Origin: Mesostigma viride
Lineage: Eukaryota; Streptophyta; Mesostigmatophyceae; Mesostigmatales; Mesostigmataceae
DNA length: 64,000 bases
NCBI GenBank assembly: GCA_009746045.1
Contig: RPFO01000229.1
Span: forward strand, 120,001 to 184,000
Reading direction: 5' to 3'
Positions 1 through 64,000 of this stretch are shown piece after piece. A program made the translations under genes and the position numbers. The notes beneath the pieces were generated by a model. That model was not told where the DNA came from. It did no database searches and worked only from the letters and a program-made list of their open reading frames with translations. Position 1 is the first letter of the stretch. Every line of letters begins with the position of its first letter.

Positions 1-493
1 AATTGGCAGGTAGCAGCAGCTATGAGCAAAGGATGCCCGAATCCTCGCGAATCTGACTATCGGTTGAGTTGAGTTGCGTACTTGCGTTGACAATCGTGCT
101 TGGAGCAGTTGCGGAATGCGGACCTTAATAAACTGGCCAGCAAGGCACCAGGGCTGTGGAGTGTGGTGTGGCAAAGAGAGATTTAGTCACTCGTTTACGG
201 ACGTTTTCTGACCAGAATGCTGGCGCTTTTCGGGGAAGAGTCAATGGTCGATCGGGACTGACACTCCCGTGTCTTTTTTTTTCTCCATTATGGATATGAA
301 AGTTGACAGTTTGACTAAATCTGCGTAGCAACTCAATCCATGGCTTTGTTGGAACTGCGTTGCTTGGTCGCGAGGAATAGAAGGCATGCGTCTGGGCAGG
401 CTCTGTTGCAAAGAACCTGTTCGGACGTGCCTACGTCCCGTCCTGCTCGCGACACAACGATGCTCAGATAAATAAGATCCACGTGAGGAAGCC
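1..493. other. 5' flank and leader of the PUF gene
   Basis: No gene or convincing core-promoter motif is visible. A TAA stop at 473-475 lies in frame with the ATG at 494, which fixes the ATG as the first available start of the PUF reading frame. The start context gccATGg is favourable for eukaryotic initiation. Confidence 0.5.
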
Positions 494-3400
494 ATGGAGC
501 AGCTTGATGAGTTTCTTCCATCCCTTTTGTTGGATGAGATGCCTAGGGCGACGTCGGCCCCTCCCCAGTTGGACGACCTTCAGAAGGTCTACGCGGCGGA
601 GTTAGTCCAAAGCTCGGGGGGGGGCAACTACATGAACCTGGTACGTATCCAGGATGGCATCCACCCCTCCATGGATGTCAGATGCGACGCCGATTACGAG
701 CTGTTTTACAAGGAATTCAGCGGCACACGCAAGCTTCCTCGGCCAATGAACCCTCGCACTTTGTACACGGAGCTGCCCTACCGATTCCTGGAAAACAAAG
801 CCAATGCCACGCGCGCCGAGGTGGGCAACGACGGGTATTTCTATGGCGATAGCGAGCAGGCGAGCGGCGAGGATGACAAGGGCTCCTACCCGGCCGACGA
901 CCAAGGGTTGCCCAATGCGCTGGCCAGGATGTCGCTCGCAGCGGACGGCTCGATTCAGCCCGATGCATCCCACTCCCCGCCCGTGGGCGACTACGGCTTC
1001 TCCCCCTCCCAAACCATCCCTGAGGGCTCCCCCCCAAGGGTCCAGCCCCGCCAGCAAACGCCCTCGCCACCCCCGGCCCTCGCCCAGCCCCCTCCCAGCC
1101 TCCAGCTCCTCCAGCAGCTTGGTCGGCCGTCGCTGGACCTCCTTCAACGGGAGCAACGGTCCAGCTGGGCCCCTTCTAGCTCGATCGCGCGCGCACAGCT
1201 TGCGCAAGCGGCCGCCGCCGCGGCCTCATCTGGTGAGGACCTAGCGACTTTCCTCGCGCATCGGCCCATGCGCATGTCGGACTCGATGACAGCTCGATCG
1301 GGCCGGTTGTCCGACTCTGCGGGGTCGTCTGGCCACCCGCCCCGCCCGACGCGTTTCTCGGATTCCGCTGGTTCGCGCGGGATCGCTCTCGCGCCAAACG
1401 CCGACGGTTCTGGTGTTGGCCGCTACGCCCCCCTCTCGTCATCCTCGCTGATGTCATCGTCGTCGCAGGCCCACCAGCTGGGGGTCCTTTCGCGCGAGGG
1501 GTACACGGCGCTGTACAACAACCTCGCATCGCTCAACCCGCAGCAGCAACGTCGGCTCATGGAGCAGCTCAAGAGCGCAGAGGGTACCGAGTACGCCATG
1601 TCGCTCGCAGCGGCCGCTGCCGCTGCCGTCACCGGGGTGGCCACGCCGCCGGGCCCCGCGTCGCGCAGCCCCGATCCCACCATCCGGGGCGGGAACGCAT
1701 TGCACTCGAACCGAAGCAGTGTGAGTAGCAGTACGGGCACCGGGAGCGGACCCGGCTCGAGCCCTGGATTAGGGGCAGGCGGGGCGGGGATGTCCGCCGG
1801 GGGGGCGGTAGGCATGGTTGGAGGCTCGATCGGGCATCACCACCTGCACAGCAACGGCGTGGTGGGTGGTGGGGGGATCAGCAATGGCGGGTATGGCACC
1901 GTGGGTGCGTCGCCAGACCGCGAGCGCCGCACGAGTGTGGGGCAACGGGGCGTCCCCCCCAGTGAGATGCAAGCATTATGGTCGCAGCCGCGGAACGTCC
2001 AGCCATTGCCGCAGCAGCCGCAGCCGCTGGCATCCCCGCCGGCACCTCCCCCGCAGCAGCAAATGCTGCCATCGTCACCGGCCATGTCGCAGCCATTGGG
2101 ACCCCCAGGGGGGATCTCCCCGGCCCTGACACCACAGCAGCTGCTCCTCCACCAGCAGCAGCAGCAGCAGCAGCAGCACCTGTTGCAGCAGCAGCAGCAG
2201 ATGCTGCTCTTGCAGCAGCAGCACCAGCAGCTGCAGCAGCTGCAGGAATTCATCAAGCAGCAGCAACTCTCGGCCGCCGCCATGTCGCCATTTGGTGGCG
2301 GTTTCACGTCGCACCCGGGCATGGGCGCGCACATGCAGGGGATGCCGACACCCCCAATTGTCGCGTCCCCCCCAGCGCCACCTCCCATGGTGGCCCCTGG
2401 GGTCGGAGTCGCTCAGCCTCTGGTCGGGGTGTGCAAGATGTTCGCGACACAGGGGTACTGTGCCATGGGTGCCGCGTGCTCGCTTCCCCATATCCCCCTC
2501 TCACAGATTCTCCCGCTGTTTGCGCCAATGGTCGCGCCGCCACCAAACGCTGCCACGCTCGCGACCGCCGCCGGAATGTCGCCACCCATGGGCGACGTCT
2601 TGGGCGGCGACATGGCCATGCATGGCCTCCCGGGCAAGGGGGGGGCTATGTGGGGGTCGGCATGGGCAGTCCCGGTGCCGGCATGTCGTCCGGCGGGGGT
2701 GGCCATAAGCGTTCCTCGGGAAGCAACCAGGGAGGACAGGCCTACGGGGGCCTCTCACCTCAGACGATCTCCTCCGGGGCTGACTCGGCCCCCCATCATC
2801 ACCAGGGGTCGAAACACGCCGGGCCGTCATCGTCGATCAACGCGGCAGCAGCGGCCGCGGGGGCTGCAGGGGCCACCCCCGGGGGTGGGGCCGCCTCGTC
2901 CTCATCTTCGGGCCGGCGTAGCAAGTCGGGCCGGCGCAAGAGCGGCAGCACGGGAGCGGAGGGGGGTGACGGGGGGAAGCAGAACGGCGAGGGCAAGGGC
3001 GGGGCGGTCAGCAGTGCAAAGTACATCTCGCTTGAGGACGTGCAGGTGGGTGTGCTGGGTCTGGTGTGGATTTTTGATTAAGTCACTTGGGTTGAGAGCC
3101 GCATCTGGTTAGGTCCCTTTTTTACTTTTCCCTTTTTTCCCTTTCTTTCCCTTTTTTCTCTTTTCCCTTTCTGGTTTGATTTCCGATTTTTCCTGGTTTA
3201 ATTTCCTAGCTTTTTTATTCCCGTCTTCATCGTTTCTTTTTCCCTTTTTTCCCTTCTTTCATTTCGTTGTTGGTTTGTCCCCATGGGCCCACCGGCCACC
3301 GGCCGCGTTTCACAGACCAGCATGAGCCCACAATACCGCTGTCGTATTGAACCCCACTTGTCTGCATGCGATGTCGGTTTTCTTCCAGCAACCTTGAGGG

Positions 3401-6400
3401 CAACATCATCAGATCCCAAAAACCTTACAAGACCAATGTTTTCTATCCCATCACGCCTGCACCACGCCACGCACTTGTCTGCATGCAGTCCCCTGTTCTA
3501 TGCTGCCATTCTCCACAGGGCCGCATACCCTTCTAGAGCACCAAGGACCAGCACATGATATTAGATATTATGTTTGCTTTATTTATGGCAGTCATGAATC
3601 GTAGTGCAATCAACCATTGTTTTCTATCAGGCCTGAACCACACTACTCTGCGTGCACTCTCACTGTCTGCTTCATGTATCTCAACTCTCTTCCATCAAAA
3701 ACTATCTTGTCTTTCATTACTATTTCTTCCCCCGAAAAATTCCCACAGGGCCGCATCTACCAGATCGCAAAGGACCAGCATGGCTGCCGCTTCCTCCAGA
3801 AAAAGTTTGATGAGGGCGGGGAGCGCGAGGTGGAGATCATTTTCCGGGAGATTGTGGACCACGTGGTGGAGCTGATGACCGACCCCTTCGGCAACTACCT
3901 GGTGCAGAAGCTGCTGCTCTGCTGCAACGCGAGCCAGCGGCACGAGGTGCTGCTGCAGGTGTGCGGCGCGGGCGAGCTCATCAACATCTCCCTCGACATG
4001 CACGGGTGAGTGCTGGGGATGTTTATGGATATACGTCCAACCTTTAATGTTGCACAGTGAGCTAATTACTCTAGCTCATCAACATCTCCCTCGACATGCA
4101 CGGGGGAGTGCTGGGGATGTTTATGGATATACGTCCAACCTTTAATGTTGCACAGTGAGCTAATTACTCTAGCTCATCAACATCTCGCTCGACATGCACA
4201 GGTGAGTGCTGGTATTCATTTGCCTGCTACCTGTGCGTTGTGGTGGGGAAAAAACATGGTCTCGTTGGCTCATTTGCTCATCAGCGTATCGCTGTGGATA
4301 TGCACGGGTGGTTCGGGTTGGGCTTGGTCGGGGCCACTCTGTATCGCAACGAATGCTGGGCAAGCATGCTGCCATCATCATCCTGCTCGACAATGTTGCT
4401 ATCATCATCCTGCTCGACAATGTTGCTATCATCATCCTGCTCGACAATGCTGCTATCATCATCCTGCTCGACAATGTTGCTATCATCATCTTCTATACAG
4501 GGTTCGCAGTTTTAAACAAGCTGTCTACCTTTTGCCCCGTTCCTGCCCCTCCTCTTTGCCTCCTTTCCCCTTTCTCTCCTTTCCTTCACCCCCTTTTCCA
4601 TCGCTTCCTTTTACTTGCCACCCCGCCACCCTCTTCCCCCTTCATCTCGATGCTGGCCCTATCAACGTTTTCTCCCCCCCTCGTTGGCCTTCTACCGTGT
4701 TGCTACTTGCCATCTCCGTCCCCCCCTCCTGGCATTGCCCTTCCCCCTTTCCCCCACCCTACCCTCTCCCCCCGACCCTTTCACCACGGTGCTTCTCCCC
4801 CCCTTTCCCCCGCCCAACTCACTGCATCATTCCCCCGACTCATTACATCTTCCCCCCCCACTCTCTCCGTCTTCCTTCCCCCCCCCCTCGTCACGTCCCC
4901 CCCCACTCGTTACACCTGCCAGCACGCGCGCGGTCCAACGTCTTGTGGAGACGCTCAGCCCCGGCGAGCAGACGCGCATGGTCATCCGCGCGCTGCGCCC
5001 CGGCGTGGTCACACTCATCAAGGACCTGAACGGGAACCATGTCATCCAGCGGTGCCTGCAGACCCTCTCGCCCCAGGACTCGGGGGTATGCTACCCCGCT
5101 AGCATGTCACGAGCTAATCCCTGTTGTTGTCGCCTTGTCGCCACGCCTTGTCTTGCCGATAATGATGGCCGGTTTGTCTTGCCGATAGCTGGGGGCTCTA
5201 ATATGTGCCATACCGCGTCATCTAGTGTGTCTGCTGACGCTTGCAGCCGCTGCAGGACTTGGGGAGCATGTCTTCCTCACATGAGCTTTGCCGTGATGAA
5301 CATGATCATTAGGGGCTTATTACAAGACGTGGTGTGTGGAAATTCCTTTTCACATGCTCCGCCCCTCTCACACACCGCCACCCCTCACCACCCACACCCC
5401 ACCATCGCATATTTTAACCGGCTGCAATCTCTTTAGCCAACCTTCTCTTTACCTGCCCTCGTTTGCTCGCAACATTTTCACGGGTGCTTTGCGAAGCCAT
5501 GGAATGTCTGGCCTACCTCGCGTGCCTTCTTCCCCAACCTCCAATCTGCCCTTTGATCACGTGGCAGCGCTTTTTATGTCTCTGACTTCATGCTTTTTGC
5601 GCCGCTCCCCAACCATTCCCCCCCCCAAGCCCCCCAACCCCGCACCACCAGTTCATCTTTGTCGTGGCAATCTGTGAACCAACATGCCCTCATTGCTGAT
5701 GTACGGCCTCCCCCACGTGCCTTCGTTCCCAACCTCCAATCAATTCATCTTTGACGCGGCAGCGCATATGTATTTACTTATTTATTTATCTATCTAATTC
5801 CCAACCCCTTACACCACCAGTTCATCTTTGACGCGGCCGCCGCCCACTGCGTCGAGATCAGCACGCACCGCCACGGCTGCTGCGTGCTCCAGCGCTGCGT
5901 TGATCACGCGACGGGTGCCGAGCAGCAGCGGCTACTGCAGCAGATTGCGGCCAACGCTCTGGTGCTGGCCCAGGACCCGTTTGGGTGAGTGGTGTGGCTA
6001 CCCTCTATGAGTAGTTGCCAAGGCGAGGTGTGAGGTGGTAGAAAGAAGCAGCGGGTGCTGCAGGAGATTGCGGCAAATGCGCTGGTGCTGGCGCAGGACC
6101 GGTTCAGGTGAGTGGGGTGGGGTGGGTGTTGGGCGTTGGGTCACTGGGGGAGGTAAGTAATTTTGTAATTGTTATTAGGTCATTGATAGGCCACAAATAG
6201 GTCACAAATAGGTCATTAAAAGGTCATTAACAGGTCATTAATAGGATTGCGGCATTGCATGTGTTGGCACACAACCTCTTTGGTTGCATAACTGACTGCC
6301 CGTGTCCGTGTTCCGGGTTCAAGAGGAGGCGAACCGCTTGTGCAATACCCTGGTGCAGGGGGTTTTGAGTTGGTTAGACTACAGCTATTAGTTGCTGGTG

Positions 6401-7946
6401 CAGGCCCGCTGGTGGTGCAGGGCCACTGCTGCTTAGAAACACCGGCGTATGGTTTTGTGGAAGTTTGATCTGGACATGGAGATTAACACTGGCATGCCCC
6501 CCCCCCCCCCCAGCCTTCCTCTCCGTTGCTGCATAGGCTTCTTGAGGGTCACTGTCCAAGGGATCGGACGTTATTGATCTAGGCTTCCCCTTCCACCCCG
6601 CTTTCTCCAGGTATTCATATCTTTGTGATATATGTCCTGTGGTACCTCGGCCTCACCTGCCCCTTGGTCACAATCCATGACCTCGCCCCCCCCCCCCCGC
6701 CCCCCCTCTTCCGCAGCAACTACGTGGTCCAGTACATCCTCGACCTGCGCCTGCCCTGGATCTCGTACGAGGTCATGCGGCGGCTGGAGGGCCACTACCC
6801 GTTCCTGGCGACCCAGAAGTTCTCTTCCAACGTGGTCGAGAAGTGCGTGAAGCTGGCGTCCGACGAGGGCAGCCGCAGCCGGCTGGTGCACGAGCTGGCG
6901 ACGTCCCCCCGCCTCGGCTACCTCCTGCACGACCCCTATGCCAACTACGTGATCCAGAGCTGCTTGGCGACCACGCAGGTGAGGAGGGGGCGGAAGTGTA
7001 ATCAGCCCCTATCCAGGCAGCCCATCGAATGGAAGCCCAGCTGCTTTTTTATAGGGGTCGCTTTGAGAAGTGGTAGGGGAGGGAGGTGATGATTGGGTAT
7101 GGGTGACACGTCTTGAAAGTTTTCTTTTGTGTGGGAGCTTTCTGGTTTGTGGGAGTTTTTGGGGGGGGCGGGGAGCTTTTGTTTTGTGCGGGAGCTTTAT
7201 ATTTTGTTTTGGAGGAATTTGGTCTCGTGGAAGCTTTTTGTTTTCATGTGGGACACCGGGTGACAAGGGTTACATACGTATGTGGTCGCTCTCACAACTT
7301 TTCTTTTGTGTTGTCTATCAACATGGCAAGCACACGCACACAAGGAACAGCTAAGACAGGATCAGTGACCCAAATCTGCCCATGAAACTTGTCTTGTTTT
7401 GCAACACTTCGCGCCATACGTTCAGTTCCCGTCTTCGCTGGCTTGGTCTGCTGCGACGCTCGACCGTTGAGATTGGGTAGCTCTCATTCTCACGAGGAGA
7501 TGCCGTAGGATCACCCCCCACCCCACGCGTAATAGTATCCTGTTTGGGTCCCATCTCCTAGACTCCCGTTTATTTCCTTTTGCTCTTCCTCTTTTTTCTC
7601 TTTCTGAGTCGGGTTTCCCTATTCCGTTCCCTTTTGTGGCACTGCCCACAATCTGTGATTCCACCCCCACGCGCACCCGCACCCCACCGCCAACGTGATA
7701 ATCCCCATCGTGATTGCCAACCCTTCTCCCCTCGTTCGGCGGGGTCTTTTGTACTGTGAACCCTGAAAGCAAATTTTTGTTTTCATGACTACCCTGTTCA
7801 CGACCGCTGAAACAACTCACGGCGCGCAGGGCCCCACCCATGCGGAGCTCGTCGAAGCCATCCGGCCGCACCTCCCTGCGATCAAGAACTCACTCTACGG
7901 CAAGCGCATCATCGCACGCACCAACATGAAGGCCAGCTTCAAGTAA
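494..7946 (+). CDS. Pumilio/PUF RNA-binding protein with CCCH zinc finger (six exons)
   Basis: Proposed exons are 494-3045, 3749-4005, 4923-5085, 5821-5984, 6717-6978 and 7830-7946 (stop TAA); every intron is GT-AG and phases agree. About 1,171 residues if the G8 break is corrected. The long N-terminal half is low complexity (Ser, Pro, Gly, a polyQ block near 2150-2275). It carries a CCCH finger with spacing C-x8-C-x5-C-x3-H at codons 647, 656, 662 and 666. Exons 2-6 encode eight PUF repeats followed by a short C-terminal tail. Base-reading residues by repeat 1-8 are CR..Q, NY..Q, TR..Q, NH..Q, CC..Q, NY..Q, SN..E, NY..Q. By the known PUF code these read 5'-UGUAUAUA-3', the classical PUF element; TR in repeat 3 is slightly non-canonical. 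Family members bind 3'UTRs in the cytoplasm and repress or destabilise mRNAs. The added CCCH finger is uncommon. Target mRNAs cannot be told from the sequence. Confidence 0.95.
2638..2645 (+). other. Homopolymer frame break in PUF exon 1
   Basis: A run of eight G separates two reading frames of exon 1. Upstream, the frame carries the N-terminus and CCCH finger. Downstream, the good frame (Gly/Ser-rich, then Lys/Arg-rich, reaching the splice donor at 3046 in phase 0) is offset by one base. Nine G would join them. The uncorrected frame ends at 3112 inside intron 1. A homopolymer sequencing error is the simplest reading; a true null allele or a tiny unrecognised intron are alternatives. Confidence 0.75.
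3285..3560 (+). repeat. Decayed copies of the exon-2 acceptor region in PUF intron 1
   Basis: The true exon 2 begins after cccacag at 3749 with ggccgcat and, a little later, aaggaccagca. A copy at 3512-3557 reads tccacag, ggccgcat and then aaggaccagca. A weaker one at about 3298-3325 has ggccgc and agaccagcatg. Sequence upstream of the copies also repeats: accaatgttttctatc at 3433 and accattgttttctatc at 3615. A segment spanning the acceptor was therefore duplicated in tandem and has since drifted. Confidence 0.7.
3975..4312 (+). repeat. 98-bp tandem repeat spanning the exon-2 donor of PUF
   Basis: The segment starting agctcatcaacatctc at 3975 contains the end of exon 2 and its donor. It recurs at 4073 and 4171, a period of exactly 98 bp. 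Copy 2 has lost the donor GT (ggggga in place of gggtga); copy 3 keeps a GTGAG. A fourth, diverged copy of the exon edge lies at about 4275-4312. Confidence 0.9.
4369..4493 (+). repeat. 27-bp tandem repeat in PUF intron 2
   Basis: Four to five units of a 27-bp sequence containing atcatcctgctcgacaatg. The unit aligns to the exon-2 edge (catcaacatctccctcgacatg region) with about 19 of 23 positions matching. It looks like a second-order amplification of the same exon-edge sequence. There is no sign it is coding. Confidence 0.8.
5520..5776 (+). repeat. Decayed copies of the exon-4 acceptor region in PUF intron 3
   Basis: True exon 4 starts at 5821 after caccaccag with ttcatctttgacgcggc. Copies lie at about 5545-5575 (ccctttgatcacgtggcagcg), 5645-5670 (accaccagttcatctttgtc) and 5737-5765 (aattcatctttgacgcggca). 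The flanking text cccaacctccaatc repeats about 197 bp apart. These are serial duplications of the intron end plus exon start. Confidence 0.75.
6049..6295 (+). repeat. Decayed copies of the exon-4 donor region in PUF intron 4
   Basis: The last ~60 bases of exon 4 (cagcag...attgcggccaacgctctggtgctggcc...) and the donor gtgagtgg are repeated at 6049-6117. There the copy still translates similarly (IAANALVLAQ shared) and keeps a GTGAGTGG. A weaker copy starts at about 6244 (attgcggcattgcatgtgttgg). The first copy could still act as an alternative donor. Confidence 0.85.
7122..7250 (+). repeat. T/G-rich short tandem repeat in PUF intron 5
   Basis: Repeated units of the form tttTTGTG(T/C)GGGAGCTTT, several copies of about 30-35 bp. 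Low complexity; no function visible. Confidence 0.6.
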
Positions 7947-8075
7947 GGAGCACCAGCATGAAGGCCAACTTCAAGTAAGGAGCACCAGCATGAAGGCCAG
8001 CCTTCAATAAGCACCAACGGGAAGGCCAGCCTCCAGTAAGGAGCACAATTGCGAAAGCCAGCCTTTCGAAGCGCC
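7917..8075 (+). repeat. Tandem copies of the PUF terminal codons in the 3' flank
   Basis: The end of the coding sequence (gcaccaacatgaaggccagcttcaagtaa, in two parts) is followed by three to four imperfect copies of about 35 bp. Each contains gcaccancatgaaggcca or a drifted form, and the first two keep the taa. They lie in the 3'UTR or flank. Confidence 0.88.
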
Positions 8076-11000
8076 GGCTGCAACGCCGCTAACCCGAGTT
8101 GTGGCTTACTCTTTTGGCACTGGCCGTGGCGGCGCCAGCGGGTAGCGTACCAACCTGTTATGGCGCCAAAAATTGACATGGCGCTGGTCGTTGAGGCTCC
8201 AGCCTCCGATAAGGCCGTGGCTCGTGTGGTTCCTGGTACTCGTGGACCCCCAGATTGCAAGCCTTGTACAACTGGAAGTCCGGATACCTGTGGTCGGGGT
8301 CATCCAATCAGGGCGCCTAGGATCTGGCTGAGGGAAGAGGTGCGGGAGGCGGGAGTGTGCTGGGTGAAGTGCCCGCCACCAAGGCCTGTCTGTCTGTCCA
8401 GCCTCCGGCACACCCCTGGGTGGGTGGCCGTCGCCCACAGCAGCGAACAACTGTCATCCCCAAGGTCCCTGGTCCCCCCCCCCGGCAGCGCGCCTGAGAT
8501 GCCCAGGGCTCCTCTGTGGGGGTGGCGGCAACCATTTTGCTATTCGCGCTTTTGAGCATTACAGTAGAGCATGATAGTAGAGCATCATAGAGCACTACAT
8601 AGCACTGTAGAGCGCTCTAGGTAGCGCTCTTATGTGTGTATATGTCTACCTATATGTCTATCTATGTAGAGAGCGTGGCGTGCCCTCACGTGCAGTTGGC
8701 GGCCGTTCGGCACCTCGGTCAGACTTGCCGGGGTGCGGGGAGGCTTTCTTCTTCGTCTTCTTTTTTTGTCAAGCTTTTGATGAAGTGGGCAGACCGTGTT
8801 GGATCGGGCGGGTTGCGTGGGGGTGGCATGGGGGGGAGTTTGCCCGGGATGGTGTCGGGATGCGTGGGAGGTGGGAAGCAAATGGGTAGTTTTGCCCGGG
8901 GTGCTAAATGGTAGTTCTGCCCGGGGTGCTAAATGGTAGTTCTGCCCGGGGTGCTAATGGGTGGCTGTTGGAGGCTTCTGGCGGGGTGGGTGGGGGCATT
9001 GCCAGGGCAGACTTCCCAACGTTACCTCGGTGCATTCGGGTTGTCTTGCTGCCACTGCCACGTGTACGGCTGTTGTGGATGTGGAAAGGCTTCACTCCAG
9101 TGGCTGGTGGCAAATACACAACGGGCGGGTGGCAGACTCATGTGGACTTTGGTTGGAGCGAGTGCTGGGACGGGGAGCCGACTCGACTAGGAAGCGCGCA
9201 AGGGGAGCTGGCATACTTCTTGCGGTGTAGGGTTGTAACGAGTACCCTAATGGAGCGCAAGCGGTCAGTTACAGGAGTGCCAGGGAGGTCATGGGAAGAC
9301 CGGCTGCCAGCTGCTTGTAAATGGCCAACACTTTCTTTACCCAGTGGCTGGGCTCCCTAGCCATGCTTCAAGCCTCAAGGATGCTCCAAGCATGCTCCAA
9401 GGATGCTCCAAGCCGAGGGCCGCTTACACTGTCTCGGCTGAATGGTCATCCCAACCATGTGGTCGGGTGACCTGTGGGGGGTCAACCCATGGGGGATAAA
9501 TGAGGGGGGGTCAAATGATTGGATATAGCCTGTAATTGGCCAGCTACGAACCTTGACGGGTTGCCAGGTGATTAATCATCGGATGCCAGCTAATGCCAGG
9601 CGAGAGATGGCCTGGGTTGAGAGATGCGGCGGCGACTGATTTGGGTGGCCCTGCCCGGTGGCTGTTTTCAGACCGTGAGGACAGCCGGCCCGGAGTGTCT
9701 TGCGGCAGTTATTTACGGGGGGGTTCTTTCAGCGCCGCGCGCCTCCCAGGCATGCTGTTACCTGGTGGCTGCACATGCAGGCTGTAAACTCGTGCTCGTA
9801 TGGGGAGGCAGTTACCTGGTGGCCGTACAGGCAGGTGGTCCGCAACTGCGGGTCCTGCGCCGACTCCCCTAGCGTGACCAGCTCACTGAGTACCAGGCCA
9901 CGTGTGCAAGTATATCCTGTTGTGATGCAGCTGTCAAGCAGCCCGTTTTGCCATGTGTCATGCTGCTGTCGAGCAGCTTGTTTGGCCACGTGCAGAAGAG
10001 TGTTCAGTGATGGCGGTTTTGGAGACCCCGACGGCAGCAACCGCAGATGATCCGCAGCAAGTGCCCGGCGGGAGTCGGCAAGAGGCCACCGTTGCAGCAA
10101 CACGTGCCTGAATGCGCCAAAGGGTGCTGTGTGGGAGTGCCGTTGTGCGGGGTAGGGATGCCATCCGTGTTCTTACGGCCAGCATTTCGGAATGTCTTGT
10201 GGCCTTCGGAACAGTCAGCGTTTCGGGCCGTATTTCAGCGCCTTTTGAGCTTTCCTGGAGGGCGTTCCGGGCTGCCTGTGGGACCTGCCCCAACAGTGGC
10301 CTGACAAGAAAGGAAGTGGGAACTAAAGGTTGGCGGGGGGTGGGGTGGGGTGGGGGATTTGGGGGGATTGGGGGAAGGGTTGCGCATGTGCTTACAAGGA
10401 GTGAAGGCAGGCAAGCGGCTGGGAGTAAGGGCGAGGGGAGTCGCAAAGATGATGGCCTACCGGGTTTGATGGGCATCCTGTGCTCTCCTTGCCTGATAGG
10501 GCCCCCTCTCTCCTCTTGGGATTGCGACGCCCAAGCCAGCTGGACGGGCAGGCCTAATGAGGTGTGTGTTGGGGAGGGGGGGAGGTGCGGGGGGGGGGGA
10601 TAGGGATTAGGTGGCAGCATCCAGCAGCTTCGGAGTCGGCTTCCGGTGAGGACAACCCATGCCGGTTCTGACGCGGGGATGGCCGTGCCAGTCCTACAGG
10701 GGAAGCGCACCATTCCTGTGGGCAGTGCAGGGCCTGCGCGGCGTGCAAGCAGGCCAGCGTGTGCGCTCTACGGTGGGCATGGCGGACAGGAGCGAGGGTT
10801 GCATCGCCGGGTGAGCGAAGGTGGGGGCCGTGGGTGAGGGGATGAGGGGGCCGTTTGGGGGAGGAAGCGGGAGAAAGGGGACGGCGTGGTGACGGAGTGG
10901 TGTGTCGGCGCCTTGTCACTGTCATCGCCATCCTTTGCTGCTGCGACGGAAATGTACCTGTTGACCTCCCAGGGTGGCGACAAAAACACGGCCGCAAGGT

Positions 11001-11960
11001 CCGGGTTGGTGCAATGCTGAAGAGGTTAGGTTCCGCATCTTAAGCGTGGAGTGTGGCGGCGCTGCTCCAGACAACGGGGCCTTTGGGGGACTAAGGATTT
11101 ATGGAGGACTCGCTAATTTTGGCAGTGGGCTGCTTCTGTCGCCCGGGGCCTTGCACAAGTCAACAGTAAAGTGTAGACTCGTTTGAGTCGAAAGTGGTTG
11201 TGAAGTGAAGAATGTGTGGGATGTGGGGGTGGGTACATGTGCGGCGAGTTGCCAGGGCACGCAGCAGGGCTGCCGAGGCAGGTGCCGCCCCCGTATCATT
11301 TTTGTTTGTTGTTTTCTTGGCCGTTTTCCCCCCAGGCTGTGGTAACCTCCTTTGGGGAGGTTGCGGTGGGACGGGGGCGTTGTTTTCTGCACGGCAGGCG
11401 CAGCGGCCTGCCTTATTGCAGCGCACGTAATTTTACTATTTACAGCCCAGAGATTACCAAGGCATGTACCCTGTACATATCGCCCGCTCCTACGTTGCTC
11501 TTTCCTGCTCGGCAGAGAGCAGGCGAGTTTGGAGTTCTTCGGACCCCTCCACTGGTCATTAGTTGCGCCGACCAGGAAGCTGTCAATGCGGCACTTTTGT
11601 GTACATTTCTACGTGTAAGACTATGCTTTAATCTTGCCATCATCCAGCATTGGAACTTCGTGCATGCGGACTTCCCGTTTGCCGCTGAGTGGTTGGATGC
11701 TCCTCATGAGGCTGGCTTGGGGGGCTTGGAGGAGGGGTTTAGAGTGGGGATGGTCTGCATCCCCGTAGCCTGGGTAAGTCTGCTCTGCTACCTCGACACG
11801 TGGTAACATGCGGTTAACCATTAGGGTGTTTACTGTGTACCAGCTGTTTCAAAGAGGCCAGTGCTGTTGGTTGCTGATCCTATACAGACTCGACTGTTTT
11901 GATTGTTGGCTGGCCACCTATAGTGCTTCTTTATAGTGGTCACATCAGTATATTGGTATG
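8076..11960. other. Intergenic region, no gene recognised
   Basis: G-rich sequence with many short imperfect tandem duplications: a 25-bp unit at 8884-8962, a ggatgctccaagc unit near 9375-9412, a ttacctggtggc unit near 9758-9835, and a gagcagctt unit near 9920-9985. Open frames here are short, lack recognisable domains and occur on both strands. I see no gene. Confidence 0.55.
8884..8962 (+). repeat. 25-bp tandem repeat, three copies
   Basis: gtagttctgcccggggtgct recurs at 8886, 8911 and 8936, nearly identical. Simple tandem duplication in the intergenic region. Confidence 0.9.
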
Positions 11961-11966
11961 ACTACC

Positions 11967-12200
11967 ATTAACTATATCAAGGAGACAACCAGCGCAGGCC
12001 AGAAATCGGGAGAGTCCAGACCATGGTAGCTCGAGCCTGCCGTTATCTTGTCCGCGTGTTTGAGTCGTTCAGGATTATGAATATGAATGGTACGTGATGG
12101 AAATGTGTAGCCTTGTGCATTGAAATTATGGCTGGCTTACGTGTAGAGCGACTAGATGACCTAGACGGTGGGTATCATTAACTATATCAAGGAGACAACC
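11967..12200 (+). mobile_element. R1 repeat family, copy 1 (Helitron-like candidate)
   Basis: Starts at 11977 with TCAAGGAGACAACC preceded by A, then a body shared with copies at 20491-20908, 30700-31005, 31630-31816 (-) and 61115-61221 (-). The body includes ccatggtagctcgagcctgc and gactagatgacctagacgg. The same 24-bp sequence (attaactatatcaagg then agacaacc) occurs at both edges, 11967-11990 and 12177-12200. No protein is encoded. An A|TC start suggests a Helitron-type end, but this is inference. Confidence 0.55.
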
Positions 12201-12242
12201 ATATATCTCTCCATTGTTACAACCATGTTTTTAAAGGTACAT

Positions 12243-12650
12243 TATTAATTAATTAATTGATTAATTAATTAAACTCGTGATCCCGTTGGGGAGCAAGTAA
12301 GTAAGTGCGTGAACATGCATGTGCACTTAAGGTATGCCACGGAGTACCTGATATAAGGTACTTTCCTACGCGGATACTGCACCGGCCGCAAAGGCAAGTG
12401 GCGTGACTCATTCGCCCAGGTCTGGAGTCGCAGATAGCAACTCCGGGTCATCCGGAGTATCCAAGACGACTGTACGCTCGGCCATGATGGATGACATGTG
12501 TGCATGCTAAACCCCGATAGCCTAGGAGAATATCAAAGCTTCTCCCGGAGCCTAGCTGTGGGGCTTTAGGGGTACACGGCCCAGGGTTCATGCACCCACA
12601 ACCCATTGGGAAGTCTCGATGGATGGACGGATGGGTGCACACATTCCTAC
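12243..12650 (-). mobile_element. Short retroelement fragment with hairpin-tail 3' end
   Basis: On the - strand the sequence ends in gctccccaacgggatcacga followed by a (TTAA)n-type tail (12243-12275). This is the same 3' hairpin and tail seen on the ORF1 elements and LINE in this window. The body carries no recognisable ORF, so this is a 5'-truncated or SINE-like copy. The 5' boundary is approximate. Confidence 0.6.
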
Positions 12651-12810
12651 CGGCGGTCTATTCTATCTATTCTATGTAGATGCCTCTAGATTCTAGTACT
12701 ACGTTATCTCACGCCGCACACACCCCGCCAGCCTCTAGCTCCCCAACCCCCTGCCGACATCGTGGGTCCCCGGCGCCCCTTGCTGGTTCAACGCCGGCAC
12801 CACTCGCTGC

Positions 12811-14187
12811 ACATTAAAATTAAATTAATTTAAATTATAGCATGACTCCGTTGGGAGATCATGTAGCACGTATTCCCTTGCCGGATGGATGGAGGTGGGC
12901 GAAGCCGCGAAACCGATCTAAGCTAACTAAGCTAATATCTAGAAAACCCTAACTACTCTAATCAACAAAGCGCCCCTTCCTTTTAGGGGGAGGGCGCTTG
13001 CCCACAGGGGCCGGCGTGTGAGCCTGGACAATCGTCTTCCATGCACTCTTCTTGTTCTGCATAGCAGTCCAAGCAAGAGAGAGGGAGTGAATGGCCGAAT
13101 GCGGTGTTCAAACGAAGCTAGCTGGGACCACTAGGTCGGCCAGCAACTGCTGTGGATAGGTCATGGCAGCCCGTTTACCCATCTTTCTAGGAATGTCCTT
13201 ATTGGGGCCAGCAGGCCAGGTCAGGATATGCCGCCCAGGTTGGCCAAGCCGCTGGGGGCCGGCCAGACCGAGGTCGGTGTCTACGACTCTACGTACCTGA
13301 CTGGTGCGAGCAAGATGTCCTACGAATGCTATCCTACGCTGCCTAATCTCGTCCGAAATGCGAGGCATACCCTGATACAAAGACCCTAAAGACCTATGTG
13401 TGGAAAACCCTACGTTCAGGGCCTGTCGGAGCATCCTGGTAACCGTGCCATTCAGCCGTGTGGCCAGCGTGTCCGTGAGCGTACGTCCATGCCTCGGCAC
13501 CATAGGTACGTGAGCACCGTGAGGACCAGCTAGGACCTTGAAGAGCTTTCGCTTGCGGTGCTCGCCCAGGTCCTTCGAGCGCCAGTAGGTTTTGAGCGAA
13601 CGAGTGCCTAGCCCAAGCCAGGCCGATGCGAATGTCCACATCGTCAGCGGTGTCGGGGAGCATGCATGCTCCCCAGCAGTTTTAAGCGATCACGGAACGG
13701 GACCTCCGTCCCGTCTAGCAGCCGCGGCAGCGGCGGGCGACTGGTAGCCCCAATCACCATCGCCTCGGTTTTGACACTAATCTCCAACACCACCGCCCGT
13801 GCCTCCAAGCCCAGACAGTCCAGCCAGGTCTAAATGTGCTCGGGGCGCTCGATGATGGTGGTATCATCCGCATAAATCAGGTCAGACAGGCGGTAGCCAG
13901 GGCCGCCGCCGCCATACTCGTAGTCGTTAAGGATGTCCAAGCCCATGCACCGGGCTCGAACCCCTTAAGAGCAGTAAAGCGTGCACGTGCCTGCCGCGCA
14001 TGACGTGATCCACGACAATAATGAACAGGTATGGGGACAGGACACTTGTAACCTTCGGCCACACCCCGTGGTGAAGGGGCCGGAATGGTGGGGTGGTGCC
14101 CTCCGCAGTCCGCACTACTGCCTGTGAGCCGAGGTCATACTGCAGCCGGCGAATGGCAGCAATAAACGCTGGAGGCACGCAGCGCAT
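12811..14187 (-). pseudogene. LINE reverse-transcriptase (ORF2) 3' fragment
   Basis: Read on the - strand. RT motifs are visible: SPYLFIIVVD (about 14020-14060) and, in another frame, LIYADDTTII with YADD at 13863-13874. A C-terminal region follows (13108-13641) with RRIAFVGHLAR and a Trp-rich end typical of LINE ORF2. Frameshifts and stops break it and it is 5'-truncated, so it is dead. It ends in a 3'UTR with the hairpin tctcccaacggagtcatg and a T/A tail at 12813-12840. This is the only RT-bearing copy of the hairpin family here with visible RT motifs, so relatives of it are the likely mobilising enzyme. Confidence 0.8.
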
Positions 14188-14465
14188 AATTAATTATTAA
14201 ACACGTGCTCCCCAAGGGGGACCCCTTGGGGAGTCACTGAGCACCGAAATGCTTTTAATCCCTGTGTGTGCACAATGAGGAGAAAGGGCAGAGACCCCCA
14301 GTCTTCTTCATTCATGCCTAGCTAAGGCATGCCACAGCTGCATTCGGGCACGCTAGCTAAACGGACACGCCAACGATCCGGCAATCTGTGGGTGCAATAA
14401 GACCCATGTGAGCATGGCATAATATTGAAGGAGCGTGGGCAAGTAAACTGATCGAAGCCAGGACG
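14188..14465 (-). mobile_element. Family A retroelement 3' end, inverted
   Basis: The - strand reads cttgcccacgctcc ... ttaatcc, then a hairpin region and acacgtgctcc next to a short TTAA tail at 14188-14196. It matches the 3' end of the + strand family A element at 18430-18690. The hairpin here is enlarged (arms ctccccaa and ttggggag) but still pairs. Confidence 0.7.
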
Positions 14466-14499
14466 TGGCACTGATGGCTGTACAAGGACTACGCAGCGC

Positions 14500-16660
14500 A
14501 TAGCTACCGCCTACCTACAATGCCCACACCCCGTTCCCGGGGGAAATGCCCCCCCGCGGGCCAACGAGCTGGTCCACTACTGCCGCCTATACGGCATTGA
14601 TGGCTCAGTGTTCAAGAGCACCGGCGCTACTTTGAGGGCCCTGGAAGATTGCGCCGAAATAGTCCAGTTCTTAGCACAGGAACGCAAGCTCCTTGAACCG
14701 GCCCGGTGCATGGGCCCATCCCCGACGAGAACCTGGAGAGGTTCCGTCGCCCGGCCAGTGGACAACCATCGCCTCGCTATCCTGTGCAGCGCTTCTTCCA
14801 GCTAATAAGTGAAGACGACCTCACCGCTAAGCTCCGCATGCAACCCAGCGGCAGCCTGCGCAGCCGGCCGGGCTCAGGGCTGCCACATCGGCTCCCTCCA
14901 TCTGCAAGCTAGATGACATCCGACCAGTGCTGGCCGAGGAGCACGCGACCTGGCCGTTGGCCGAGAAGCTGACCTAGCGCTGAACACCACGCTCAACACA
15001 GTGGAGGCCCAGGTCTCCAATGGGGAAACCGGCAAGGTCGTCCACAAGCTCCAACCTCAGTTCACGGCGCTGCAGACCGCAGCGCAGGCATCTGAGTGAG
15101 GCGCATGCTGCACTTGTCTCAGTCACCTAAATCAGGTGGAGGGCAACTGCGGCCTGCTCGTAAATCAGGTGGAGGGCAACTGCTGGCTAGAAGCCATCAC
15201 CGCCTAAACCGATGTCCTGGCCGCCCAGGTCCCGGCGGCCCGGCCGGCGAATGGCGATTGCAGCGCAGGTCTAGACGGCCTCCATTGCAGCCCAGCCCAC
15301 CCGGCCGGCCGGCAGATGACAGCCTCTCGGGCCGCACTCCTACGCGGACCTGCTGCGGTCAGCGACCGCCTCGACCACTGACGCCATCGCTACAATTTAA
15401 CTCCAGGAGCTAGCTAAATTGAAGACCTTCGTCAGGCAAAACGACGGGAGGCCGCACCGACCGCGCTCGCCGCGAGTGCCGAGTGGTGCTGCATCGTTTC
15501 CCCCAGAAGCCAGGTGAGACGTTAACCACCCTTGCCGACGAGCTCAAGGACCAGCTTCTTATATACCCTCACGGCCTGGTAGGTGAGGTGGAACGTACTG
15601 CGTGGGTGCCACCGCCCTCCCCACTCACGGGACAAGGCGGCTCCGGCCCCACCTAGCTGTCCTGCTCACCTTCCCTTCCGTCCCCGGAGGACAAGCAGCG
15701 GTTAATTCCTTTCTCGTCGCAAGAGGTTGCACGACCTCACCTGGACGCTGGACGACGACCTGACCCCCGCCTCAGCATGGCAGCAGCTCGACGCGATCGA
15801 CCTGTGGCCGGAATACCTCCGCCACAAGCAGGACCGGCCCCCAGAAGCCCAAGGTGTACTGGAGGGGCCGCGGCCGGGGACCTGATGATCAACCACAAGA
15901 TGTCGACGCCCCCTGCGGGCTAGAATAGCCCTAGCTTGTAATCATTGGTAGTCATAGCCGCCATGGCAGCCATGCCTAGAATGTTTGCCTAGCCTTGCCA
16001 CCACACAGGTAGTCACGTGCACCGCTAACGCACGGTACACAACCAGCCATAGCCTTAGCTTTAGCCATTGTACGTACAGCCACCAGCCATGCTACGTCCA
16101 TCGCAAGCGGTTGCACGACCTCACCTGGACGCTGGATGACGACCTGACCCCGGCCGCTCAGCAGCAGCAGCGACGCGACCTGTGGCCTGAATACCTCCGC
16201 CACAAGCAGGCCCCCCAGAAGCCCATGCAAGGTGTACGTACTGGAGGGGTGGGCACCTGATGATCAACCACAAGATGTAGACGCCCCCAGCGGGCTAGAA
16301 TAGCCAGGCTAGCTAGCTAGCTTGTCAATCATTGGTAGTCACTGCCGCCATGGCAGCCATGCCTAGAATGTTTGCCGAGCCGTGCCACCATACCTAGTAG
16401 TCACGTGCACAACCAGTGACTGGCCGTAGCCTTAGCTTATAGCCCTTGTACAGCCATGCTACGTCAGGACTGGCTATGATCAGTTTACTTGCCCACGCTC
16501 CTTGTTATGATATGCTCACACGGGTCTTCTTGCACCCACAGACCTTGCATGTCGGATCGTCTACAGTATTATATCCGGTTGCTGCATGCTGTGGCACTGA
16601 TGCCTCTACTGAGCTGGCACGAAGGAGAAAGGGGGTCTCAGCCCTTTCTTCCTGTTGTGG
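14500..16660 (+). mobile_element. Decayed ORF1 element, family A
   Basis: Broken reading frames parallel the family A ORF1 at 16884-18260: a segment near 14623-14700 (cacaggaacgcaagctcctt), coiled-coil pieces, the RRM-like region near 15480-15560, and the CTD near 15715-15900. The CTD plus 3'UTR is duplicated: about 15715-16060 recurs at 16100-16420. A reverse-orientation ORF1 scrap follows at 16668-16705. Non-functional. Confidence 0.65.
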
Positions 16661-16716
16661 AAGGAACCGCTAGCTGCTTGTCCTCAGGGGAGGGGAAGGT
16701 GAGCAGGACCATTAAA

Positions 16717-18690
16717 ATGGCTGACGGCGGTATGGCTGACGGCGGAGCTCAGATCTTTTGCGTCTGAGCCCCAAATTCGGTCAGACCACTTGCATTCGAT
16801 GCGCTTTATTCAGACGTACACGCCAGTATAATCGGTTACGGCTGAAACGCAGTATTGACAAAGTTATCACGTGACAAGCAGCTATGACGACCCCAAAAGC
16901 AAAACGGGGTCTGGAAAAGGAGCTTACCGGCTCCCAGCCCAACCCGCTCGCCATCGTTCTTGCCCAGCCGCCTGGGCACGCCAACCCACCGCCAGCAAAC
17001 CCATCGCCAAGCGCCTCGCCTGAATCCAAGAAACCATGCCACGACCGCCACAAATGGAGCCTATTCTTGCCCGGCGACAGCAGGTTCTCCCTCCTCGAGT
17101 GGCAGAACCTGTCGCCACAGGAAGTCGTCGAGGTCCTCCAGTTCCTCACACAGGAACGGAAGCTCTTCGTGCCGCAGAAGGGGGGGCGGCTATCGACTAC
17201 CGCAACACGTCCTGGCTCTACACTTATGAAGAACCACGCCAACGCCTGTTTATCTTGACCAGCTACTACCAGCGCAGCCTCGCCGACATCCACAGAGCGC
17301 TCAAAGCCCCCGCCCCCGCGCACAGCCGCCAGCCCCTTCGGCTCCCTCCCTCTGCAAGGATGACATCCGCGCAGTGCTGGAGGAGCACGTGACCTGGCCG
17401 CTGGCCGAGAAGCTGACATCGCTGAACACGACGCTCAACACGGTGGAGGCCCGGGTCTCCAATGTGGAAACCAAGGTCGTCCACAAGCTCCAGCCCCAGT
17501 TCACGACGCTGCACACCGCGGCGCAAGCTTCGGAAACGCATGCTGCACTTGTCTCTCGCCTTAACCAGGTGGAGGGCAAGTGCGGCGTGCTCATGAAGAA
17601 GCTTGAGGCCATCACCGCCCACACCGAGGCCCTGGCCACACAGGTCCCCAAGATAGCGGAGCAGACGGCCACCATCATGCCTCCCAGCCACCCCGGCAGG
17701 ATGCTGGTGACCTCCCGCCGCTCTCCTACGCGGACCTGCTGCGGTCAGCGACCGCCTCCACCACCGACGCCATCGCCACGAAGCTCCAGGAGCTGGAGGA
17801 CCACCGCCAGGCCCAGCAACGGGAGGTCACCGACCGCGCTCGCCGCGAGTGCCGCGTGGTGCTACGTCGCTTCCCCCAGAAGCCAGGTGAGACGTCAACC
17901 TCTCTTGCTGACGAGCTCAAGAACCAGCTTCTTACCCTCATGGGCCTGGTAGGTGAGGTAGAACTGCGTGGGTGCCACCGCCTTCCCCACTCATGGGACA
18001 AGGCGGCTCCCCCACCAGTCCTGCTCACCTTCCCCTCCCCTGAGGATAAGCAGCGGTTCCTCTCTCGTCGCAAGAGGTTGCACGACCTCACCTGGACGCT
18101 GGATGACGACCTGACCCCCGCTCAGCAACAGCAGCCGGACGCGACCTGTGGCCGGAATACCGGCCTCCGCCATAAGCAGGACCCCCAGAAGCCCAAGGTG
18201 TACTGGAGGGGCGGGGACCTGATGATCAACCACAAGATGTGGACGCCCCCAGCGGGCTAGAATAGCAATAGCCCTAGCAATTGTAACCATTGGAGTCACT
18301 GCCGCTAAGGCAGCCATGCCTAGAATGTTCGCCTAGCTGTGCCAACATACCTAGTCACGTGCCGCCAACGCACGGTACACAACCAGCCATAGCCTTAGCC
18401 TAGTCCTAGCACAGCCATGCTACGCCCGTGCTATGGTCAGATTACTTGCCCACGCTATACTTGTTATGCCCCGCTTACATGGGTCTTATTGCACCCACAG
18501 TTTGCCGGATCGTTAGCCTGTCCTTTTAGCTAGCCGCGCCCGATTGCAGCTGTGGCATGCCTTTGGCATGAAGGAGACTGGGGGTCTCTGCCCTTTCTCC
18601 TGTAGTGCACACACAGGGATTAAAAGCACTTCAGTGCTCCGTGACTCCCCAACGGGAGCACGTGTTTAATTAATTAATTAATTAATTCCT
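16717..18690 (+). mobile_element. ORF1 element, family A, near full length
   Basis: A 5' leader (atggctgacggcggagctca ... ) resembles the leader of family B at 48000. A broken ORF1 (16884-18260), a 3'UTR and the terminal hairpin (gactccccaacgggagcac) with a TTAA tail (18665-18690) follow. No reverse transcriptase is present. Probably moved in trans. Confidence 0.75.
16884..18260 (+). pseudogene. L1-ORF1-like protein, family A, frameshifted
   Basis: Successive frames give an N-terminal Pro/Ser region, a predicted coiled coil (LTSLNTTLNTVEARVSNVET and following), then an RRM-like block (RRECRVVLRRFPQKPGETST) with the HRLP motif. The C-terminal block has RRKRLHDLTWTLDDDLTPAQ and ends YWRGGDLMINHKMWTPPAG-stop. 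The layout coiled coil, RRM, CTD matches the RNA-binding chaperone ORF1p of L1-type elements. At least two frameshifts break it. Confidence 0.75.
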
Positions 18691-18785
18691 GTTGTGCACA
18701 TACAGGGATTAAAAGCACACAGGTGCTCCGTGACTCCCCAACGGGAGCACGAGTATTTAATTATAATTGTGGTTGTCTCCTTGAT
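18690..18785 (+). mobile_element. Second, solitary family A 3' end
   Basis: Immediately after the TTAA tail of the preceding element the last ~75 bases of family A recur (cacatacagggattaaaagc ... gactccccaacgggagcacg) with their own tail. It is followed by a - strand TCAAGGAGACAACC motif at 18771-18784. This is either a tandem 3'-end duplication or a second, extremely truncated insertion into the tail. Confidence 0.7.
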
Positions 18786-19003
18786 AATTAATTAGTTAAT
18801 TTGAGGGCCCCGCTCAGCGTGTCACCCTTGCCCTCCAGTGGCAACTGCTGCACATTGATGGAAAACGCTGTATTTGTTGCATAAACTCAGTATCTTGAGC
18901 TCCAAACATCATTTCAACCTGAAACTTGGAATGAAGGTAGGCAGTAGGCCCAGCTCCATGCCCATAACCTGAATTCGCAAAAAATCAAGGAGACAATGGT
19001 CAG

Positions 19004-20490
19004 GGCATGGGCCTTAACGGTGAGATCGAGCTGGCCGCCCACCGCCTTCCCCGCGCGCGGGGTAAGGCAGGGCCGCCCCCGCTCCTTCTCACCTTTAAGA
19101 CCCCGGCGGACAAGATTTCTTTTCTCAGACGCCGCAAGCGGCTCGAGAAGACTCTCTTCACCCTTGATGACGACTTGACCCTGGCGCAGCAACAACGGCG
19201 ACGGGAGCTATGGCCGACCTACCTCCAGCTCCGGCAGACCAAGGCGGGGCAGCCGGTGTACTGGAAGGGGGCGGCCATCTACGTCGGCCACAAGCCCTGG
19301 CAGGCGACCCCCCCCCCCCCGCGGCCCCAGCGACTCTAGACGCCCCAGCTTAGGGGAATACAGCAGTAGTAGTGCAGAATAGATAGACCGTGGCCATGTG
19401 TACATGTACGCCTCCTAGAGGCACTATCCCAGCTAAGCCCCGCGCTTTATTTTAATCATGTACATGTGTGCCTATGATGTGCCACACTCCAGACGATGCC
19501 TAGCCTTATTTAGTAATGTTGTGCCCATGCAGGGAGTAACTCTCTGCTGAGATGCCATGCCCTAGCTTATTGTATAGCCATGCTGATCTTCCCCCCCATG
19601 ACAGGCTCCCCCTTCGCTGGGCATAGCTTGAAGATCATGGGGATGCAAGTGCCCTGGTGCACCTAGAGCAAGGGTCCTTTACATTCCCACCCTTGCAGGA
19701 AGTAGCTTAGAATGTATGATAGGCCATATGCCCCTTCTCTGGGCTATTGAATTGAATTGTAACATAACTCCGTTGGGAGTATATGTAGCACATAGCCCTT
19801 AATTGAGAGGGGGCATATGGCCTATCATACATCCTAAGCTACTTCCTGCAAGGGTGGGGATGTAAAGGACCCTTGCTCTAGGTGCACCAGGGCACTTGCA
19901 TCCCCATGATCTTCAAGCTATGCCCAGCGAAGGGGGAGCCTGTCATGGGGGGGAAGATCAGCATAGCTATACAAAAGCTAGGGCATGGCGTCTCAGCAGA
20001 GAGTTACAGCTCCCTGCATGGGCACAACATAACTAAATAAAGCTAGGCATCATCTGGAGTGTGGCTCATCATAGGCACACATGTACATGATTAAATAAAG
20101 CGCATGGCTTAGCTGGGATAGTGCCTCTAGGAGGCGTACATGTACATGGCCACGGTCTATCTATGCTACACTACTACTGCTGTATTCCCCTAAGCTGGGG
20201 CGTCTGGGGTCGCTGGGGCCGCGGGGGTCGCCTGCCAGGGCTTGTGGCCGACGTAGATGGGGCGCCCCCTTCCAGTACACCGGCTGCCCCGCCTTGGTCT
20301 GCCGGAGCTGGAGGTAGGTCGGCCATAGCTCCCGTCGCCGTTGTTGCTGCGCCAAGGTCAAGTCGTCATCAAGGGTGAAGAGAGTCTTCTCGAGCCGCTT
20401 GCGGCGTCTGAGAAAAGAACTCTCTGGGCTATGTGCTACATATACTCCCAACGGAGTTATGTTCCTAATTAATTAATTAATTAATTAATT
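19004..20490 (+). mobile_element. ORF1 element, family B, 5'-truncated, with 9-bp target duplication
   Basis: Starts inside ORF1; the C-terminal ~100 codons are present (VAHRLP-type RRM end, RRKRLEKTLFTLDDDLTLAQ, YWKGAAIYVGHKPW). It has a 3'UTR, the terminal hairpin ctcccaacggag (20442-20453) and a TTAA tail to 20490. Flanked by aatggtcag at 18995-19003 and 20491-20499. Removing it rejoins an R1 repeat start (tcaaggagacaa) to its body. A second, inverted copy (19748-20420) is inserted near its 3' end. Confidence 0.85.
19748..20420 (-). mobile_element. Nested ORF1 element, family B, with 12-bp target duplication
   Basis: A - strand copy truncated in the ORF1 CTD, running through the 3'UTR to the hairpin (actccgttgggagt on +) and an ATTGA-type tail at 19748-19760. 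Flanked by tctctgggctat at 19736-19747 and 20421-20432. That string is part of the host element's own 3'UTR, so order of insertion is clear. Together the two make a ~700-bp inverted repeat. Confidence 0.9.
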
Positions 20491-20908
20491 AATGGTCAGC
20501 GCAGGCCAGAAATCGGGAGAATCCGGACCATGGTAGCTCGAGCCTGCCGTTATCTTGTCCGCGTGTTCGAGTCGTTCAGGATTGTGAATATGAATGGTAC
20601 GTGATGGAAATGTGCACGTAGCCTTGTGCATTGAAATTATGGCTGGCTTACGAGTAGAGCGACTAGATGACCTAGACGGTGGGGCCGGCCAGAAACAGTT
20701 TGCTTGATCAGTGCGTGTGTTTCGAGCCTAACTGGCCGGGAATGTCTAGTGGTGAGCACCATTGCTGCGATCGCTCTCCCACCATTTACGAGGAAAATAC
20801 CCGCAAATGGAAAACCACTGAAAAGGTCTAGCTAGTCAGTCATTACGTGAGCCATGCCATGATTCCAAACGTCCAAGAACTGCACACGGTGCAAAGGCAA
20901 AAATCCGG
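20491..20908 (+). mobile_element. R1 repeat family, copy 2
   Basis: Body of R1 from gcgcaggccagaaatcggga to a small hairpin tgcacacggtgca and the end aaaatccgg, after which it diverges from the copy at 30700-31005. Its first bases (tcaaggagacaa at 18985-18996) were separated from the body by the insertion at 19004-20490. Confidence 0.7.
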
Positions 20909-21256
20909 CACTTTCAAATAAGCGGCGGGAACCAAAAATGTGCTATATATATGCCTAGCTCCGTCGCTCAGTCGTTGGCGGAAAGCTGCCGGCTCCTGCC
21001 CCTTTTGGCAACGGCAGCGCCTGACCCCCTGGACCCCAGCAGCCCTTTGCCCTTCGTCACCGCCATCCAGGAGGCCTATGCTGAGATCCAGGAGGCCTGT
21101 TCTCCCGTCCGTGCCGCTCAGGCGGTACAGCGCCGCCTCCCTCGCGGCACTCCGGCCTCGGTCGCCTCCGTTCAATCTCCCGCCGCATTCCCTGCTCGCG
21201 TCATCGATAAACACCGGAAAACCTACGCGGGTATTCTGCACACGGCTGATTGGATT

Positions 21257-23007
21257 CAGAGTGAGATCGTACGTTATACGCGTTATACGGTCACGGTGGA
21301 GTATAATGTATAATACGGTATAATGCGGTATAATACGGTATTATACGTTTTCGTACTGACACACTCAGAATACTCTGATTTTACACATTTTAAGACACCC
21401 ACCATCAATCCACATGTTTTTAACACTGTTTTGGACATAATCCAAGGTTGCCCTACCCTCGGCTATACTCTATACGGTGGATATTGTGGACACGATCGAT
21501 GTATTGCATGTAATACTGAGAATGTAAACGTGCGCATGCATAATTGTGTGTATGTGTATATATGTGGCTTTATATTGGTTATGTTTACTTGGGTGCCTTC
21601 ACTTTGATGCAAGTAATTATATATTTTAATATATATATATGTGGCTGTGCATGCACGCAAATACTACAGTAGTATACAATTAATGCATGTAGTATGTTTG
21701 CATGGTGCGATGCTATGTGAATATACTGAGCTGCATGTGACTACAGGTGTGTGACTCGTGGTGTGCATTAATTAATTAATTAACTGAATTAATTAATTAA
21801 TATTAATTAATCTCGTGTCCCCGTTGGGGAACCACGGAGGCTAAACAGGTGGGGATGTGATAAGTAACTCACATATTCTCACCTTCCATACAACAACCTT
21901 GTTTTCCAGCAGGCTGAAGAGCATGACAGGCGTCTATGAGCTCGCCAGCTCCTTGCAACGGTGATGCCGCTCCCAGGCAGCTAGGGTCCTTGACTACGCA
22001 ATATAGAATGTCTACCGTGTGAAAACCTCCATACAGGAAGCGTAGCAAAGCCAGATAACTGCCCGATCAATTCTGGGTAGCTTTAGGAAGCATGGCATAC
22101 GCAGCGTAAGGAAAACCATTGAAAGCTGCGGAAAATCTGATAGCACAACTGCAACAAGTGGAGAACAAAATAGCAAGAAAAACCCAGAAACGGCGCAAAA
22201 AGTTTCATGCCAGGTTCATTAAGAGCGCAAACAGACTGGGCGGTGACATGCGGCAAATCAACGTACCACGGCCGGCATTATTTCCTACCCAGGCGCGCAA
22301 GAAAAGCCAGCCAGCCATGGATGGATTAACCGCGGATCGCGCAGGCCTGAACGAAATCATTTTAGAAATGACAGGAAATGGCCGCAGATCGAAGATGCTT
22401 AGGTTATTTTCATGGTGTCCGTTACTAAACGGCTCTTGCTGCATCAAAATAACCCACGAATGTCGAGTTCTACCGTCGCAGGCACACATGCTAGATTATT
22501 CATCGCGGCCAAATTGACGTTGGATGAGACCCCCGTGCAAATCTGTACCAACAAAGGCAGCGAATTTGCAAATAGTGCAGATCTTGCTATGAAACATCAT
22601 AATAGAACATCACTTTTAACCATCGGCTTAATTTTTTCGCCTGTCGCCCGCCGGATTAGCCATATTTTAACGGAACGCACGTCGCCATGGCCACCTCCGC
22701 ACGGTGCGCGCACTGTGCACCACAATGTCAAAATAAGATCGCGTCGAATTGTGAAAGTTCAGACGGGTCAGTACTTATAGTAGAGATACGAAATCTGTGG
22801 CTTCAAATCGTTGCCCTGTCGTTCTGGCATCCTAGCCGCGCAAAACGTAAAAAAAACGCGGAAAACACGGCATCATACGGTATAATACGGTATTATACGT
22901 CATTATACGCTAAAACGTATTATAACGTATGAATCATACGCTCAAAGCCAGCGTATTACGTATTATACCGTATTATACCGTATTATACGGCGTATGATCT
23001 CACTCTG
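21257..23007. mobile_element. hAT-like non-autonomous DNA element
   Basis: Inverted ends CAGAGTGAGATC (21257 onward; reverse complement ending at 23007) and an exact 8-bp target duplication attggatt at 21249-21256 and 23008-23015. Both subterminal zones are full of ATACGG/CCGTAT and tataatacgg repeats in both orientations. A Lys/Arg-rich frame at 22119-22517 has no recognised domain, and no transposase is visible. Length, duplication size and CAGAG ends fit hAT. Confidence 0.85.
21771..21840 (-). repeat. TTAA tail and hairpin 3' end inside the hAT-like element
   Basis: On the - strand gttccccaacggggacacga is followed by a TTAA-type tail (21771-21816). It is another member of the hairpin-tail 3' end family. 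How far the element extends beyond about 22000 is unclear. Confidence 0.6.
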
Positions 23008-23829
23008 ATTGGATTGCTCTTTTCGCGGACCTCAACGCCCAGGGACGTGCGTGGCTGTTCTCGCTTTCCTTGCGGAGTGTGGGCTCGGCGTACCTTCGTG
23101 CTCTTCCCATGGCCCCCCCATTCGCCTTGGCTCCCAGCCACTACTCGGTGGCGCTCCGGCACCAGCTATTTGCCCCGCAGCCTCTTGTTCCGGCGCCGGG
23201 CGGCCTTGTGGTAGCTGTGGGGAGCCGCTGGATCCCACGGGGACTCACTACCTTGCCTGCATGGGGGGCCAATAGAATCAGAATTGGTATTTGTATTTGC
23301 ACACTGTCCTCCTGACGGTGGTGCTCGCCATGGTTCGGTCGGTTTTCCCCCACGCGAACATCCGGCGCGAGGATGCGGATGGCGCTGCCTTCTATTCCCC
23401 CATGCAACCACCGGCCTGACATCGTGGTGCTGGACTTTGAGGGGGGTGGCCGGCATCTGCTTATTGACGTTTCGGTGGCGCGGCCCTTTGCGCTCTTAGC
23501 CACGTGGCTGGGGCCTCCCTCACGGCAGGTTACACGGCGGACCGGGCGGAGCGGGCCAAGCTCCTGGCCTACGGCGACGTCGGGCACCATCGTGTGGTGC
23601 CCTTTGTCCTGGAGGAGTTTGGGGCCATGGGGCCCCTGACCTCCGCCTTCTTCGATCAAGGAGTGTTGCCGGCTCCGGGAGGACCGGCTGGACCTGGAGG
23701 GCCGGCGGGCCCCATGGTCGGCACGGACCTGGACGTCATATATTGGCGTCAGCGCTTGTCAGTGGCGCTGACTCGGGCCATGGCTGACATCCATCCTCCG
23801 CCGTACGCGGGCTGATTTTGCAGTGCAGC

Positions 23830-24246
23830 AGGGCTATTAGGTTCCTCCCGTTAGGAGTTTCCATTGGTCTTATCGTAGTATAGAGCTTTGACATGGCTCT
23901 GTATATAGGTTTATAGCTGGGCGTTTGCTTTGATTTGAGTGATTTCACTCTGCTGTAAGTAATTATATTTTTATAATATATATTCATTGAGAATGATAGA
24001 TTACGGATATATATATGCCAAATTTTCCTTATCAAGGAGACAACCTTATGTTGCATGCCCATCTCTGACCTCCGTAATCTATCATTCTCAATGAATATAT
24101 ATTAAAAATATAATTACTTACAGCAGAGTGAAATCACTCAAACCAAAGCAAACGCCCAGCTATAAACCTATATACAGAGCCATGTCAAAGCTCTATACTA
24201 CGATAAGACCAATGGAAACGCCTAACGGGAGGAACCTAAGAGCCCT
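23830..24246. repeat. Fold-back inverted repeat (arms ~175 bp)
   Basis: 23830-24006 is the near-exact reverse complement of 24072-24246, with a 65-bp spacer holding atcaaggagacaacc. No coding content. It could be a fold-back/MITE element; no target duplication was found. Confidence 0.8.
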
Positions 24247-24394
24247 GAATGAATATATATGCCAAAAATATGCTATAATCGCAAAAATATGGACGTTTGA
24301 CCCCCCTACCAGCGTGCCAAAGTTGCTAAGAATAGCATTTCAAACTACCTATTGGCAGTATGACTCCAAAATCATCTCCAAATGAAGTGTGGTG

Positions 24395-24779
24395 GGGCTG
24401 CAAACATGCATGCCACCCAAATGCGTCATGTTCAGCATGTCTACCAAGTTTGGATATGATGCCATGTCATTCAGCCATAAACAGTGACGTTTGCAAGCAG
24501 AAAAAGGTGAAAATCACGTTTTTTACATATTATCATGCCATTTACTTCACGTGAATAGTTTGAAATAGGGCTGCAAACATGCATGCCACCCAAATACATC
24601 ATGTTCATCATGTCCACCAACTTTGGACATGATCCCATGTCACTTAGCCATAAGATAGTGACGTTTGCAAGCAGAAAAAAAGGTAAAATTCAGAGCGTTT
24701 ACACATTATCATGCCATTTACTTCAGATTTCTAGTGTATGAATTGGGCTGCAAACATGTATGCAACCCAAATGCATCAT
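24395..24779 (+). repeat. ~175-bp tandem repeat (target of the copia-like insertion)
   Basis: gggctgcaaacatg starts units at 24395, 24568 and 24745 (periods 173 and 177). The third unit is cut at 24779 by the LTR element and continues at 35539 (atcatgtttagcacgtccacc ... gccataaac). Confidence 0.85.
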
Positions 24780-25158
24780 AGTTATGCAACACGAAGCTTG
24801 GAATGCTCGGGCACTGCCAAATGGCGAGAGTGTGCGTGAACGACGAGACACCTTGGCATTAGGATAATGTGGCACATATACTGCTGGCCAGCCGTCAACT
24901 ATGGCTGGCCAGACTTTGCGTAAGTTAAACTAACTTACTGATCCTGGACGGACTAACCTATCAGTTACAACCTGATCTAGTCAGTCCTAACATGACAACT
25001 ACAGTCCCGGTACTGAGGTACCGGCTCATCACATACTGAGTACAGCCACGTGTCCATGCCACGACTACTCTAGTCCAGCACCGTCCCAGTACCCAATTGG
25101 GCGCCGGCGGTGCTGGCACGTGTCCACTTAGGCTACAGGCGGGAGACTTAGACTAACT
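24780..25158 (-). repeat. 3' LTR of the copia-like element
   Basis: 379 bp, agttatgcaac to agactaact on the + strand; two differences from the other LTR, both near 24872-24876. Confidence 0.95.
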
Positions 25159-25172
25159 CCCACTTTAAGTTT
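25159..25172 (-). promoter_or_regulatory. Polypurine tract of the copia-like element
   Basis: The - strand reads acttaaagtggg directly before the 3' LTR, a short purine tract in the expected place for plus-strand priming. Confidence 0.6.
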
Positions 25173-25541
25173 TCTTTGGGTTTCAACAGAAACACACATA
25201 GCCATCAAATGGACGCAGCCATTCCCAATGCCTTAAAAAACTGTCAGATAACCTACTAGGACCCAAAGGTCACCTCACACATGTACAAGAGATGCATTAA
25301 AAAGGCCCCATGTCTCAAGCATGGTTTCTTAACTGAGTGAGATGGGTGCTCCAGGCCCCAGCATGTCATGGTCATCCAAACAAGTGTCTCACAAAATTTT
25401 ATTCAATAAATAACACATTCATCATGTCCCAACTTTCTAGACCAGTGCTTCTCACTGTCAGAAAACTACCCAGCTGCCACTGCAGCCTTTCAGCTGCAGT
25501 ATTAGGCAGGGGGTCATGGGCTAACATGTACAATGTGCCAG

Positions 25542-26504
25542 TCACTTCAGACTGTAACCAGGGTTCATCAACCCATACAAGACCTGGTATTGTGGTCCTG
25601 CTGCTTGTGGCACCTTGGTCAGTGCATCTGCAGCATTGTCTTTGTCCCTGACGTGGGCTTTAGACTCCAGGTACTTGCATTCCTGTTTTAGCACAATCCA
25701 ATCCAGGTCCGAGTGTACAGCCAAAGGATTGGCAAGGAAAGAGATGATAGATTGAGAGTCAGTCAGCAAATGTGCTTTCACTCCTGCAGAGCTACCAGCC
25801 TGGTGTTGAAGCCAGACCAGCAAGTGATTGAGATACCTTGCATGCAAGACAGAAGATACCACAGCCCTGCATTCAGCTACATTGCTACTCACAGCTTTCC
25901 TCTTGTGCAATCTACTGAACCAGGAGACTAGTGACTTCTTCCCACCTTGGTTATGCAGGAAAAACAATCCAGCCTCTCTGGCTTGAACCTTGGTAACTAC
26001 CCTGGACTCCATTGAACTATCCATCATGCACGTGATGTGAATGGGAGTAAACAGGTCCAGTGAGTGAAGCATCAAAGGTGGACCATCATGCAACAACTGC
26101 TTGATTGCCCGTGCTCCTACCTCCTGTAGTACCTCATCATCTACCCTGCTCACAAAAGCCAGGTGGGGTGCACATGTAGCACATAGCCAACCAAGCTTGC
26201 CTCTAATGGTAGGGCACATGTCAGGGGTGATGTGAACAGGCAGGACATCCAGACAAGACTTAATGTATTCAGCAGAGGCCTGCATGGAACAAACCCAGCT
26301 GCCCTGCTGCTGCAGCAACTCAAGCATCATGCCACAGAACTTGACTGGCTCCTTGCCCAGCTCTAGCTGCTTGCCAATCTCAAAACTGGCAGACACCTGA
26401 GCTATGAAAGCATCCACTGCAGCTCTAGGACCTGAGATTAACTGATCATCCCCATGCCAGACAAACATCATCATTCCATCAGGGTGTGGGATGACAAACA
26501 GCAA
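25542..26504 (-). CDS. copia-like pol: RT C-terminus and RNase H
   Basis: About 320 codons. The frame opens with FVIPHPDGMMMFVWHGDDQL, where HGDD replaces the usual YVDD of copia RT. It continues through RT thumb sequence to RNase H (TCMMDSSMESR, SSNVAECRAV, LLTDSQSI and DNAADALTK), all typical copia-type RNase H. It lies one base out of frame with the preceding segment at 26471-26504. The expected DPCLF sequence there is restored by one extra base, so this is a one-base deletion, a sequence error, or less likely programmed frameshifting. Confidence 0.85.
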   Translation of the reverse strand: MLFVIPHPDGMMMFVWHGDDQLISGPRAAVDAFIAQVSASFEIGKQLELGKEPVKFCGMMLELLQQQGSWVCSMQASAEYIKSCLDVLPVHITPDMCPTIRGKLGWLCATCAPHLAFVSRVDDEVLQEVGARAIKQLLHDGPPLMLHSLDLFTPIHITCMMDSSMESRVVTKVQAREAGLFFLHNQGGKKSLVSWFSRLHKRKAVSSNVAECRAVVSSVLHARYLNHLLVWLQHQAGSSAGVKAHLLTDSQSIISFLANPLAVHSDLDWIVLKQECKYLESKAHVRDKDNAADALTKVPQAAGPQYQVLYGLMNPGYSLK

Positions 26505-26875
26505 GGGTCAATGTCATCATAGGTGGCCCCTAGCTTCATGAATACCTCCTGTGCAGACAGCCTAAAAATTTTTGGAGCTGACTGCAACCCTTCAACCCCC
26601 AGGTTTGGCCTCAACAAGGGTTGAACAATATCCCTGTGCCACACCTTAGGAGTATTCACCACGTATACCTGACCTCTCCAGACCTGCTGTGCTATGGCAG
26701 GGTCCCCCTTTAGAAAGGCTCTTTTGATATCTGTGGCTTTACACACATAATCCTTCCCTGTATTAAGCTGATGCAAAAACAAGGAAAGCAACACCTTGAG
26801 AGACGTTTGCTGAATACCAGGAGTATAAAGCTCAGCCTCTGTCAGCTCTGTAGAGCCCCTGAACTCAGTACACAT
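26471..26875 (-). CDS. copia-like pol: RT palm segment
   Basis: About 134 codons carrying TELTEAELYTPGIQQTSLKV and CKATDIKRAFLKGD, the copia RT block with the first catalytic Asp (TDIKRAFL). Frame-shifted relative to both neighbours by one base each, with about 34-nt overlaps. Part of one broken pol gene. Confidence 0.8.
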   Translation of the reverse strand: MCTEFRGSTELTEAELYTPGIQQTSLKVLLSLFLHQLNTGKDYVCKATDIKRAFLKGDPAIAQQVWRGQVYVVNTPKVWHRDIVQPLLRPNLGVEGLQSAPKIFRLSAQEVFMKLGATYDDIDPCCLSSHTLME

Positions 26876-28920
26876 GGCCTAGCATGGAAAATGGGTGGTC
26901 CCCCATCAGCCTGAGGTTTATGCTTGCACACAAACTTTAACCTTAGCTTCTTGGCTCCAGCTGGCATAGCATCAAGAGGAGTCACAGGTGGTGTGTGTGT
27001 GGGACTACGTGCATCTGGAACAACCCACTCCTCCCTGGCTTTGGTAAAAGCCTCCAGCCACTTAAGAAACCCAATCTGCGTCTGGCAGTCCCGTACAATA
27101 TCATCATAGGACAGGGGAGACATGGATGCAACATCCCATCTACCAAGCCCAAACGCTGAAGGGTGTAGCTTTTGAGAGTGTATGAGGTCCTCCACACACG
27201 GTTCCTGACCTGGGAGGTACTTGGGCTTAACTGCATTGATGGCAGCATCCAACCCAGTGCTAATCTGGCTCAAAGGGATTTTAAAATGATCTAGAGGCAC
27301 CTGTCCTACCCCTGCCACACTCAACCTCCCAGCTGAGATGACAACACCAGGGTAAGATACAAAAGGTTCCCCTAACAGGGCATTCCCTGAGTAGCCCTCA
27401 ACCACCTGAAATGGAGTGGGCATACCCAAGATTTGAATGCTCACCTGACCTTTGACCTGCATTTTGGTTTTGCCTGAAAAATCTGACACTCTAGCCCATG
27501 GTGAGGCCTTCATTTTCAGACCAGATACAGCTGCTGCACTGATGATACTCACCTGTGCTTGGGTGTCTACAGCCAAAATACTAGGATCTTGACCTGCATC
27601 CCCTACAGCATTGACCTGTGCTGTACCTGTTGCCACAACTGCTTTAGTGTTGTGTGCCTTGTGCAAGGCCTTAAGAATCTCAGCAAATGACTTCCTGGGA
27701 ACGACAGGATCTGCTCTATTTTGTGACTCCTCCAGGTGTGAGGGAGGTGCTACCTGCTGCTCACCCTGTGCACCGTCCTCCTGCCCAGGTGGACTATTGG
27801 GTTGTAGTGGGGCTGCACTACTGAGGAACACAGGAGCTTCTACTGTGGTGCTAGTGCTTGCATCAATGACGTCCTTAGCCAATTCATTGGGTGAGATCAA
27901 TCCACCAGACTCCTGCTCTGAATCCATGTCCAAGAATTCTACCCCTGACACGTCTGCCAGTGGTGGGTAATAAAGCTTGAGTCTATGCTTGCTGACCACA
28001 CGCTCTCTGTCATGTTGTATAGTGACTGCAGTCCCTTCTTCATGAATTTTGGTGACTACAGCTGGACCGTGCCATCTGGCAGAGTGTGCTCTTCCTCTGT
28101 CACCCTCTCTGAAAAACAACACATGGTCCCCCACTTCAAACACAGGCCTGGCATTATTTTTGTCTTTCTTTGCCAGCAACTTGGCTAAGTGCTGCCTTTG
28201 TGTGTTGTAGTGAGTGTGTACCTCTGAAGCATAGCTGCCTGACTGAAGGCCAGTTGGGGTGATTTCCCCAAAAGGTGAGGACATTATTGGTTTGGCGTTT
28301 AGCTGGGTAGTCACCCCTGCTGCCCAAGATGCCCTGTCAGCATAGCTACCAGAGTCAGCCAACCTGGATGGCATTTTTCTTATCACATCCCTGATGGCTC
28401 TCATGGTACGTTCTACCAACCCCTGACGTTCATGATCTTGAGCCCCAGACACTTCTATCTTGGGCAGGTCATTCCTGTCCTGGATGCAGAGAAACTGCTG
28501 ATCCAGCATTACTTTTTCAATGGGGTGAAAACGTGCCAAGGCTATCTGTAAAGCTCTGTGCAGCTGCTCTTTATCCATCCCAGGCAGGGGCTCCACTACC
28601 ACAAACCTTGACCAGGCATCCTTTATGACTAGGTAGTATACCGTGTCCTTCACCACGTGTATAACATCCCCAACCAGTTTGCCTCTAGCCAGTGGTGGTG
28701 TGGCCACATGCCATTTTCTGGGCTTAGGAGCATATAGCTGACATTGCTCACAGTGCTTACGTACGTGCCTGCACATCTGTTCCAGATCATGGCCTTGTAT
28801 TTTATTGGCTAGCCTTTCAGCCACAGCCTCATGGCCCATAACCTTGTGCAGTTGCTCTGCTAGAGCACCATACGTGATTACCTTTTCTGCTGCTGCACTA
28901 AGGGAGCTATGGTGGGTCAC
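26842..28920 (-). CDS. copia-like pol: integrase, protease-like domain, start of RT
   Basis: 692 codons. Residues 25-60 form an HHCC zinc domain (H25, H30, C57, C60). The integrase core follows with D85, D140 and E164 or E170, then a GPF-like C-terminal domain (about 263-318: VGDHVLFF, RWHGPAVVTKI). Residues 446-530 resemble a retropepsin (ILAVDTQAQVSIIS ... ALLGEPF), but the active site reads DTQ rather than DTG/DSG. Residues 630-680 are the RT start (EEWVVPDA, LRLKFVCKHK). So protease follows integrase, unlike copia (protease first) or gypsy (integrase last). No other protease is seen between the zinc knuckle and integrase. Confidence 0.85.
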   Translation of the reverse strand: MTHHSSLSAAAEKVITYGALAEQLHKVMGHEAVAERLANKIQGHDLEQMCRHVRKHCEQCQLYAPKPRKWHVATPPLARGKLVGDVIHVVKDTVYYLVIKDAWSRFVVVEPLPGMDKEQLHRALQIALARFHPIEKVMLDQQFLCIQDRNDLPKIEVSGAQDHERQGLVERTMRAIRDVIRKMPSRLADSGSYADRASWAAGVTTQLNAKPIMSSPFGEITPTGLQSGSYASEVHTHYNTQRQHLAKLLAKKDKNNARPVFEVGDHVLFFREGDRGRAHSARWHGPAVVTKIHEEGTAVTIQHDRERVVSKHRLKLYYPPLADVSGVEFLDMDSEQESGGLISPNELAKDVIDASTSTTVEAPVFLSSAAPLQPNSPPGQEDGAQGEQQVAPPSHLEESQNRADPVVPRKSFAEILKALHKAHNTKAVVATGTAQVNAVGDAGQDPSILAVDTQAQVSIISAAAVSGLKMKASPWARVSDFSGKTKMQVKGQVSIQILGMPTPFQVVEGYSGNALLGEPFVSYPGVVISAGRLSVAGVGQVPLDHFKIPLSQISTGLDAAINAVKPKYLPGQEPCVEDLIHSQKLHPSAFGLGRWDVASMSPLSYDDIVRDCQTQIGFLKWLEAFTKAREEWVVPDARSPTHTPPVTPLDAMPAGAKKLRLKFVCKHKPQADGGPPIFHARPCVLSSGALQS

Positions 28921-28938
28921 GCATCATGTGTGACAGTG

Positions 28939-29271
28939 TCATGTCATATGCCACTTCCCAATCCACATCATCACACTCAGGCAACACTTGGCAGACAGAA
29001 GGTAACAGGAAACCATTTGTGAAAAATGGTGAGGGTAGCTTACAGGTGTCACCCTGGTCTGCCGCCCCCGCGCGGTTGTAGCGCCCTGGCGTGTCTTGTT
29101 GTGCCTGGGTGCCGTGCAGCGCGCTCCTGCTGCAATGGGGTGACGTGTTTTCCAGCATCCAGGACAAACATCAACGTCAGAACCATAGTCGGGTTTGCCT
29201 TTCCAGCAGTCATCTTTTAGGTGCCCCTTACAAAGGCACCTAGTGCAATGCTTGGTGGGGTCATGAGGCAA
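28939..29271 (-). CDS. Gag zinc knuckle segment of the copia-like element
   Basis: CTRCLCKGHLKDDC is a CCHC knuckle (C-x2-C-x4-H-x4-C), followed by a second Cys pair (CPGCWKTRH). It is out of frame with the preceding gag segment (29261-29729), with C-run homopolymers at the junction, and returns to the integrase frame after about 100 codons with one more break. Confidence 0.75.
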   Translation of the reverse strand: MPHDPTKHCTRCLCKGHLKDDCWKGKPDYGSDVDVCPGCWKTRHPIAAGARCTAPRHNKTRQGATTARGRQTRVTPVSYPHHFSQMVSCYLLSAKCCLSVMMWIGKWHMT

Positions 29272-29729
29272 CCTCTTGTCCCCCCTGCTGGCTTAGCACC
29301 CCCTGGCTTGCTAGCTCCCCCACTTTGTTTTCTGTTTTTATTGTTATTGTTCTTTCCCCCCCCTTGTTTCCACCTCCCCCACTTTTGTTGTTTTTGTTTT
29401 TATCCCCCCCCATTACCGCCTTTACCTGGGCTACCAGCGACTGCATCTGCTTCTTGGAGAGCCCCGTACCTGAGGCTTCCTCCCCCTTTACCTGCTTCAC
29501 CTTTCCTTCCTTGGCTGCAGCAGCAAACGGCTCTAGGCATTGCTGCACATAGGCCATTGCCTTCCTAAAGTCCTCCCACTTATCCTTTAGACCTGCCAGG
29601 ATTACTGACAGGGTGGTGGGGTCCAGTTCTGCCTTTTGTAGCCATAGGTGTACTAGGTACTTGGCATTGAGCTTCTTCAGCTCCTCATCTCCCTCTATGT
29701 ACATGACATATTTTTTGTTGTCACTCACA
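29261..29729 (-). CDS. Gag, C-terminal part of the copia-like element
   Basis: VSDNKKYVMYIEGDEELKKL and onward, then a Lys/Gly/Asn-rich stretch before the zinc knuckle. Its 5' continuation lies at 33003-33371. The two halves are separated by the CACTA-type element, whose removal at the TA duplication joins them in frame (KRDY to VSDN). Confidence 0.8.
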
Positions 29730-30295
29730 TACACTAGGAACTCGGGGGTGGTAAATTTACCACTTTTTATCACTTTTTACCACCTTTTTACCACCTCGAG
29801 GTGGTAAAAGAGGTCTAAGGGTGGTAAAAAGTGATAAAAAGTGATAAAAAGTGATAAAAAGTGATAAAAAGTGGTAAAAAAGTGGGTATATTTTACCACT
29901 TTTTACCACTTTGTGGTAAAAAGTGGTAAAGTGGTGGTAAAAGGCTTGTGCAAGTGGTAAAAAGTGATAAAAAGTGGTAAAACCGAAGAAGTGATAAAAA
30001 GTGGTAAAAAATACCACATGAGCATGCACACAAGTGGTAAAAACACAAGTGCTAAACCGACAAAAATGTCAGGCGTAAAACGACAAGAAAAGCATCTTTA
30101 TTCATTCAATCATCAAAATATTGGCATGGTTGTCAGGTGAACCTGCTACATATGGTGTTTGTCAACCGTAGGAGACTTCTTGCGCCTGCGCCTGCCCCAA
30201 CAGTATACCACGAGAAAAATCATGAGCTTTATTTCATTAAGTCATTAATGTGAAAAAAAACTCAGCACCACTAAGGTGCATTATAGGGTTATCAT

Positions 30296-30665
30296 ACAAT
30301 ATAGCCAATGTACCATCAAAGCCGCGAGCCACGAGGTAGCCATGGCTGACAGCGGAGATCATAACTTTCTCGTTTGGGCACCGAAATCGGCTGTGAACAT
30401 CACAATCGCTTCGTCTTTCTAAGACGCACACGCTGATATAATTTTCCGAAGCTATTGCGCAATATGTGATGAGCAAACGCTCCTCGACACAGGCAGCCTG
30501 GCGGCTGCGCTAAGCCCTGAAAATACGTCTGCAGCTCCGGCTGCAGCCTCGCCCTCAGGTCCGGAAGGCAGTGGTGACACTAGTCGGGCACTGGTGGTCG
30601 CCCAGAGCCCTCATTTGATGCCCAGCACGTTGAACGCGTTGTGTCGGCACAGCGACCCCCCCTGC
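30296..30665 (+). mobile_element. 5' fragment of an ORF1 element, family B
   Basis: Matches the leader and first ORF1 codons at 47998-48290 (gccacgaggtagccatggct, tcgcttcgtctttctaagac, gcctggcggctgcgct, gacactagtcg) with frameshifting changes. Lies inside the CACTA-type element. Confidence 0.7.
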
Positions 30666-30699
30666 ATTCAAACAAAGGCACACCGATAACCAAGAAAAG

Positions 30700-31005
30700 A
30701 CTATGCAAATGTGTAGCCTTGTTCATTGAAATTATGGCTGGCTTACGCAAAGAGCGACTGTAAGATGACCTATACAGTGGGGCCGGAAACAGGTTGCTTG
30801 ATGAGGACGTTAATCGGGCTTCGCTGGCCGGGAGTGTCTAGTGGTGAGAACCATTGCAGCGATCGCTTTCCCACCATTTACGAGGAAATAACCGCAAATG
30901 AAAAACCACTGAAACGGTCTAGCTAGTCAGTCATTACATTAGCCATATGCCATGCATGTTTCCAAACGTCCAAGAACTGCACACGGTGCAAATGCAAAAA
31001 TCCGG
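30700..31005 (+). mobile_element. R1 repeat family, copy 3
   Basis: From tgtgtagccttgttcattga to aaaatccgg it parallels 20620-20908. The 5' third is missing. Confidence 0.65.
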
Positions 31006-31024
31006 AGGACACGACTTCATTGCT

Positions 31025-31477
31025 TCATATTTGTATGCAGAAGAATAAATAAGTGACATGCATTAAGGGCCCGCCTGCATAAAGGGCCTGCAGTCTGATT
31101 CGGGCCCAACGGCAGCACCGCCATAGAAGATAAGGGCCGGCAGTCTGATTCGGGCCCAACGGCAGCACCGCCATAGAAGATAAGGGCCCGCAGTCTGATG
31201 CGGGCCCCACGGCACCACCGCCATAGCAGAACTCGAAGGGGTCGTGGTGCGCGTGAAAGGTAATGTATGCCCTTTGTCGGTAGGTACCGTTGGGGTCAAA
31301 TTGGGTGCCCCCAAAATCGGGCCGACGCGTCAAAAGACTGAGGCCGTCGATGAGTGCCATCGTGCGGCTTGGGTAACTTCTGTTGGAAAACTTCAGGTAA
31401 GTTAACTTAATGCAAACCACTGGTCGCCCGCGTCGGGAACCGGCCCAACGGCTCTCCCGCAAAAAATTACGCGGCAT
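31025..31477 (-). CDS. Hypothetical ORF inside the CACTA-type element
   Basis: 150 codons, no recognised domain. Its 3' part runs through three copies of a 50-bp tandem repeat (cagtctgattcgggccc at 31091, 31141, 31191). The part before the repeat (SRTMALIDGLSLLTRRPDFG) has normal composition. Adjacent to R1 sequence. Real coding status unknown; may be chance. Confidence 0.2.
   Translation of the reverse strand: MPRNFLRESRWAGSRRGRPVVCIKLTYLKFSNRSYPSRTMALIDGLSLLTRRPDFGGTQFDPNGTYRQRAYITFHAHHDPFEFCYGGGAVGPASDCGPLSSMAVLPLGPNQTAGPYLLWRCCRWARIRLQALYAGGPLMHVTYLFFCIQI
31082..31235. repeat. 50-bp tandem repeat, three copies
   Basis: Units starting cagtctgattcgggccc at 31091, 31141 and 31191, nearly identical in the first two and drifted in the third. 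Confidence 0.9.
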
Positions 31478-31629
31478 ACTGCATAAGTCGTCGGATCGTT
31501 ACATTTCGACGGTCAAGATTTCATGATGAGGTTTGCGTTCAATTTGCCGCAGTTTGCAACCCAGAGAAAGTAGTCGTTGGACTCGTTGCCCACGATGAAA
31601 CACAAACAAGCAAGCTGTTTCCGGCCCCA

Positions 31630-31816
31630 CCGTCTAGGTCATCTAGTCGCTCTTCACGTCAGCCGGCCATTATTTCGCATGTAAGGCTACACATTTCCAT
31701 CTCCATTCATATTCATAATCCTGCACGGCTCGACAGCGCGGACAAGATAACGGCAGGCTCGAGCTACCATGGTCCGGATTCTCCCGATTTCTGACCTGCG
31801 CTGGTTGTCTCCTTGA
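31630..31816 (-). mobile_element. R1 repeat family, copy 4
   Basis: The - strand starts tcaaggagacaaccagcgca and follows copy 1 to the gactagatgacc block, then continues into unrelated sequence with the ORF at 31025-31477. Confidence 0.7.
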
Positions 31817-31822
31817 TATTGG

Positions 31823-32690
31823 CAAAACTCTCCGGTAAGAGGTTTTTCGCAGTTTGGCTGTTTCGAAACGTTACTTAAGTGAGATGCCTTCGGATCAGGA
31901 GACTCACACAGCCGCGACATCATGCCAAAGGTCCTATGTTCGATCCCTTGCTGGTAGCTTCTGAGCTTTCTTATTTTCTCTGTTCCGCGGAATCTCAGAT
32001 TTGGGCCGCTAGCGTTTTCACGTTTGTTGCTTTCTGATCCGACGACAACGTTGTGGCTTGCTCGTGTGACATCTGGCGCATGGTGTGATTCATGTGTATG
32101 GGCTGCTTTGCCATAAGAGTGAGTGTTGGGTCTTAAATCGTATTCTACACATTTGCTGCATGGACCGTTAGGTGCTGGTGAGCTCTTCCTTGTAGAATTG
32201 TGATGTCTATGTCAAGGATCTGATATCTTTTTGTTCTCTTGCATATTGTGTCGCGGCTTGCTTGGATTCTTGCAGGCACCACGGGAATGAAATGGGAGCG
32301 GTCAGCATGATGCCCTAGCAAGCGACCAGCTTCGTTAACCACTAGCTGCCATCGTATAAGATGAAAGGCAATGACGGATGTGTCATAAAGCCATAACAGT
32401 GTTGTATAGATGATTCATTAAATGATCAATGGTTACAATTTCAGAACAGCCTCTGAATGGCTAGTATGAATCGATAGGTTCTTGACGGCTATAAACATTT
32501 ATTATTTAAACATTTTAATGAAGCGATTTTGATTGCCCTGATTTGACCAGTGCTGTTGATTCACGTCCTGTTTTTTGAGATTTTTCTCACGTTTTCTCCT
32601 TTTCTCACCTTTTTTGGGTCATCTCACCCGGGCGAGAAACGTGTTTTCTCACCCATTCTCAAAGCCGAGTTCCTAGTGAGATCTATCTGC
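31823..32690. other. Unassigned interior of the CACTA-type element
   Basis: No ORF with a recognisable domain. Near 31877-31950 there is a tRNA-like stretch with a B-box-type gttcgatcc (31938-31946), but the T stem does not pair well. Otherwise nothing recognised. Confidence 0.4.
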
Positions 32691-33002
32691 GTTTTTTCCC
32701 TCCATATTTTTTACCATTTTTACCACCGATTTTTTCACCTCCATGGTGGTAATTTTTTACCACCTGTTTTCACCCTCGTTTTTACCACCTGGTGGTATTT
32801 TTTTACCACGATGGCGGTCAGGTGGTAAAATGGAGGTGGTAAAGGCTTTTACCACCCCCTGTTTTACCACCTTTTACCACCTGTTTTACCCCTTTTTTAC
32901 CACTTTTTATCACTTTTTATCACTTTTTATCACTTTTTACCACCGGGTGATATAGATTTTACCACTTTTTACCACTTATATCACCCCCGAGTTCCTAGTG
33001 TA

Positions 33003-33371
33003 GTCACGCTTATTGACCTTATAGGCCTCTATCCACTGGAAGCCCTTAAGCACTTCTAAGTGCTCCCCCGTGGTGACAAGTGCCCTAAGATCAACCATGA
33101 ACTGCGCCCACAACACATTTTCTGCCACGTCTACCCCGCTGCTGGCACGCTTTTGGTACAATTGTACCAACTGCTGGATAGGCTTGGCAGATTGATGGAT
33201 GGGTGTGGACGCACGTAGAGAGGCAAACCAATCACGGACATTGTCGCTAGCATATGCATGTGACAACTTAAACAACCACTCCCTAGCTTCGTCTTGGGTA
33301 TGGCCCTCTGGCAAACCCGGAAACACTAGCTTGTCCTCTTTCTTTTTTGGATCAAACCTGGGCCTAGTCAA
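33003..33371 (-). CDS. Gag, middle part of the copia-like element
   Basis: About 123 codons (FDPKKKEDKLVFPGLPEG, then helical sequence with two Trp residues) ending KVNKRDY where the CACTA-type element enters. Resembles a capsid helical region. One base out of frame with the upstream gag segment. Confidence 0.7.
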
Positions 33372-34687
33372 GGCTGGATTGTGGAGGTTGTTGTCGTTCC
33401 TGCAGTTGGCGGTTGCTGCTGCTGCTGCTGTTGCTGTCGCTGCTGCTGCTGCTCCCCGCCCTCGTGCCGTGTTGGTGCAGACTCCTGCGTGCCGTGTCCT
33501 GCCCCGCCCTGGTTGCCCCCCCTCTCCCCGTCATCCGCCCCCTCGTCCCTCCTCCGCTTTGGCTGGGGTGCGCATGCCTCTGCCTGCGCCCTTCGCTTGG
33601 CCGGCTTCAGCGATGCCACTAGCCTGGCCACCGTGTCGGCCAACGTCGCCTGCTCGCCTGGAGACAGCGGGGTATCTGCTTCCAGCATGGCTTGCGCCAG
33701 CTGAAGCTGATCAATGAGGTCCTCCCTGTTGGACAGGTTAGACGGTCCGGCTTCACCAGGCTGCCTGTAAACACGCGTGCGTGCGGCAGTGCCATCACGG
33801 TTGGTGATGGTCTTCTTAGGCTGCGACAAATAATAAAACATTTGGCTTGCAGAAACATCCTCATCCGGCCCAAGGCCAAACTCGACTCTCACCGCTTCAC
33901 CAAGCGGTCCCCTCACCGCTGACTTACGTGCATGCTTGAGCATGCGTCGTCGCTGCTTTAGGATGCGCTGCTCCATCCTTCCCACATTGGCTTCCCACCT
34001 TGCCAGCGAGCGTCTGTAACGTTCCTGCGCCTCTTGCCTGCCAGGCGCCTCCAGCTCAGCCATATGCTGCAGCTTCATCGCCTGCGCCTTTTTCCACACC
34101 CTGAGTTCGCGGACCATCCGGTCCCGGCGCACCTGGGTGATCGACATTTTGAGCTTGATGCGCTCCGTCAGCGCGATTTGCCTCACCCGCTCCGCATGCT
34201 CGCGCTCCTTCTTGGCTTCTGCCGCGGCCCTCCGCGCCTGCCGACGCTGCTTGTCGGCGATGAACGTCGCCATGCGCTTCTGCGCCTCACGCTCCCGCGC
34301 CGTCATGGCTGGGGTCATGAGGATCTCGTCCTCAGCAGATGCCCCCGACGGACCTGTCAAAGAGAACTCCGACTCCTGATGCACACCTAGGTGTACCTTC
34401 GGCTCACGAGACCGACGCAAACTTTTAAAACATGCAAGGTCCCCCCGACGCATCACCTCAAACTGCTCCTCGCCAGAAGCCAGCTCACTGCTGTGAAACA
34501 ACGCCCGGCGCACGTTCTCAGCATCCGCCCTCTGCTGGGCGCGAGCACGTGCGTGCGTGTCCGCGCGCCGAAACTCCCTCTCCTCGCGCTCAGCCATCGC
34601 CCTGGCGAACTTAGCCTTCGTCTGCTGCCACCTGCCGCGAACGTGCGTCATCCTGCTCCTCGGCTGAGGAACCAGGCTGGAGCCCAT
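33368..34687 (-). CDS. Gag, N-terminal basic coiled-coil part
   Basis: 439 codons, rich in Arg, Ala, Glu and Lys with long predicted helices (MTAREREAQKRMATFIADKQ and onward) and a polyQ tail. No database family recognised by eye; position between the 5' LTR side and capsid-like sequence makes it gag. Frame-shifted against both neighbours. Confidence 0.65.
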   Translation of the reverse strand: MGSSLVPQPRSRMTHVRGRWQQTKAKFARAMAEREEREFRRADTHARARAQQRADAENVRRALFHSSELASGEEQFEVMRRGDLACFKSLRRSREPKVHLGVHQESEFSLTGPSGASAEDEILMTPAMTAREREAQKRMATFIADKQRRQARRAAAEAKKEREHAERVRQIALTERIKLKMSITQVRRDRMVRELRVWKKAQAMKLQHMAELEAPGRQEAQERYRRSLARWEANVGRMEQRILKQRRRMLKHARKSAVRGPLGEAVRVEFGLGPDEDVSASQMFYYLSQPKKTITNRDGTAARTRVYRQPGEAGPSNLSNREDLIDQLQLAQAMLEADTPLSPGEQATLADTVARLVASLKPAKRRAQAEACAPQPKRRRDEGADDGERGGNQGGAGHGTQESAPTRHEGGEQQQQRQQQQQQQQPPTAGTTTTSTIQP

Positions 34688-35054
34688 ACAGCTCCATGGA
34701 CTCCTCCTCGGCAGGAGGTGCCGAAGGTCCAGCCCCCGCCGCTGCAGCTGTTGGTGCGTAGGGAGGACCCCTCGGCCTGTTCACAACAGGCGTGGATCCC
34801 CTCCCCTGCGGATACAGGGGAACTCGCAGCACCGCGCTGCTGTACGAGCCCTCAGACAAGTGGCCCGACGAGGACGTTCCCGACGTCGACGGGTCAGCCT
34901 CCATGGACTGATCGAAGCTTCTCGCCGCCCGCTCAATCTCTGCCTGGGCGGCAATCTCCGAATCTGACGTCCCCGACGATGAGGATGTCGGAGAGCTAGA
35001 ACGGCTCCTTGGGTGCATCAGAGCCTTACCCTTGTTGTTGTTGGGGTTAGACAT
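34611..35054 (-). CDS. Gag N-terminus of the copia-like element
   Basis: Starts at ATG 35054-35052, about 105 bp inside the 5' LTR; begins MSNPNNNKGKAL, Ser/Pro/Ala-rich and acidic. The longer frame to 35255 would begin inside the LTR. Ends out of frame with the next gag segment. Confidence 0.6.
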   Translation of the reverse strand: MSNPNNNKGKALMHPRSRSSSPTSSSSGTSDSEIAAQAEIERAARSFDQSMEADPSTSGTSSSGHLSEGSYSSAVLRVPLYPQGRGSTPVVNRPRGPPYAPTAAAAGAGPSAPPAEEESMELYGLQPGSSAEEQDDARSRQVAADEG

Positions 35055-35159
35055 TTTTCCGAAAAAAAAACTGGAGGTAGAAGAATGGAATGGGTTGTTT
35101 TGTTCACGAAATGAACGCTCGTCGTCCTGTGTGTGTATGTTTTTGGAGTTTTTAATGCA

Positions 35160-35538
35160 AGTTATGCAACACGAAGCTTGGAATGCTCGGGCACTGCCAA
35201 ATGGCGAGAGTGTGCGTGAACGACGAGACACCTTGGCATTAGGATAATGTGGCACATATACTGCTTGGCAGCCGTCAACTATGGCTGGCCAGACTTTGCG
35301 TAAGTTAAACTAACTTACTGATCCTGGACGGACTAACCTATCAGTTACAACCTGATCTAGTCAGTCCTAACATGACAACTACAGTCCCGGTACTGAGGTA
35401 CCGGCTCATCACATACTGAGTACAGCCACGTGTCCATGCCACGACTACTCTAGTCCAGCACCGTCCCAGTACCCAATTGGGCGCCGGCGGTGCTGGCACG
35501 TGTCCACTTAGGCTACAGGCGGGAGACTTAGACTAACT
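35160..35538 (-). repeat. 5' LTR of the copia-like element
   Basis: 379 bp, two differences from the LTR at 24780-25158; should carry the element's promoter on the - strand. Confidence 0.95.
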
Positions 35539-35689
35539 ATCATGTTTAGCACGTCCACCAATTTTGGATATGAGCCATGTCATTAAGCCATAAACACATC
35601 ACCTTGAAATGACCGCTTTTTTTACATACAACATCAACAACAAGGTGCAATACACCACTGACAGGCTGTCACATGTCACCTGGCATCCA

Positions 35690-36995
35690 TGTACGCTCAC
35701 GTCACGACATCGGCATATCCCAGTTCTACATCTTTTGCGTTTCCCACCCATGCAGTCACCCACCCATGCAGCCAGCAGCCATGCACCTGAACACCTACCC
35801 ACCCACAAGACTAATACACTCACGCGCCTGGGCACCCAGCCACCCACCCGTCCACCCACCCACTGACCCACCTACCCAGCCAGCCATGCCCTTACTAACC
35901 CACCCTTTCTAACCACTGGTGCACCCGGGCACCCAGCCGCCTACCAATCCACTGGGACATCCACCCACCGAGCCCGCCACCCACCCACCCTAGTAGTAGA
36001 TAATAAGGAGGCATTCACCCATCCAATGTAGCCAGCCACCCAATCACCTAATCACCCAACCACCAAAGCACCCAACCACCTAACCACCCAGCCAACTGGC
36101 CCTATGTGCGCCTACCCGGCCTCCCACCCTTGACCCACCCACGCACCTTAACCCACTCAACCACTCCCTCCCCCCACACTCTTACCCACTGAACCACGCA
36201 CGCACGCATGCACTTTCTCAGCCAGCCACCCACCGGCCACCTATCTCACCCCCAACCTGCAGAGCCCTTCACTTGCGATACGTGAGTCGATCCCAACCAC
36301 ACATCCATCCACGCAATCATATCTGTGCGTCCAACCACCCATCTAACCACCTGTTCGCCCACCCACGCACTTCTCGTCACCTACACATCCACCGCTACCA
36401 ATTCCACTGATGCCTCACCCACCAACCCACCCGCATCGCTAACCATCCAATTAACCACTACCTAACCCACCACCCTCAAACCCATGCAAGTGTTTCATCC
36501 ACCCACTTAGAAGACCAACAAGTCCCCAAAGCATGTAAATCACCCAGCCACCTGGCCATTAACCTATAACCAACCACCCTTCCATTCATCCACCCACCAT
36601 AACCAGCCACCCAAATACTCACCCAGCCACCGTCTCCAACTGCCTGAGCTCCTAGCTCTGCCAGCCACTGACCCAGGCATTCACCTTTCAGCCAACCACC
36701 TGCCCAAGCCACCCACCTCTAGCCAGGCTTGCATTGAAGCATCTCGCCTGAGCCACCCACCCAATACTCCCCGGGCAACCAACTAAACAACTAATCAATC
36801 ACCCAGCCACACAACCACCTAACCTGCACCCAACACCCAACCACCCAAATACCTAACCACCTAACCACCCAACACCCAAACCAGCCTGGCATGTGCATGC
36901 CCGTTCGCCCTCGCACGTCTGCACCCTTGCAACCCCAATACACGCTCCACTCACCTTGCCAGCCAGTGCACGCCCAGCCAGCCACCTAGCTGCCC
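35690..36995 (+). repeat. Decayed CCCA/CCAN tandem repeat
   Basis: About 1.3 kb in which ccaccca, ccagcca and aaccacc motifs recur at 4-bp register with heavy substitution. Looks like an old version of the pure CCCA tract at 43716-43856. Not coding. Confidence 0.7.
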
Positions 36996-38322
36996 AACTT
37001 ACGCATGAAGGCAATCTTAGCCATGAATAACCTCACCTAGCGTCACTTGCAAAGTTGCATTGCCTGGGTACTTTGCATGTGGCAGTTTCCAACTTCTTGT
37101 GAACAACTGAAAAGGCTCTATCTTCGCGGTAATGAATTAGCAACAACGTTGGAATCGTTCTCCTTTCCCTCTTTAAGACAGGCTTTCAACAAGAAAGACA
37201 AGGGTAAATATCTGGATGCGGTGGCGATGATCAAAGCACAGTGCCCTTGAGAAAGTCTTATAAATCAGCTCTCTACCTTTTGAGAAGCTGTCTTGTGTTA
37301 GCAGCGATCCTGGGCCCTCTAGCTCGGCTAACCTCGCTTGATCTGTACTTCTTTATTGCCGCCGGTAGATGCGAAGCTTGAGCCCATCGTGTCGTGGGCG
37401 AGGTTATCTGCCCGACCCATCACACCTCCAAAACGCATTGCCGACTAATGAAAAAAGATGCCCCTCTTTTCCTTTTGTGCCTGGCGCTAAAAAAAAAATG
37501 AGCTCGCTTGGAAGACATTGTTGCAAAACGCTTCGTACAGGCATCATAAGCAGTTTTTTCGCAGCCTTTCCCACACATACCGCACATCCGGAAGACCATT
37601 AACGACTTTTGTGCGGAATCTTGGGCACGCCGTGTGTCCTGCCGGCTCACTGCCGCAGGCTGGGCATTATAGGAAGGTCGGGCACAGTCTAGAAATAGTT
37701 ATTTATCTGCCGACAAATATATGCATGGCATGAAGCAAAAACCAGACGGATTTTGCACCCCTTTTCACTAGTTCAGGGCGATCTTCATTTCTACTACTCA
37801 ACATGTCGCGAAAGTATGTGGTAGATATCCTCGAAACTACACACAAAAGCTATGGTTAAGAGGGTGCGACAAGTTATGCATCCTACATACTGAGTTCCCC
37901 TCGTGACGAAATATTGCATTCGCAGGTCAGAAATCTGCACTTGGCCGCGCGAACCCTGAAATTCATTTTACTAATAACCACCGCCAATCAGCCGACTAGA
38001 TTGCATGACAAAAAAATGGGATAAACTAACGAAGATGTGAAATAAAACAGTTATCCAAGCGCCCCTCCAATTTATGCGAGGCAATTTTTAGACTGCCGCA
38101 TTGAACCCGACAGCCACTGTTGGTGGCTGCCGCTGTCCCTAAATAATGTGCTAACTCACAACTCGACCGGAGGCCGGAGGGAATACGTCATACACTGTAA
38201 AGTGCAAACAAGTAACGTGCGTCGTAATTACAGGCGCGGGACTACAGGCGGAGCCAATTTTCGGAAGAACCGTTAGGTTCGCCAGAATTGGCGAAGCATA
38301 TAATAAGGCCGTTGTTGTTGTT
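36996..38322. other. Region without recognised genes
   Basis: A 67-codon frame (37047-37250) and others are unsupported. Nothing else recognised. Confidence 0.4.
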
Positions 38323-38330
38323 GTTGTGTC

Positions 38331-39136
38331 AGGAGGGGTGACATTGAGCCATGCAAGCGAAATAGGGGCCGGATCCTGCAGCCGCCGGTCCAGAATGTCT
38401 GGCCCCTATTTCCATACTAGGGGCCCGTGCAGCTACCGGCACCAATTCTAGCTAGCCCCCATCTTTTCGGCCCCTATAGGGGAGATTCCAGGGGCCGAAT
38501 TTTTATGCAGCCGCCAGCCCTAGATTTCGGGCCCCCATATTGTACTGTACAGCAGGCGCGGCATGCCGCATCATGCCACGTGGCGTCCCATCTTGCCATG
38601 CCCCGGATGCCAGCTATGTACGGGCCTACGGATGCCTACACAAAAAACTGTGTCGGCATCCGTCCTCACGCCGCGCCGCGCTATACTGTCATGCAGTCTG
38701 CAGATGTCTTGCCCAGTTCACTTCAGTTCAGTTCAGTTTAGTTGGAATCCCACGCCGGTCATATCCAACAGTCCAACAGAGATAGTTTTGCGACGTAAGT
38801 AGCTCGGATGGTAACCTTACTAGGGTACTGTGATATGTCTTGCCCAGTAATTGCCTGTCGCCGGAGAGGCATGCCGGCATCAAGCCACGTGGCGCCTCAT
38901 CTTGCCACGTGGTGTCGCATCTTGCCACGTGGTGCCGCATCTTGCCACGTGGTGCCGCAGCTCGGCCACGAAGCGCTGCGCTATTGGGGGCCAGTAATAC
39001 GGGGCCACCGCCGCCGACCCTCGTTTTACTCGCCAGCCCCTATTTCAATTCAGGGGCCGGCGCTTACCGCAGCAGTCAGGCCCTGGGACGGGCCCCTAGT
39101 ATCCAGGAAATTTTGCCTGGAGATGTCACCCCTCCT
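38331..39136. mobile_element. hAT-like non-autonomous DNA element, 806 bp
   Basis: Inverted ends AGGAGGGGTGACAT, exact over 14 bp, and an 8-bp target duplication gttgtgtc at 38323-38330 and 39137-39144. The interior has GGCCCC/GGGGCC repeats and a tandem gcatcttgccacgtggtg repeat (38892-38960). No transposase. Confidence 0.8.
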
Positions 39137-39144
39137 GTTGTGTC

Positions 39145-40441
39145 CCACGCGGCCACGCCGCACATGGGCAGCAGAGAATCTATAGTGGCCGTACACGTGA
39201 GAAAATGTTTCGAGATGCGGTTTTTCGGGTGTACCTGTCAGTCGGGCCGTTCGATTCGACATCTGACGGTCTGGAATTTACAAGTCTCTTTTCCGGTGAA
39301 ATGGGTGTTTTTTTATTTCCATATACCAGTTAAGTTAACCCAGGTGTGCCACAAATAGCCAAAAGTTACCTAGTTGTGCCTCAATTGGGGTGCCCGCATT
39401 AATAAGGTGCGCCCTGCGACCATGAATGGTCTGGAATTTACAAGACGTCTGTTCAATCGATCGGGAGAGGGGAGCATTCTCGCAAACAGCCAGCTAGGAC
39501 CTACACAGGACGGTGTAGGACCGTCCGCAACAGCCTGTATAAAGTCTTCAAAGGCCTTGGCTACCGGAGGCTACTTGGTCAACGGCGTTCATGCGCGGAC
39601 GCGCCAACACGCACACGGCGCGGGTCCCAAATCTCTGCTGCCCATGTGCGGCGTGGGCAAAAACAACAACAACAACAACAACGGCGCGGGCGCCACGGCT
39701 GACATCATGAGCGCTCAGCGTCATGTTGCCACGTTGTGCCATTATTCTGGACTATCGGGGTGGCATCACCGGGGCCAGGATTCCTGATTCGTGGATGCAT
39801 CCACACTTTCTGCCAGGATATATGCCACTCCTTCACTTCCTCTAGTCCTGCCACGCCTAACCGGAAAAAAATTTCAGCCTCAAACCCTGCTCAAACTCTT
39901 GACCACATGCCCTAAAACCGTTCTGACTCTCTCAGTTAGTATTCTCGACATCGTACTATTGACGGAAGATTGATGTTGACGTTACGTCTGGTCTGCGGTT
40001 TGAAAAATGTCCGTTCTCCTGTCCGGCCAAATTCTAAGATACCACCTGGATGCCAGGCAAAATTTTGCAAAACCTTGCAACATTTCATCGTCACTTTGAA
40101 AGCGATCTTATCACTTAACGGCTGACGCCAAAAAGTTCTTCATCCAGCCGTCAAACCCTTGGAAACTTGTTCAATCCGACGATTCTTGGGCGCCGCGATC
40201 GCCGGGTCATTGGACAGACTGGGGCGGCGGGATGTGGAGGTCCTAGCACGACACAAGCATGGCATAGCATGGCATCGGGATTAAACGTTTTACGCGTTGC
40301 TCGTACCCGTGGGCCGTCGGCAACAGCTAGGCAAGCTCGCAGCGCACTGGGGAATTCCAAGCGAATTGCGGTGACAAGTTGAATTTGCATTCGCAGTTCT
40401 GATAAGAAGACGGCACCCCTTAGCGCATTGCAAGTGGAGTC
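39145..40441. other. Upstream region of the ZIP transporter gene
   Basis: ggtctggaatttacaag occurs twice (39269, 39429). A 137-codon frame at 39374-39787 has no recognised domain and includes an Asn run from a caa repeat. A TAG at 40421-40423, in frame with the ATG at 40442, bounds the ZIP start. No promoter motif recognised. Confidence 0.45.
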
Positions 40442-43400
40442 ATGGAGGCGATCGGGAGGAAGAAGCTAGGATCGCCCCAACCTGCGGGCAGATTCAGCGG
40501 GGTTGCTTCCTGCACCCGGCTGATGCTGTTCTTTCTGCTCGCGGTCAACCTATTGGGGGGCGCCTGGGAGGCGAGCGGTCACAATGGGCCGATGTTTGCT
40601 CATTTCGACCTGGACGGTGATGGCCTGCTCAATATGATGGAGGCCGAGCTGTTCATGGCGAGCGTGGTCGCTGATCCCGCGAGCCTGGCCGCCTGCCCCA
40701 ATGCCTCGTCCATCGTGCTTGCCCGCGACGGAGATGGGGACCTACGCCTGAACGCGAGGGAGGTCGAAGGGATGTCCTGGGACGTCCTGCAGTGCATCCA
40801 TGACGCCGGCGCCATTTGCTCCGCCACTGCGACGGTGAGCACGAGCGCGGGTTCCTACGCGTGCGCCGCCGAGCACGAGGAGGAGCACGAGGAGGAGGAG
40901 CACGCGGACGAGCACGAGGAGGAGGAGCACGCGGACGAGCACGGTCACGCTGAGGAGGAGACAGAGACCATGCTCACGTTCCCCGGCCCCGCGGCCACCA
41001 CGTGGCACTGCGAGCTCGCGGAGGACGAGCACGAGGAGGCCGCTCCTCTCAACAGTTCCCCCGCCGAGCGCTGGGGGCTGGGCATCCTGGCCGCCGTGGT
41101 CGTGTCCGTCATCTCCCTGGTGGGAATCTTTCTTGTCAGCTTCGACATGCTCTCGGTCCCTCACCTCACCGATTACATGGGCGCCCTCGCCGTGGGCGCG
41201 ATCATCGCATCCGTCTTCCTGCACATGCTCCCCGAGGCCGCCGTGGGGGACAAGGACGGCCGCTTCGCGTGGCGCACGGGCACCAGCATCATGGGAGGGC
41301 TCATGACGGCCTACCTGCTCGAATCGGTCGTGCGGACCACGCGCGTGGTCATGGGTTTCCAAGCGCACGAGCATCCTGGCCACGAATGCCACGATTCTGC
41401 GGGAGCCAGCATTTGCAACCGTGACGTCACCGTCCCCGCGTTGGTGTATGCCCCTTCTGCGGAGCCCATCCCTGGGGTAGGCGTCCCCGTGACCCACCCA
41501 AGTCTCGTGAAAGAGATTGATGACGGCCCTTGCTGTGACCATGCCCCCGAGCGGCTGGTCATGCCGCCCACGATGGCCGTTGCCGCCGCCGCCGCCGTCA
41601 CCGCCGCCCCGGTGGATCTAAATGTAGTCGCGGGGGATGGCGCGGCGGTGGAGCTCAAGAGCGCTTGTCTCGCAGGCGACAGCAGTAAATTTTCCAGGGA
41701 CGGGGCCCTCCAGGTGGCGGCGGTCGCTAGCCCTGCCACCGTGGTGGCCGTGCAGCAGCCCGCAGCGGCCCTCGGTCACGGCCATGCGCATGGGGGGCTG
41801 CGCCGGGCGGGGCGTCCCAGCCTCAAGCGTCGCGTGAGCCAAAAGTTCCTGTCAACGGAGTCCGTGGTGTTTGTCATCCTGCTGGGTGACTTTGTGCACA
41901 ACGTGGTGGACGGGCTCGTTATCGGCGCGTCCTTCTCGGTGCGTGATACTGTAAATAGTAGCATGGATGACTAATAGATAGTAACACTGATTGTAGCACT
42001 GGTAATGTTTAGAGGAAGCATGATAAATGGTGCATCAGGCTCTAAATAGGGATAGTAACACTAATGACAATACAGATAACGTTTAGAGGAAGCATCATTC
42101 TTGGCGTGTGGTACGATAAATAAGCAAAGGTAGTGTGATCATCATAACAGTGTAACCATGTTTCGAGGAAGCGTCGTTCCCGGTGCGTGGTGATATTAGG
42201 AGCAGTAACAGCTCTAGTAAAAACGTTAATAACGTGTACAGGAAATGTTTGTCCTCTATGCACGCTTGTATCGTGCCAGCGCTTTGTCAAGGAGGGTAGT
42301 TGGGTTTTGTGGCACGGCATTCTCGGTGCGTGTCCATGGGTTGAGAGGAAGCCGTGGAGGTAGAACGGATGTGGGCTATGGGGGGGGGGGGGTTGAGTGT
42401 TCTGGTTGTTGATAGACTTGTAGTAGTCTGGGTTCAAGAGAAGTAGTCTTGGTTTCAAAGAGATTATTGTTTGGATGGTTTGTGCTTTTTGTTCTTTCCT
42501 TCCTCTTCTCGTTGTGTCCAGCGTGTCTGGTTTGCGCGTCCTTTACTCAGCTCTTGGCGGCAACAAACAAGGCTCGTTTTTGCAAACATCCTTCTACACA
42601 CTGGCTGCCAACAAAGGTGCTGACATCAACCTTCTGCGTGTTTTTGTTCCTTGGCATGCTTCTTGCTGTCTGCTTCCTCTATCTATCTTTCTATCAACTT
42701 TCTATATATGTTTCTATCAAGTTTTTTTTTAATCTATCTTTCTATCAACTTTCTAACTCTCTCTCTGTCAACTTTCTGTCTATCTTTGCTGCCATGTGAT
42801 TCTATGTTTTGGGGGGAGTGGCTGTGGTATTTGGGGGCTGTGTCCTGTTTGCGGGGTCGCGCACTATGTTTGGAACGGTGTGCTCGTTTGGGTGTGGTTC
42901 ACGTTCTATTTTTGGTTCCGGCTTGCAGCTCTGCGATACCTCGGCGGGCTGGTCCATCACGTTCGCCACAGTTCTCCACGAGGTGCCGCAGGAGCTGTCC
43001 GACTTCATCGTGCTGCGCCGTGCGGGGCTCTCGGTCTTCTCGGCGCTGGCACTGAACCTGGCGTCCGCAAGCAGCTGCATCATTGGCGCCATCGCTGGGC
43101 TTGGGACCGCCAAGATCTCTGAGTCGACGCAGTCTGTGCTGATCGCCTACTGCGCGGTAGGTGGTGATTATCATTTTAATGATAGTACTTATAATAGTAA
43201 GCATTATAGTTGACGTCCGTGCTGATCGCCTACTGCGCTGGAGGTTGAGAATTCAATAAGGATAATGGAATGGTAGGCTTGGTAGTCAGTCTGTTCTGAT
43301 CGCCTACTGCAGTGATCGAAATAATAATAACATTAATATGGATGAATTGAATATTAGGAAGTATTTTAGGTGGAGCAGTCCGTCATCATTGCTTACTGCA

Positions 43401-44310
43401 CCGTATGAGTTGAAAAACTAATAGTAACAATGTCGTGCCCCCCCCCCCCCCCCCCCCTTTTTCTCTATCTTATGGAAGTCTCCCATAATGAAGTTGAGAC
43501 TGCAATCCTTATCCTAAGCGACCACACCAGGAATGTGGTTGTCACCTGAGCTTAATGAGTTCCTGTCTTCTCCGCTCCCCTTCCCCCCCCCCCCCCTGTC
43601 AACGCAGCGCCCCAACCCACTGCCAATGAAATGCTCAATTCACCCCCCTCACCCCCCTCCGGCAGGCGGACCCGCTGCTAACAAAATGGCAAAGGCCCAT
43701 CGCTTCACTTTACCCCACTCACCCACCCACCCACCCACCCACCCACCCACCCACCCACCCACCCACCCACCCACCCACCCACCCACCCACCCACCCACCC
43801 ACCCACCCACCCACCCACCCACCCACCCACCCACCCACCCACCCACCCACCCACCCACGCACGCACGCACACACGCACACGCCTTTCTCTTCAACCCCCT
43901 TCCCCTTCATCTCCCGGGCCCCGGGCTCTGCTCTCCCCTTCCCTTCTTTCGTTGCTCTTCTCTCGCCCCCCTTTATTTGTATATCTTCTCTCTTGTCGTC
44001 CTCTTCCCTTCGTATTTGTGTCTTGTCGTCCTCTTCGCTTTGTTTGTTTCTCATGTCTTCCTCTTCCCCTCGTTTGTGCCTCTCCGCTTCCCCCCCTCCC
44101 CCCCTGCAGGGCATCCTCGTCTTCGTGGCGATGGTCGACATCCTACCTGACCTGATGACAGTCTCCAACGTGCACGGCAAGTGGATGGCTACGGGCCACG
44201 TCATCAAGCGCTTCCTGCTCATCGTGGTGGGTGCGGCCGCGGTCGGCCTGACCACCATGCACGACAAGCACTGCGAGGCGCTGCACGGGGGGGCGCACGC
44301 GGGGCACTGA
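40442..44310 (+). CDS. ZIP-family metal transporter with EF-hand pair (three exons)
   Basis: Exons 40442-41938, 42929-43156, 44110-44310; GT-AG, all phase 0; 641 residues. Residues ~27-46 form a signal peptide. Two EF-hand loops follow: D56-D58-D60...E67 and D96-D98-D100...E107. Next is a His/Glu-rich stretch (~154-173) as in LIV-1-type ZIPs. TM1 ~211-233, TM2 ~246-266 (HMLPEA), TM3 ~281-298, then a variable cytosolic loop with HGHAHG. TM4 has HNVVDGLVIGASF, TM5 HEVPQELSDF; exon 3 completes the membrane region (FVAMVDILPDL). His/Asp/Glu in TM4-TM5 form the metal site of the family. Predicted to move Zn or related divalent metal into the cytosol from outside or an organelle. The EF-hand fusion suggests Ca-dependent control of transport (inference). 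Confidence 0.93.
41939..42340 (+). repeat. Decayed copies of the exon-1 donor region in ZIP intron 1
   Basis: The exon edge gcgtccttctcg plus donor gtgcgtgata is echoed at about 42090-42120 (gaagcatcattcttggcgtgtggta), 42170-42195 (gaagcgtcgttcccggtgcgtggt) and 42315-42335 (ggcattctcggtgcgtgtc). The sequence between (agtaacact..., gtttagaggaagc) repeats with a period near 90 bp. The last two copies keep GTGCGTG donors. Confidence 0.75.
43212..43410 (+). repeat. Decayed copies of the exon-2 donor region in ZIP intron 2
   Basis: The exon edge cagtctgtgctgatcgcctactgcgcg (donor at 43157) recurs at 43212-43240, 43288-43312 and 43376-43402, each 80-90 bp apart and progressively less similar. All contain a form of ctgatcgcctactgc. 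The donor GT is lost in copies 1 and 2. Confidence 0.9.
43438..43459 (+). repeat. Poly-C run
   Basis: About 20 consecutive C in ZIP intron 2; length is unlikely to be reliable. Confidence 0.8.
43716..43860 (+). repeat. (CCCA)n microsatellite in ZIP intron 2
   Basis: About 35 pure CCCA units then CGCA/CACA variants. Open frames through it (PTHP or WVGG repeats) are artefacts of the 4-bp period. Confidence 0.95.
43985..44090 (+). repeat. Pyrimidine-rich tandem repeat before ZIP exon 3
   Basis: Three units of about 30-36 bp containing cttgtcgtcctcttc. It may serve as an extended polypyrimidine tract for the acceptor at 44109. Confidence 0.65.
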
Positions 44311-44319
44311 TCCGGTCAA

Positions 44320-44470
44320 GGGGGGGGGGGGGGGGGGGCGCAACCAATGGCGTCAAGCTGATCCGGAGTCAAGCCTGTCGGCTGCACGCGTGTGTGGCTA
44401 TCTATACCCACTGCCCCGCATGCCGGGGCGGTGACAGGCACTGCGAGGCGCTGCACGTGGCAAGGGAGTT
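44320..44470 (+). repeat. Copy of the ZIP terminal codons in the 3' flank
   Basis: gcactgcgaggcgctgcacg of the last exon (44268-44287) recurs at 44439-44458. tgatccgg at the stop codon recurs near 44359. The same behaviour is seen after the PUF stop. A 16-17 base G run lies at about 44322-44338. Confidence 0.7.
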
Positions 44471-47432
44471 GGTTTGCGATAATTTTGGGCCCACTTGGAC
44501 CGATGAGACGGATCCGGGTCACCTGGTGGGGCCAGCAACTATGTAATCTCTCCCCCCTAGTTAGGTCTTGTCTGGAGAGATGTGCCATTGGTGAGAGACT
44601 TTAGAGACTTGGAGTCGCTGCCTGCACGGCAAGGACCAGGGAATTGCGGCTGGATGGCAGGTCTCTGGGCCGCTGGGGTAGCCCACAGGTAGGGAGTTGG
44701 CGCAGGGATGGATTGGACTTGGGAATGGTTTCCCCATGGGACAAGGGCAGCTGGGAGCACAACATCGAACCCCCATATCTTGCAACAGGGGCAGAACCCT
44801 ACTCTTTATCTGTTGTGGCTGATCACCCCCCATGGCCTCACTGGGGTGCACATAATAATACTTAATTGGGGAGGGTATGTCTACGTGCACCTCGGAAGGG
44901 CGCTTGCCAGTGCACCAACTCACGTTGGCTTGAGAGCACGGCCTTTCCGTTTCTACAGAGGAAGGAGGTACTCGGGAGCTCGGTTCTTTATGATACGGTC
45001 GTGAGAAATCACGGCGGTCGCTCCAGAAAACGACCTTCCCTGTCTCGCCGGCCAACGACCTTGCTTGTCTCACAGGCATGCCCTCGGCAAGGCAAGGCAT
45101 ATCGCCGCTGTGCTGGCACCCTGGTAGCGAGCACGCGGTCTCGTGGGGAGCATGTTTTTGCATGGAGCACACGTTCCCTGTAGCGAGCGCCCTCGCTTGT
45201 AGGGAGCATGACGTGGGCGACAAAGGACCCATTGGACCGACAAGGTTAGAATAAAAAGTGTGAAGAATAAAAAGAAAACATGGCCGTGGGGTGGCACGCT
45301 GTCCCATATCCTGTGCCTTGCCCGTGGGATGCCAACGCGATGAAGAGATCTCAACGCGGTTGTCTGCGTGTGGTGGTAGTCGTGCAGCGGTGGAGGCAGT
45401 GCCGTTGCTGTGGGGAAGGGGGTCGATAAGGTTTCAGCCGACCAGGGCAGTTGGCCCCTGAACGGGGGTGGCATTATTCAAACCCTGTGCAATCCTGCGC
45501 AGGCATCCGAAACATTGGGAAAGCGCGCTTGGATTCCATCGGGAAACCGGTAGCCTTTTGGTGGCCAGGGCCACACAACTTGTTGGTTTGGCTGCGACTG
45601 CTGGCATCCGCGGGGCCAGGGACATCCTGGCTACCTCGTCAACGGGGTGTTGTACTCCTGCCTGGCGCAGTGCCATGCACTTCCGTGTGTGGGTGACTGC
45701 GGCTAGAATCGCAGCGTGTGTGTGACTGCAACTAGTGTCGTGGGCGCTCTGGGCCCAGGGAGGCTGATTCTGGGACCTGGCCCCTCTTGCTGTCCCTTGC
45801 GCAGGCTGCGCGGTGCAGTGGAGGAACTTTGCCTTGCGCCGGTCGGGGATTGCGCTGGGTCACCTCGCCACTTTGCAATCTCAGTCTGGTTTGCTTTGCA
45901 ATTGCTGTCTGGTTTGCCTGGTTACAAGGGGCAGCGGGCTTTCTTGGGCATCCGTTTGGCTCTGGGCGCATCGTAGCTCATTCCGTTGGCTGAGATGCCG
46001 CGGTTTCTGTTGTTTGCCTCAGAAACTGCCTGTCTGTAGACGGAGAGGGGCGCGCTCTGGGGGCATGCAGGAGCAGGCCATGGAGGATGTGTGGGGCCAT
46101 GGCCACCGGGTCGATCCGATCCTTCTTGTCCAAGGCATTCCTTTTGCTCGCTTGCCAACGCTCAGCGTTCCATGCTGCCTGGGGCTTTGGGGGGACCTGT
46201 TCGGCCACACTGTGGTGTGAAATCGTTCCCTGCTGGGTGGTTGGATCCCGTCTTGAATGGGTGGGACCCCAGTTGCTTTGACATGGTCAAGGCACCAGGT
46301 CTCTGCCTTGCCTCTCGTTGCCTTTGCGGGCGCCAGCACGCCGCCTTCTGGGAGCATATTGTGGTGACCGGGGAAAGCATAATGGGTTGCTGTGATGGAA
46401 AGACACCACACAGCTGGCTCGGGCAGAGCTGGGCGTGCTCTCTCCACTTGTCTTGAGGTGCCTGCTGGCCATGGGAGGCAGCTCTGGCATGCGTGGAGGC
46501 TTGTGCAGGTCGGATGTTTGCCAGGGGCCAAGTCTGATGGGGGGGATCCGTTGGAAAAATGCGACACTGGGAATACGGTGGTGGATTTATTGTCACGATT
46601 TTGCTGTGTGCCCTAGCGGCAGTGCCCATTCATGATAAGGCAGCTGCTTCGCAGGCTACGCTGTAGTTTGTGGCAGCGACCAGGGCTCGATGGGCGTGTA
46701 TATTTAGACAGACGCGGTTTGACCGCTAACGCGGAGACGGATGCTCACTTGATACGGGCGTGATGCCGGTGTCGTTTAGGCCTCAAGTTGGCCAAGGGCG
46801 CTCACCCGAGACAGCCAGTGCTGGCCATCATTGTCCAATCCAAGTGCCTACCAAGAGAGTCGCTATGAACAAGAAGGCGGGTTGGGGATGTCGGGCAGCG
46901 ATTTCTATTGGTTGTGTCTTAGTTCCCTGCTTTGCCGGGGCGCACGATGAGTGCGATTGCCCCAATAGGTGAAGTAGTTTAGATAGGTGGTTGGTACTGT
47001 GGCAGATCCTAGAGAATAGATTTAACACTGCAGCCTAATGACACCTGTTTTGGGTGACATGTGGGAGGCAGGCAGAAGTCGGGAGTGATATAGATGAAAC
47101 GTTCTTGTGTGGTGGGAGCATCAAGAACTTTTGTACATAGCATTTTCGAGTCGTCATGCCAATCAAATGGCAAATTTTGTGTGGCTAATGATCAAGTTGT
47201 CTCAGTTAAAAAATCAAGAGCCGAAGAAATATCCTCGTTCTCTTCCGTTTTGCTCGGTGATTCATTCATTAATTCGTTCATTCACGCGCAACTGCTGGGA
47301 GAGTCATGGGGTACCTAGGTATACCTTCCTAGGTATCCCTGTTTGATGCACAGCAAGAAGGCTGAGGCACGGGACCCCCCCCTTCTCTCGTTACCTGTGA
47401 ACGGCATGCAGGCCACATGCAGGTTCAATATT
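44471..47432. other. Intergenic region, no gene recognised
   Basis: Overlapping short frames on both strands with no domain. A small imperfect palindrome (ggtacctaggtatac ... cctaggtatcc) sits at 47310-47340. Confidence 0.5.
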
Positions 47433-47895
47433 AACCCCGATTAAAATTAAATTAAATTAAATTATAACATGCCTCCGTTGGGAGATCATGTAGCACATAT
47501 TCCGTGATGGATGGGTGGGGTGGGAGGAGCCGCGTAGTCGAACTATCCTAACTCTAAGCTATCTAGAAAGTCCTAACTACCCTACTCATCAAAACGCCTC
47601 CTCCGCTTGGGGGGAGGTGGTTTGCCCACAGGGTCGGGCGTGTGAGCCTTGACAATCCTCTTCCACCGCGTCTTGTTCTGCATGGCGGTCCAAAGAAGGG
47701 AGAGAGAGTGGATGCGGTATTCAAACTGGGCTGGGACCAGTAGGTCATCCAGCAACATCTGTACGTAGTTCGTGACATGTTTCCCTACCTTTTTGGCAAT
47801 GCCCTTGGGGCCAGGCCAGGTCAGAATGTGCCGCCCTGGCTGGCCAAGCCGCTGGGGGCCGGCCAGACCAAGCGGTGTCGACCTGGCTGGATTGA
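47433..47895 (-). mobile_element. LINE 3' end, second copy
   Basis: The - strand repeats the last ~460 bp of the LINE at 12811-13270: the end of ORF2 (GLAGPQRLGQPGRHILTWPG-like), the 3'UTR, hairpin tctcccaacggaggcatg and a TTTAA-type tail (47437-47465). Strongly 5'-truncated. Confidence 0.8.
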
Positions 47896-47991
47896 CCCCG
47901 ATGGATTGATGGATGGGTGCAAACAGTCCTTGAACTTCATAAAATTAAATTTTTTTAAAATTAGAGCGCGATATATTGTCGTTCATTACGC

Positions 47992-49358
47992 GAAATTCCG
48001 GCCACGAGGTAGCCATGGCTGTCGGAGCTCATAACTTTCACGTTTGAGCACCGAATTTAGCCGTGAATATCACAATCGCTTCGTCTTTCTAAGACGCACA
48101 TGCTGATATAATTTTCCGACGCTATTAAGCAATATATGGCGAACAAACGCGCCTCGACGCAACGCAGCCTGGCGGCTGCGCTCGGCAATGAAAATACGTC
48201 TGCAGCTCAGGCTGCAGCTTCGCCATCAGGTCCGGCAGGCGGCGATGACACTAGTCGTGCACTGGTGGTCGTCCAGCAACCTCCCGGGCTTAACGCCTCG
48301 CCATCTGCATCGCCTGACCCCAAGCGCACCCGCTCAGCCGACAAAACAGGAGGGTCACGCCCCCCAGAACCGAGCTTTCGGCCCCGGCCTTTCAAGGTCG
48401 AAGATTACGACTGGGCCAACCCGTCTCCGACCGATGCTATGCGCTGCATCTTCTTCGGGGATTACGCTTCGCTTTACGACCTGTGCCTACATCTTCACGA
48501 CCTCAATCGCCTCCTCGGCCCGGACGGCGGCCGCTGGGCCAACATCTACCAGCTGTCCGGCTGCCCCCGCCCGGCCCATCTCCAGCACGCCATCCTCAAC
48601 TCCCTTCTCCAGCGCTCTGACGGCGAGATCTGGGCTCCATCCCTTTCCGCCCCCACGCTCCGCTCCATCCTCACGGAAGCCTTTCAGCAGCACGTGACCC
48701 CCCTTGCTGCCGACATAGCAGCAATCGGCGGCACGCTGACTGCTGAACTTCCTCACATTTCCACCGCCGCCGCATCCACCTCCACTGCCATTTCCGCCTC
48801 CACTGCCGACATCAAAGCCCAGCTCCTCGACCTCGACCAACGCCTTCAAGCGACCGCCAACGCCCTTGAGAGCTTGCATGACACCGCCGGCCTCACCGCC
48901 CAGGCGGTGAAGGACATCGCCGCCCAGCCGGCGCCTGCTGGCCCAGCCGGCGATGCTCCCTCCACCAGGGCGGACTTGCTTAAGCAGCACACCACCTCCA
49001 CCACCTCCACCATCTCGGCACAACTCAAGCAACAAGTCCTCGACCTTCGCGAGGAAGCCGACATCGCCGGGCGCAGCCACAATGTCATCGTCAAGCACTT
49101 CGACCAGCCGGCAGGTGAGACCTCCACGAGCCTTCTTGAGGCATTTAAGCGCGACATTTTTGCCCCCATGCTACTCACTGGTGAGCTGGACATGTCGGCT
49201 GTCCGCCTCCCCCGCGCGCGGGGGAAGGCTGGCCCGGCACCCGTGCTCCTCACCTTTAGGTACATGGCGGACAAGCTGTCGTTCCTTAAATGCCGCAAGA
49301 AGCTCTCGGAGACTTGCTTCACGCTGGACGACGACTTGACCCTGGCCCAGCAACCACA
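47992..49358 (+). mobile_element. ORF1 element, family B, 3'-truncated copy
   Basis: Shares leader (aaattccggccacgaggtag...) and ORF1 with the inverted full-length copy at 49612-51570, about 97% by eye. Loses homology at 49358 within the CTD, so its 3' end and tail are gone; 3' loss is not expected from ordinary LINE truncation. Confidence 0.85.
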
Positions 49359-49437
49359 ACGGTCTGAAAGTGCCAAAAAACAGCCTTATAACTCCTGTAC
49401 GATGCAAATATTGTCGAAACATGCTAGATCTTGGTAG
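48136..49437 (+). CDS. ORF1 protein, family B, C-terminally altered
   Basis: 433 codons. Identical in layout to the ORF1 at 50053-51399 up to LDDDLTLAQQ, after which 26-27 unrelated residues follow before a stop. The CTD end (YWRG..) is missing, so RNA-binding function is doubtful. Confidence 0.75.
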   Translation: MANKRASTQRSLAAALGNENTSAAQAAASPSGPAGGDDTSRALVVVQQPPGLNASPSASPDPKRTRSADKTGGSRPPEPSFRPRPFKVEDYDWANPSPTDAMRCIFFGDYASLYDLCLHLHDLNRLLGPDGGRWANIYQLSGCPRPAHLQHAILNSLLQRSDGEIWAPSLSAPTLRSILTEAFQQHVTPLAADIAAIGGTLTAELPHISTAAASTSTAISASTADIKAQLLDLDQRLQATANALESLHDTAGLTAQAVKDIAAQPAPAGPAGDAPSTRADLLKQHTTSTTSTISAQLKQQVLDLREEADIAGRSHNVIVKHFDQPAGETSTSLLEAFKRDIFAPMLLTGELDMSAVRLPRARGKAGPAPVLLTFRYMADKLSFLKCRKKLSETCFTLDDDLTLAQQPQRSESAKKQPYNSCTMQILSKHARSW

Positions 49438-49598
49438 GTAGCATGTTCAGGACACCAGTAGAAGGATTGCAACTTTCCGGACGTACCGGACCTCAGCTGA
49501 CCTATTTTTGGCATGTCTATTTTTAGCAGTTTTCCAGATTTTAATATAAACAAATACATTCTAATATGCAAATAAAGAGTTCTTGACCTGGCTGTTTG
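49359..49598. other. Spacer between inverted ORF1 elements
   Basis: 240 bp of AT-richer unique sequence, no gene. Confidence 0.5.
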
Positions 49599-49611
49599 CA
49601 AGTAAGTTGAT

Positions 49612-51570
49612 TAATTAATTAATTAATTATCAACATCACTCCGTTGGGAGTCAATGTAGCACATATCCCTGAGAAGGGGCATATGGCTTTAAATACATCC
49701 TAGGCTACTTCATGCAAGGGTGGGAATGTAAGCAACACTTGCTCTAGGTGCCGCAAGGGCACCGGCACCACCATGCTGTCTCAGGTTCAACCCAGCTAAG
49801 GGGATCCTGGCACGGGGGAGGAAGATCATCATGGCTATGCAAGGGCTAGGGCATGGCTTCTCGACAGAGAGCATCTCTCTGCATGGCATAGCATGGCTAA
49901 GTTCTTAATGCAACATCCATGGGGGTCCCATTATAGACAAAGCATGGCTAAATGTTGAAGGCATCATCCATGGGGGCCATTATGGGCGCACATGCGCGTG
50001 GGCCACATGCTAGGCTAAGCCTTACTAATCTACACTACTGGTATATATATTCCTAGTCTGAGGTGGCAGGAGGGGGCTGCCAGGGCTTGTGGTCAACGTG
50101 GATGACCGCCCCCCTCCAGTATACCGGCTTCCCCCTTGCGCTCTGCCGGAGCTGAAGGTAGGCCGGCCATAGCTCGCGTCGCCGTTGTTGCTGGGCCAGG
50201 GTCAAGTCGTCGTCCAGCGTGAAGCGAGTCTCCGAGAGCTTCTTGCGGCATTTAAGGAACGCCAGCTTGTCCGCCATGTACTTAAAGGTGAGGAGCACGG
50301 GGGCCGGGCCAGCCTTCCCCCGCGCGCGGGGGAGGCGGACAGCCGACATGTCCAGCTCACCAGTGAGTAACATGGGGGCAAGAATGGCGCGCTTAAATGC
50401 CTCAAGAAGGCTCGTGGAGGTCTCACCTGCCTGCTGGTCGAAGTGCTTGACGATGACATTGTGGCTGCGCCGGGCGATGTCGGCTTCCTCGCGAAGGTCG
50501 AGGGCTTGTTGCTTGAGTGGTGCCGAGATGGTGGAGGTGGTGGAGGTGGTGTGCTGCTTAAGCAAGTCCGCCCAGGTGGAGGGAGCATCGCCGGCCGAGC
50601 CAGCAGGCGCCGGCTGGGCGGCGATGTCCTTCACCGCCTGGGCGGTGAGGCCGGCGGTGTCATGCAAGCTCTCAAGGGCGTTGGCGGTGGCTTGAAGGCG
50701 TTGGTCGAGGTCGAGGAGCTGGGCTTTGATGTCGGCAGTGGAGGCGGAAATGGCCGTGGAGGTGGAGGCGGCGGCGGTGGAAATGTGAGGAAGTTCAGCA
50801 GTCAGCGTGCCGCCGATTGCTGCTATGTCGGCAGCAAGGGGGGTCACGTGCTGCTGAAAGGCTTCCGTGAGGATGGAGCGGAGGGTGGGGACGGAAAGGG
50901 GTGGAGCCCAGATCTCGCCGTCAGAGCGCTGGAGAAGGGAGTTGAGGATGGCGTGCTGGAGATGGGGGCGGACGCAGCCGGACAGCCCGTAGATGTTGGC
51001 CCAGCGGCTGCCGTCCGGGGCGAGGAGGCGATTGATGGAGTGGAAATGGAGGCACAGGTCGTAAAGCGAAGCGTAATCCCCGAAGAAGATGCAGCGCAGA
51101 GCATCGGTCGGAGAAATGGTGGCCCAGTCGTAATCTGCGACCTTGAAAGGCCGGGGCCGAAAGCTCGGTTCTGGGCGTGAAGACCCTCCTGTGTCGTCGG
51201 CTGGGCGGGTGCGCTTGGGGTCAGGCGATGCAGATGGCGAGGCGTTAAGCCCGGGGGGTTGCTGGACGACCACCAGTGCACGACTAGTGTCATCGCCGCC
51301 TGCCGGACCTGAAGGCGAAGCTGCAGCCTGAGCTGCAGAATTTTCATTGCCGAGCGCAGCCGCCAGGCTGCGTTGCGTCGAGGCGCGTTTGTGCGCCATA
51401 TATTGCGTTTTAGATTCGGAAAATTATATCAGCATGTGCGTCTTAGAAAGACGAAGCGATAGTGATATTCACGGCTAAATTCGGTGCTCAAACGTGAAAG
51501 TTATGAGCTCCGACAGCCATGGCTACCTCGTGGCCGGAATTTTATATCATGGTTGAAGTAAGTCATGGTT
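49612..51570 (-). mobile_element. Full-length ORF1-only non-LTR element, family B
   Basis: Flanked by the 13-bp duplication caagtaagttgat at 49599-49611 and 51571-51583. On the - strand: leader, intact ORF1 (51399-50053), ~400-bp 3'UTR, hairpin gactcccaacggagtgatg and TTAA tail. No RT. At the 5' junction tcatggttNaagtaag is doubled (51549-51579). Comparable in concept to half-L1 (HAL1) elements of mammals. Must be mobilised by an RT supplied in trans. Confidence 0.92.
50053..51399 (-). CDS. L1-ORF1-like RNA-binding protein, family B, intact
   Basis: 448 codons from ATG at 51399. Residues 1-70 are Ala/Ser/Pro-rich with a basic patch (DPKRTR). A conserved N-terminal domain of unknown type follows (CIFFGDYASLYDLCLHFHSI, ANIYGLSG). 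Then come an amphipathic helix/coiled-coil region (ADIKAQLLDLDQRLQATANA), an RRM-like segment (RRSHNVIVKHFDQQAGETST ... AVRLPRARGKAGPAPVLLTF) and a CTD (KKLSETRFTLDDDLTLAQQQ ... YWRGAVIHVDHKPW). This is the order of L1 ORF1p: trimerising coiled coil, RRM, CTD. Likely binds element RNA as a chaperone. Intact frame suggests recent activity. Confidence 0.9.
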   Translation of the reverse strand: MAHKRASTQRSLAAALGNENSAAQAAASPSGPAGGDDTSRALVVVQQPPGLNASPSASPDPKRTRPADDTGGSSRPEPSFRPRPFKVADYDWATISPTDALRCIFFGDYASLYDLCLHFHSINRLLAPDGSRWANIYGLSGCVRPHLQHAILNSLLQRSDGEIWAPPLSVPTLRSILTEAFQQHVTPLAADIAAIGGTLTAELPHISTAAASTSTAISASTADIKAQLLDLDQRLQATANALESLHDTAGLTAQAVKDIAAQPAPAGSAGDAPSTWADLLKQHTTSTTSTISAPLKQQALDLREEADIARRSHNVIVKHFDQQAGETSTSLLEAFKRAILAPMLLTGELDMSAVRLPRARGKAGPAPVLLTFKYMADKLAFLKCRKKLSETRFTLDDDLTLAQQQRRRELWPAYLQLRQSARGKPVYWRGAVIHVDHKPWQPPPATSD

Positions 51571-51639
51571 CAAGTAAGTTGATACTCATGACTAATGACT
51601 GTACACAAGATCTGATCGTCATCCAACCGCATTTGGTAA

Positions 51640-52150
51640 CAAAATGCCACCAAATGCTAGCAAAAATGTGCGTTTTTTGTATTTTTCATCACATTTCATT
51701 GCAGTTTCCATACAAGCTGTGCTCGGTTGAGGCTGGAAACTTGTAGGCATCTTAAACATCATTATTCTAGACATCCCACAAAAATTCAGGTCCATCATAG
51801 GATGTTATTGATGTCAGTTTGCTCACAAATGTTACAAAAAATGCACGCTTTTCGTATTTTTCATCACATTCCATGGCAGTTTCCATACAAGATGTGCTCA
51901 GTTCAGGCTGGAAACTTGCATGCATCTTTGCCATCATTATTTTAGACATTCCACAAAAATTCAGAACCATCAGAGGATATTTGATGTCAGGTTGCTCACA
52001 AATGTTACCAAAAATGCACGTTTTTCGTATTTTTCATCACATTTCATTGCAGTTTCCGTACAAGATGTGCTCTGTTGAGGCTGGAAACTTGCATGCATCT
52101 TAGCCATCATGATTTTAGACATTCCACAAAAATTCAGGCCCATCATGTTC
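51640..52150 (+). repeat. ~174-bp tandem repeat, three copies
   Basis: gtatttttcatcacatt marks units at 51679, 51854 and 52027 (175 and 173 bp). Similar period to the repeat at 24395 but a different sequence. Confidence 0.85.
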
Positions 52151-52234
52151 TATTTGGTAGAGTTATCAGTGCCATACCTGCCAGTTTCCATTACAATTTC
52201 TTACCCATGGATGCGAAACTGCCAGTGTGGAATA

Positions 52235-52247
52235 TCAAGGAGACAAT
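52235..52247 (+). repeat. Solitary TCAAGGAGACAA motif
   Basis: Same start motif as the R1 family, again preceded by A; no R1 body follows. Confidence 0.5.
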
Positions 52248-52737
52248 CTGGTCAACTCAAATAAGATGACTCACTAAAACATGGAAACCATTCACGAGTG
52301 ATATAAGACAACCTCCAGGAGACATACATAAAAGTTCATTGATATAGACACAGCTGACAATATGCACATGTGGCCATGTGGATGCTCACGCAATCTCTTA
52401 TTATACGGAGGAGATTGCTGAACATAATATTGGCAGCTGTCGCATGCATGGCTAGAAAGGTCATTTTACACGTGCACCCACAGCATGCCAAGTAATGTAG
52501 CTGCAAATTACTCAACAGGCGGCATGGCGCTGATGCGTTTGCGCGCCCTCATCTCGGTATCGCTAGCAGGTAGTGGCACCTCCCTGCACAATCTCTGCCT
52601 GACCTTGTCAGCCTTCATGCACTGTGTCAACATGGACACCCCCATACCCTTGCCCTTGGCATCACAGCCAAGCTTTCGACGGTGGTTGGTGAAGCTCTTG
52701 GTGTCCTCCTTGCGCATGTGGTGCATGTGCAAGTTAC

Positions 52738-55673
52738 TAAGTGAGTGAGTGAGTGAGTGAGTGAGTGAGTGAGTGAGTGAGTGAGTGAGTGAGTGAGTGA
52801 GTGAGTGAGTGAGTGAGTGAGTGAGTGAGTGAGTGAGTGAGTGAGTGAGTGAGTGAGTGAGTGAGTGAGTGAGTGAGTGAGTGAGTGAGTGAGTGAGTGA
52901 GTGAGTGAGTGAGTGAGTGAGTGAGTGAGTGAGTGAGTGAGTGAGTGAGTGAGTGAGTGAGTGAGTGAGTGAGTGAGTGAGTGAGTGAGTGAGTGAGTGA
53001 GTGAGTGAGTGAGTGAGTGAGTGAGTGAGTGAGTGAGTGAGTGAGTGAGTGAGTGAGTGAGTGAGTGAGTGAGTGAGTGAGTGAGTGAGTGAGTGAGTGA
53101 GTGAGTGAGTGAGTGAGTGAGTGAGTGAGTGAGTGAGTGAGTGAGTGAGTGAGTGAGTGAGTGAGTGAGTGAGTGAGTGAGTGAGTGAGTGAGTGAGTGA
53201 GTGAGTGAGTGAGTGAGTGAGTGAGTGAGTGAGTGAGTGAGTGAGTGAGTGAGTGAGTGAGTGAGTGAGTGAGTGAGTGAGTGAGTGAGTGAGTGAGTGA
53301 GTGAGTGAGTGAGTGAGTGAGTGAGTGAGTGAGTGAGTGAGTGAGTGAGTGAGTGAGCGAGTGAGCGAGTGAGCGAGTGCGTGAGTGAGTGAGTGAGTGA
53401 GTGAGTGAGTGAGTGAGTGAGTGAGTGAGTGAGTGAGTGAGTGAGTGAGTGAGTGAGTGAGTGAGTGAGTGAGTGAGTGAGTGAGTGAGTGAGTGAGTGA
53501 GTGAGTGAGTGAGTGCGTGAGTGCGTGAGTGCGTGAGTGAGTGAGTGAGTGAGTGAGTGAGTGAGTGAGTGAGTGAGTGACTAGTGAGTGAGTGAGTGAG
53601 TGAGTGAGTGAGTGAGTGAGTGAGTGAGTGAGTGAGTGAGTGAGTGAGTGAGTGGGTGGGTGGGTGGGTGGGTGGGTGGGTGGGTGGGTGGGTGGGTGGG
53701 TGGGTACGTGGGTGGGTGGGTGGGTGGGTGGGTGGGTGGGTGGGTGGGTGGGTGGGTGGGTGGGTGGGTGGGTGGGTGGGTGGGTGGGCCGGGTGGGTGG
53801 GTGGGTGGGTGGGTGGGTGGGTGGGTGGGTGGGTGGGTGGGTGGGTGGGTGGGTGGGTGGGTGGGTGGGTGCGTGGGTGCGTGGGTGGGTGGGTGCGTGG
53901 GTGGGTGCGTGGGTGGGTGCGTGGGTGGGTGGGTGCGTGGGTGCGTGGGTGCGTGAGTGCGTGAGTGCGTGAGTGCATGAGTGCATGTGAGTGCGTGAGT
54001 GCGTGAGTGCGTGAGTGCGTGACTGCGTGAGTGCGTGAGTGCGTGAGTGCGTGAGTGCGTGAGTGCGTGAGTGCGTGAGTGCGTGCGTGCGTGAGTGCGT
54101 GCGTGAGTGAGTGAGTGCGTGAGTGAGTGAGTGCGTGAGTGAGTGAGTGAGTGAGTGGGTGGGTGGGTGGGTGGGTGGGTGGGTGGGTGGGTGGGTGGGT
54201 GGGTGGGTGGGTGGGTGGGTGGGTGGGTGGGTGGGTGGGTGGGTGGGTGGGTGGGTGGGTGGGTGGGTGGGTGGGTGGGTGGGTGGGTGGGTGGGTGGGT
54301 GGGTGGGTGGGTGGGTGGGTGGTGGGTGGGTGGGTGGGTGGGTTGGTGCATGGGTGGGTGGGTGGGTGGGTGGGTGGGTGGGTGGGTGGGTGGGTGGGTG
54401 GGTGGGTGGGTGGGTGGGTGGGTGGGTGGGTGGGTGGGTGGGTGGGTGGGTGGGTGGGTGAGTGAGTGAGTGAGTCCACGAGTGAGTGAGTCCACGAGTG
54501 AGTGAGTCCACGAGTGAGTGAGTCCACGAGTGAGTGAGTCCACGAGTGAGTTCACGAGGGAGGGAGGGAGGGAGGGAGGGAGGGAGGGAGGGAGGGAGGG
54601 AGGGAGGGAGGGAGGGAGGGAGGGAGGGAGGAGGGAGGGAGGGAGGGAGGGAGGGAGGGAGGGAGGGAGGGAGGGAGGGAGGGAGGGAGGGAGGGAGGGA
54701 GGGAGGGAGGGAGGGAGGGAGGGAGGGAGGGAGGAGGGAGGGAGGAGGGAGGGAGGGAGGGAGGGAGGGAGGAGGGAGGGAGGGAGGGAGGGAGGGAGGG
54801 AGGGAGGAGGGAGGGAGGGAGGGAGGGAGGGAGGGAGGAGGAGGGAGGGAGGGAGGGAGGGAGGGAGGGAGGGAGGGAGGAGGAGGGAGGGAGGGAGGGA
54901 GGGAGGGAGGGAGGGAGGGAGGGAGGAGGAGGGAGGGAGGGAGGGAGGGAGGGAGGGAGGGAGGGAGGGAGGGAGGGAGGGAGGGAGGAGGGAGGGAGGG
55001 AGGAGGGAGGGAGGGAGGGAGGAGGAGGGAGGGAGGGAGGGAGGGAGGGAGGGAGGGAGGGAGGGAGGAGGAGGGAGGGAGGAGGGAGGGAGGAGGAGGG
55101 AGGGAGGGAGGGAGGGAGGGAGGGAGGGAGGGAGGGAGGGAGGGAGGGAGGGAGGGAGGGAGGGAGGGAGGAGGGAGGGAGGGAGGAGGGAGGGAGGAGG
55201 GAGGGAGGAGGGAGGGAGGGAGGAGGGAGGAGGGAGGGAGGGAGGGAGGGAGGGAGGGAGGGAGGGAGGGAGGGGAGGGAGGGAGGGAGGGAGGAGGGAG
55301 GGAGGAGGGAGGGAGGGAGGGAGGGAGGGAGGGAGGGAGGGAGGAGGGAGGGAGGAGGGAGGGAGGGAGGGAGGAGGAGGGAGGGAGGGAGGGAGGGAGG
55401 GAGGGAGGGAGGGAGGGAGGAGGAGGGAGGAGGGAGGGAGGGAGGGAGGGAGGGAGGAGAGGAGGGAGGGAGGGAGGGAGGGAGGGAGGGAGGGAGGGAG
55501 GGAGGGAGGGAGGGAGGGAGGGAGGAGGAGGGAGGGAGGGAGGGAGGGAGGGAGGAGGAGGGAGGGAGGGAGGAGGGAGGAGGAGGGAGGGAGGGAGGGA
55601 GGGAGGGAGGAGGGAGGGAGGGAGGGAGGGAGGGAGGGAGGGAGGGAGGGAGGGAGGGAGGAGGGAGGGAGTG
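52738..55673 (+). repeat. Giant tetranucleotide tract (GTGA, GTGG, GTGC, GGGA)
   Basis: GTGA units from 52738 to 53652, GTGG to about 53945, GTGC/GTGA mixtures to 54155, GTGG to 54462. Five 16-bp units gagtgagtgagtccac follow to 54555, then GGGA with scattered GGA units to 55673. The - strand has an open frame over 1,000 codons only because 4-bp units without stops repeat. The GGGA block is pure purine and can form triplex or G-quadruplex. Confidence 0.97.
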
Positions 55674-55827
55674 GAGCGGTCACTCACAGCAGTTTATTCC
55701 CACCCCAGCAGGGCCCCTCCCTCACATCCGGCTGCAAAATCTGCTTGATGTCGCTTCTCTCTAGAATAAGCCGCACAGCCCTGATGCGAGCAAACGGCTC
55801 GCCATCATACTGTCGCTCACTGATGCT

Positions 55828-56139
55828 TTATTCGCGCTTTCCGTAAGATGAAAACATGACGGAAAAGAGAGACTCGGGGAAAGGGATACGGTGAAATACT
55901 TGTCTGCTACCGGCCGGGGTTTCAACAGCGAAGAAATTCGCACCTGAATGTGCACATACCACTCCGTCACGTCGACAACGGTCTTGCATCGCAACCGTGT
56001 CACAGACGCGGCAGCAAAAATTGCTGGCGGCATTGACATGCTCGCCGCAGTTAACGAACGTGCGGAGGTCCGTTTTAGCCCCTGACGCCATGGCGTCTTT
56101 GATGCCAACAACGCCTGCAAAAGACACGATATCGGGCAC
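55828..56139 (-). CDS. Hypothetical Cys-rich ORF
   Basis: 103 codons; contains NFCCRVCDTV and further Cys residues that could form a small zinc site. No family recognised, no supporting context. Confidence 0.2.
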   Translation of the reverse strand: MPDIVSFAGVVGIKDAMASGAKTDLRTFVNCGEHVNAASNFCCRVCDTVAMQDRCRRDGVVCAHSGANFFAVETPAGSRQVFHRIPFPESLFSVMFSSYGKRE

Positions 56140-56662
56140 AAAAGCACTTAAAAACGAATTACGGGTCTGCGACGCCTGGCCCAGCCTAGAAATTGGATAA
56201 AAAATCGCGCCAGCTCGGTTAAAGCAAACTGAGCCGGTAATGAAAAAAGTGCTTCGGTCAAGGCCTTAAAAACTAAAAAATGCGTCGATTAGTGTCAAAA
56301 ACCAGATGTTAGGGCGACTTTCATCGGGAAATTTTTTTGCTGCAGGTAGGTGGGGTCGAGAGAAAATCGGCGACAAAACAGGCACCCACCTGTGAATGAC
56401 GCCAAAATGCCGAAGGACTCCGCAGAGTTTGTGGCGAAAAAAAATAACGGCAAGTAATATATGACCCTAGGAGCATACACTTAAATTTCCAGCCTCGATA
56501 CTGCCTTTTTATTCGCTCACGATAGCCTGCCAGGCCGCCATGCCTGTCGGTGGAAATTCGGTCACCGTCGTGCACGCACACACCAAAAATCTCATTTCGC
56601 GCCACTTTTCGGGTCCTTCTTACGAGGCTGCATTTTGGCGGGGCTCGGACCGTTGTGACAGA

Positions 56663-57243
56663 GGCGACGCGAGCTATGGCCGACCTACCTTCAGCTCCGG
56701 CAGAGCGCACGGGGGAAGCCGGTATACTGCAGCAGGGGGGCGGTCATCCACGTTGACCACAAGCCCTGGCAGGCCCCCCCTGCCACCTCAGACTAGGGAA
56801 TATATACCAGTAGTGTAGATTAGTCAGGCTTAGCCTTTGCAAGTGGCCCACGCGCATGTGCGCCCATAATGGCCCCCATGGATGATGCCTTCAGAATTTA
56901 GTCACGCCCTGCCTATATTAATGGGACCCCCATGGATGTCGCATTAAGAATTTAGCCATGCTATGCAGTGCAGAGAGATGCTCTCTGTCGAGAAGCCCTG
57001 CCCTAGCCCGGCCTTGTGTAGCCATGATGATCTTCCCCCCCATTACATACTCCCCCTTAGCTGGGCATAGTGTGAAGATCATGAGGGTGCAGGTGCCTTG
57101 GTGCACCTAGAGCAAGTGTTGCTTACATTCCCACCCTTGTAGGAAGTAGCCCAGAATGTATTAAAAGCCATATGCCCCCTCTCAGGGATATGTGCTACAT
57201 GTACTCCCAACGGAGTTATGTTTCTAATTAATTAATTAATTAA
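56663..57243 (+). mobile_element. ORF1 element 3' end, family B
   Basis: Begins in the ORF1 CTD (gagctatggccgacctacct), then 3'UTR, hairpin ctcccaacggag and TTAA tail (57226-57243). 5'-truncated; the target duplication was not found. Confidence 0.8.
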
Positions 57244-57533
57244 TATCGCGTTGTAAGCTTTTTTTAGAACGCGTATAGCACCTTAGGGAAAAAAAAATCA
57301 TGGTCATGTATATACTTTCCTGAAAGCCCATAAATCAAAGTTTTGTTTTAGCTACTCAGACCTACAACATGCTGATTCATTAGAGAGATACACTGGTTTG
57401 AATACAGGGGGGTCTGACCATGACCGCGATTTGTTGACCCTAGGTCACAAGTCATGTGCTTATTCACAAATGGTTCATGGAAAAAATCTGGCTTCTTGCA
57501 CGAGCTATGGGCAACATAAATGGGCAACATAAA

Positions 57534-58064
57534 GAAAGTTGGTGCGAGAGGTCCCCAGTTCGATTCCGGTCGGATTCATTTGCAGATCGCGTTTTCCGCG
57601 TTTTCCGCGGACCGGCACTGAACGCAAATGGTTTTCACCTTTGCGGCGTGCCAAATCAGAATATACGCTTGGCTGATCTCGATAGTACCGGCTACGCCCC
57701 CTTCCCCTCTCAAGAAGGTTCCAGCCGTGTTCAGCCCGTCTCACGTTTCGAGCCCTGAACAAGTCTCGAGTGCAGACACGTGTGTAGTACTCCTACACAC
57801 ACAGATCTCGAATTATTTATCTAGCACCAAATCCGAAAGGCTTGCCATCACTCCCCGGAAAGGAGAACTTTTGCGGATGACTGTAGGTGTAAGTTGGCGA
57901 TGCCCTAGGATCCGGAGACGTCTGTCCTATAGTCAGCGAAAGTTGGTGCGAGAGGTCCCCAGTTCGATTCCGGTCGGATTCATTTGCAGATCGCGTTTTC
58001 CGCGTTTTCCGCGGACCGGCACTGAACGCAAATGGTTTTCACCTTTGCGGCGTGCCAAATCAGA
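57534..58064 (+). repeat. Identical 127-bp direct repeats 404 bp apart (TRIM-like candidate)
   Basis: 57534-57660 equals 57938-58064 base for base. The unit holds gttcgattccggtc (a tRNA B-box-like string) and a gcgttttcc direct repeat. It could be a miniature LTR element (127-bp repeats, 277-bp interior) or a simple segmental tandem duplication; no TG...CA ends or target duplication seen. Confidence 0.6.
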
Positions 58065-58162
58065 GAGCCGGTGGCCGAAAGTTTGCTCAGTTGGCCAAGG
58101 ATTCTAAGTGAGCAAACTTTCGGCGCGCAACGCGCGGCTTGTTCAGGAAGTACGGCAAATCG

Positions 58163-58315
58163 AAAAATGCCTAGGCACTTTTGGATTCGACTAGGCAGGA
58201 CTAGATCTCAAATCTAAAAATGCCTAGGCATTTTTTCCGTGAACTAGATCTGAACAGCAACGAATTGGTCGCAATAAAAATGCCTAGGCATTTTTAGATT
58301 TGCCTAGGCACTTTT
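58163..58315 (+). repeat. Array of TGCCTAGGCA palindromes
   Basis: TGCCTAGGCA at 58168, 58221, 58281 and 58301; two copies extend to the 20-bp perfect palindrome AAAAATGCCTAGGCATTTTT. gcctaggcacttttggattc occurs twice. About 180-320 bp upstream of the ORF at 58488, so a protein-binding array is possible. Confidence 0.85.
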
Positions 58316-58487
58316 GGATTCGCCGTCCTTTCTGAACAGCCGCGCATCAGTCGCAACTACCGTTGTAGCGAGGCATTTTATGCGTGCTCGGCATTTTGGG
58401 TTTAACGGACTGCACTGCACTTTGAATTCAAACAGTAAAAGCAACTGTTGAACACGTTTAGAGCTCGGTGGGTGAGAACAAGCGGAA

Positions 58488-58980
58488 ATGGCTGCCACAA
58501 TGGGCACCGAAACCATGCAATTATGCGGGGGTGGTTGCGCAAACATGACTGGCTCAGTCCACAAGTGCACATGCGGCAAGTGGATGCATGTTTTTTGTGG
58601 CGTCGGCGTGGGAGAAGAAGGTTTTGGACAGAAAATTCTGTGCAAGGAATGCTGCGGCGATACGAAGGAGCCGAAAGTCGCTCCGGATGACCTGGGCAAT
58701 CAGCTTGATAGCGCGAAAGGAATTGACAAGAGGGCTGCTAATGACAAAGAAGCCCACTCTGATGGGGAAGAAGATGAACAGCGGGATGCTGAGGACAGGG
58801 CCCTTAGATCTAGCACGCGACATGGCCAGATTGGAAGTTGACCTTGACGAATTAGTGGACCATGCCGTTTTAAGTGGGCAAATGAAGGCCATGACAACTA
58901 AGCAGCAAGCCGGGACGGAGACCAATGTATTCAAGGGCGCCAGAAAGCAGGTACAGGGCGAAGTATTTTTGAAATCATGA
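58488..58980 (+). CDS. Small zinc-finger (PHD/RING-like) protein, frameshifted
   Basis: Starts MAATMGTETM. Cys/His pattern CGGGCANMT..HKCTCGKWMHVFCG...LCKECC resembles a treble-clef PHD or related finger of about 45 residues. An acidic segment follows. The frame ends at 58841; an overlapping frame (58588-58980) carries a better C-terminus (ARLEVDLDELVDHAVLSGQM). A one-base break near 58800 is likely. It may be a transposon-encoded DNA-binding protein given its place inside the 58070-60559 element. Confidence 0.45.
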
Positions 58981-59289
58981 CAGGCTGCCTGCTGCGGACT
59001 TTCGTTTTGCGGTATATAGCGGTCATGCATTCTTTAAGCCGTCTTTAGCGGTCATGTATTCTTTAAGCCGCTTGGAGGAGGCGGTAATGGCTGCCGCGTT
59101 GGCCGGTGGCTGTGTCGCAATGGTGTCCACAGCGTCGACTAGTTGCGTAATGGTGTGAGGCGCTGAGTCCTCCCCGTCGGCGGGGGAATGGGAGGCGGCT
59201 GACGGTGATTACGCCATGGCTAGTTTCCGGAAAATACGAACCCTGCCTGTGCTGCGTTTTATGATATTGCGCTAAATCTTGGGCGATGG

Positions 59290-59405
59290 CGGCCGCAAAT
59301 TATATAATCGTGTTCGTCATCAAAAGGCGCGTCTACTGCAATTTACCCGACCAAATTTCATGCCCGGATGTAAAAGTTATGAGCATTCTCGGCATCCATA
59401 GCTCG
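59290..59405 (-). mobile_element. Diverged ORF1-element leader, inverted
   Basis: The + strand aaattatataatcgtg ... gtaaaagttatgagc ... ccatagctcgt parallels the reverse complement of the family B leader at 51420-51535 in order and spacing. Low identity. Confidence 0.4.
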
Positions 59406-59419
59406 TCACACCGTAAACC

Positions 59420-59423
<4 letters not shown>

Positions 59424-59498
<75 letters not shown>

Positions 59499-59836
59499 GC
59501 TATGGCTGGCATGGGCATGGGAGGTGGCATGGGCATGGGCATGGCTGGCATGGGCGGCGGTGGGATGGGCATGGGGCTGGGCTGCGGTGGCATGGGCATG
59601 GACGGTGGCATGGGCGGTGGCATGGGTAGCGCTGGCATGGGCATGGGCGGTGGCATGAGCGGTGGCATCGGTGGCGCTGGCATGGGCGGCGCTTGCATGG
59701 GCGGCACTGGCATGGGCATGGGCGGTGGCATGGGCATGGGCATGGGCATGGGTGGTGGCATGGGCATGGGCGGTGGCATGGGCATGGGCGGTGGCATGGG
59801 CATGGGCGGTGGCATGGGCATGGGCATGGGCGGTGG

Positions 59837-59873
<37 letters not shown>

Positions 59874-60095
59874 GTGGGCATGGGCATGGGCATGGGCATG
59901 GCTGGCATGGGCGGTGGCATGGGGCTGGGAATGGGCATGGCTGGCATGGGCGGCGGTGGGATGGGCATGGGGCTGGGCGGCGGTGGCATGGGCGGCGGCA
60001 TGGGCATGGCTGGCATGGGCGGTGGTGGCATGGGCATGGGCGGCGGCATGGGCATGGCTGGCATGGGTGGTGGCATAGGCATGGGCATGGGCATA
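59424..60095 (+). repeat. GGGCAT-type hexanucleotide repeat with Met-Gly ORF
   Basis: ATGGGC units with GGTGGC and GCTGGC variants. A frame at 59286-60128 would give a 280-residue Met/Gly protein, but five or more other frames through the repeat are equally open, so coding status is doubtful. Confidence 0.8.
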
Positions 60096-60409
60096 GATAG
60101 GCGGAATGGGAGGCACAGCCGAGCCTAGCTTGAACCTTAATCGCCTTGTTGGGCTTCATCTCATGGGCGTTCTTCGTTAGATTGTGACATTGGTAGTGTA
60201 ACGACTAAAAGTAACGTAGTGGAGCTGCGGTCTTAATGAACTTTCATGATTTTTAGTGGAACTGACGTCTTAACGATTTATAATTATTATGGTGCATGTC
60301 ATGGCTACAATTTGCATCGTTTTTCTGTGGAAACTACATGTCAAAGCTTCGTGCACAAGTGGCTAGAAACCATACCTGGCTAGGGTGAGGCAGCGTGGGG
60401 GCAGGAGGG

Positions 60410-60433
60410 AGGGGGGGGGGGGGGGGGGGGGGC
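60410..60433 (+). repeat. Poly-G run
   Basis: More than 20 consecutive G; length unreliable. Confidence 0.8.
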
Positions 60434-60707
60434 GACACTTTACTTTGGGGAACACTTGCGGGGAGGTACGTGATATTATTCCATTGATTTCACACTAAGT
60501 TGGAATACTGGCTGTCAAGTGAGCAAACTCTTGGCCAACTGAGCAAACTCTCGGCCACCAACTCAGAACATATGCAGGCTTTGTGGAACAAAACTCAGGC
60601 CCATTGGCCGGGCCACTGCAGGAGCTATTTTTCATTAGCATCACAAACACAACGCAGTGGGAAAAATGAGAGCCCTTCACAACATGGCGCAACGACACAA
60701 GCACCAT

Positions 60708-60739
60708 TAATTAATCAATTAATAGACACGTGACTGCGT
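60708..60739 (-). mobile_element. 32-bp retroelement tail flanked by a 12-bp target duplication
   Basis: cacaagcaccat at 60696-60707 and 60740-60751 encloses taattaatcaattaatagac and twelve more bases. On the - strand this is a few element bases followed by a TTAA-type tail. Extreme 5' truncation. Confidence 0.75.
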
Positions 60740-60751
60740 CACAAGCACCAT

Positions 60752-61110
60752 AAACGGGGCCATAGTGAGCTTGGAGGGTCAAAACGTTGAAAATAGGTGT
60801 TGTATAAGTTATACAGCATCAAACATGCATCAAACATCATGACTGGATGACCTAATATGACTGAATCAGGCAGCCACAGCCAAAGCATCATCCACTCTCA
60901 CAACGTGTTGAGCACATGCCTCGTGGGAAGGGAGGTGCTGGGTTTTCATTCCATAACGCGTGCAATACTGAAAGAAAGAGGCACGTGTAATGAAAGGCTT
61001 GGATAGGTTGAGTGATCCATGAGCTTACATGCAGGCAAAGATGACGCTGGAATGCATGTAGCTAGCAAATCATTGGTGGCAAGATGCTAACAACACATGA
61101 TTATACACCA
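60752..61110. other. Region without recognised genes
   Basis: Nothing recognised beyond short repeats. Confidence 0.4.
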
Positions 61111-61114
61111 TTCA

Positions 61115-61221
61115 TCTTCATCATCCTGAACGACTCGAACACGCGGACAAGATAACGGCAGGCTCGAGCTACCATGGTCCGGATTCTCCCGATTTCTGGC
61201 CTGCGCTGGTTGTCTCCTTGA
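61115..61221 (-). mobile_element. R1 repeat family, copy 5
   Basis: The - strand begins tcaaggagacaaccagcgca and follows R1 for about 100 bp to cgtgttcgagtcgttcagga. Confidence 0.7.
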
Positions 61222-62125
61222 TACACCATGATTATGGGCACCTAACTGATCTTCTTGCACAATCAACACAGTATAATTACCATCAACATCCAATCCTCAC
61301 GATATATGCACGGCTTTCACCTACGACGTATACAGTGCACCTAAATACTGCACAACTGCAACCTGCTATGGCTGACATGCAAGCAACGTCGAGTAGGATG
61401 GCGGTCTTAGAGAGGCTGGGCAGAGGTCGGTAAAAATAAGTGGAAAACTGGCAGAAACTAGGTAGAAACACGATATACTTCCGCCTGCAAGCACTATTGA
61501 GCCGGTGGCAGAGGCCATTTCCAGGAAAATACAGCATACCGTAGCAATAGCCACGGTCACGCCTTAAACGCTATTTGCAGGCATCATCATGCCCGGATCT
61601 ACCCAATAAAAGTCTGCACAAATCTCGGTTTAGCCGAGAGTCCGGGCGTTCGGAATGAAAAAACATGTGTTAAGAAGTCGAAACACCATGGAACTGATAC
61701 CAAGCATGGTGCCGCAGCAGACCCGAGTCCTGCCGTAATAATATGTATGCCGGTTTCTAGGGTTTCCGCATGAAAGTTGGGTGAGAAACTGGAAAAAACT
61801 ACGTTTCCTTCGCCCCAGTACCTCAACAAACTGGTAGAAACATAATTATCAACCTTTGAATGCATCATCATGGTCGTGCCACCCAACAGCCACTGAAATT
61901 CGCGCGAAAACTGGCGAGATCTAGATACCTGCCGCCATCGCCGTCGTCTTCACCTTCGTCCCGCAAAAACGCCTGATTTCAGTGGTACATATTTGTTTGC
62001 AGCTGTCACAAAAAAAAAACGTAGGAAACCATGATTTTTTCTTGAATTCTATGATATGTTTCTTACCTGTGTTGAAAGTTTCAGACCAAAACTCGCATGT
62101 TTAACGGGCTTGCCACGTGTCAGAT
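61222..62125. other. Region without recognised genes
   Basis: Short frames only, none with a domain. Confidence 0.4.
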
Positions 62126-62178
62126 TACAACGCGATACATCGCGTTCTAACCCTACAACGCGATGTATCGCGTTGTAA
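62126..62178. repeat. Paired ACAACGCGAT inverted repeats
   Basis: acaacgcgat/atcgcgttgt arms (10 bp) around a 2-bp centre at 62155-62176, and a near copy at 62127-62147. A related cgcgttgta occurs at 57247, just after the tail of the element ending at 57243. Confidence 0.7.
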
Positions 62179-62194
62179 AAAAAAACGGGCTAGA

Positions 62195-62340
62195 GCAAGC
62201 TAGTGTGTGTAGCTTACATTCCCACCCTTGCAGGAAGTAGCCCAGAATGTATTACAAGCCATATGCCCCTTCTCAGGGATATGTGCTACATGTACTCCCA
62301 ACGGAGTTATGTTCCTAATTTAATTAATTAATTACCAGTA
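62195..62340 (+). mobile_element. ORF1 element 3' end, family B, very short
   Basis: About 120 bp of 3'UTR, hairpin ctcccaacggag (62297-62308) and TTAA tail, followed at 62335 by a scrap of a second 3'UTR (cagtagtgtagattagtcag). Confidence 0.75.
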
Positions 62341-62390
62341 GTGTAGATTAGTCAGGCTTAGCCTAGCACTATGTGGCCTACGCGCATTGA

Positions 62391-63565
62391 ATTGAATTGA
62401 ATTGAATTGAATTGTAACATAACTCCGTTGCATGGGAGAATACGTAGCACATATCCCAGAGAAGGGGCATATGGCTTTTAATACATTCTAAGCTACTTCC
62501 TGCAAGGGTGGGAATGTAAACAACACTTGCTTTAGGTGCCCCAGGGCACCTGCACCCTCATCATGATCTATCACGCTATGCCCAGCTAAGGGGGAGCATG
62601 TCATGTGGGGGAAGATCATCATAGCTATACAAAAGCTAGAACGTGGCATCTCATCAGAGAGCAGCTCTCTGCATGGGCACAACATAACTAAATAAAACTA
62701 GGGCATCATCTGGAGTGTGGCTCATCATAGGCACACATGTACATGGCTAAATAATGCGCGTGGCTCAGCTGGTATAGTGCCAGTAGGAGGCGTACATGTA
62801 CATGGCCACGGTCTATCTATTCTACACTACTACTGCTGTATTCCCCTAAGCTCAGTGGGGCGTCTGGAGTCGCTGGGGCCGCGGGGGTCGCATGCCAGGG
62901 CTGGTGGCCGACGTAGATGGATGGCCGCCCCCTTCCAGTACACCGGCTGCCCCGCCTTGGTCTGCCGGAGCTGGAGGTAGGTCGGCCATAGCTCCCGTCG
63001 CCGTTGTTGCTGCGCCATGCAGGGTCAAGTCGTCGTCAAGGGTGAAGAGAGTCTTCTCGAGCCGCTTGCGGCGTCGGAGAAAAGAAATTTTGTCCGCCGG
63101 GTGAGAAGGAGCGGGGGCGCCCCTGCCTTACCCCGCGCGCGGGGAAGGCGGTGGGCGACCAGCTCAATCTCACCAGTAAGGCCCATGCGACTAAGAATTT
63201 CTCTCTCAATTGCACGTGCAAGCTTCTCGGAATTCTCACCTTCCTCCATGTCGAAGTTCTTGACAATGACGTTGAGGCTGCGCTTGGCGAGCTCGGCCTC
63301 CTCGCGGAGGTCGAGCGTCTGCTGCTGGAGCTGGGCTGCGACGGCGGAGGTGGTGGAGGTGGCGTGCTGTCCGCCCAGGTCGGGATGGGAGGAGCATCGC
63401 CGGCCAGGCCAGCCGGGGCTGGCTGGGCGGCAATGTCCTTCACCGCCTGGGCGGTGAGGCCTGCGGTGTTTTGCAGGACCTTGATGGCAATTGCATTGTC
63501 CTTAAGACGTTGGTCAATGTCGCGGAGCTGGGCGGTGATGGAGTCGGTGGAGGCGGAGGGGGGGG
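62391..63565 (-). mobile_element. ORF1 element, family B, 5'-truncated, ATTGA tail
   Basis: The - strand has ORF1 from the coiled-coil region (ITAQLRDIDQRLKDNAIAIK) through the RRM (VAHRLPRARGKAGAPPLLLT) and CTD to YWKGAAIHL. A 3'UTR, a hairpin with a 3-base insertion (actccgttgcatgggaga on +) and a tail of attga repeats (62391-62415) follow. Frameshifted. 5' boundary approximate. Confidence 0.8.
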
Positions 63566-63589
63566 GGGGTGCCGGAGGCGAGGAGGGCA

Positions 63590-64000
63590 GTGAACAGCCA
63601 TACGCAATACGCAGCCATACGGGGCCCTTGTGTATGGTGTATAATACGCCATACGGGGTATAATACGCAAACCATACGGGGACTCTTGAAAATGCTGTTT
63701 TTTGCATGGTTCAGGGGGTTCTTCAACATTCTGACCAATCAGGCATGTTTTTTGTGTGTTCTTGCAACACCACTTGCCTTTATTTAACACATCATCACAT
63801 AATATTGCCGTTGCCGTCGCTGCATGCCTACAAATACAAGCATTGTACATCTGTTGTTATTAATAATGTCTGTAAATAGCACACGGTCAGTCGGCCAACT
63901 TGCCAAAAGTAATAAGACATTGTGCCAGAAACAGACATCTTGCCTACTCGTGGTAGGCCACCATGCAATATTGATCTACATGAAGCAAGAATCCATACGG
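63590..64000. other. Region with CCATACGG repeats at the window end
   Basis: ccatacgg recurs at about 63600-63680 and again at the last bases; similar to the subterminal motif of the 21257-23007 element. No gene. Confidence 0.4.

Follow-up and report, generated by a model that had tools for sequence, protein, structure and literature searches.

Recurrent gain of intron sequence is known from introner elements, which are copies of one element across many genes, and the unit length, array growth and decay described below are those of minisatellites and short tandem duplication mutations. Closer to the present case is tandem genomic duplication of a segment that spans an exon-intron boundary or holds AGGT, with one copy spliced out, as set out in the available text on the potato RdRp gene (PMC4974935) and in a review (PMC3443670). 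In Drosophila, the accessible part of a study of intron sliding and exonic duplication (PMC2891723) describes regional tandem duplication of coding sequence beside splice sites. For Mesostigma viride, the published account, in the portion available, links long introns to repetitive elements, which form 30.1% of intron space (PMC6947507).

In this 440-Mb genome, the core observation is that short segments of exon end plus intron start have repeatedly been tandem-copied into the same intron, and the front end of the intron is where exon-end copies (hereafter echoes) occur most often. The copies hold both exon and intron sequence and are therefore DNA-level tandem duplications. As in short tandem duplication, neighboring copies lie head to tail with unspliced flanking sequence, and older ones are no longer strictly adjacent. 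The duplicated unit mostly measures 30-200 bp; the periods of edge echoes range from 40 to 299 bp (18 of 20 below 200 bp), and the matched copies sit well inside the intron, not at its opposite end. Unlike ordinary minisatellite mutation, these duplications are denser at intron 5' ends. With tandem genomic duplication as covered in the two sources (PMC4974935, PMC3443670) they share a boundary-crossing DNA duplication whose copy ends up spliced out; that process matches the single event, contrary to the initial annotation, which knew of no named mechanism that fits. Unlike the potato gene, where the text at hand (PMC4974935) reports a new intron born from an acceptor-side duplication, existing introns here seem to gain serial copies, mostly at the donor. 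Coding sequence beside splice sites is duplicated regionally as in Drosophila, but the copies lie inside introns, whereas the accessible part of that study (PMC2891723) reports novel intron positions.

The window, that is, the whole analyzed stretch of 64,000 nucleotides, contains two multi-exon genes, Pumilio and ZIP. Every junction of the Pumilio (PUF) gene is GT-AG, and its product matches PF00806 (E 9.6e-71):

3045, + strand: end of Pumilio exon 1
3397-3420, + strand: second, weaker echo of exon 2 start, in intron 1
3508-3553, + strand: echo of exon 2 start and acceptor, in intron 1 (37/42 identical, score 25)
3749-4005, 4923-5085, 5821-5984, 6717-6978, 7830-7946, + strand: exons 2-6, spliced frame continuous from exon 2
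4073-4128, 4171-4212, 4276-4317, + strand: three echoes of exon 2 end and donor (55/56, 40/42, 32/40 identical)
5212-5276, + strand: echo of exon 3 end and donor (47/59 identical, score 19)
5391-5425, + strand: weak echo of exon 4 start
5633-5668, 5726-5763, + strand: echoes of exon 4 start and acceptor (33/36, 34/38 identical)
6044-6120, 6245-6286, + strand: echoes of exon 4 end and donor (65/77, 32/42 identical)
7944-7946, + strand: stop codon TAA
7947-8060, + strand: tandem repeats of the final codons including the stop (TRF 7918-8046; scores 27.5, 30)

The exon 2 donor echoes form a 98-bp tandem unit at first, with a TRF array at 3975-4212. In the ZIP zinc-transporter gene, PF02535 is matched both by exon 1 (E 1.8e-13) and by exons 2-3 joined to the end of exon 1 (E 8.6e-29):

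40442-41938, 42929-43156, 44110-44310, + strand: ZIP exons, spliced frame
42092-42126, 42171-42204, 42311-42332, + strand: echoes of exon 1 end and donor (scores 15.5-17.5, z 4.6)
43208-43255, 43287-43310, 43370-43413, + strand: echoes of exon 2 end and donor (41/48, 23/24, 32/44 identical)
44308-44310, + strand: stop codon TGA
44433-44460, + strand: copy of a near-C-terminal segment, 3' of the stop (26/28 identical)

The ZIP exon 1 echoes are the weakest donor case. Rfam (gathering thresholds) and ARAGORN gave nothing in the window, and positions 3000-5000 had no other full-length match in a search that skips common words. Copies had been described on both sides of the introns of these genes; they are present at 5 of 7 donor edges and at only 2 of 7 acceptor edges. 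While the core of the initial observation was confirmed, the echoes are not strictly ordered by decay, and repetition of the final codons after the stop is not general (none of six other genes; 2/8 in all).

CCT chaperonin and kinesin genes were picked by family and had not been used to find the pattern; PF00227 (11 matches) yielded few split genes and was left out of the sample. An own-intron copy was found at 19 of 68 donor edges (CCT 13/49, kinesin 6/19) versus 3 of 66 acceptor edges (CCT 2/49, kinesin 1/17; pooled difference, p = 3e-4). When exons and introns were mismatched, the same score was reached by 13 of 4110 donor pairs (CCT 7/2740, kinesin 6/1370). Recurrent sequence gain in introns is an introner-like trait; introner elements themselves were rejected, because each copy resembles its own exon and matches to other introns are rare. 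The central element of the initial interpretation, that local segments are repeatedly duplicated across splice sites, is supported; the pattern recurs beyond the window in a combined seven CCT and seven kinesin loci. Further elements of that interpretation fared worse: donors and acceptors are not affected alike (24/75 versus 5/73), a general link to stop codons did not hold, and introns with echoes (21; median 736 bp) are not longer than those without (35; median 777 bp; p = 0.95). Along introns, the duplication rate was 0.31 in the 5' 250 nt versus 0.16 in the 3' 250 nt (p = 0.011, 47 introns), introns within one gene not being fully independent. The donor bias is the new element, and no description of a genome-scale donor bias of such duplications was found in the literature searched. 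If it holds genome-wide, it would provide one lineage with a measurable, directional non-transposon source of intron sequence, and a natural set of duplicated donors testing how the spliceosome chooses between near-identical 5' splice sites.

Just upstream of the acceptor, the windows at -40 and -20 are also raised, to 18-22%. In one kinesin intron (L027), the exon end resembles the intron end.

Local duplication is also found elsewhere, in 356 of 3156 windows at random loci, and the periods of 20 edge echoes and 90 duplications at random loci were not distinguishable (KS p = 0.25). A pair of CCT-theta gene copies differs by 87 mismatches in 4172 aligned bases and by 10 indels of at least 3 bp, one of which is a 43-bp tandem duplication in just one copy; the process is thus ongoing and polymorphic in this single pair, whose members may be either alleles or paralogues.

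Mismatches between exon and copy at codon positions 1, 2 and 3 numbered 33, 36 and 71. Therefore, the exon is constrained and the copy is not, and the copies decay as if neutral, without visible constraint; this absence of coding constraint led us to reject duplication of mutually exclusive or alternative exons. The copies penetrate at most 40 nt into the exon in 25 of 29 cases. A cluster at about 31 nt was dismissed as largely an artefact of a query with only 12 intron bases; with longer intron parts, penetration ranged from 6 to 68 in 23 donors, of which about one may be chance, as score 15 was also reached by 13 of 588 mismatched pairs. Hardly any duplication lies within exons: it occurs in 2 of 508 windows, the two long first exons left out.

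We consider it probable that these patterns reflect serial tandem duplication, about three times commoner at intron 5' ends, with the first donor kept and neutral decay of the copies. Short segments (mostly 30-200 bp) in non-coding DNA would be duplicated in tandem again and again, about threefold more frequently around intron 5' ends than elsewhere, a factor taken from the simulation fit. Where a unit spans the donor, the 5'-most donor would stay in use, and therefore the protein would remain unchanged and the second copy of exon end, donor and intron start would turn into intron; from homology, we infer that the outermost donor is the one used. The copies would then drift away from the conserved exon by neutral decay, some arrays would grow on inside the intron, and duplications inside exons would presumably be purged.

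An alternative is that local tandem duplication is uniform and donors are not special, the exon copy being conserved and acceptor-spanning copies purged by selection. Local duplication in the window and at random loci fits this explanation, as do the rarity of within-exon duplication noted above, an acceptor rate below the simulated level (3/66 in the genes not used to find the pattern; p = 0.004-0.14 for an expected 0.16-0.09) and the purging of spurious 3' splice signals in other species, reported in the available part of PMC10946897. However, in simulations with hand-set parameters and built-in exon conservation, uniform duplication gave 0.09-0.16 at donor edges for mid-intron values of 0.13-0.22, and the observed 19/68 departs from these rates (p = 6e-6 to 0.009), which makes the alternative unlikely. 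Exon conservation alone was rejected as the cause of the donor peak, because the uniform simulation puts mid-intron above the edges. A threefold hot zone gave 0.26 at the donor and 0.09 at the acceptor; it sets the rates within exons too high (position -60: 0.16 versus an observed 1/46; position -80: 0.11 versus an observed 0/40), and observed penetration is shallower than the simulated median of 50. Therefore, the units are not randomly placed, and selection or a sharper hot spot is needed in addition.

Selection might also maintain exon-end copies, serving either as alternative exon ends or as 5' splice sites, alternative or backup. Competing candidate splice sites, as initially supposed, are physically present, with GT in 21 of 27 crossing copies and the full donor consensus in several, but identity alone predicts 18.8. 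Splice-site selection was rejected as not significant: over 31 pooled crossing copies, identity was 0.86 at the site versus 0.82-0.84 in the flanks (p = 0.22 against the intron flank) and 0.90 at the GT (p = 0.14). Mutation is also unrestrained at the first two codon positions, and functional echoes appear improbable. False tandem copies from collapsed or mis-joined long reads are more improbable still: the youngest copies are near-identical (55/56 at the Pumilio exon 2 donor, 35/35 in L027) and what may be a homopolymer frameshift in Pumilio exon 1 suggests that some read errors remain, but identities of 0.82-0.86 would hardly come from such errors, and the CCT-theta donor duplication is present in two separate contigs.

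Under serial duplication with a 5' hot zone, the cause of the zone would most likely be transcription-linked, for example R-loops on the G-rich intron start. The specific proposal that transcription or co-transcriptional splicing makes donors a mutational hot spot, where R-loops or polymerase pausing provoke duplications that mostly extend at most some 40 nt into the exon and give introns a directional growth point, is tentative, and we think it possible rather than likely. The first 150 intron nt have a G skew of about +0.23; the skew of individual introns showed no relation to echo presence (p = 0.74). At random loci, local copies are more frequent in skewed sequence, whichever the sign, and composition may therefore account for part of the hot zone.

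The window (G000:C136:120001-184000, in a genome of 440 Mb and 2243 contigs) holds two multi-exon genes, with transposon fragments and repeats between and around them:

3749-7946, +, Pumilio (PUF) gene, exons 2-6 (exon 1 ends at 3045); PF00806, E 9.6e-71; 5 introns within the modelled part
40442-44310, +, ZIP zinc transporter gene, 3 exons; PF02535; 2 introns

The Pumilio protein has what we take to be a plant-like look. Each of the seven introns has GT-AG ends and a length of 703-990 bp; PMC6947507 gives a mean intron of 1141.9 bp for the Mesostigma viride genome (442 Mb, 2363 scaffolds).

Queries of 45 exon and 12 intron bases from every exon edge, aligned to the edge's own intron, revealed copies of donor edges in five of the seven introns (scores 41, 18, 39, 16 and 26.5) and of acceptor edges in two (25 and 22), compared with a mean score of 8-10 for shuffled targets, and iterated search revealed serial copies. 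The remaining edges scored at chance level or weakly, and the fifth Pumilio intron carried a copy on neither side. The initial annotation, which had described decaying copies at both sides of the introns, is therefore borne out for 5/7 donor and 2/7 acceptor edges but not for the others; order by decay was recovered in Pumilio introns 2 and 4 but not in the ZIP introns or at the acceptor of Pumilio intron 3. Its copies of the stop-codon region are present in both window genes but in none of six other genes, of the Cpn60/TCP-1 family, and its proposal of intron lengthening was not supported, introns with copies being no longer than others.

Further genes were picked by family alone and comprised 14 gene loci from this one genome. 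Seven CCT loci were taken from 58 Cpn60/TCP-1 exon hits, with exons placed from these hits and human CCT fragments; edges lacking GT or AG were shifted to the best one at most 9 bases away, so that the GT-AG status of 49/49 CCT introns is partly by construction. Seven compact kinesin loci came from 129 hits, a selection that favours short introns, and for some edges a limit was set where the far intron end was not located. At an own-intron score of at least 16, matches were found for 13/49 CCT donors and 6/19 kinesin donors, whereas the same queries matched introns of other genes in 7/2740 and 6/1370 pairs, supporting a specific relation between an exon and its own intron in the sampled genes. 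Acceptors matched in 2/49 and 1/17 cases, and in 3/2740 and 2/1198 pairs with other genes' introns. The 49-intron CCT count replaces one from incomplete exon maps (14/37 donors, 4/37 acceptors).

With the window genes excluded, donors exceeded acceptors (19/68 vs 3/66, p 3e-4; p 3e-5 at a threshold of 15 and 2e-3 at 18), where exon ends, as in all counts, were placed by homology and splice consensus and introns were counted singly, although those of one gene are not independent. With these genes included, the counts are 24/75 and 5/73; copies thus occur at both sides, as claimed, but unequally.

The copies consist of unspliced exon and intron sequence and therefore derive from DNA (or unspliced RNA), which rules out mRNA as their source. 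Young cases are plain tandem repeats:

Pumilio intron 2, unit 98 bp
L016, a gene locus outside the window, unit 96 bp, several copies
CCT-theta, unit 40 bp
kinesins, units ~70 and 97 bp

Across 15 donor edges, exon-part mismatches at codon positions 1/2/3 numbered 33/36/71, the pattern predicted for an exon limited to silent changes and a copy free to change at any position. Splice-site bases were kept at 0.86 vs 0.82-0.84 in the flanks (31 crossing copies), which is not significant. Because of this codon-position pattern and the lack of significant splice-site conservation, the copies look, at the sequence level, as if they evolve neutrally.

Local duplication is common beyond exon edges. In seven random loci, 356/3156 windows had a local copy at most 300 bp away (1-27% by locus), and the periods of these copies (90) were indistinguishable from those of edge copies (20; KS p 0.25). 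Inside exons it was nearly absent (7/697 windows, 5 of these in the repetitive Pumilio exon 1). Two CCT-theta copies (alleles or paralogues) on different contigs differ by 2.1% and ten indels of at least 3 bp; one of these indels is a tandem duplication of 43 bp, and several others, of shorter length, are duplication-like, while the 40-bp donor duplication is common to both. One CCT-theta intron measures ~4.1 kb in one copy (L019, 3003-7089) and ~0.9 kb in the other (L020), an insertion of ~3.1 kb.

When the query was slid along introns of the window and CCT genes, the copy rate was 39% (21/54) at the donor, 15-28% in the 220 bases that follow and 14-19% between +240 and +300; relative to the acceptor it was 6-16% at positions -300 to -60, 18-22% at -40 and -20 and 12% at the acceptor itself; no exon copies were found at least 80 bases upstream of the donor or at least 40 downstream of the acceptor. 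In the 47 of 70 introns that were sufficiently long, local copies were more frequent in the first 250 bases than in the last 250 (0.31 vs 0.16, p 0.011), an excess that may partly reflect arrays grown from donor duplications.

Forward simulation under an even duplication rate, in which exons were conserved and duplications allowed at both edges, gave 0.09-0.16 at donor edges when mid-intron was 0.13-0.22, under which the observed 19/68 donors had p 6e-6 to 0.009 and the 3/66 acceptors p 0.14 to 0.004. A simulated threefold hot zone around the donor came near the data (donors 0.26, acceptors 0.09, mid-intron 0.15), but it gave 0.16 and 0.11 at 60 and 80 bases into the exon, where 1/46 and 0/40 were observed. 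Exon penetration was at most 40 nt in 25/29 cases vs 38% simulated, shallower than the model; the duplicated units therefore lie mainly on the intron side. As to the cause, the coding strand of introns in 16 gene loci is on average G-rich over the first ~150 bases (skew ~+0.23) and C-rich over the last ~150, a bias extending beyond the splice consensus. An R-loop-linked origin of the donor bias would suit this polarity; however, skew is no higher in introns that carry copies (p 0.74), and random loci have more local copies in sequence skewed in either direction (8% at skew below 0.1, 18% at 0.2-0.3).

Isolated tandem duplications that cross an exon-intron boundary (PMC4974935) have been described, as has a general model of intron gain (PMC3443670). 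Searches of open PMC full texts, which leave out most subscription papers, listed no account of exon-edge copies that form a donor-biased series at the scale of a genome; such series may be new.

Several further observations were made. The same kinesin exons occur twice, with equal scores and near-equal intron lengths (G000:C2:6330541-6334132 and G000:C622:17695-21288), and may represent a second duplicated or two-allele region. In the kinesin locus L027 (reverse strand, 1091-1951), the exon ends at the donor with GGTCGCACAG, which is similar to the sequence that ends the intron at the acceptor, GGCCGCACAG, an arrangement reminiscent of direct repeats flanking an intron. Within the window, Pumilio exon 1 has an apparent reading-frame change near a run of eight G (~2638-2645), possibly a long-read homopolymer error. 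An integrase-core match under the curated cut-off (PF00665; 26842-28923, -) presumably marks a piece of a copia-like retroelement; the adjoining frame 25542-26507 had no match. Two similar open frames in opposite orientation, 48112-49437 (+, 441 aa; no match in a Pfam scan) and 50053-51423 (-, 456 aa), are presumably LINE ORF1 protein-like, and fragments like them occur at 17-19 kb and 63 kb. A degenerate tetranucleotide array of ~2.9 kb (52740-55673) passes from (AGTG)n to (GGGA)n-like sequence with a G skew of 0.6-0.8.
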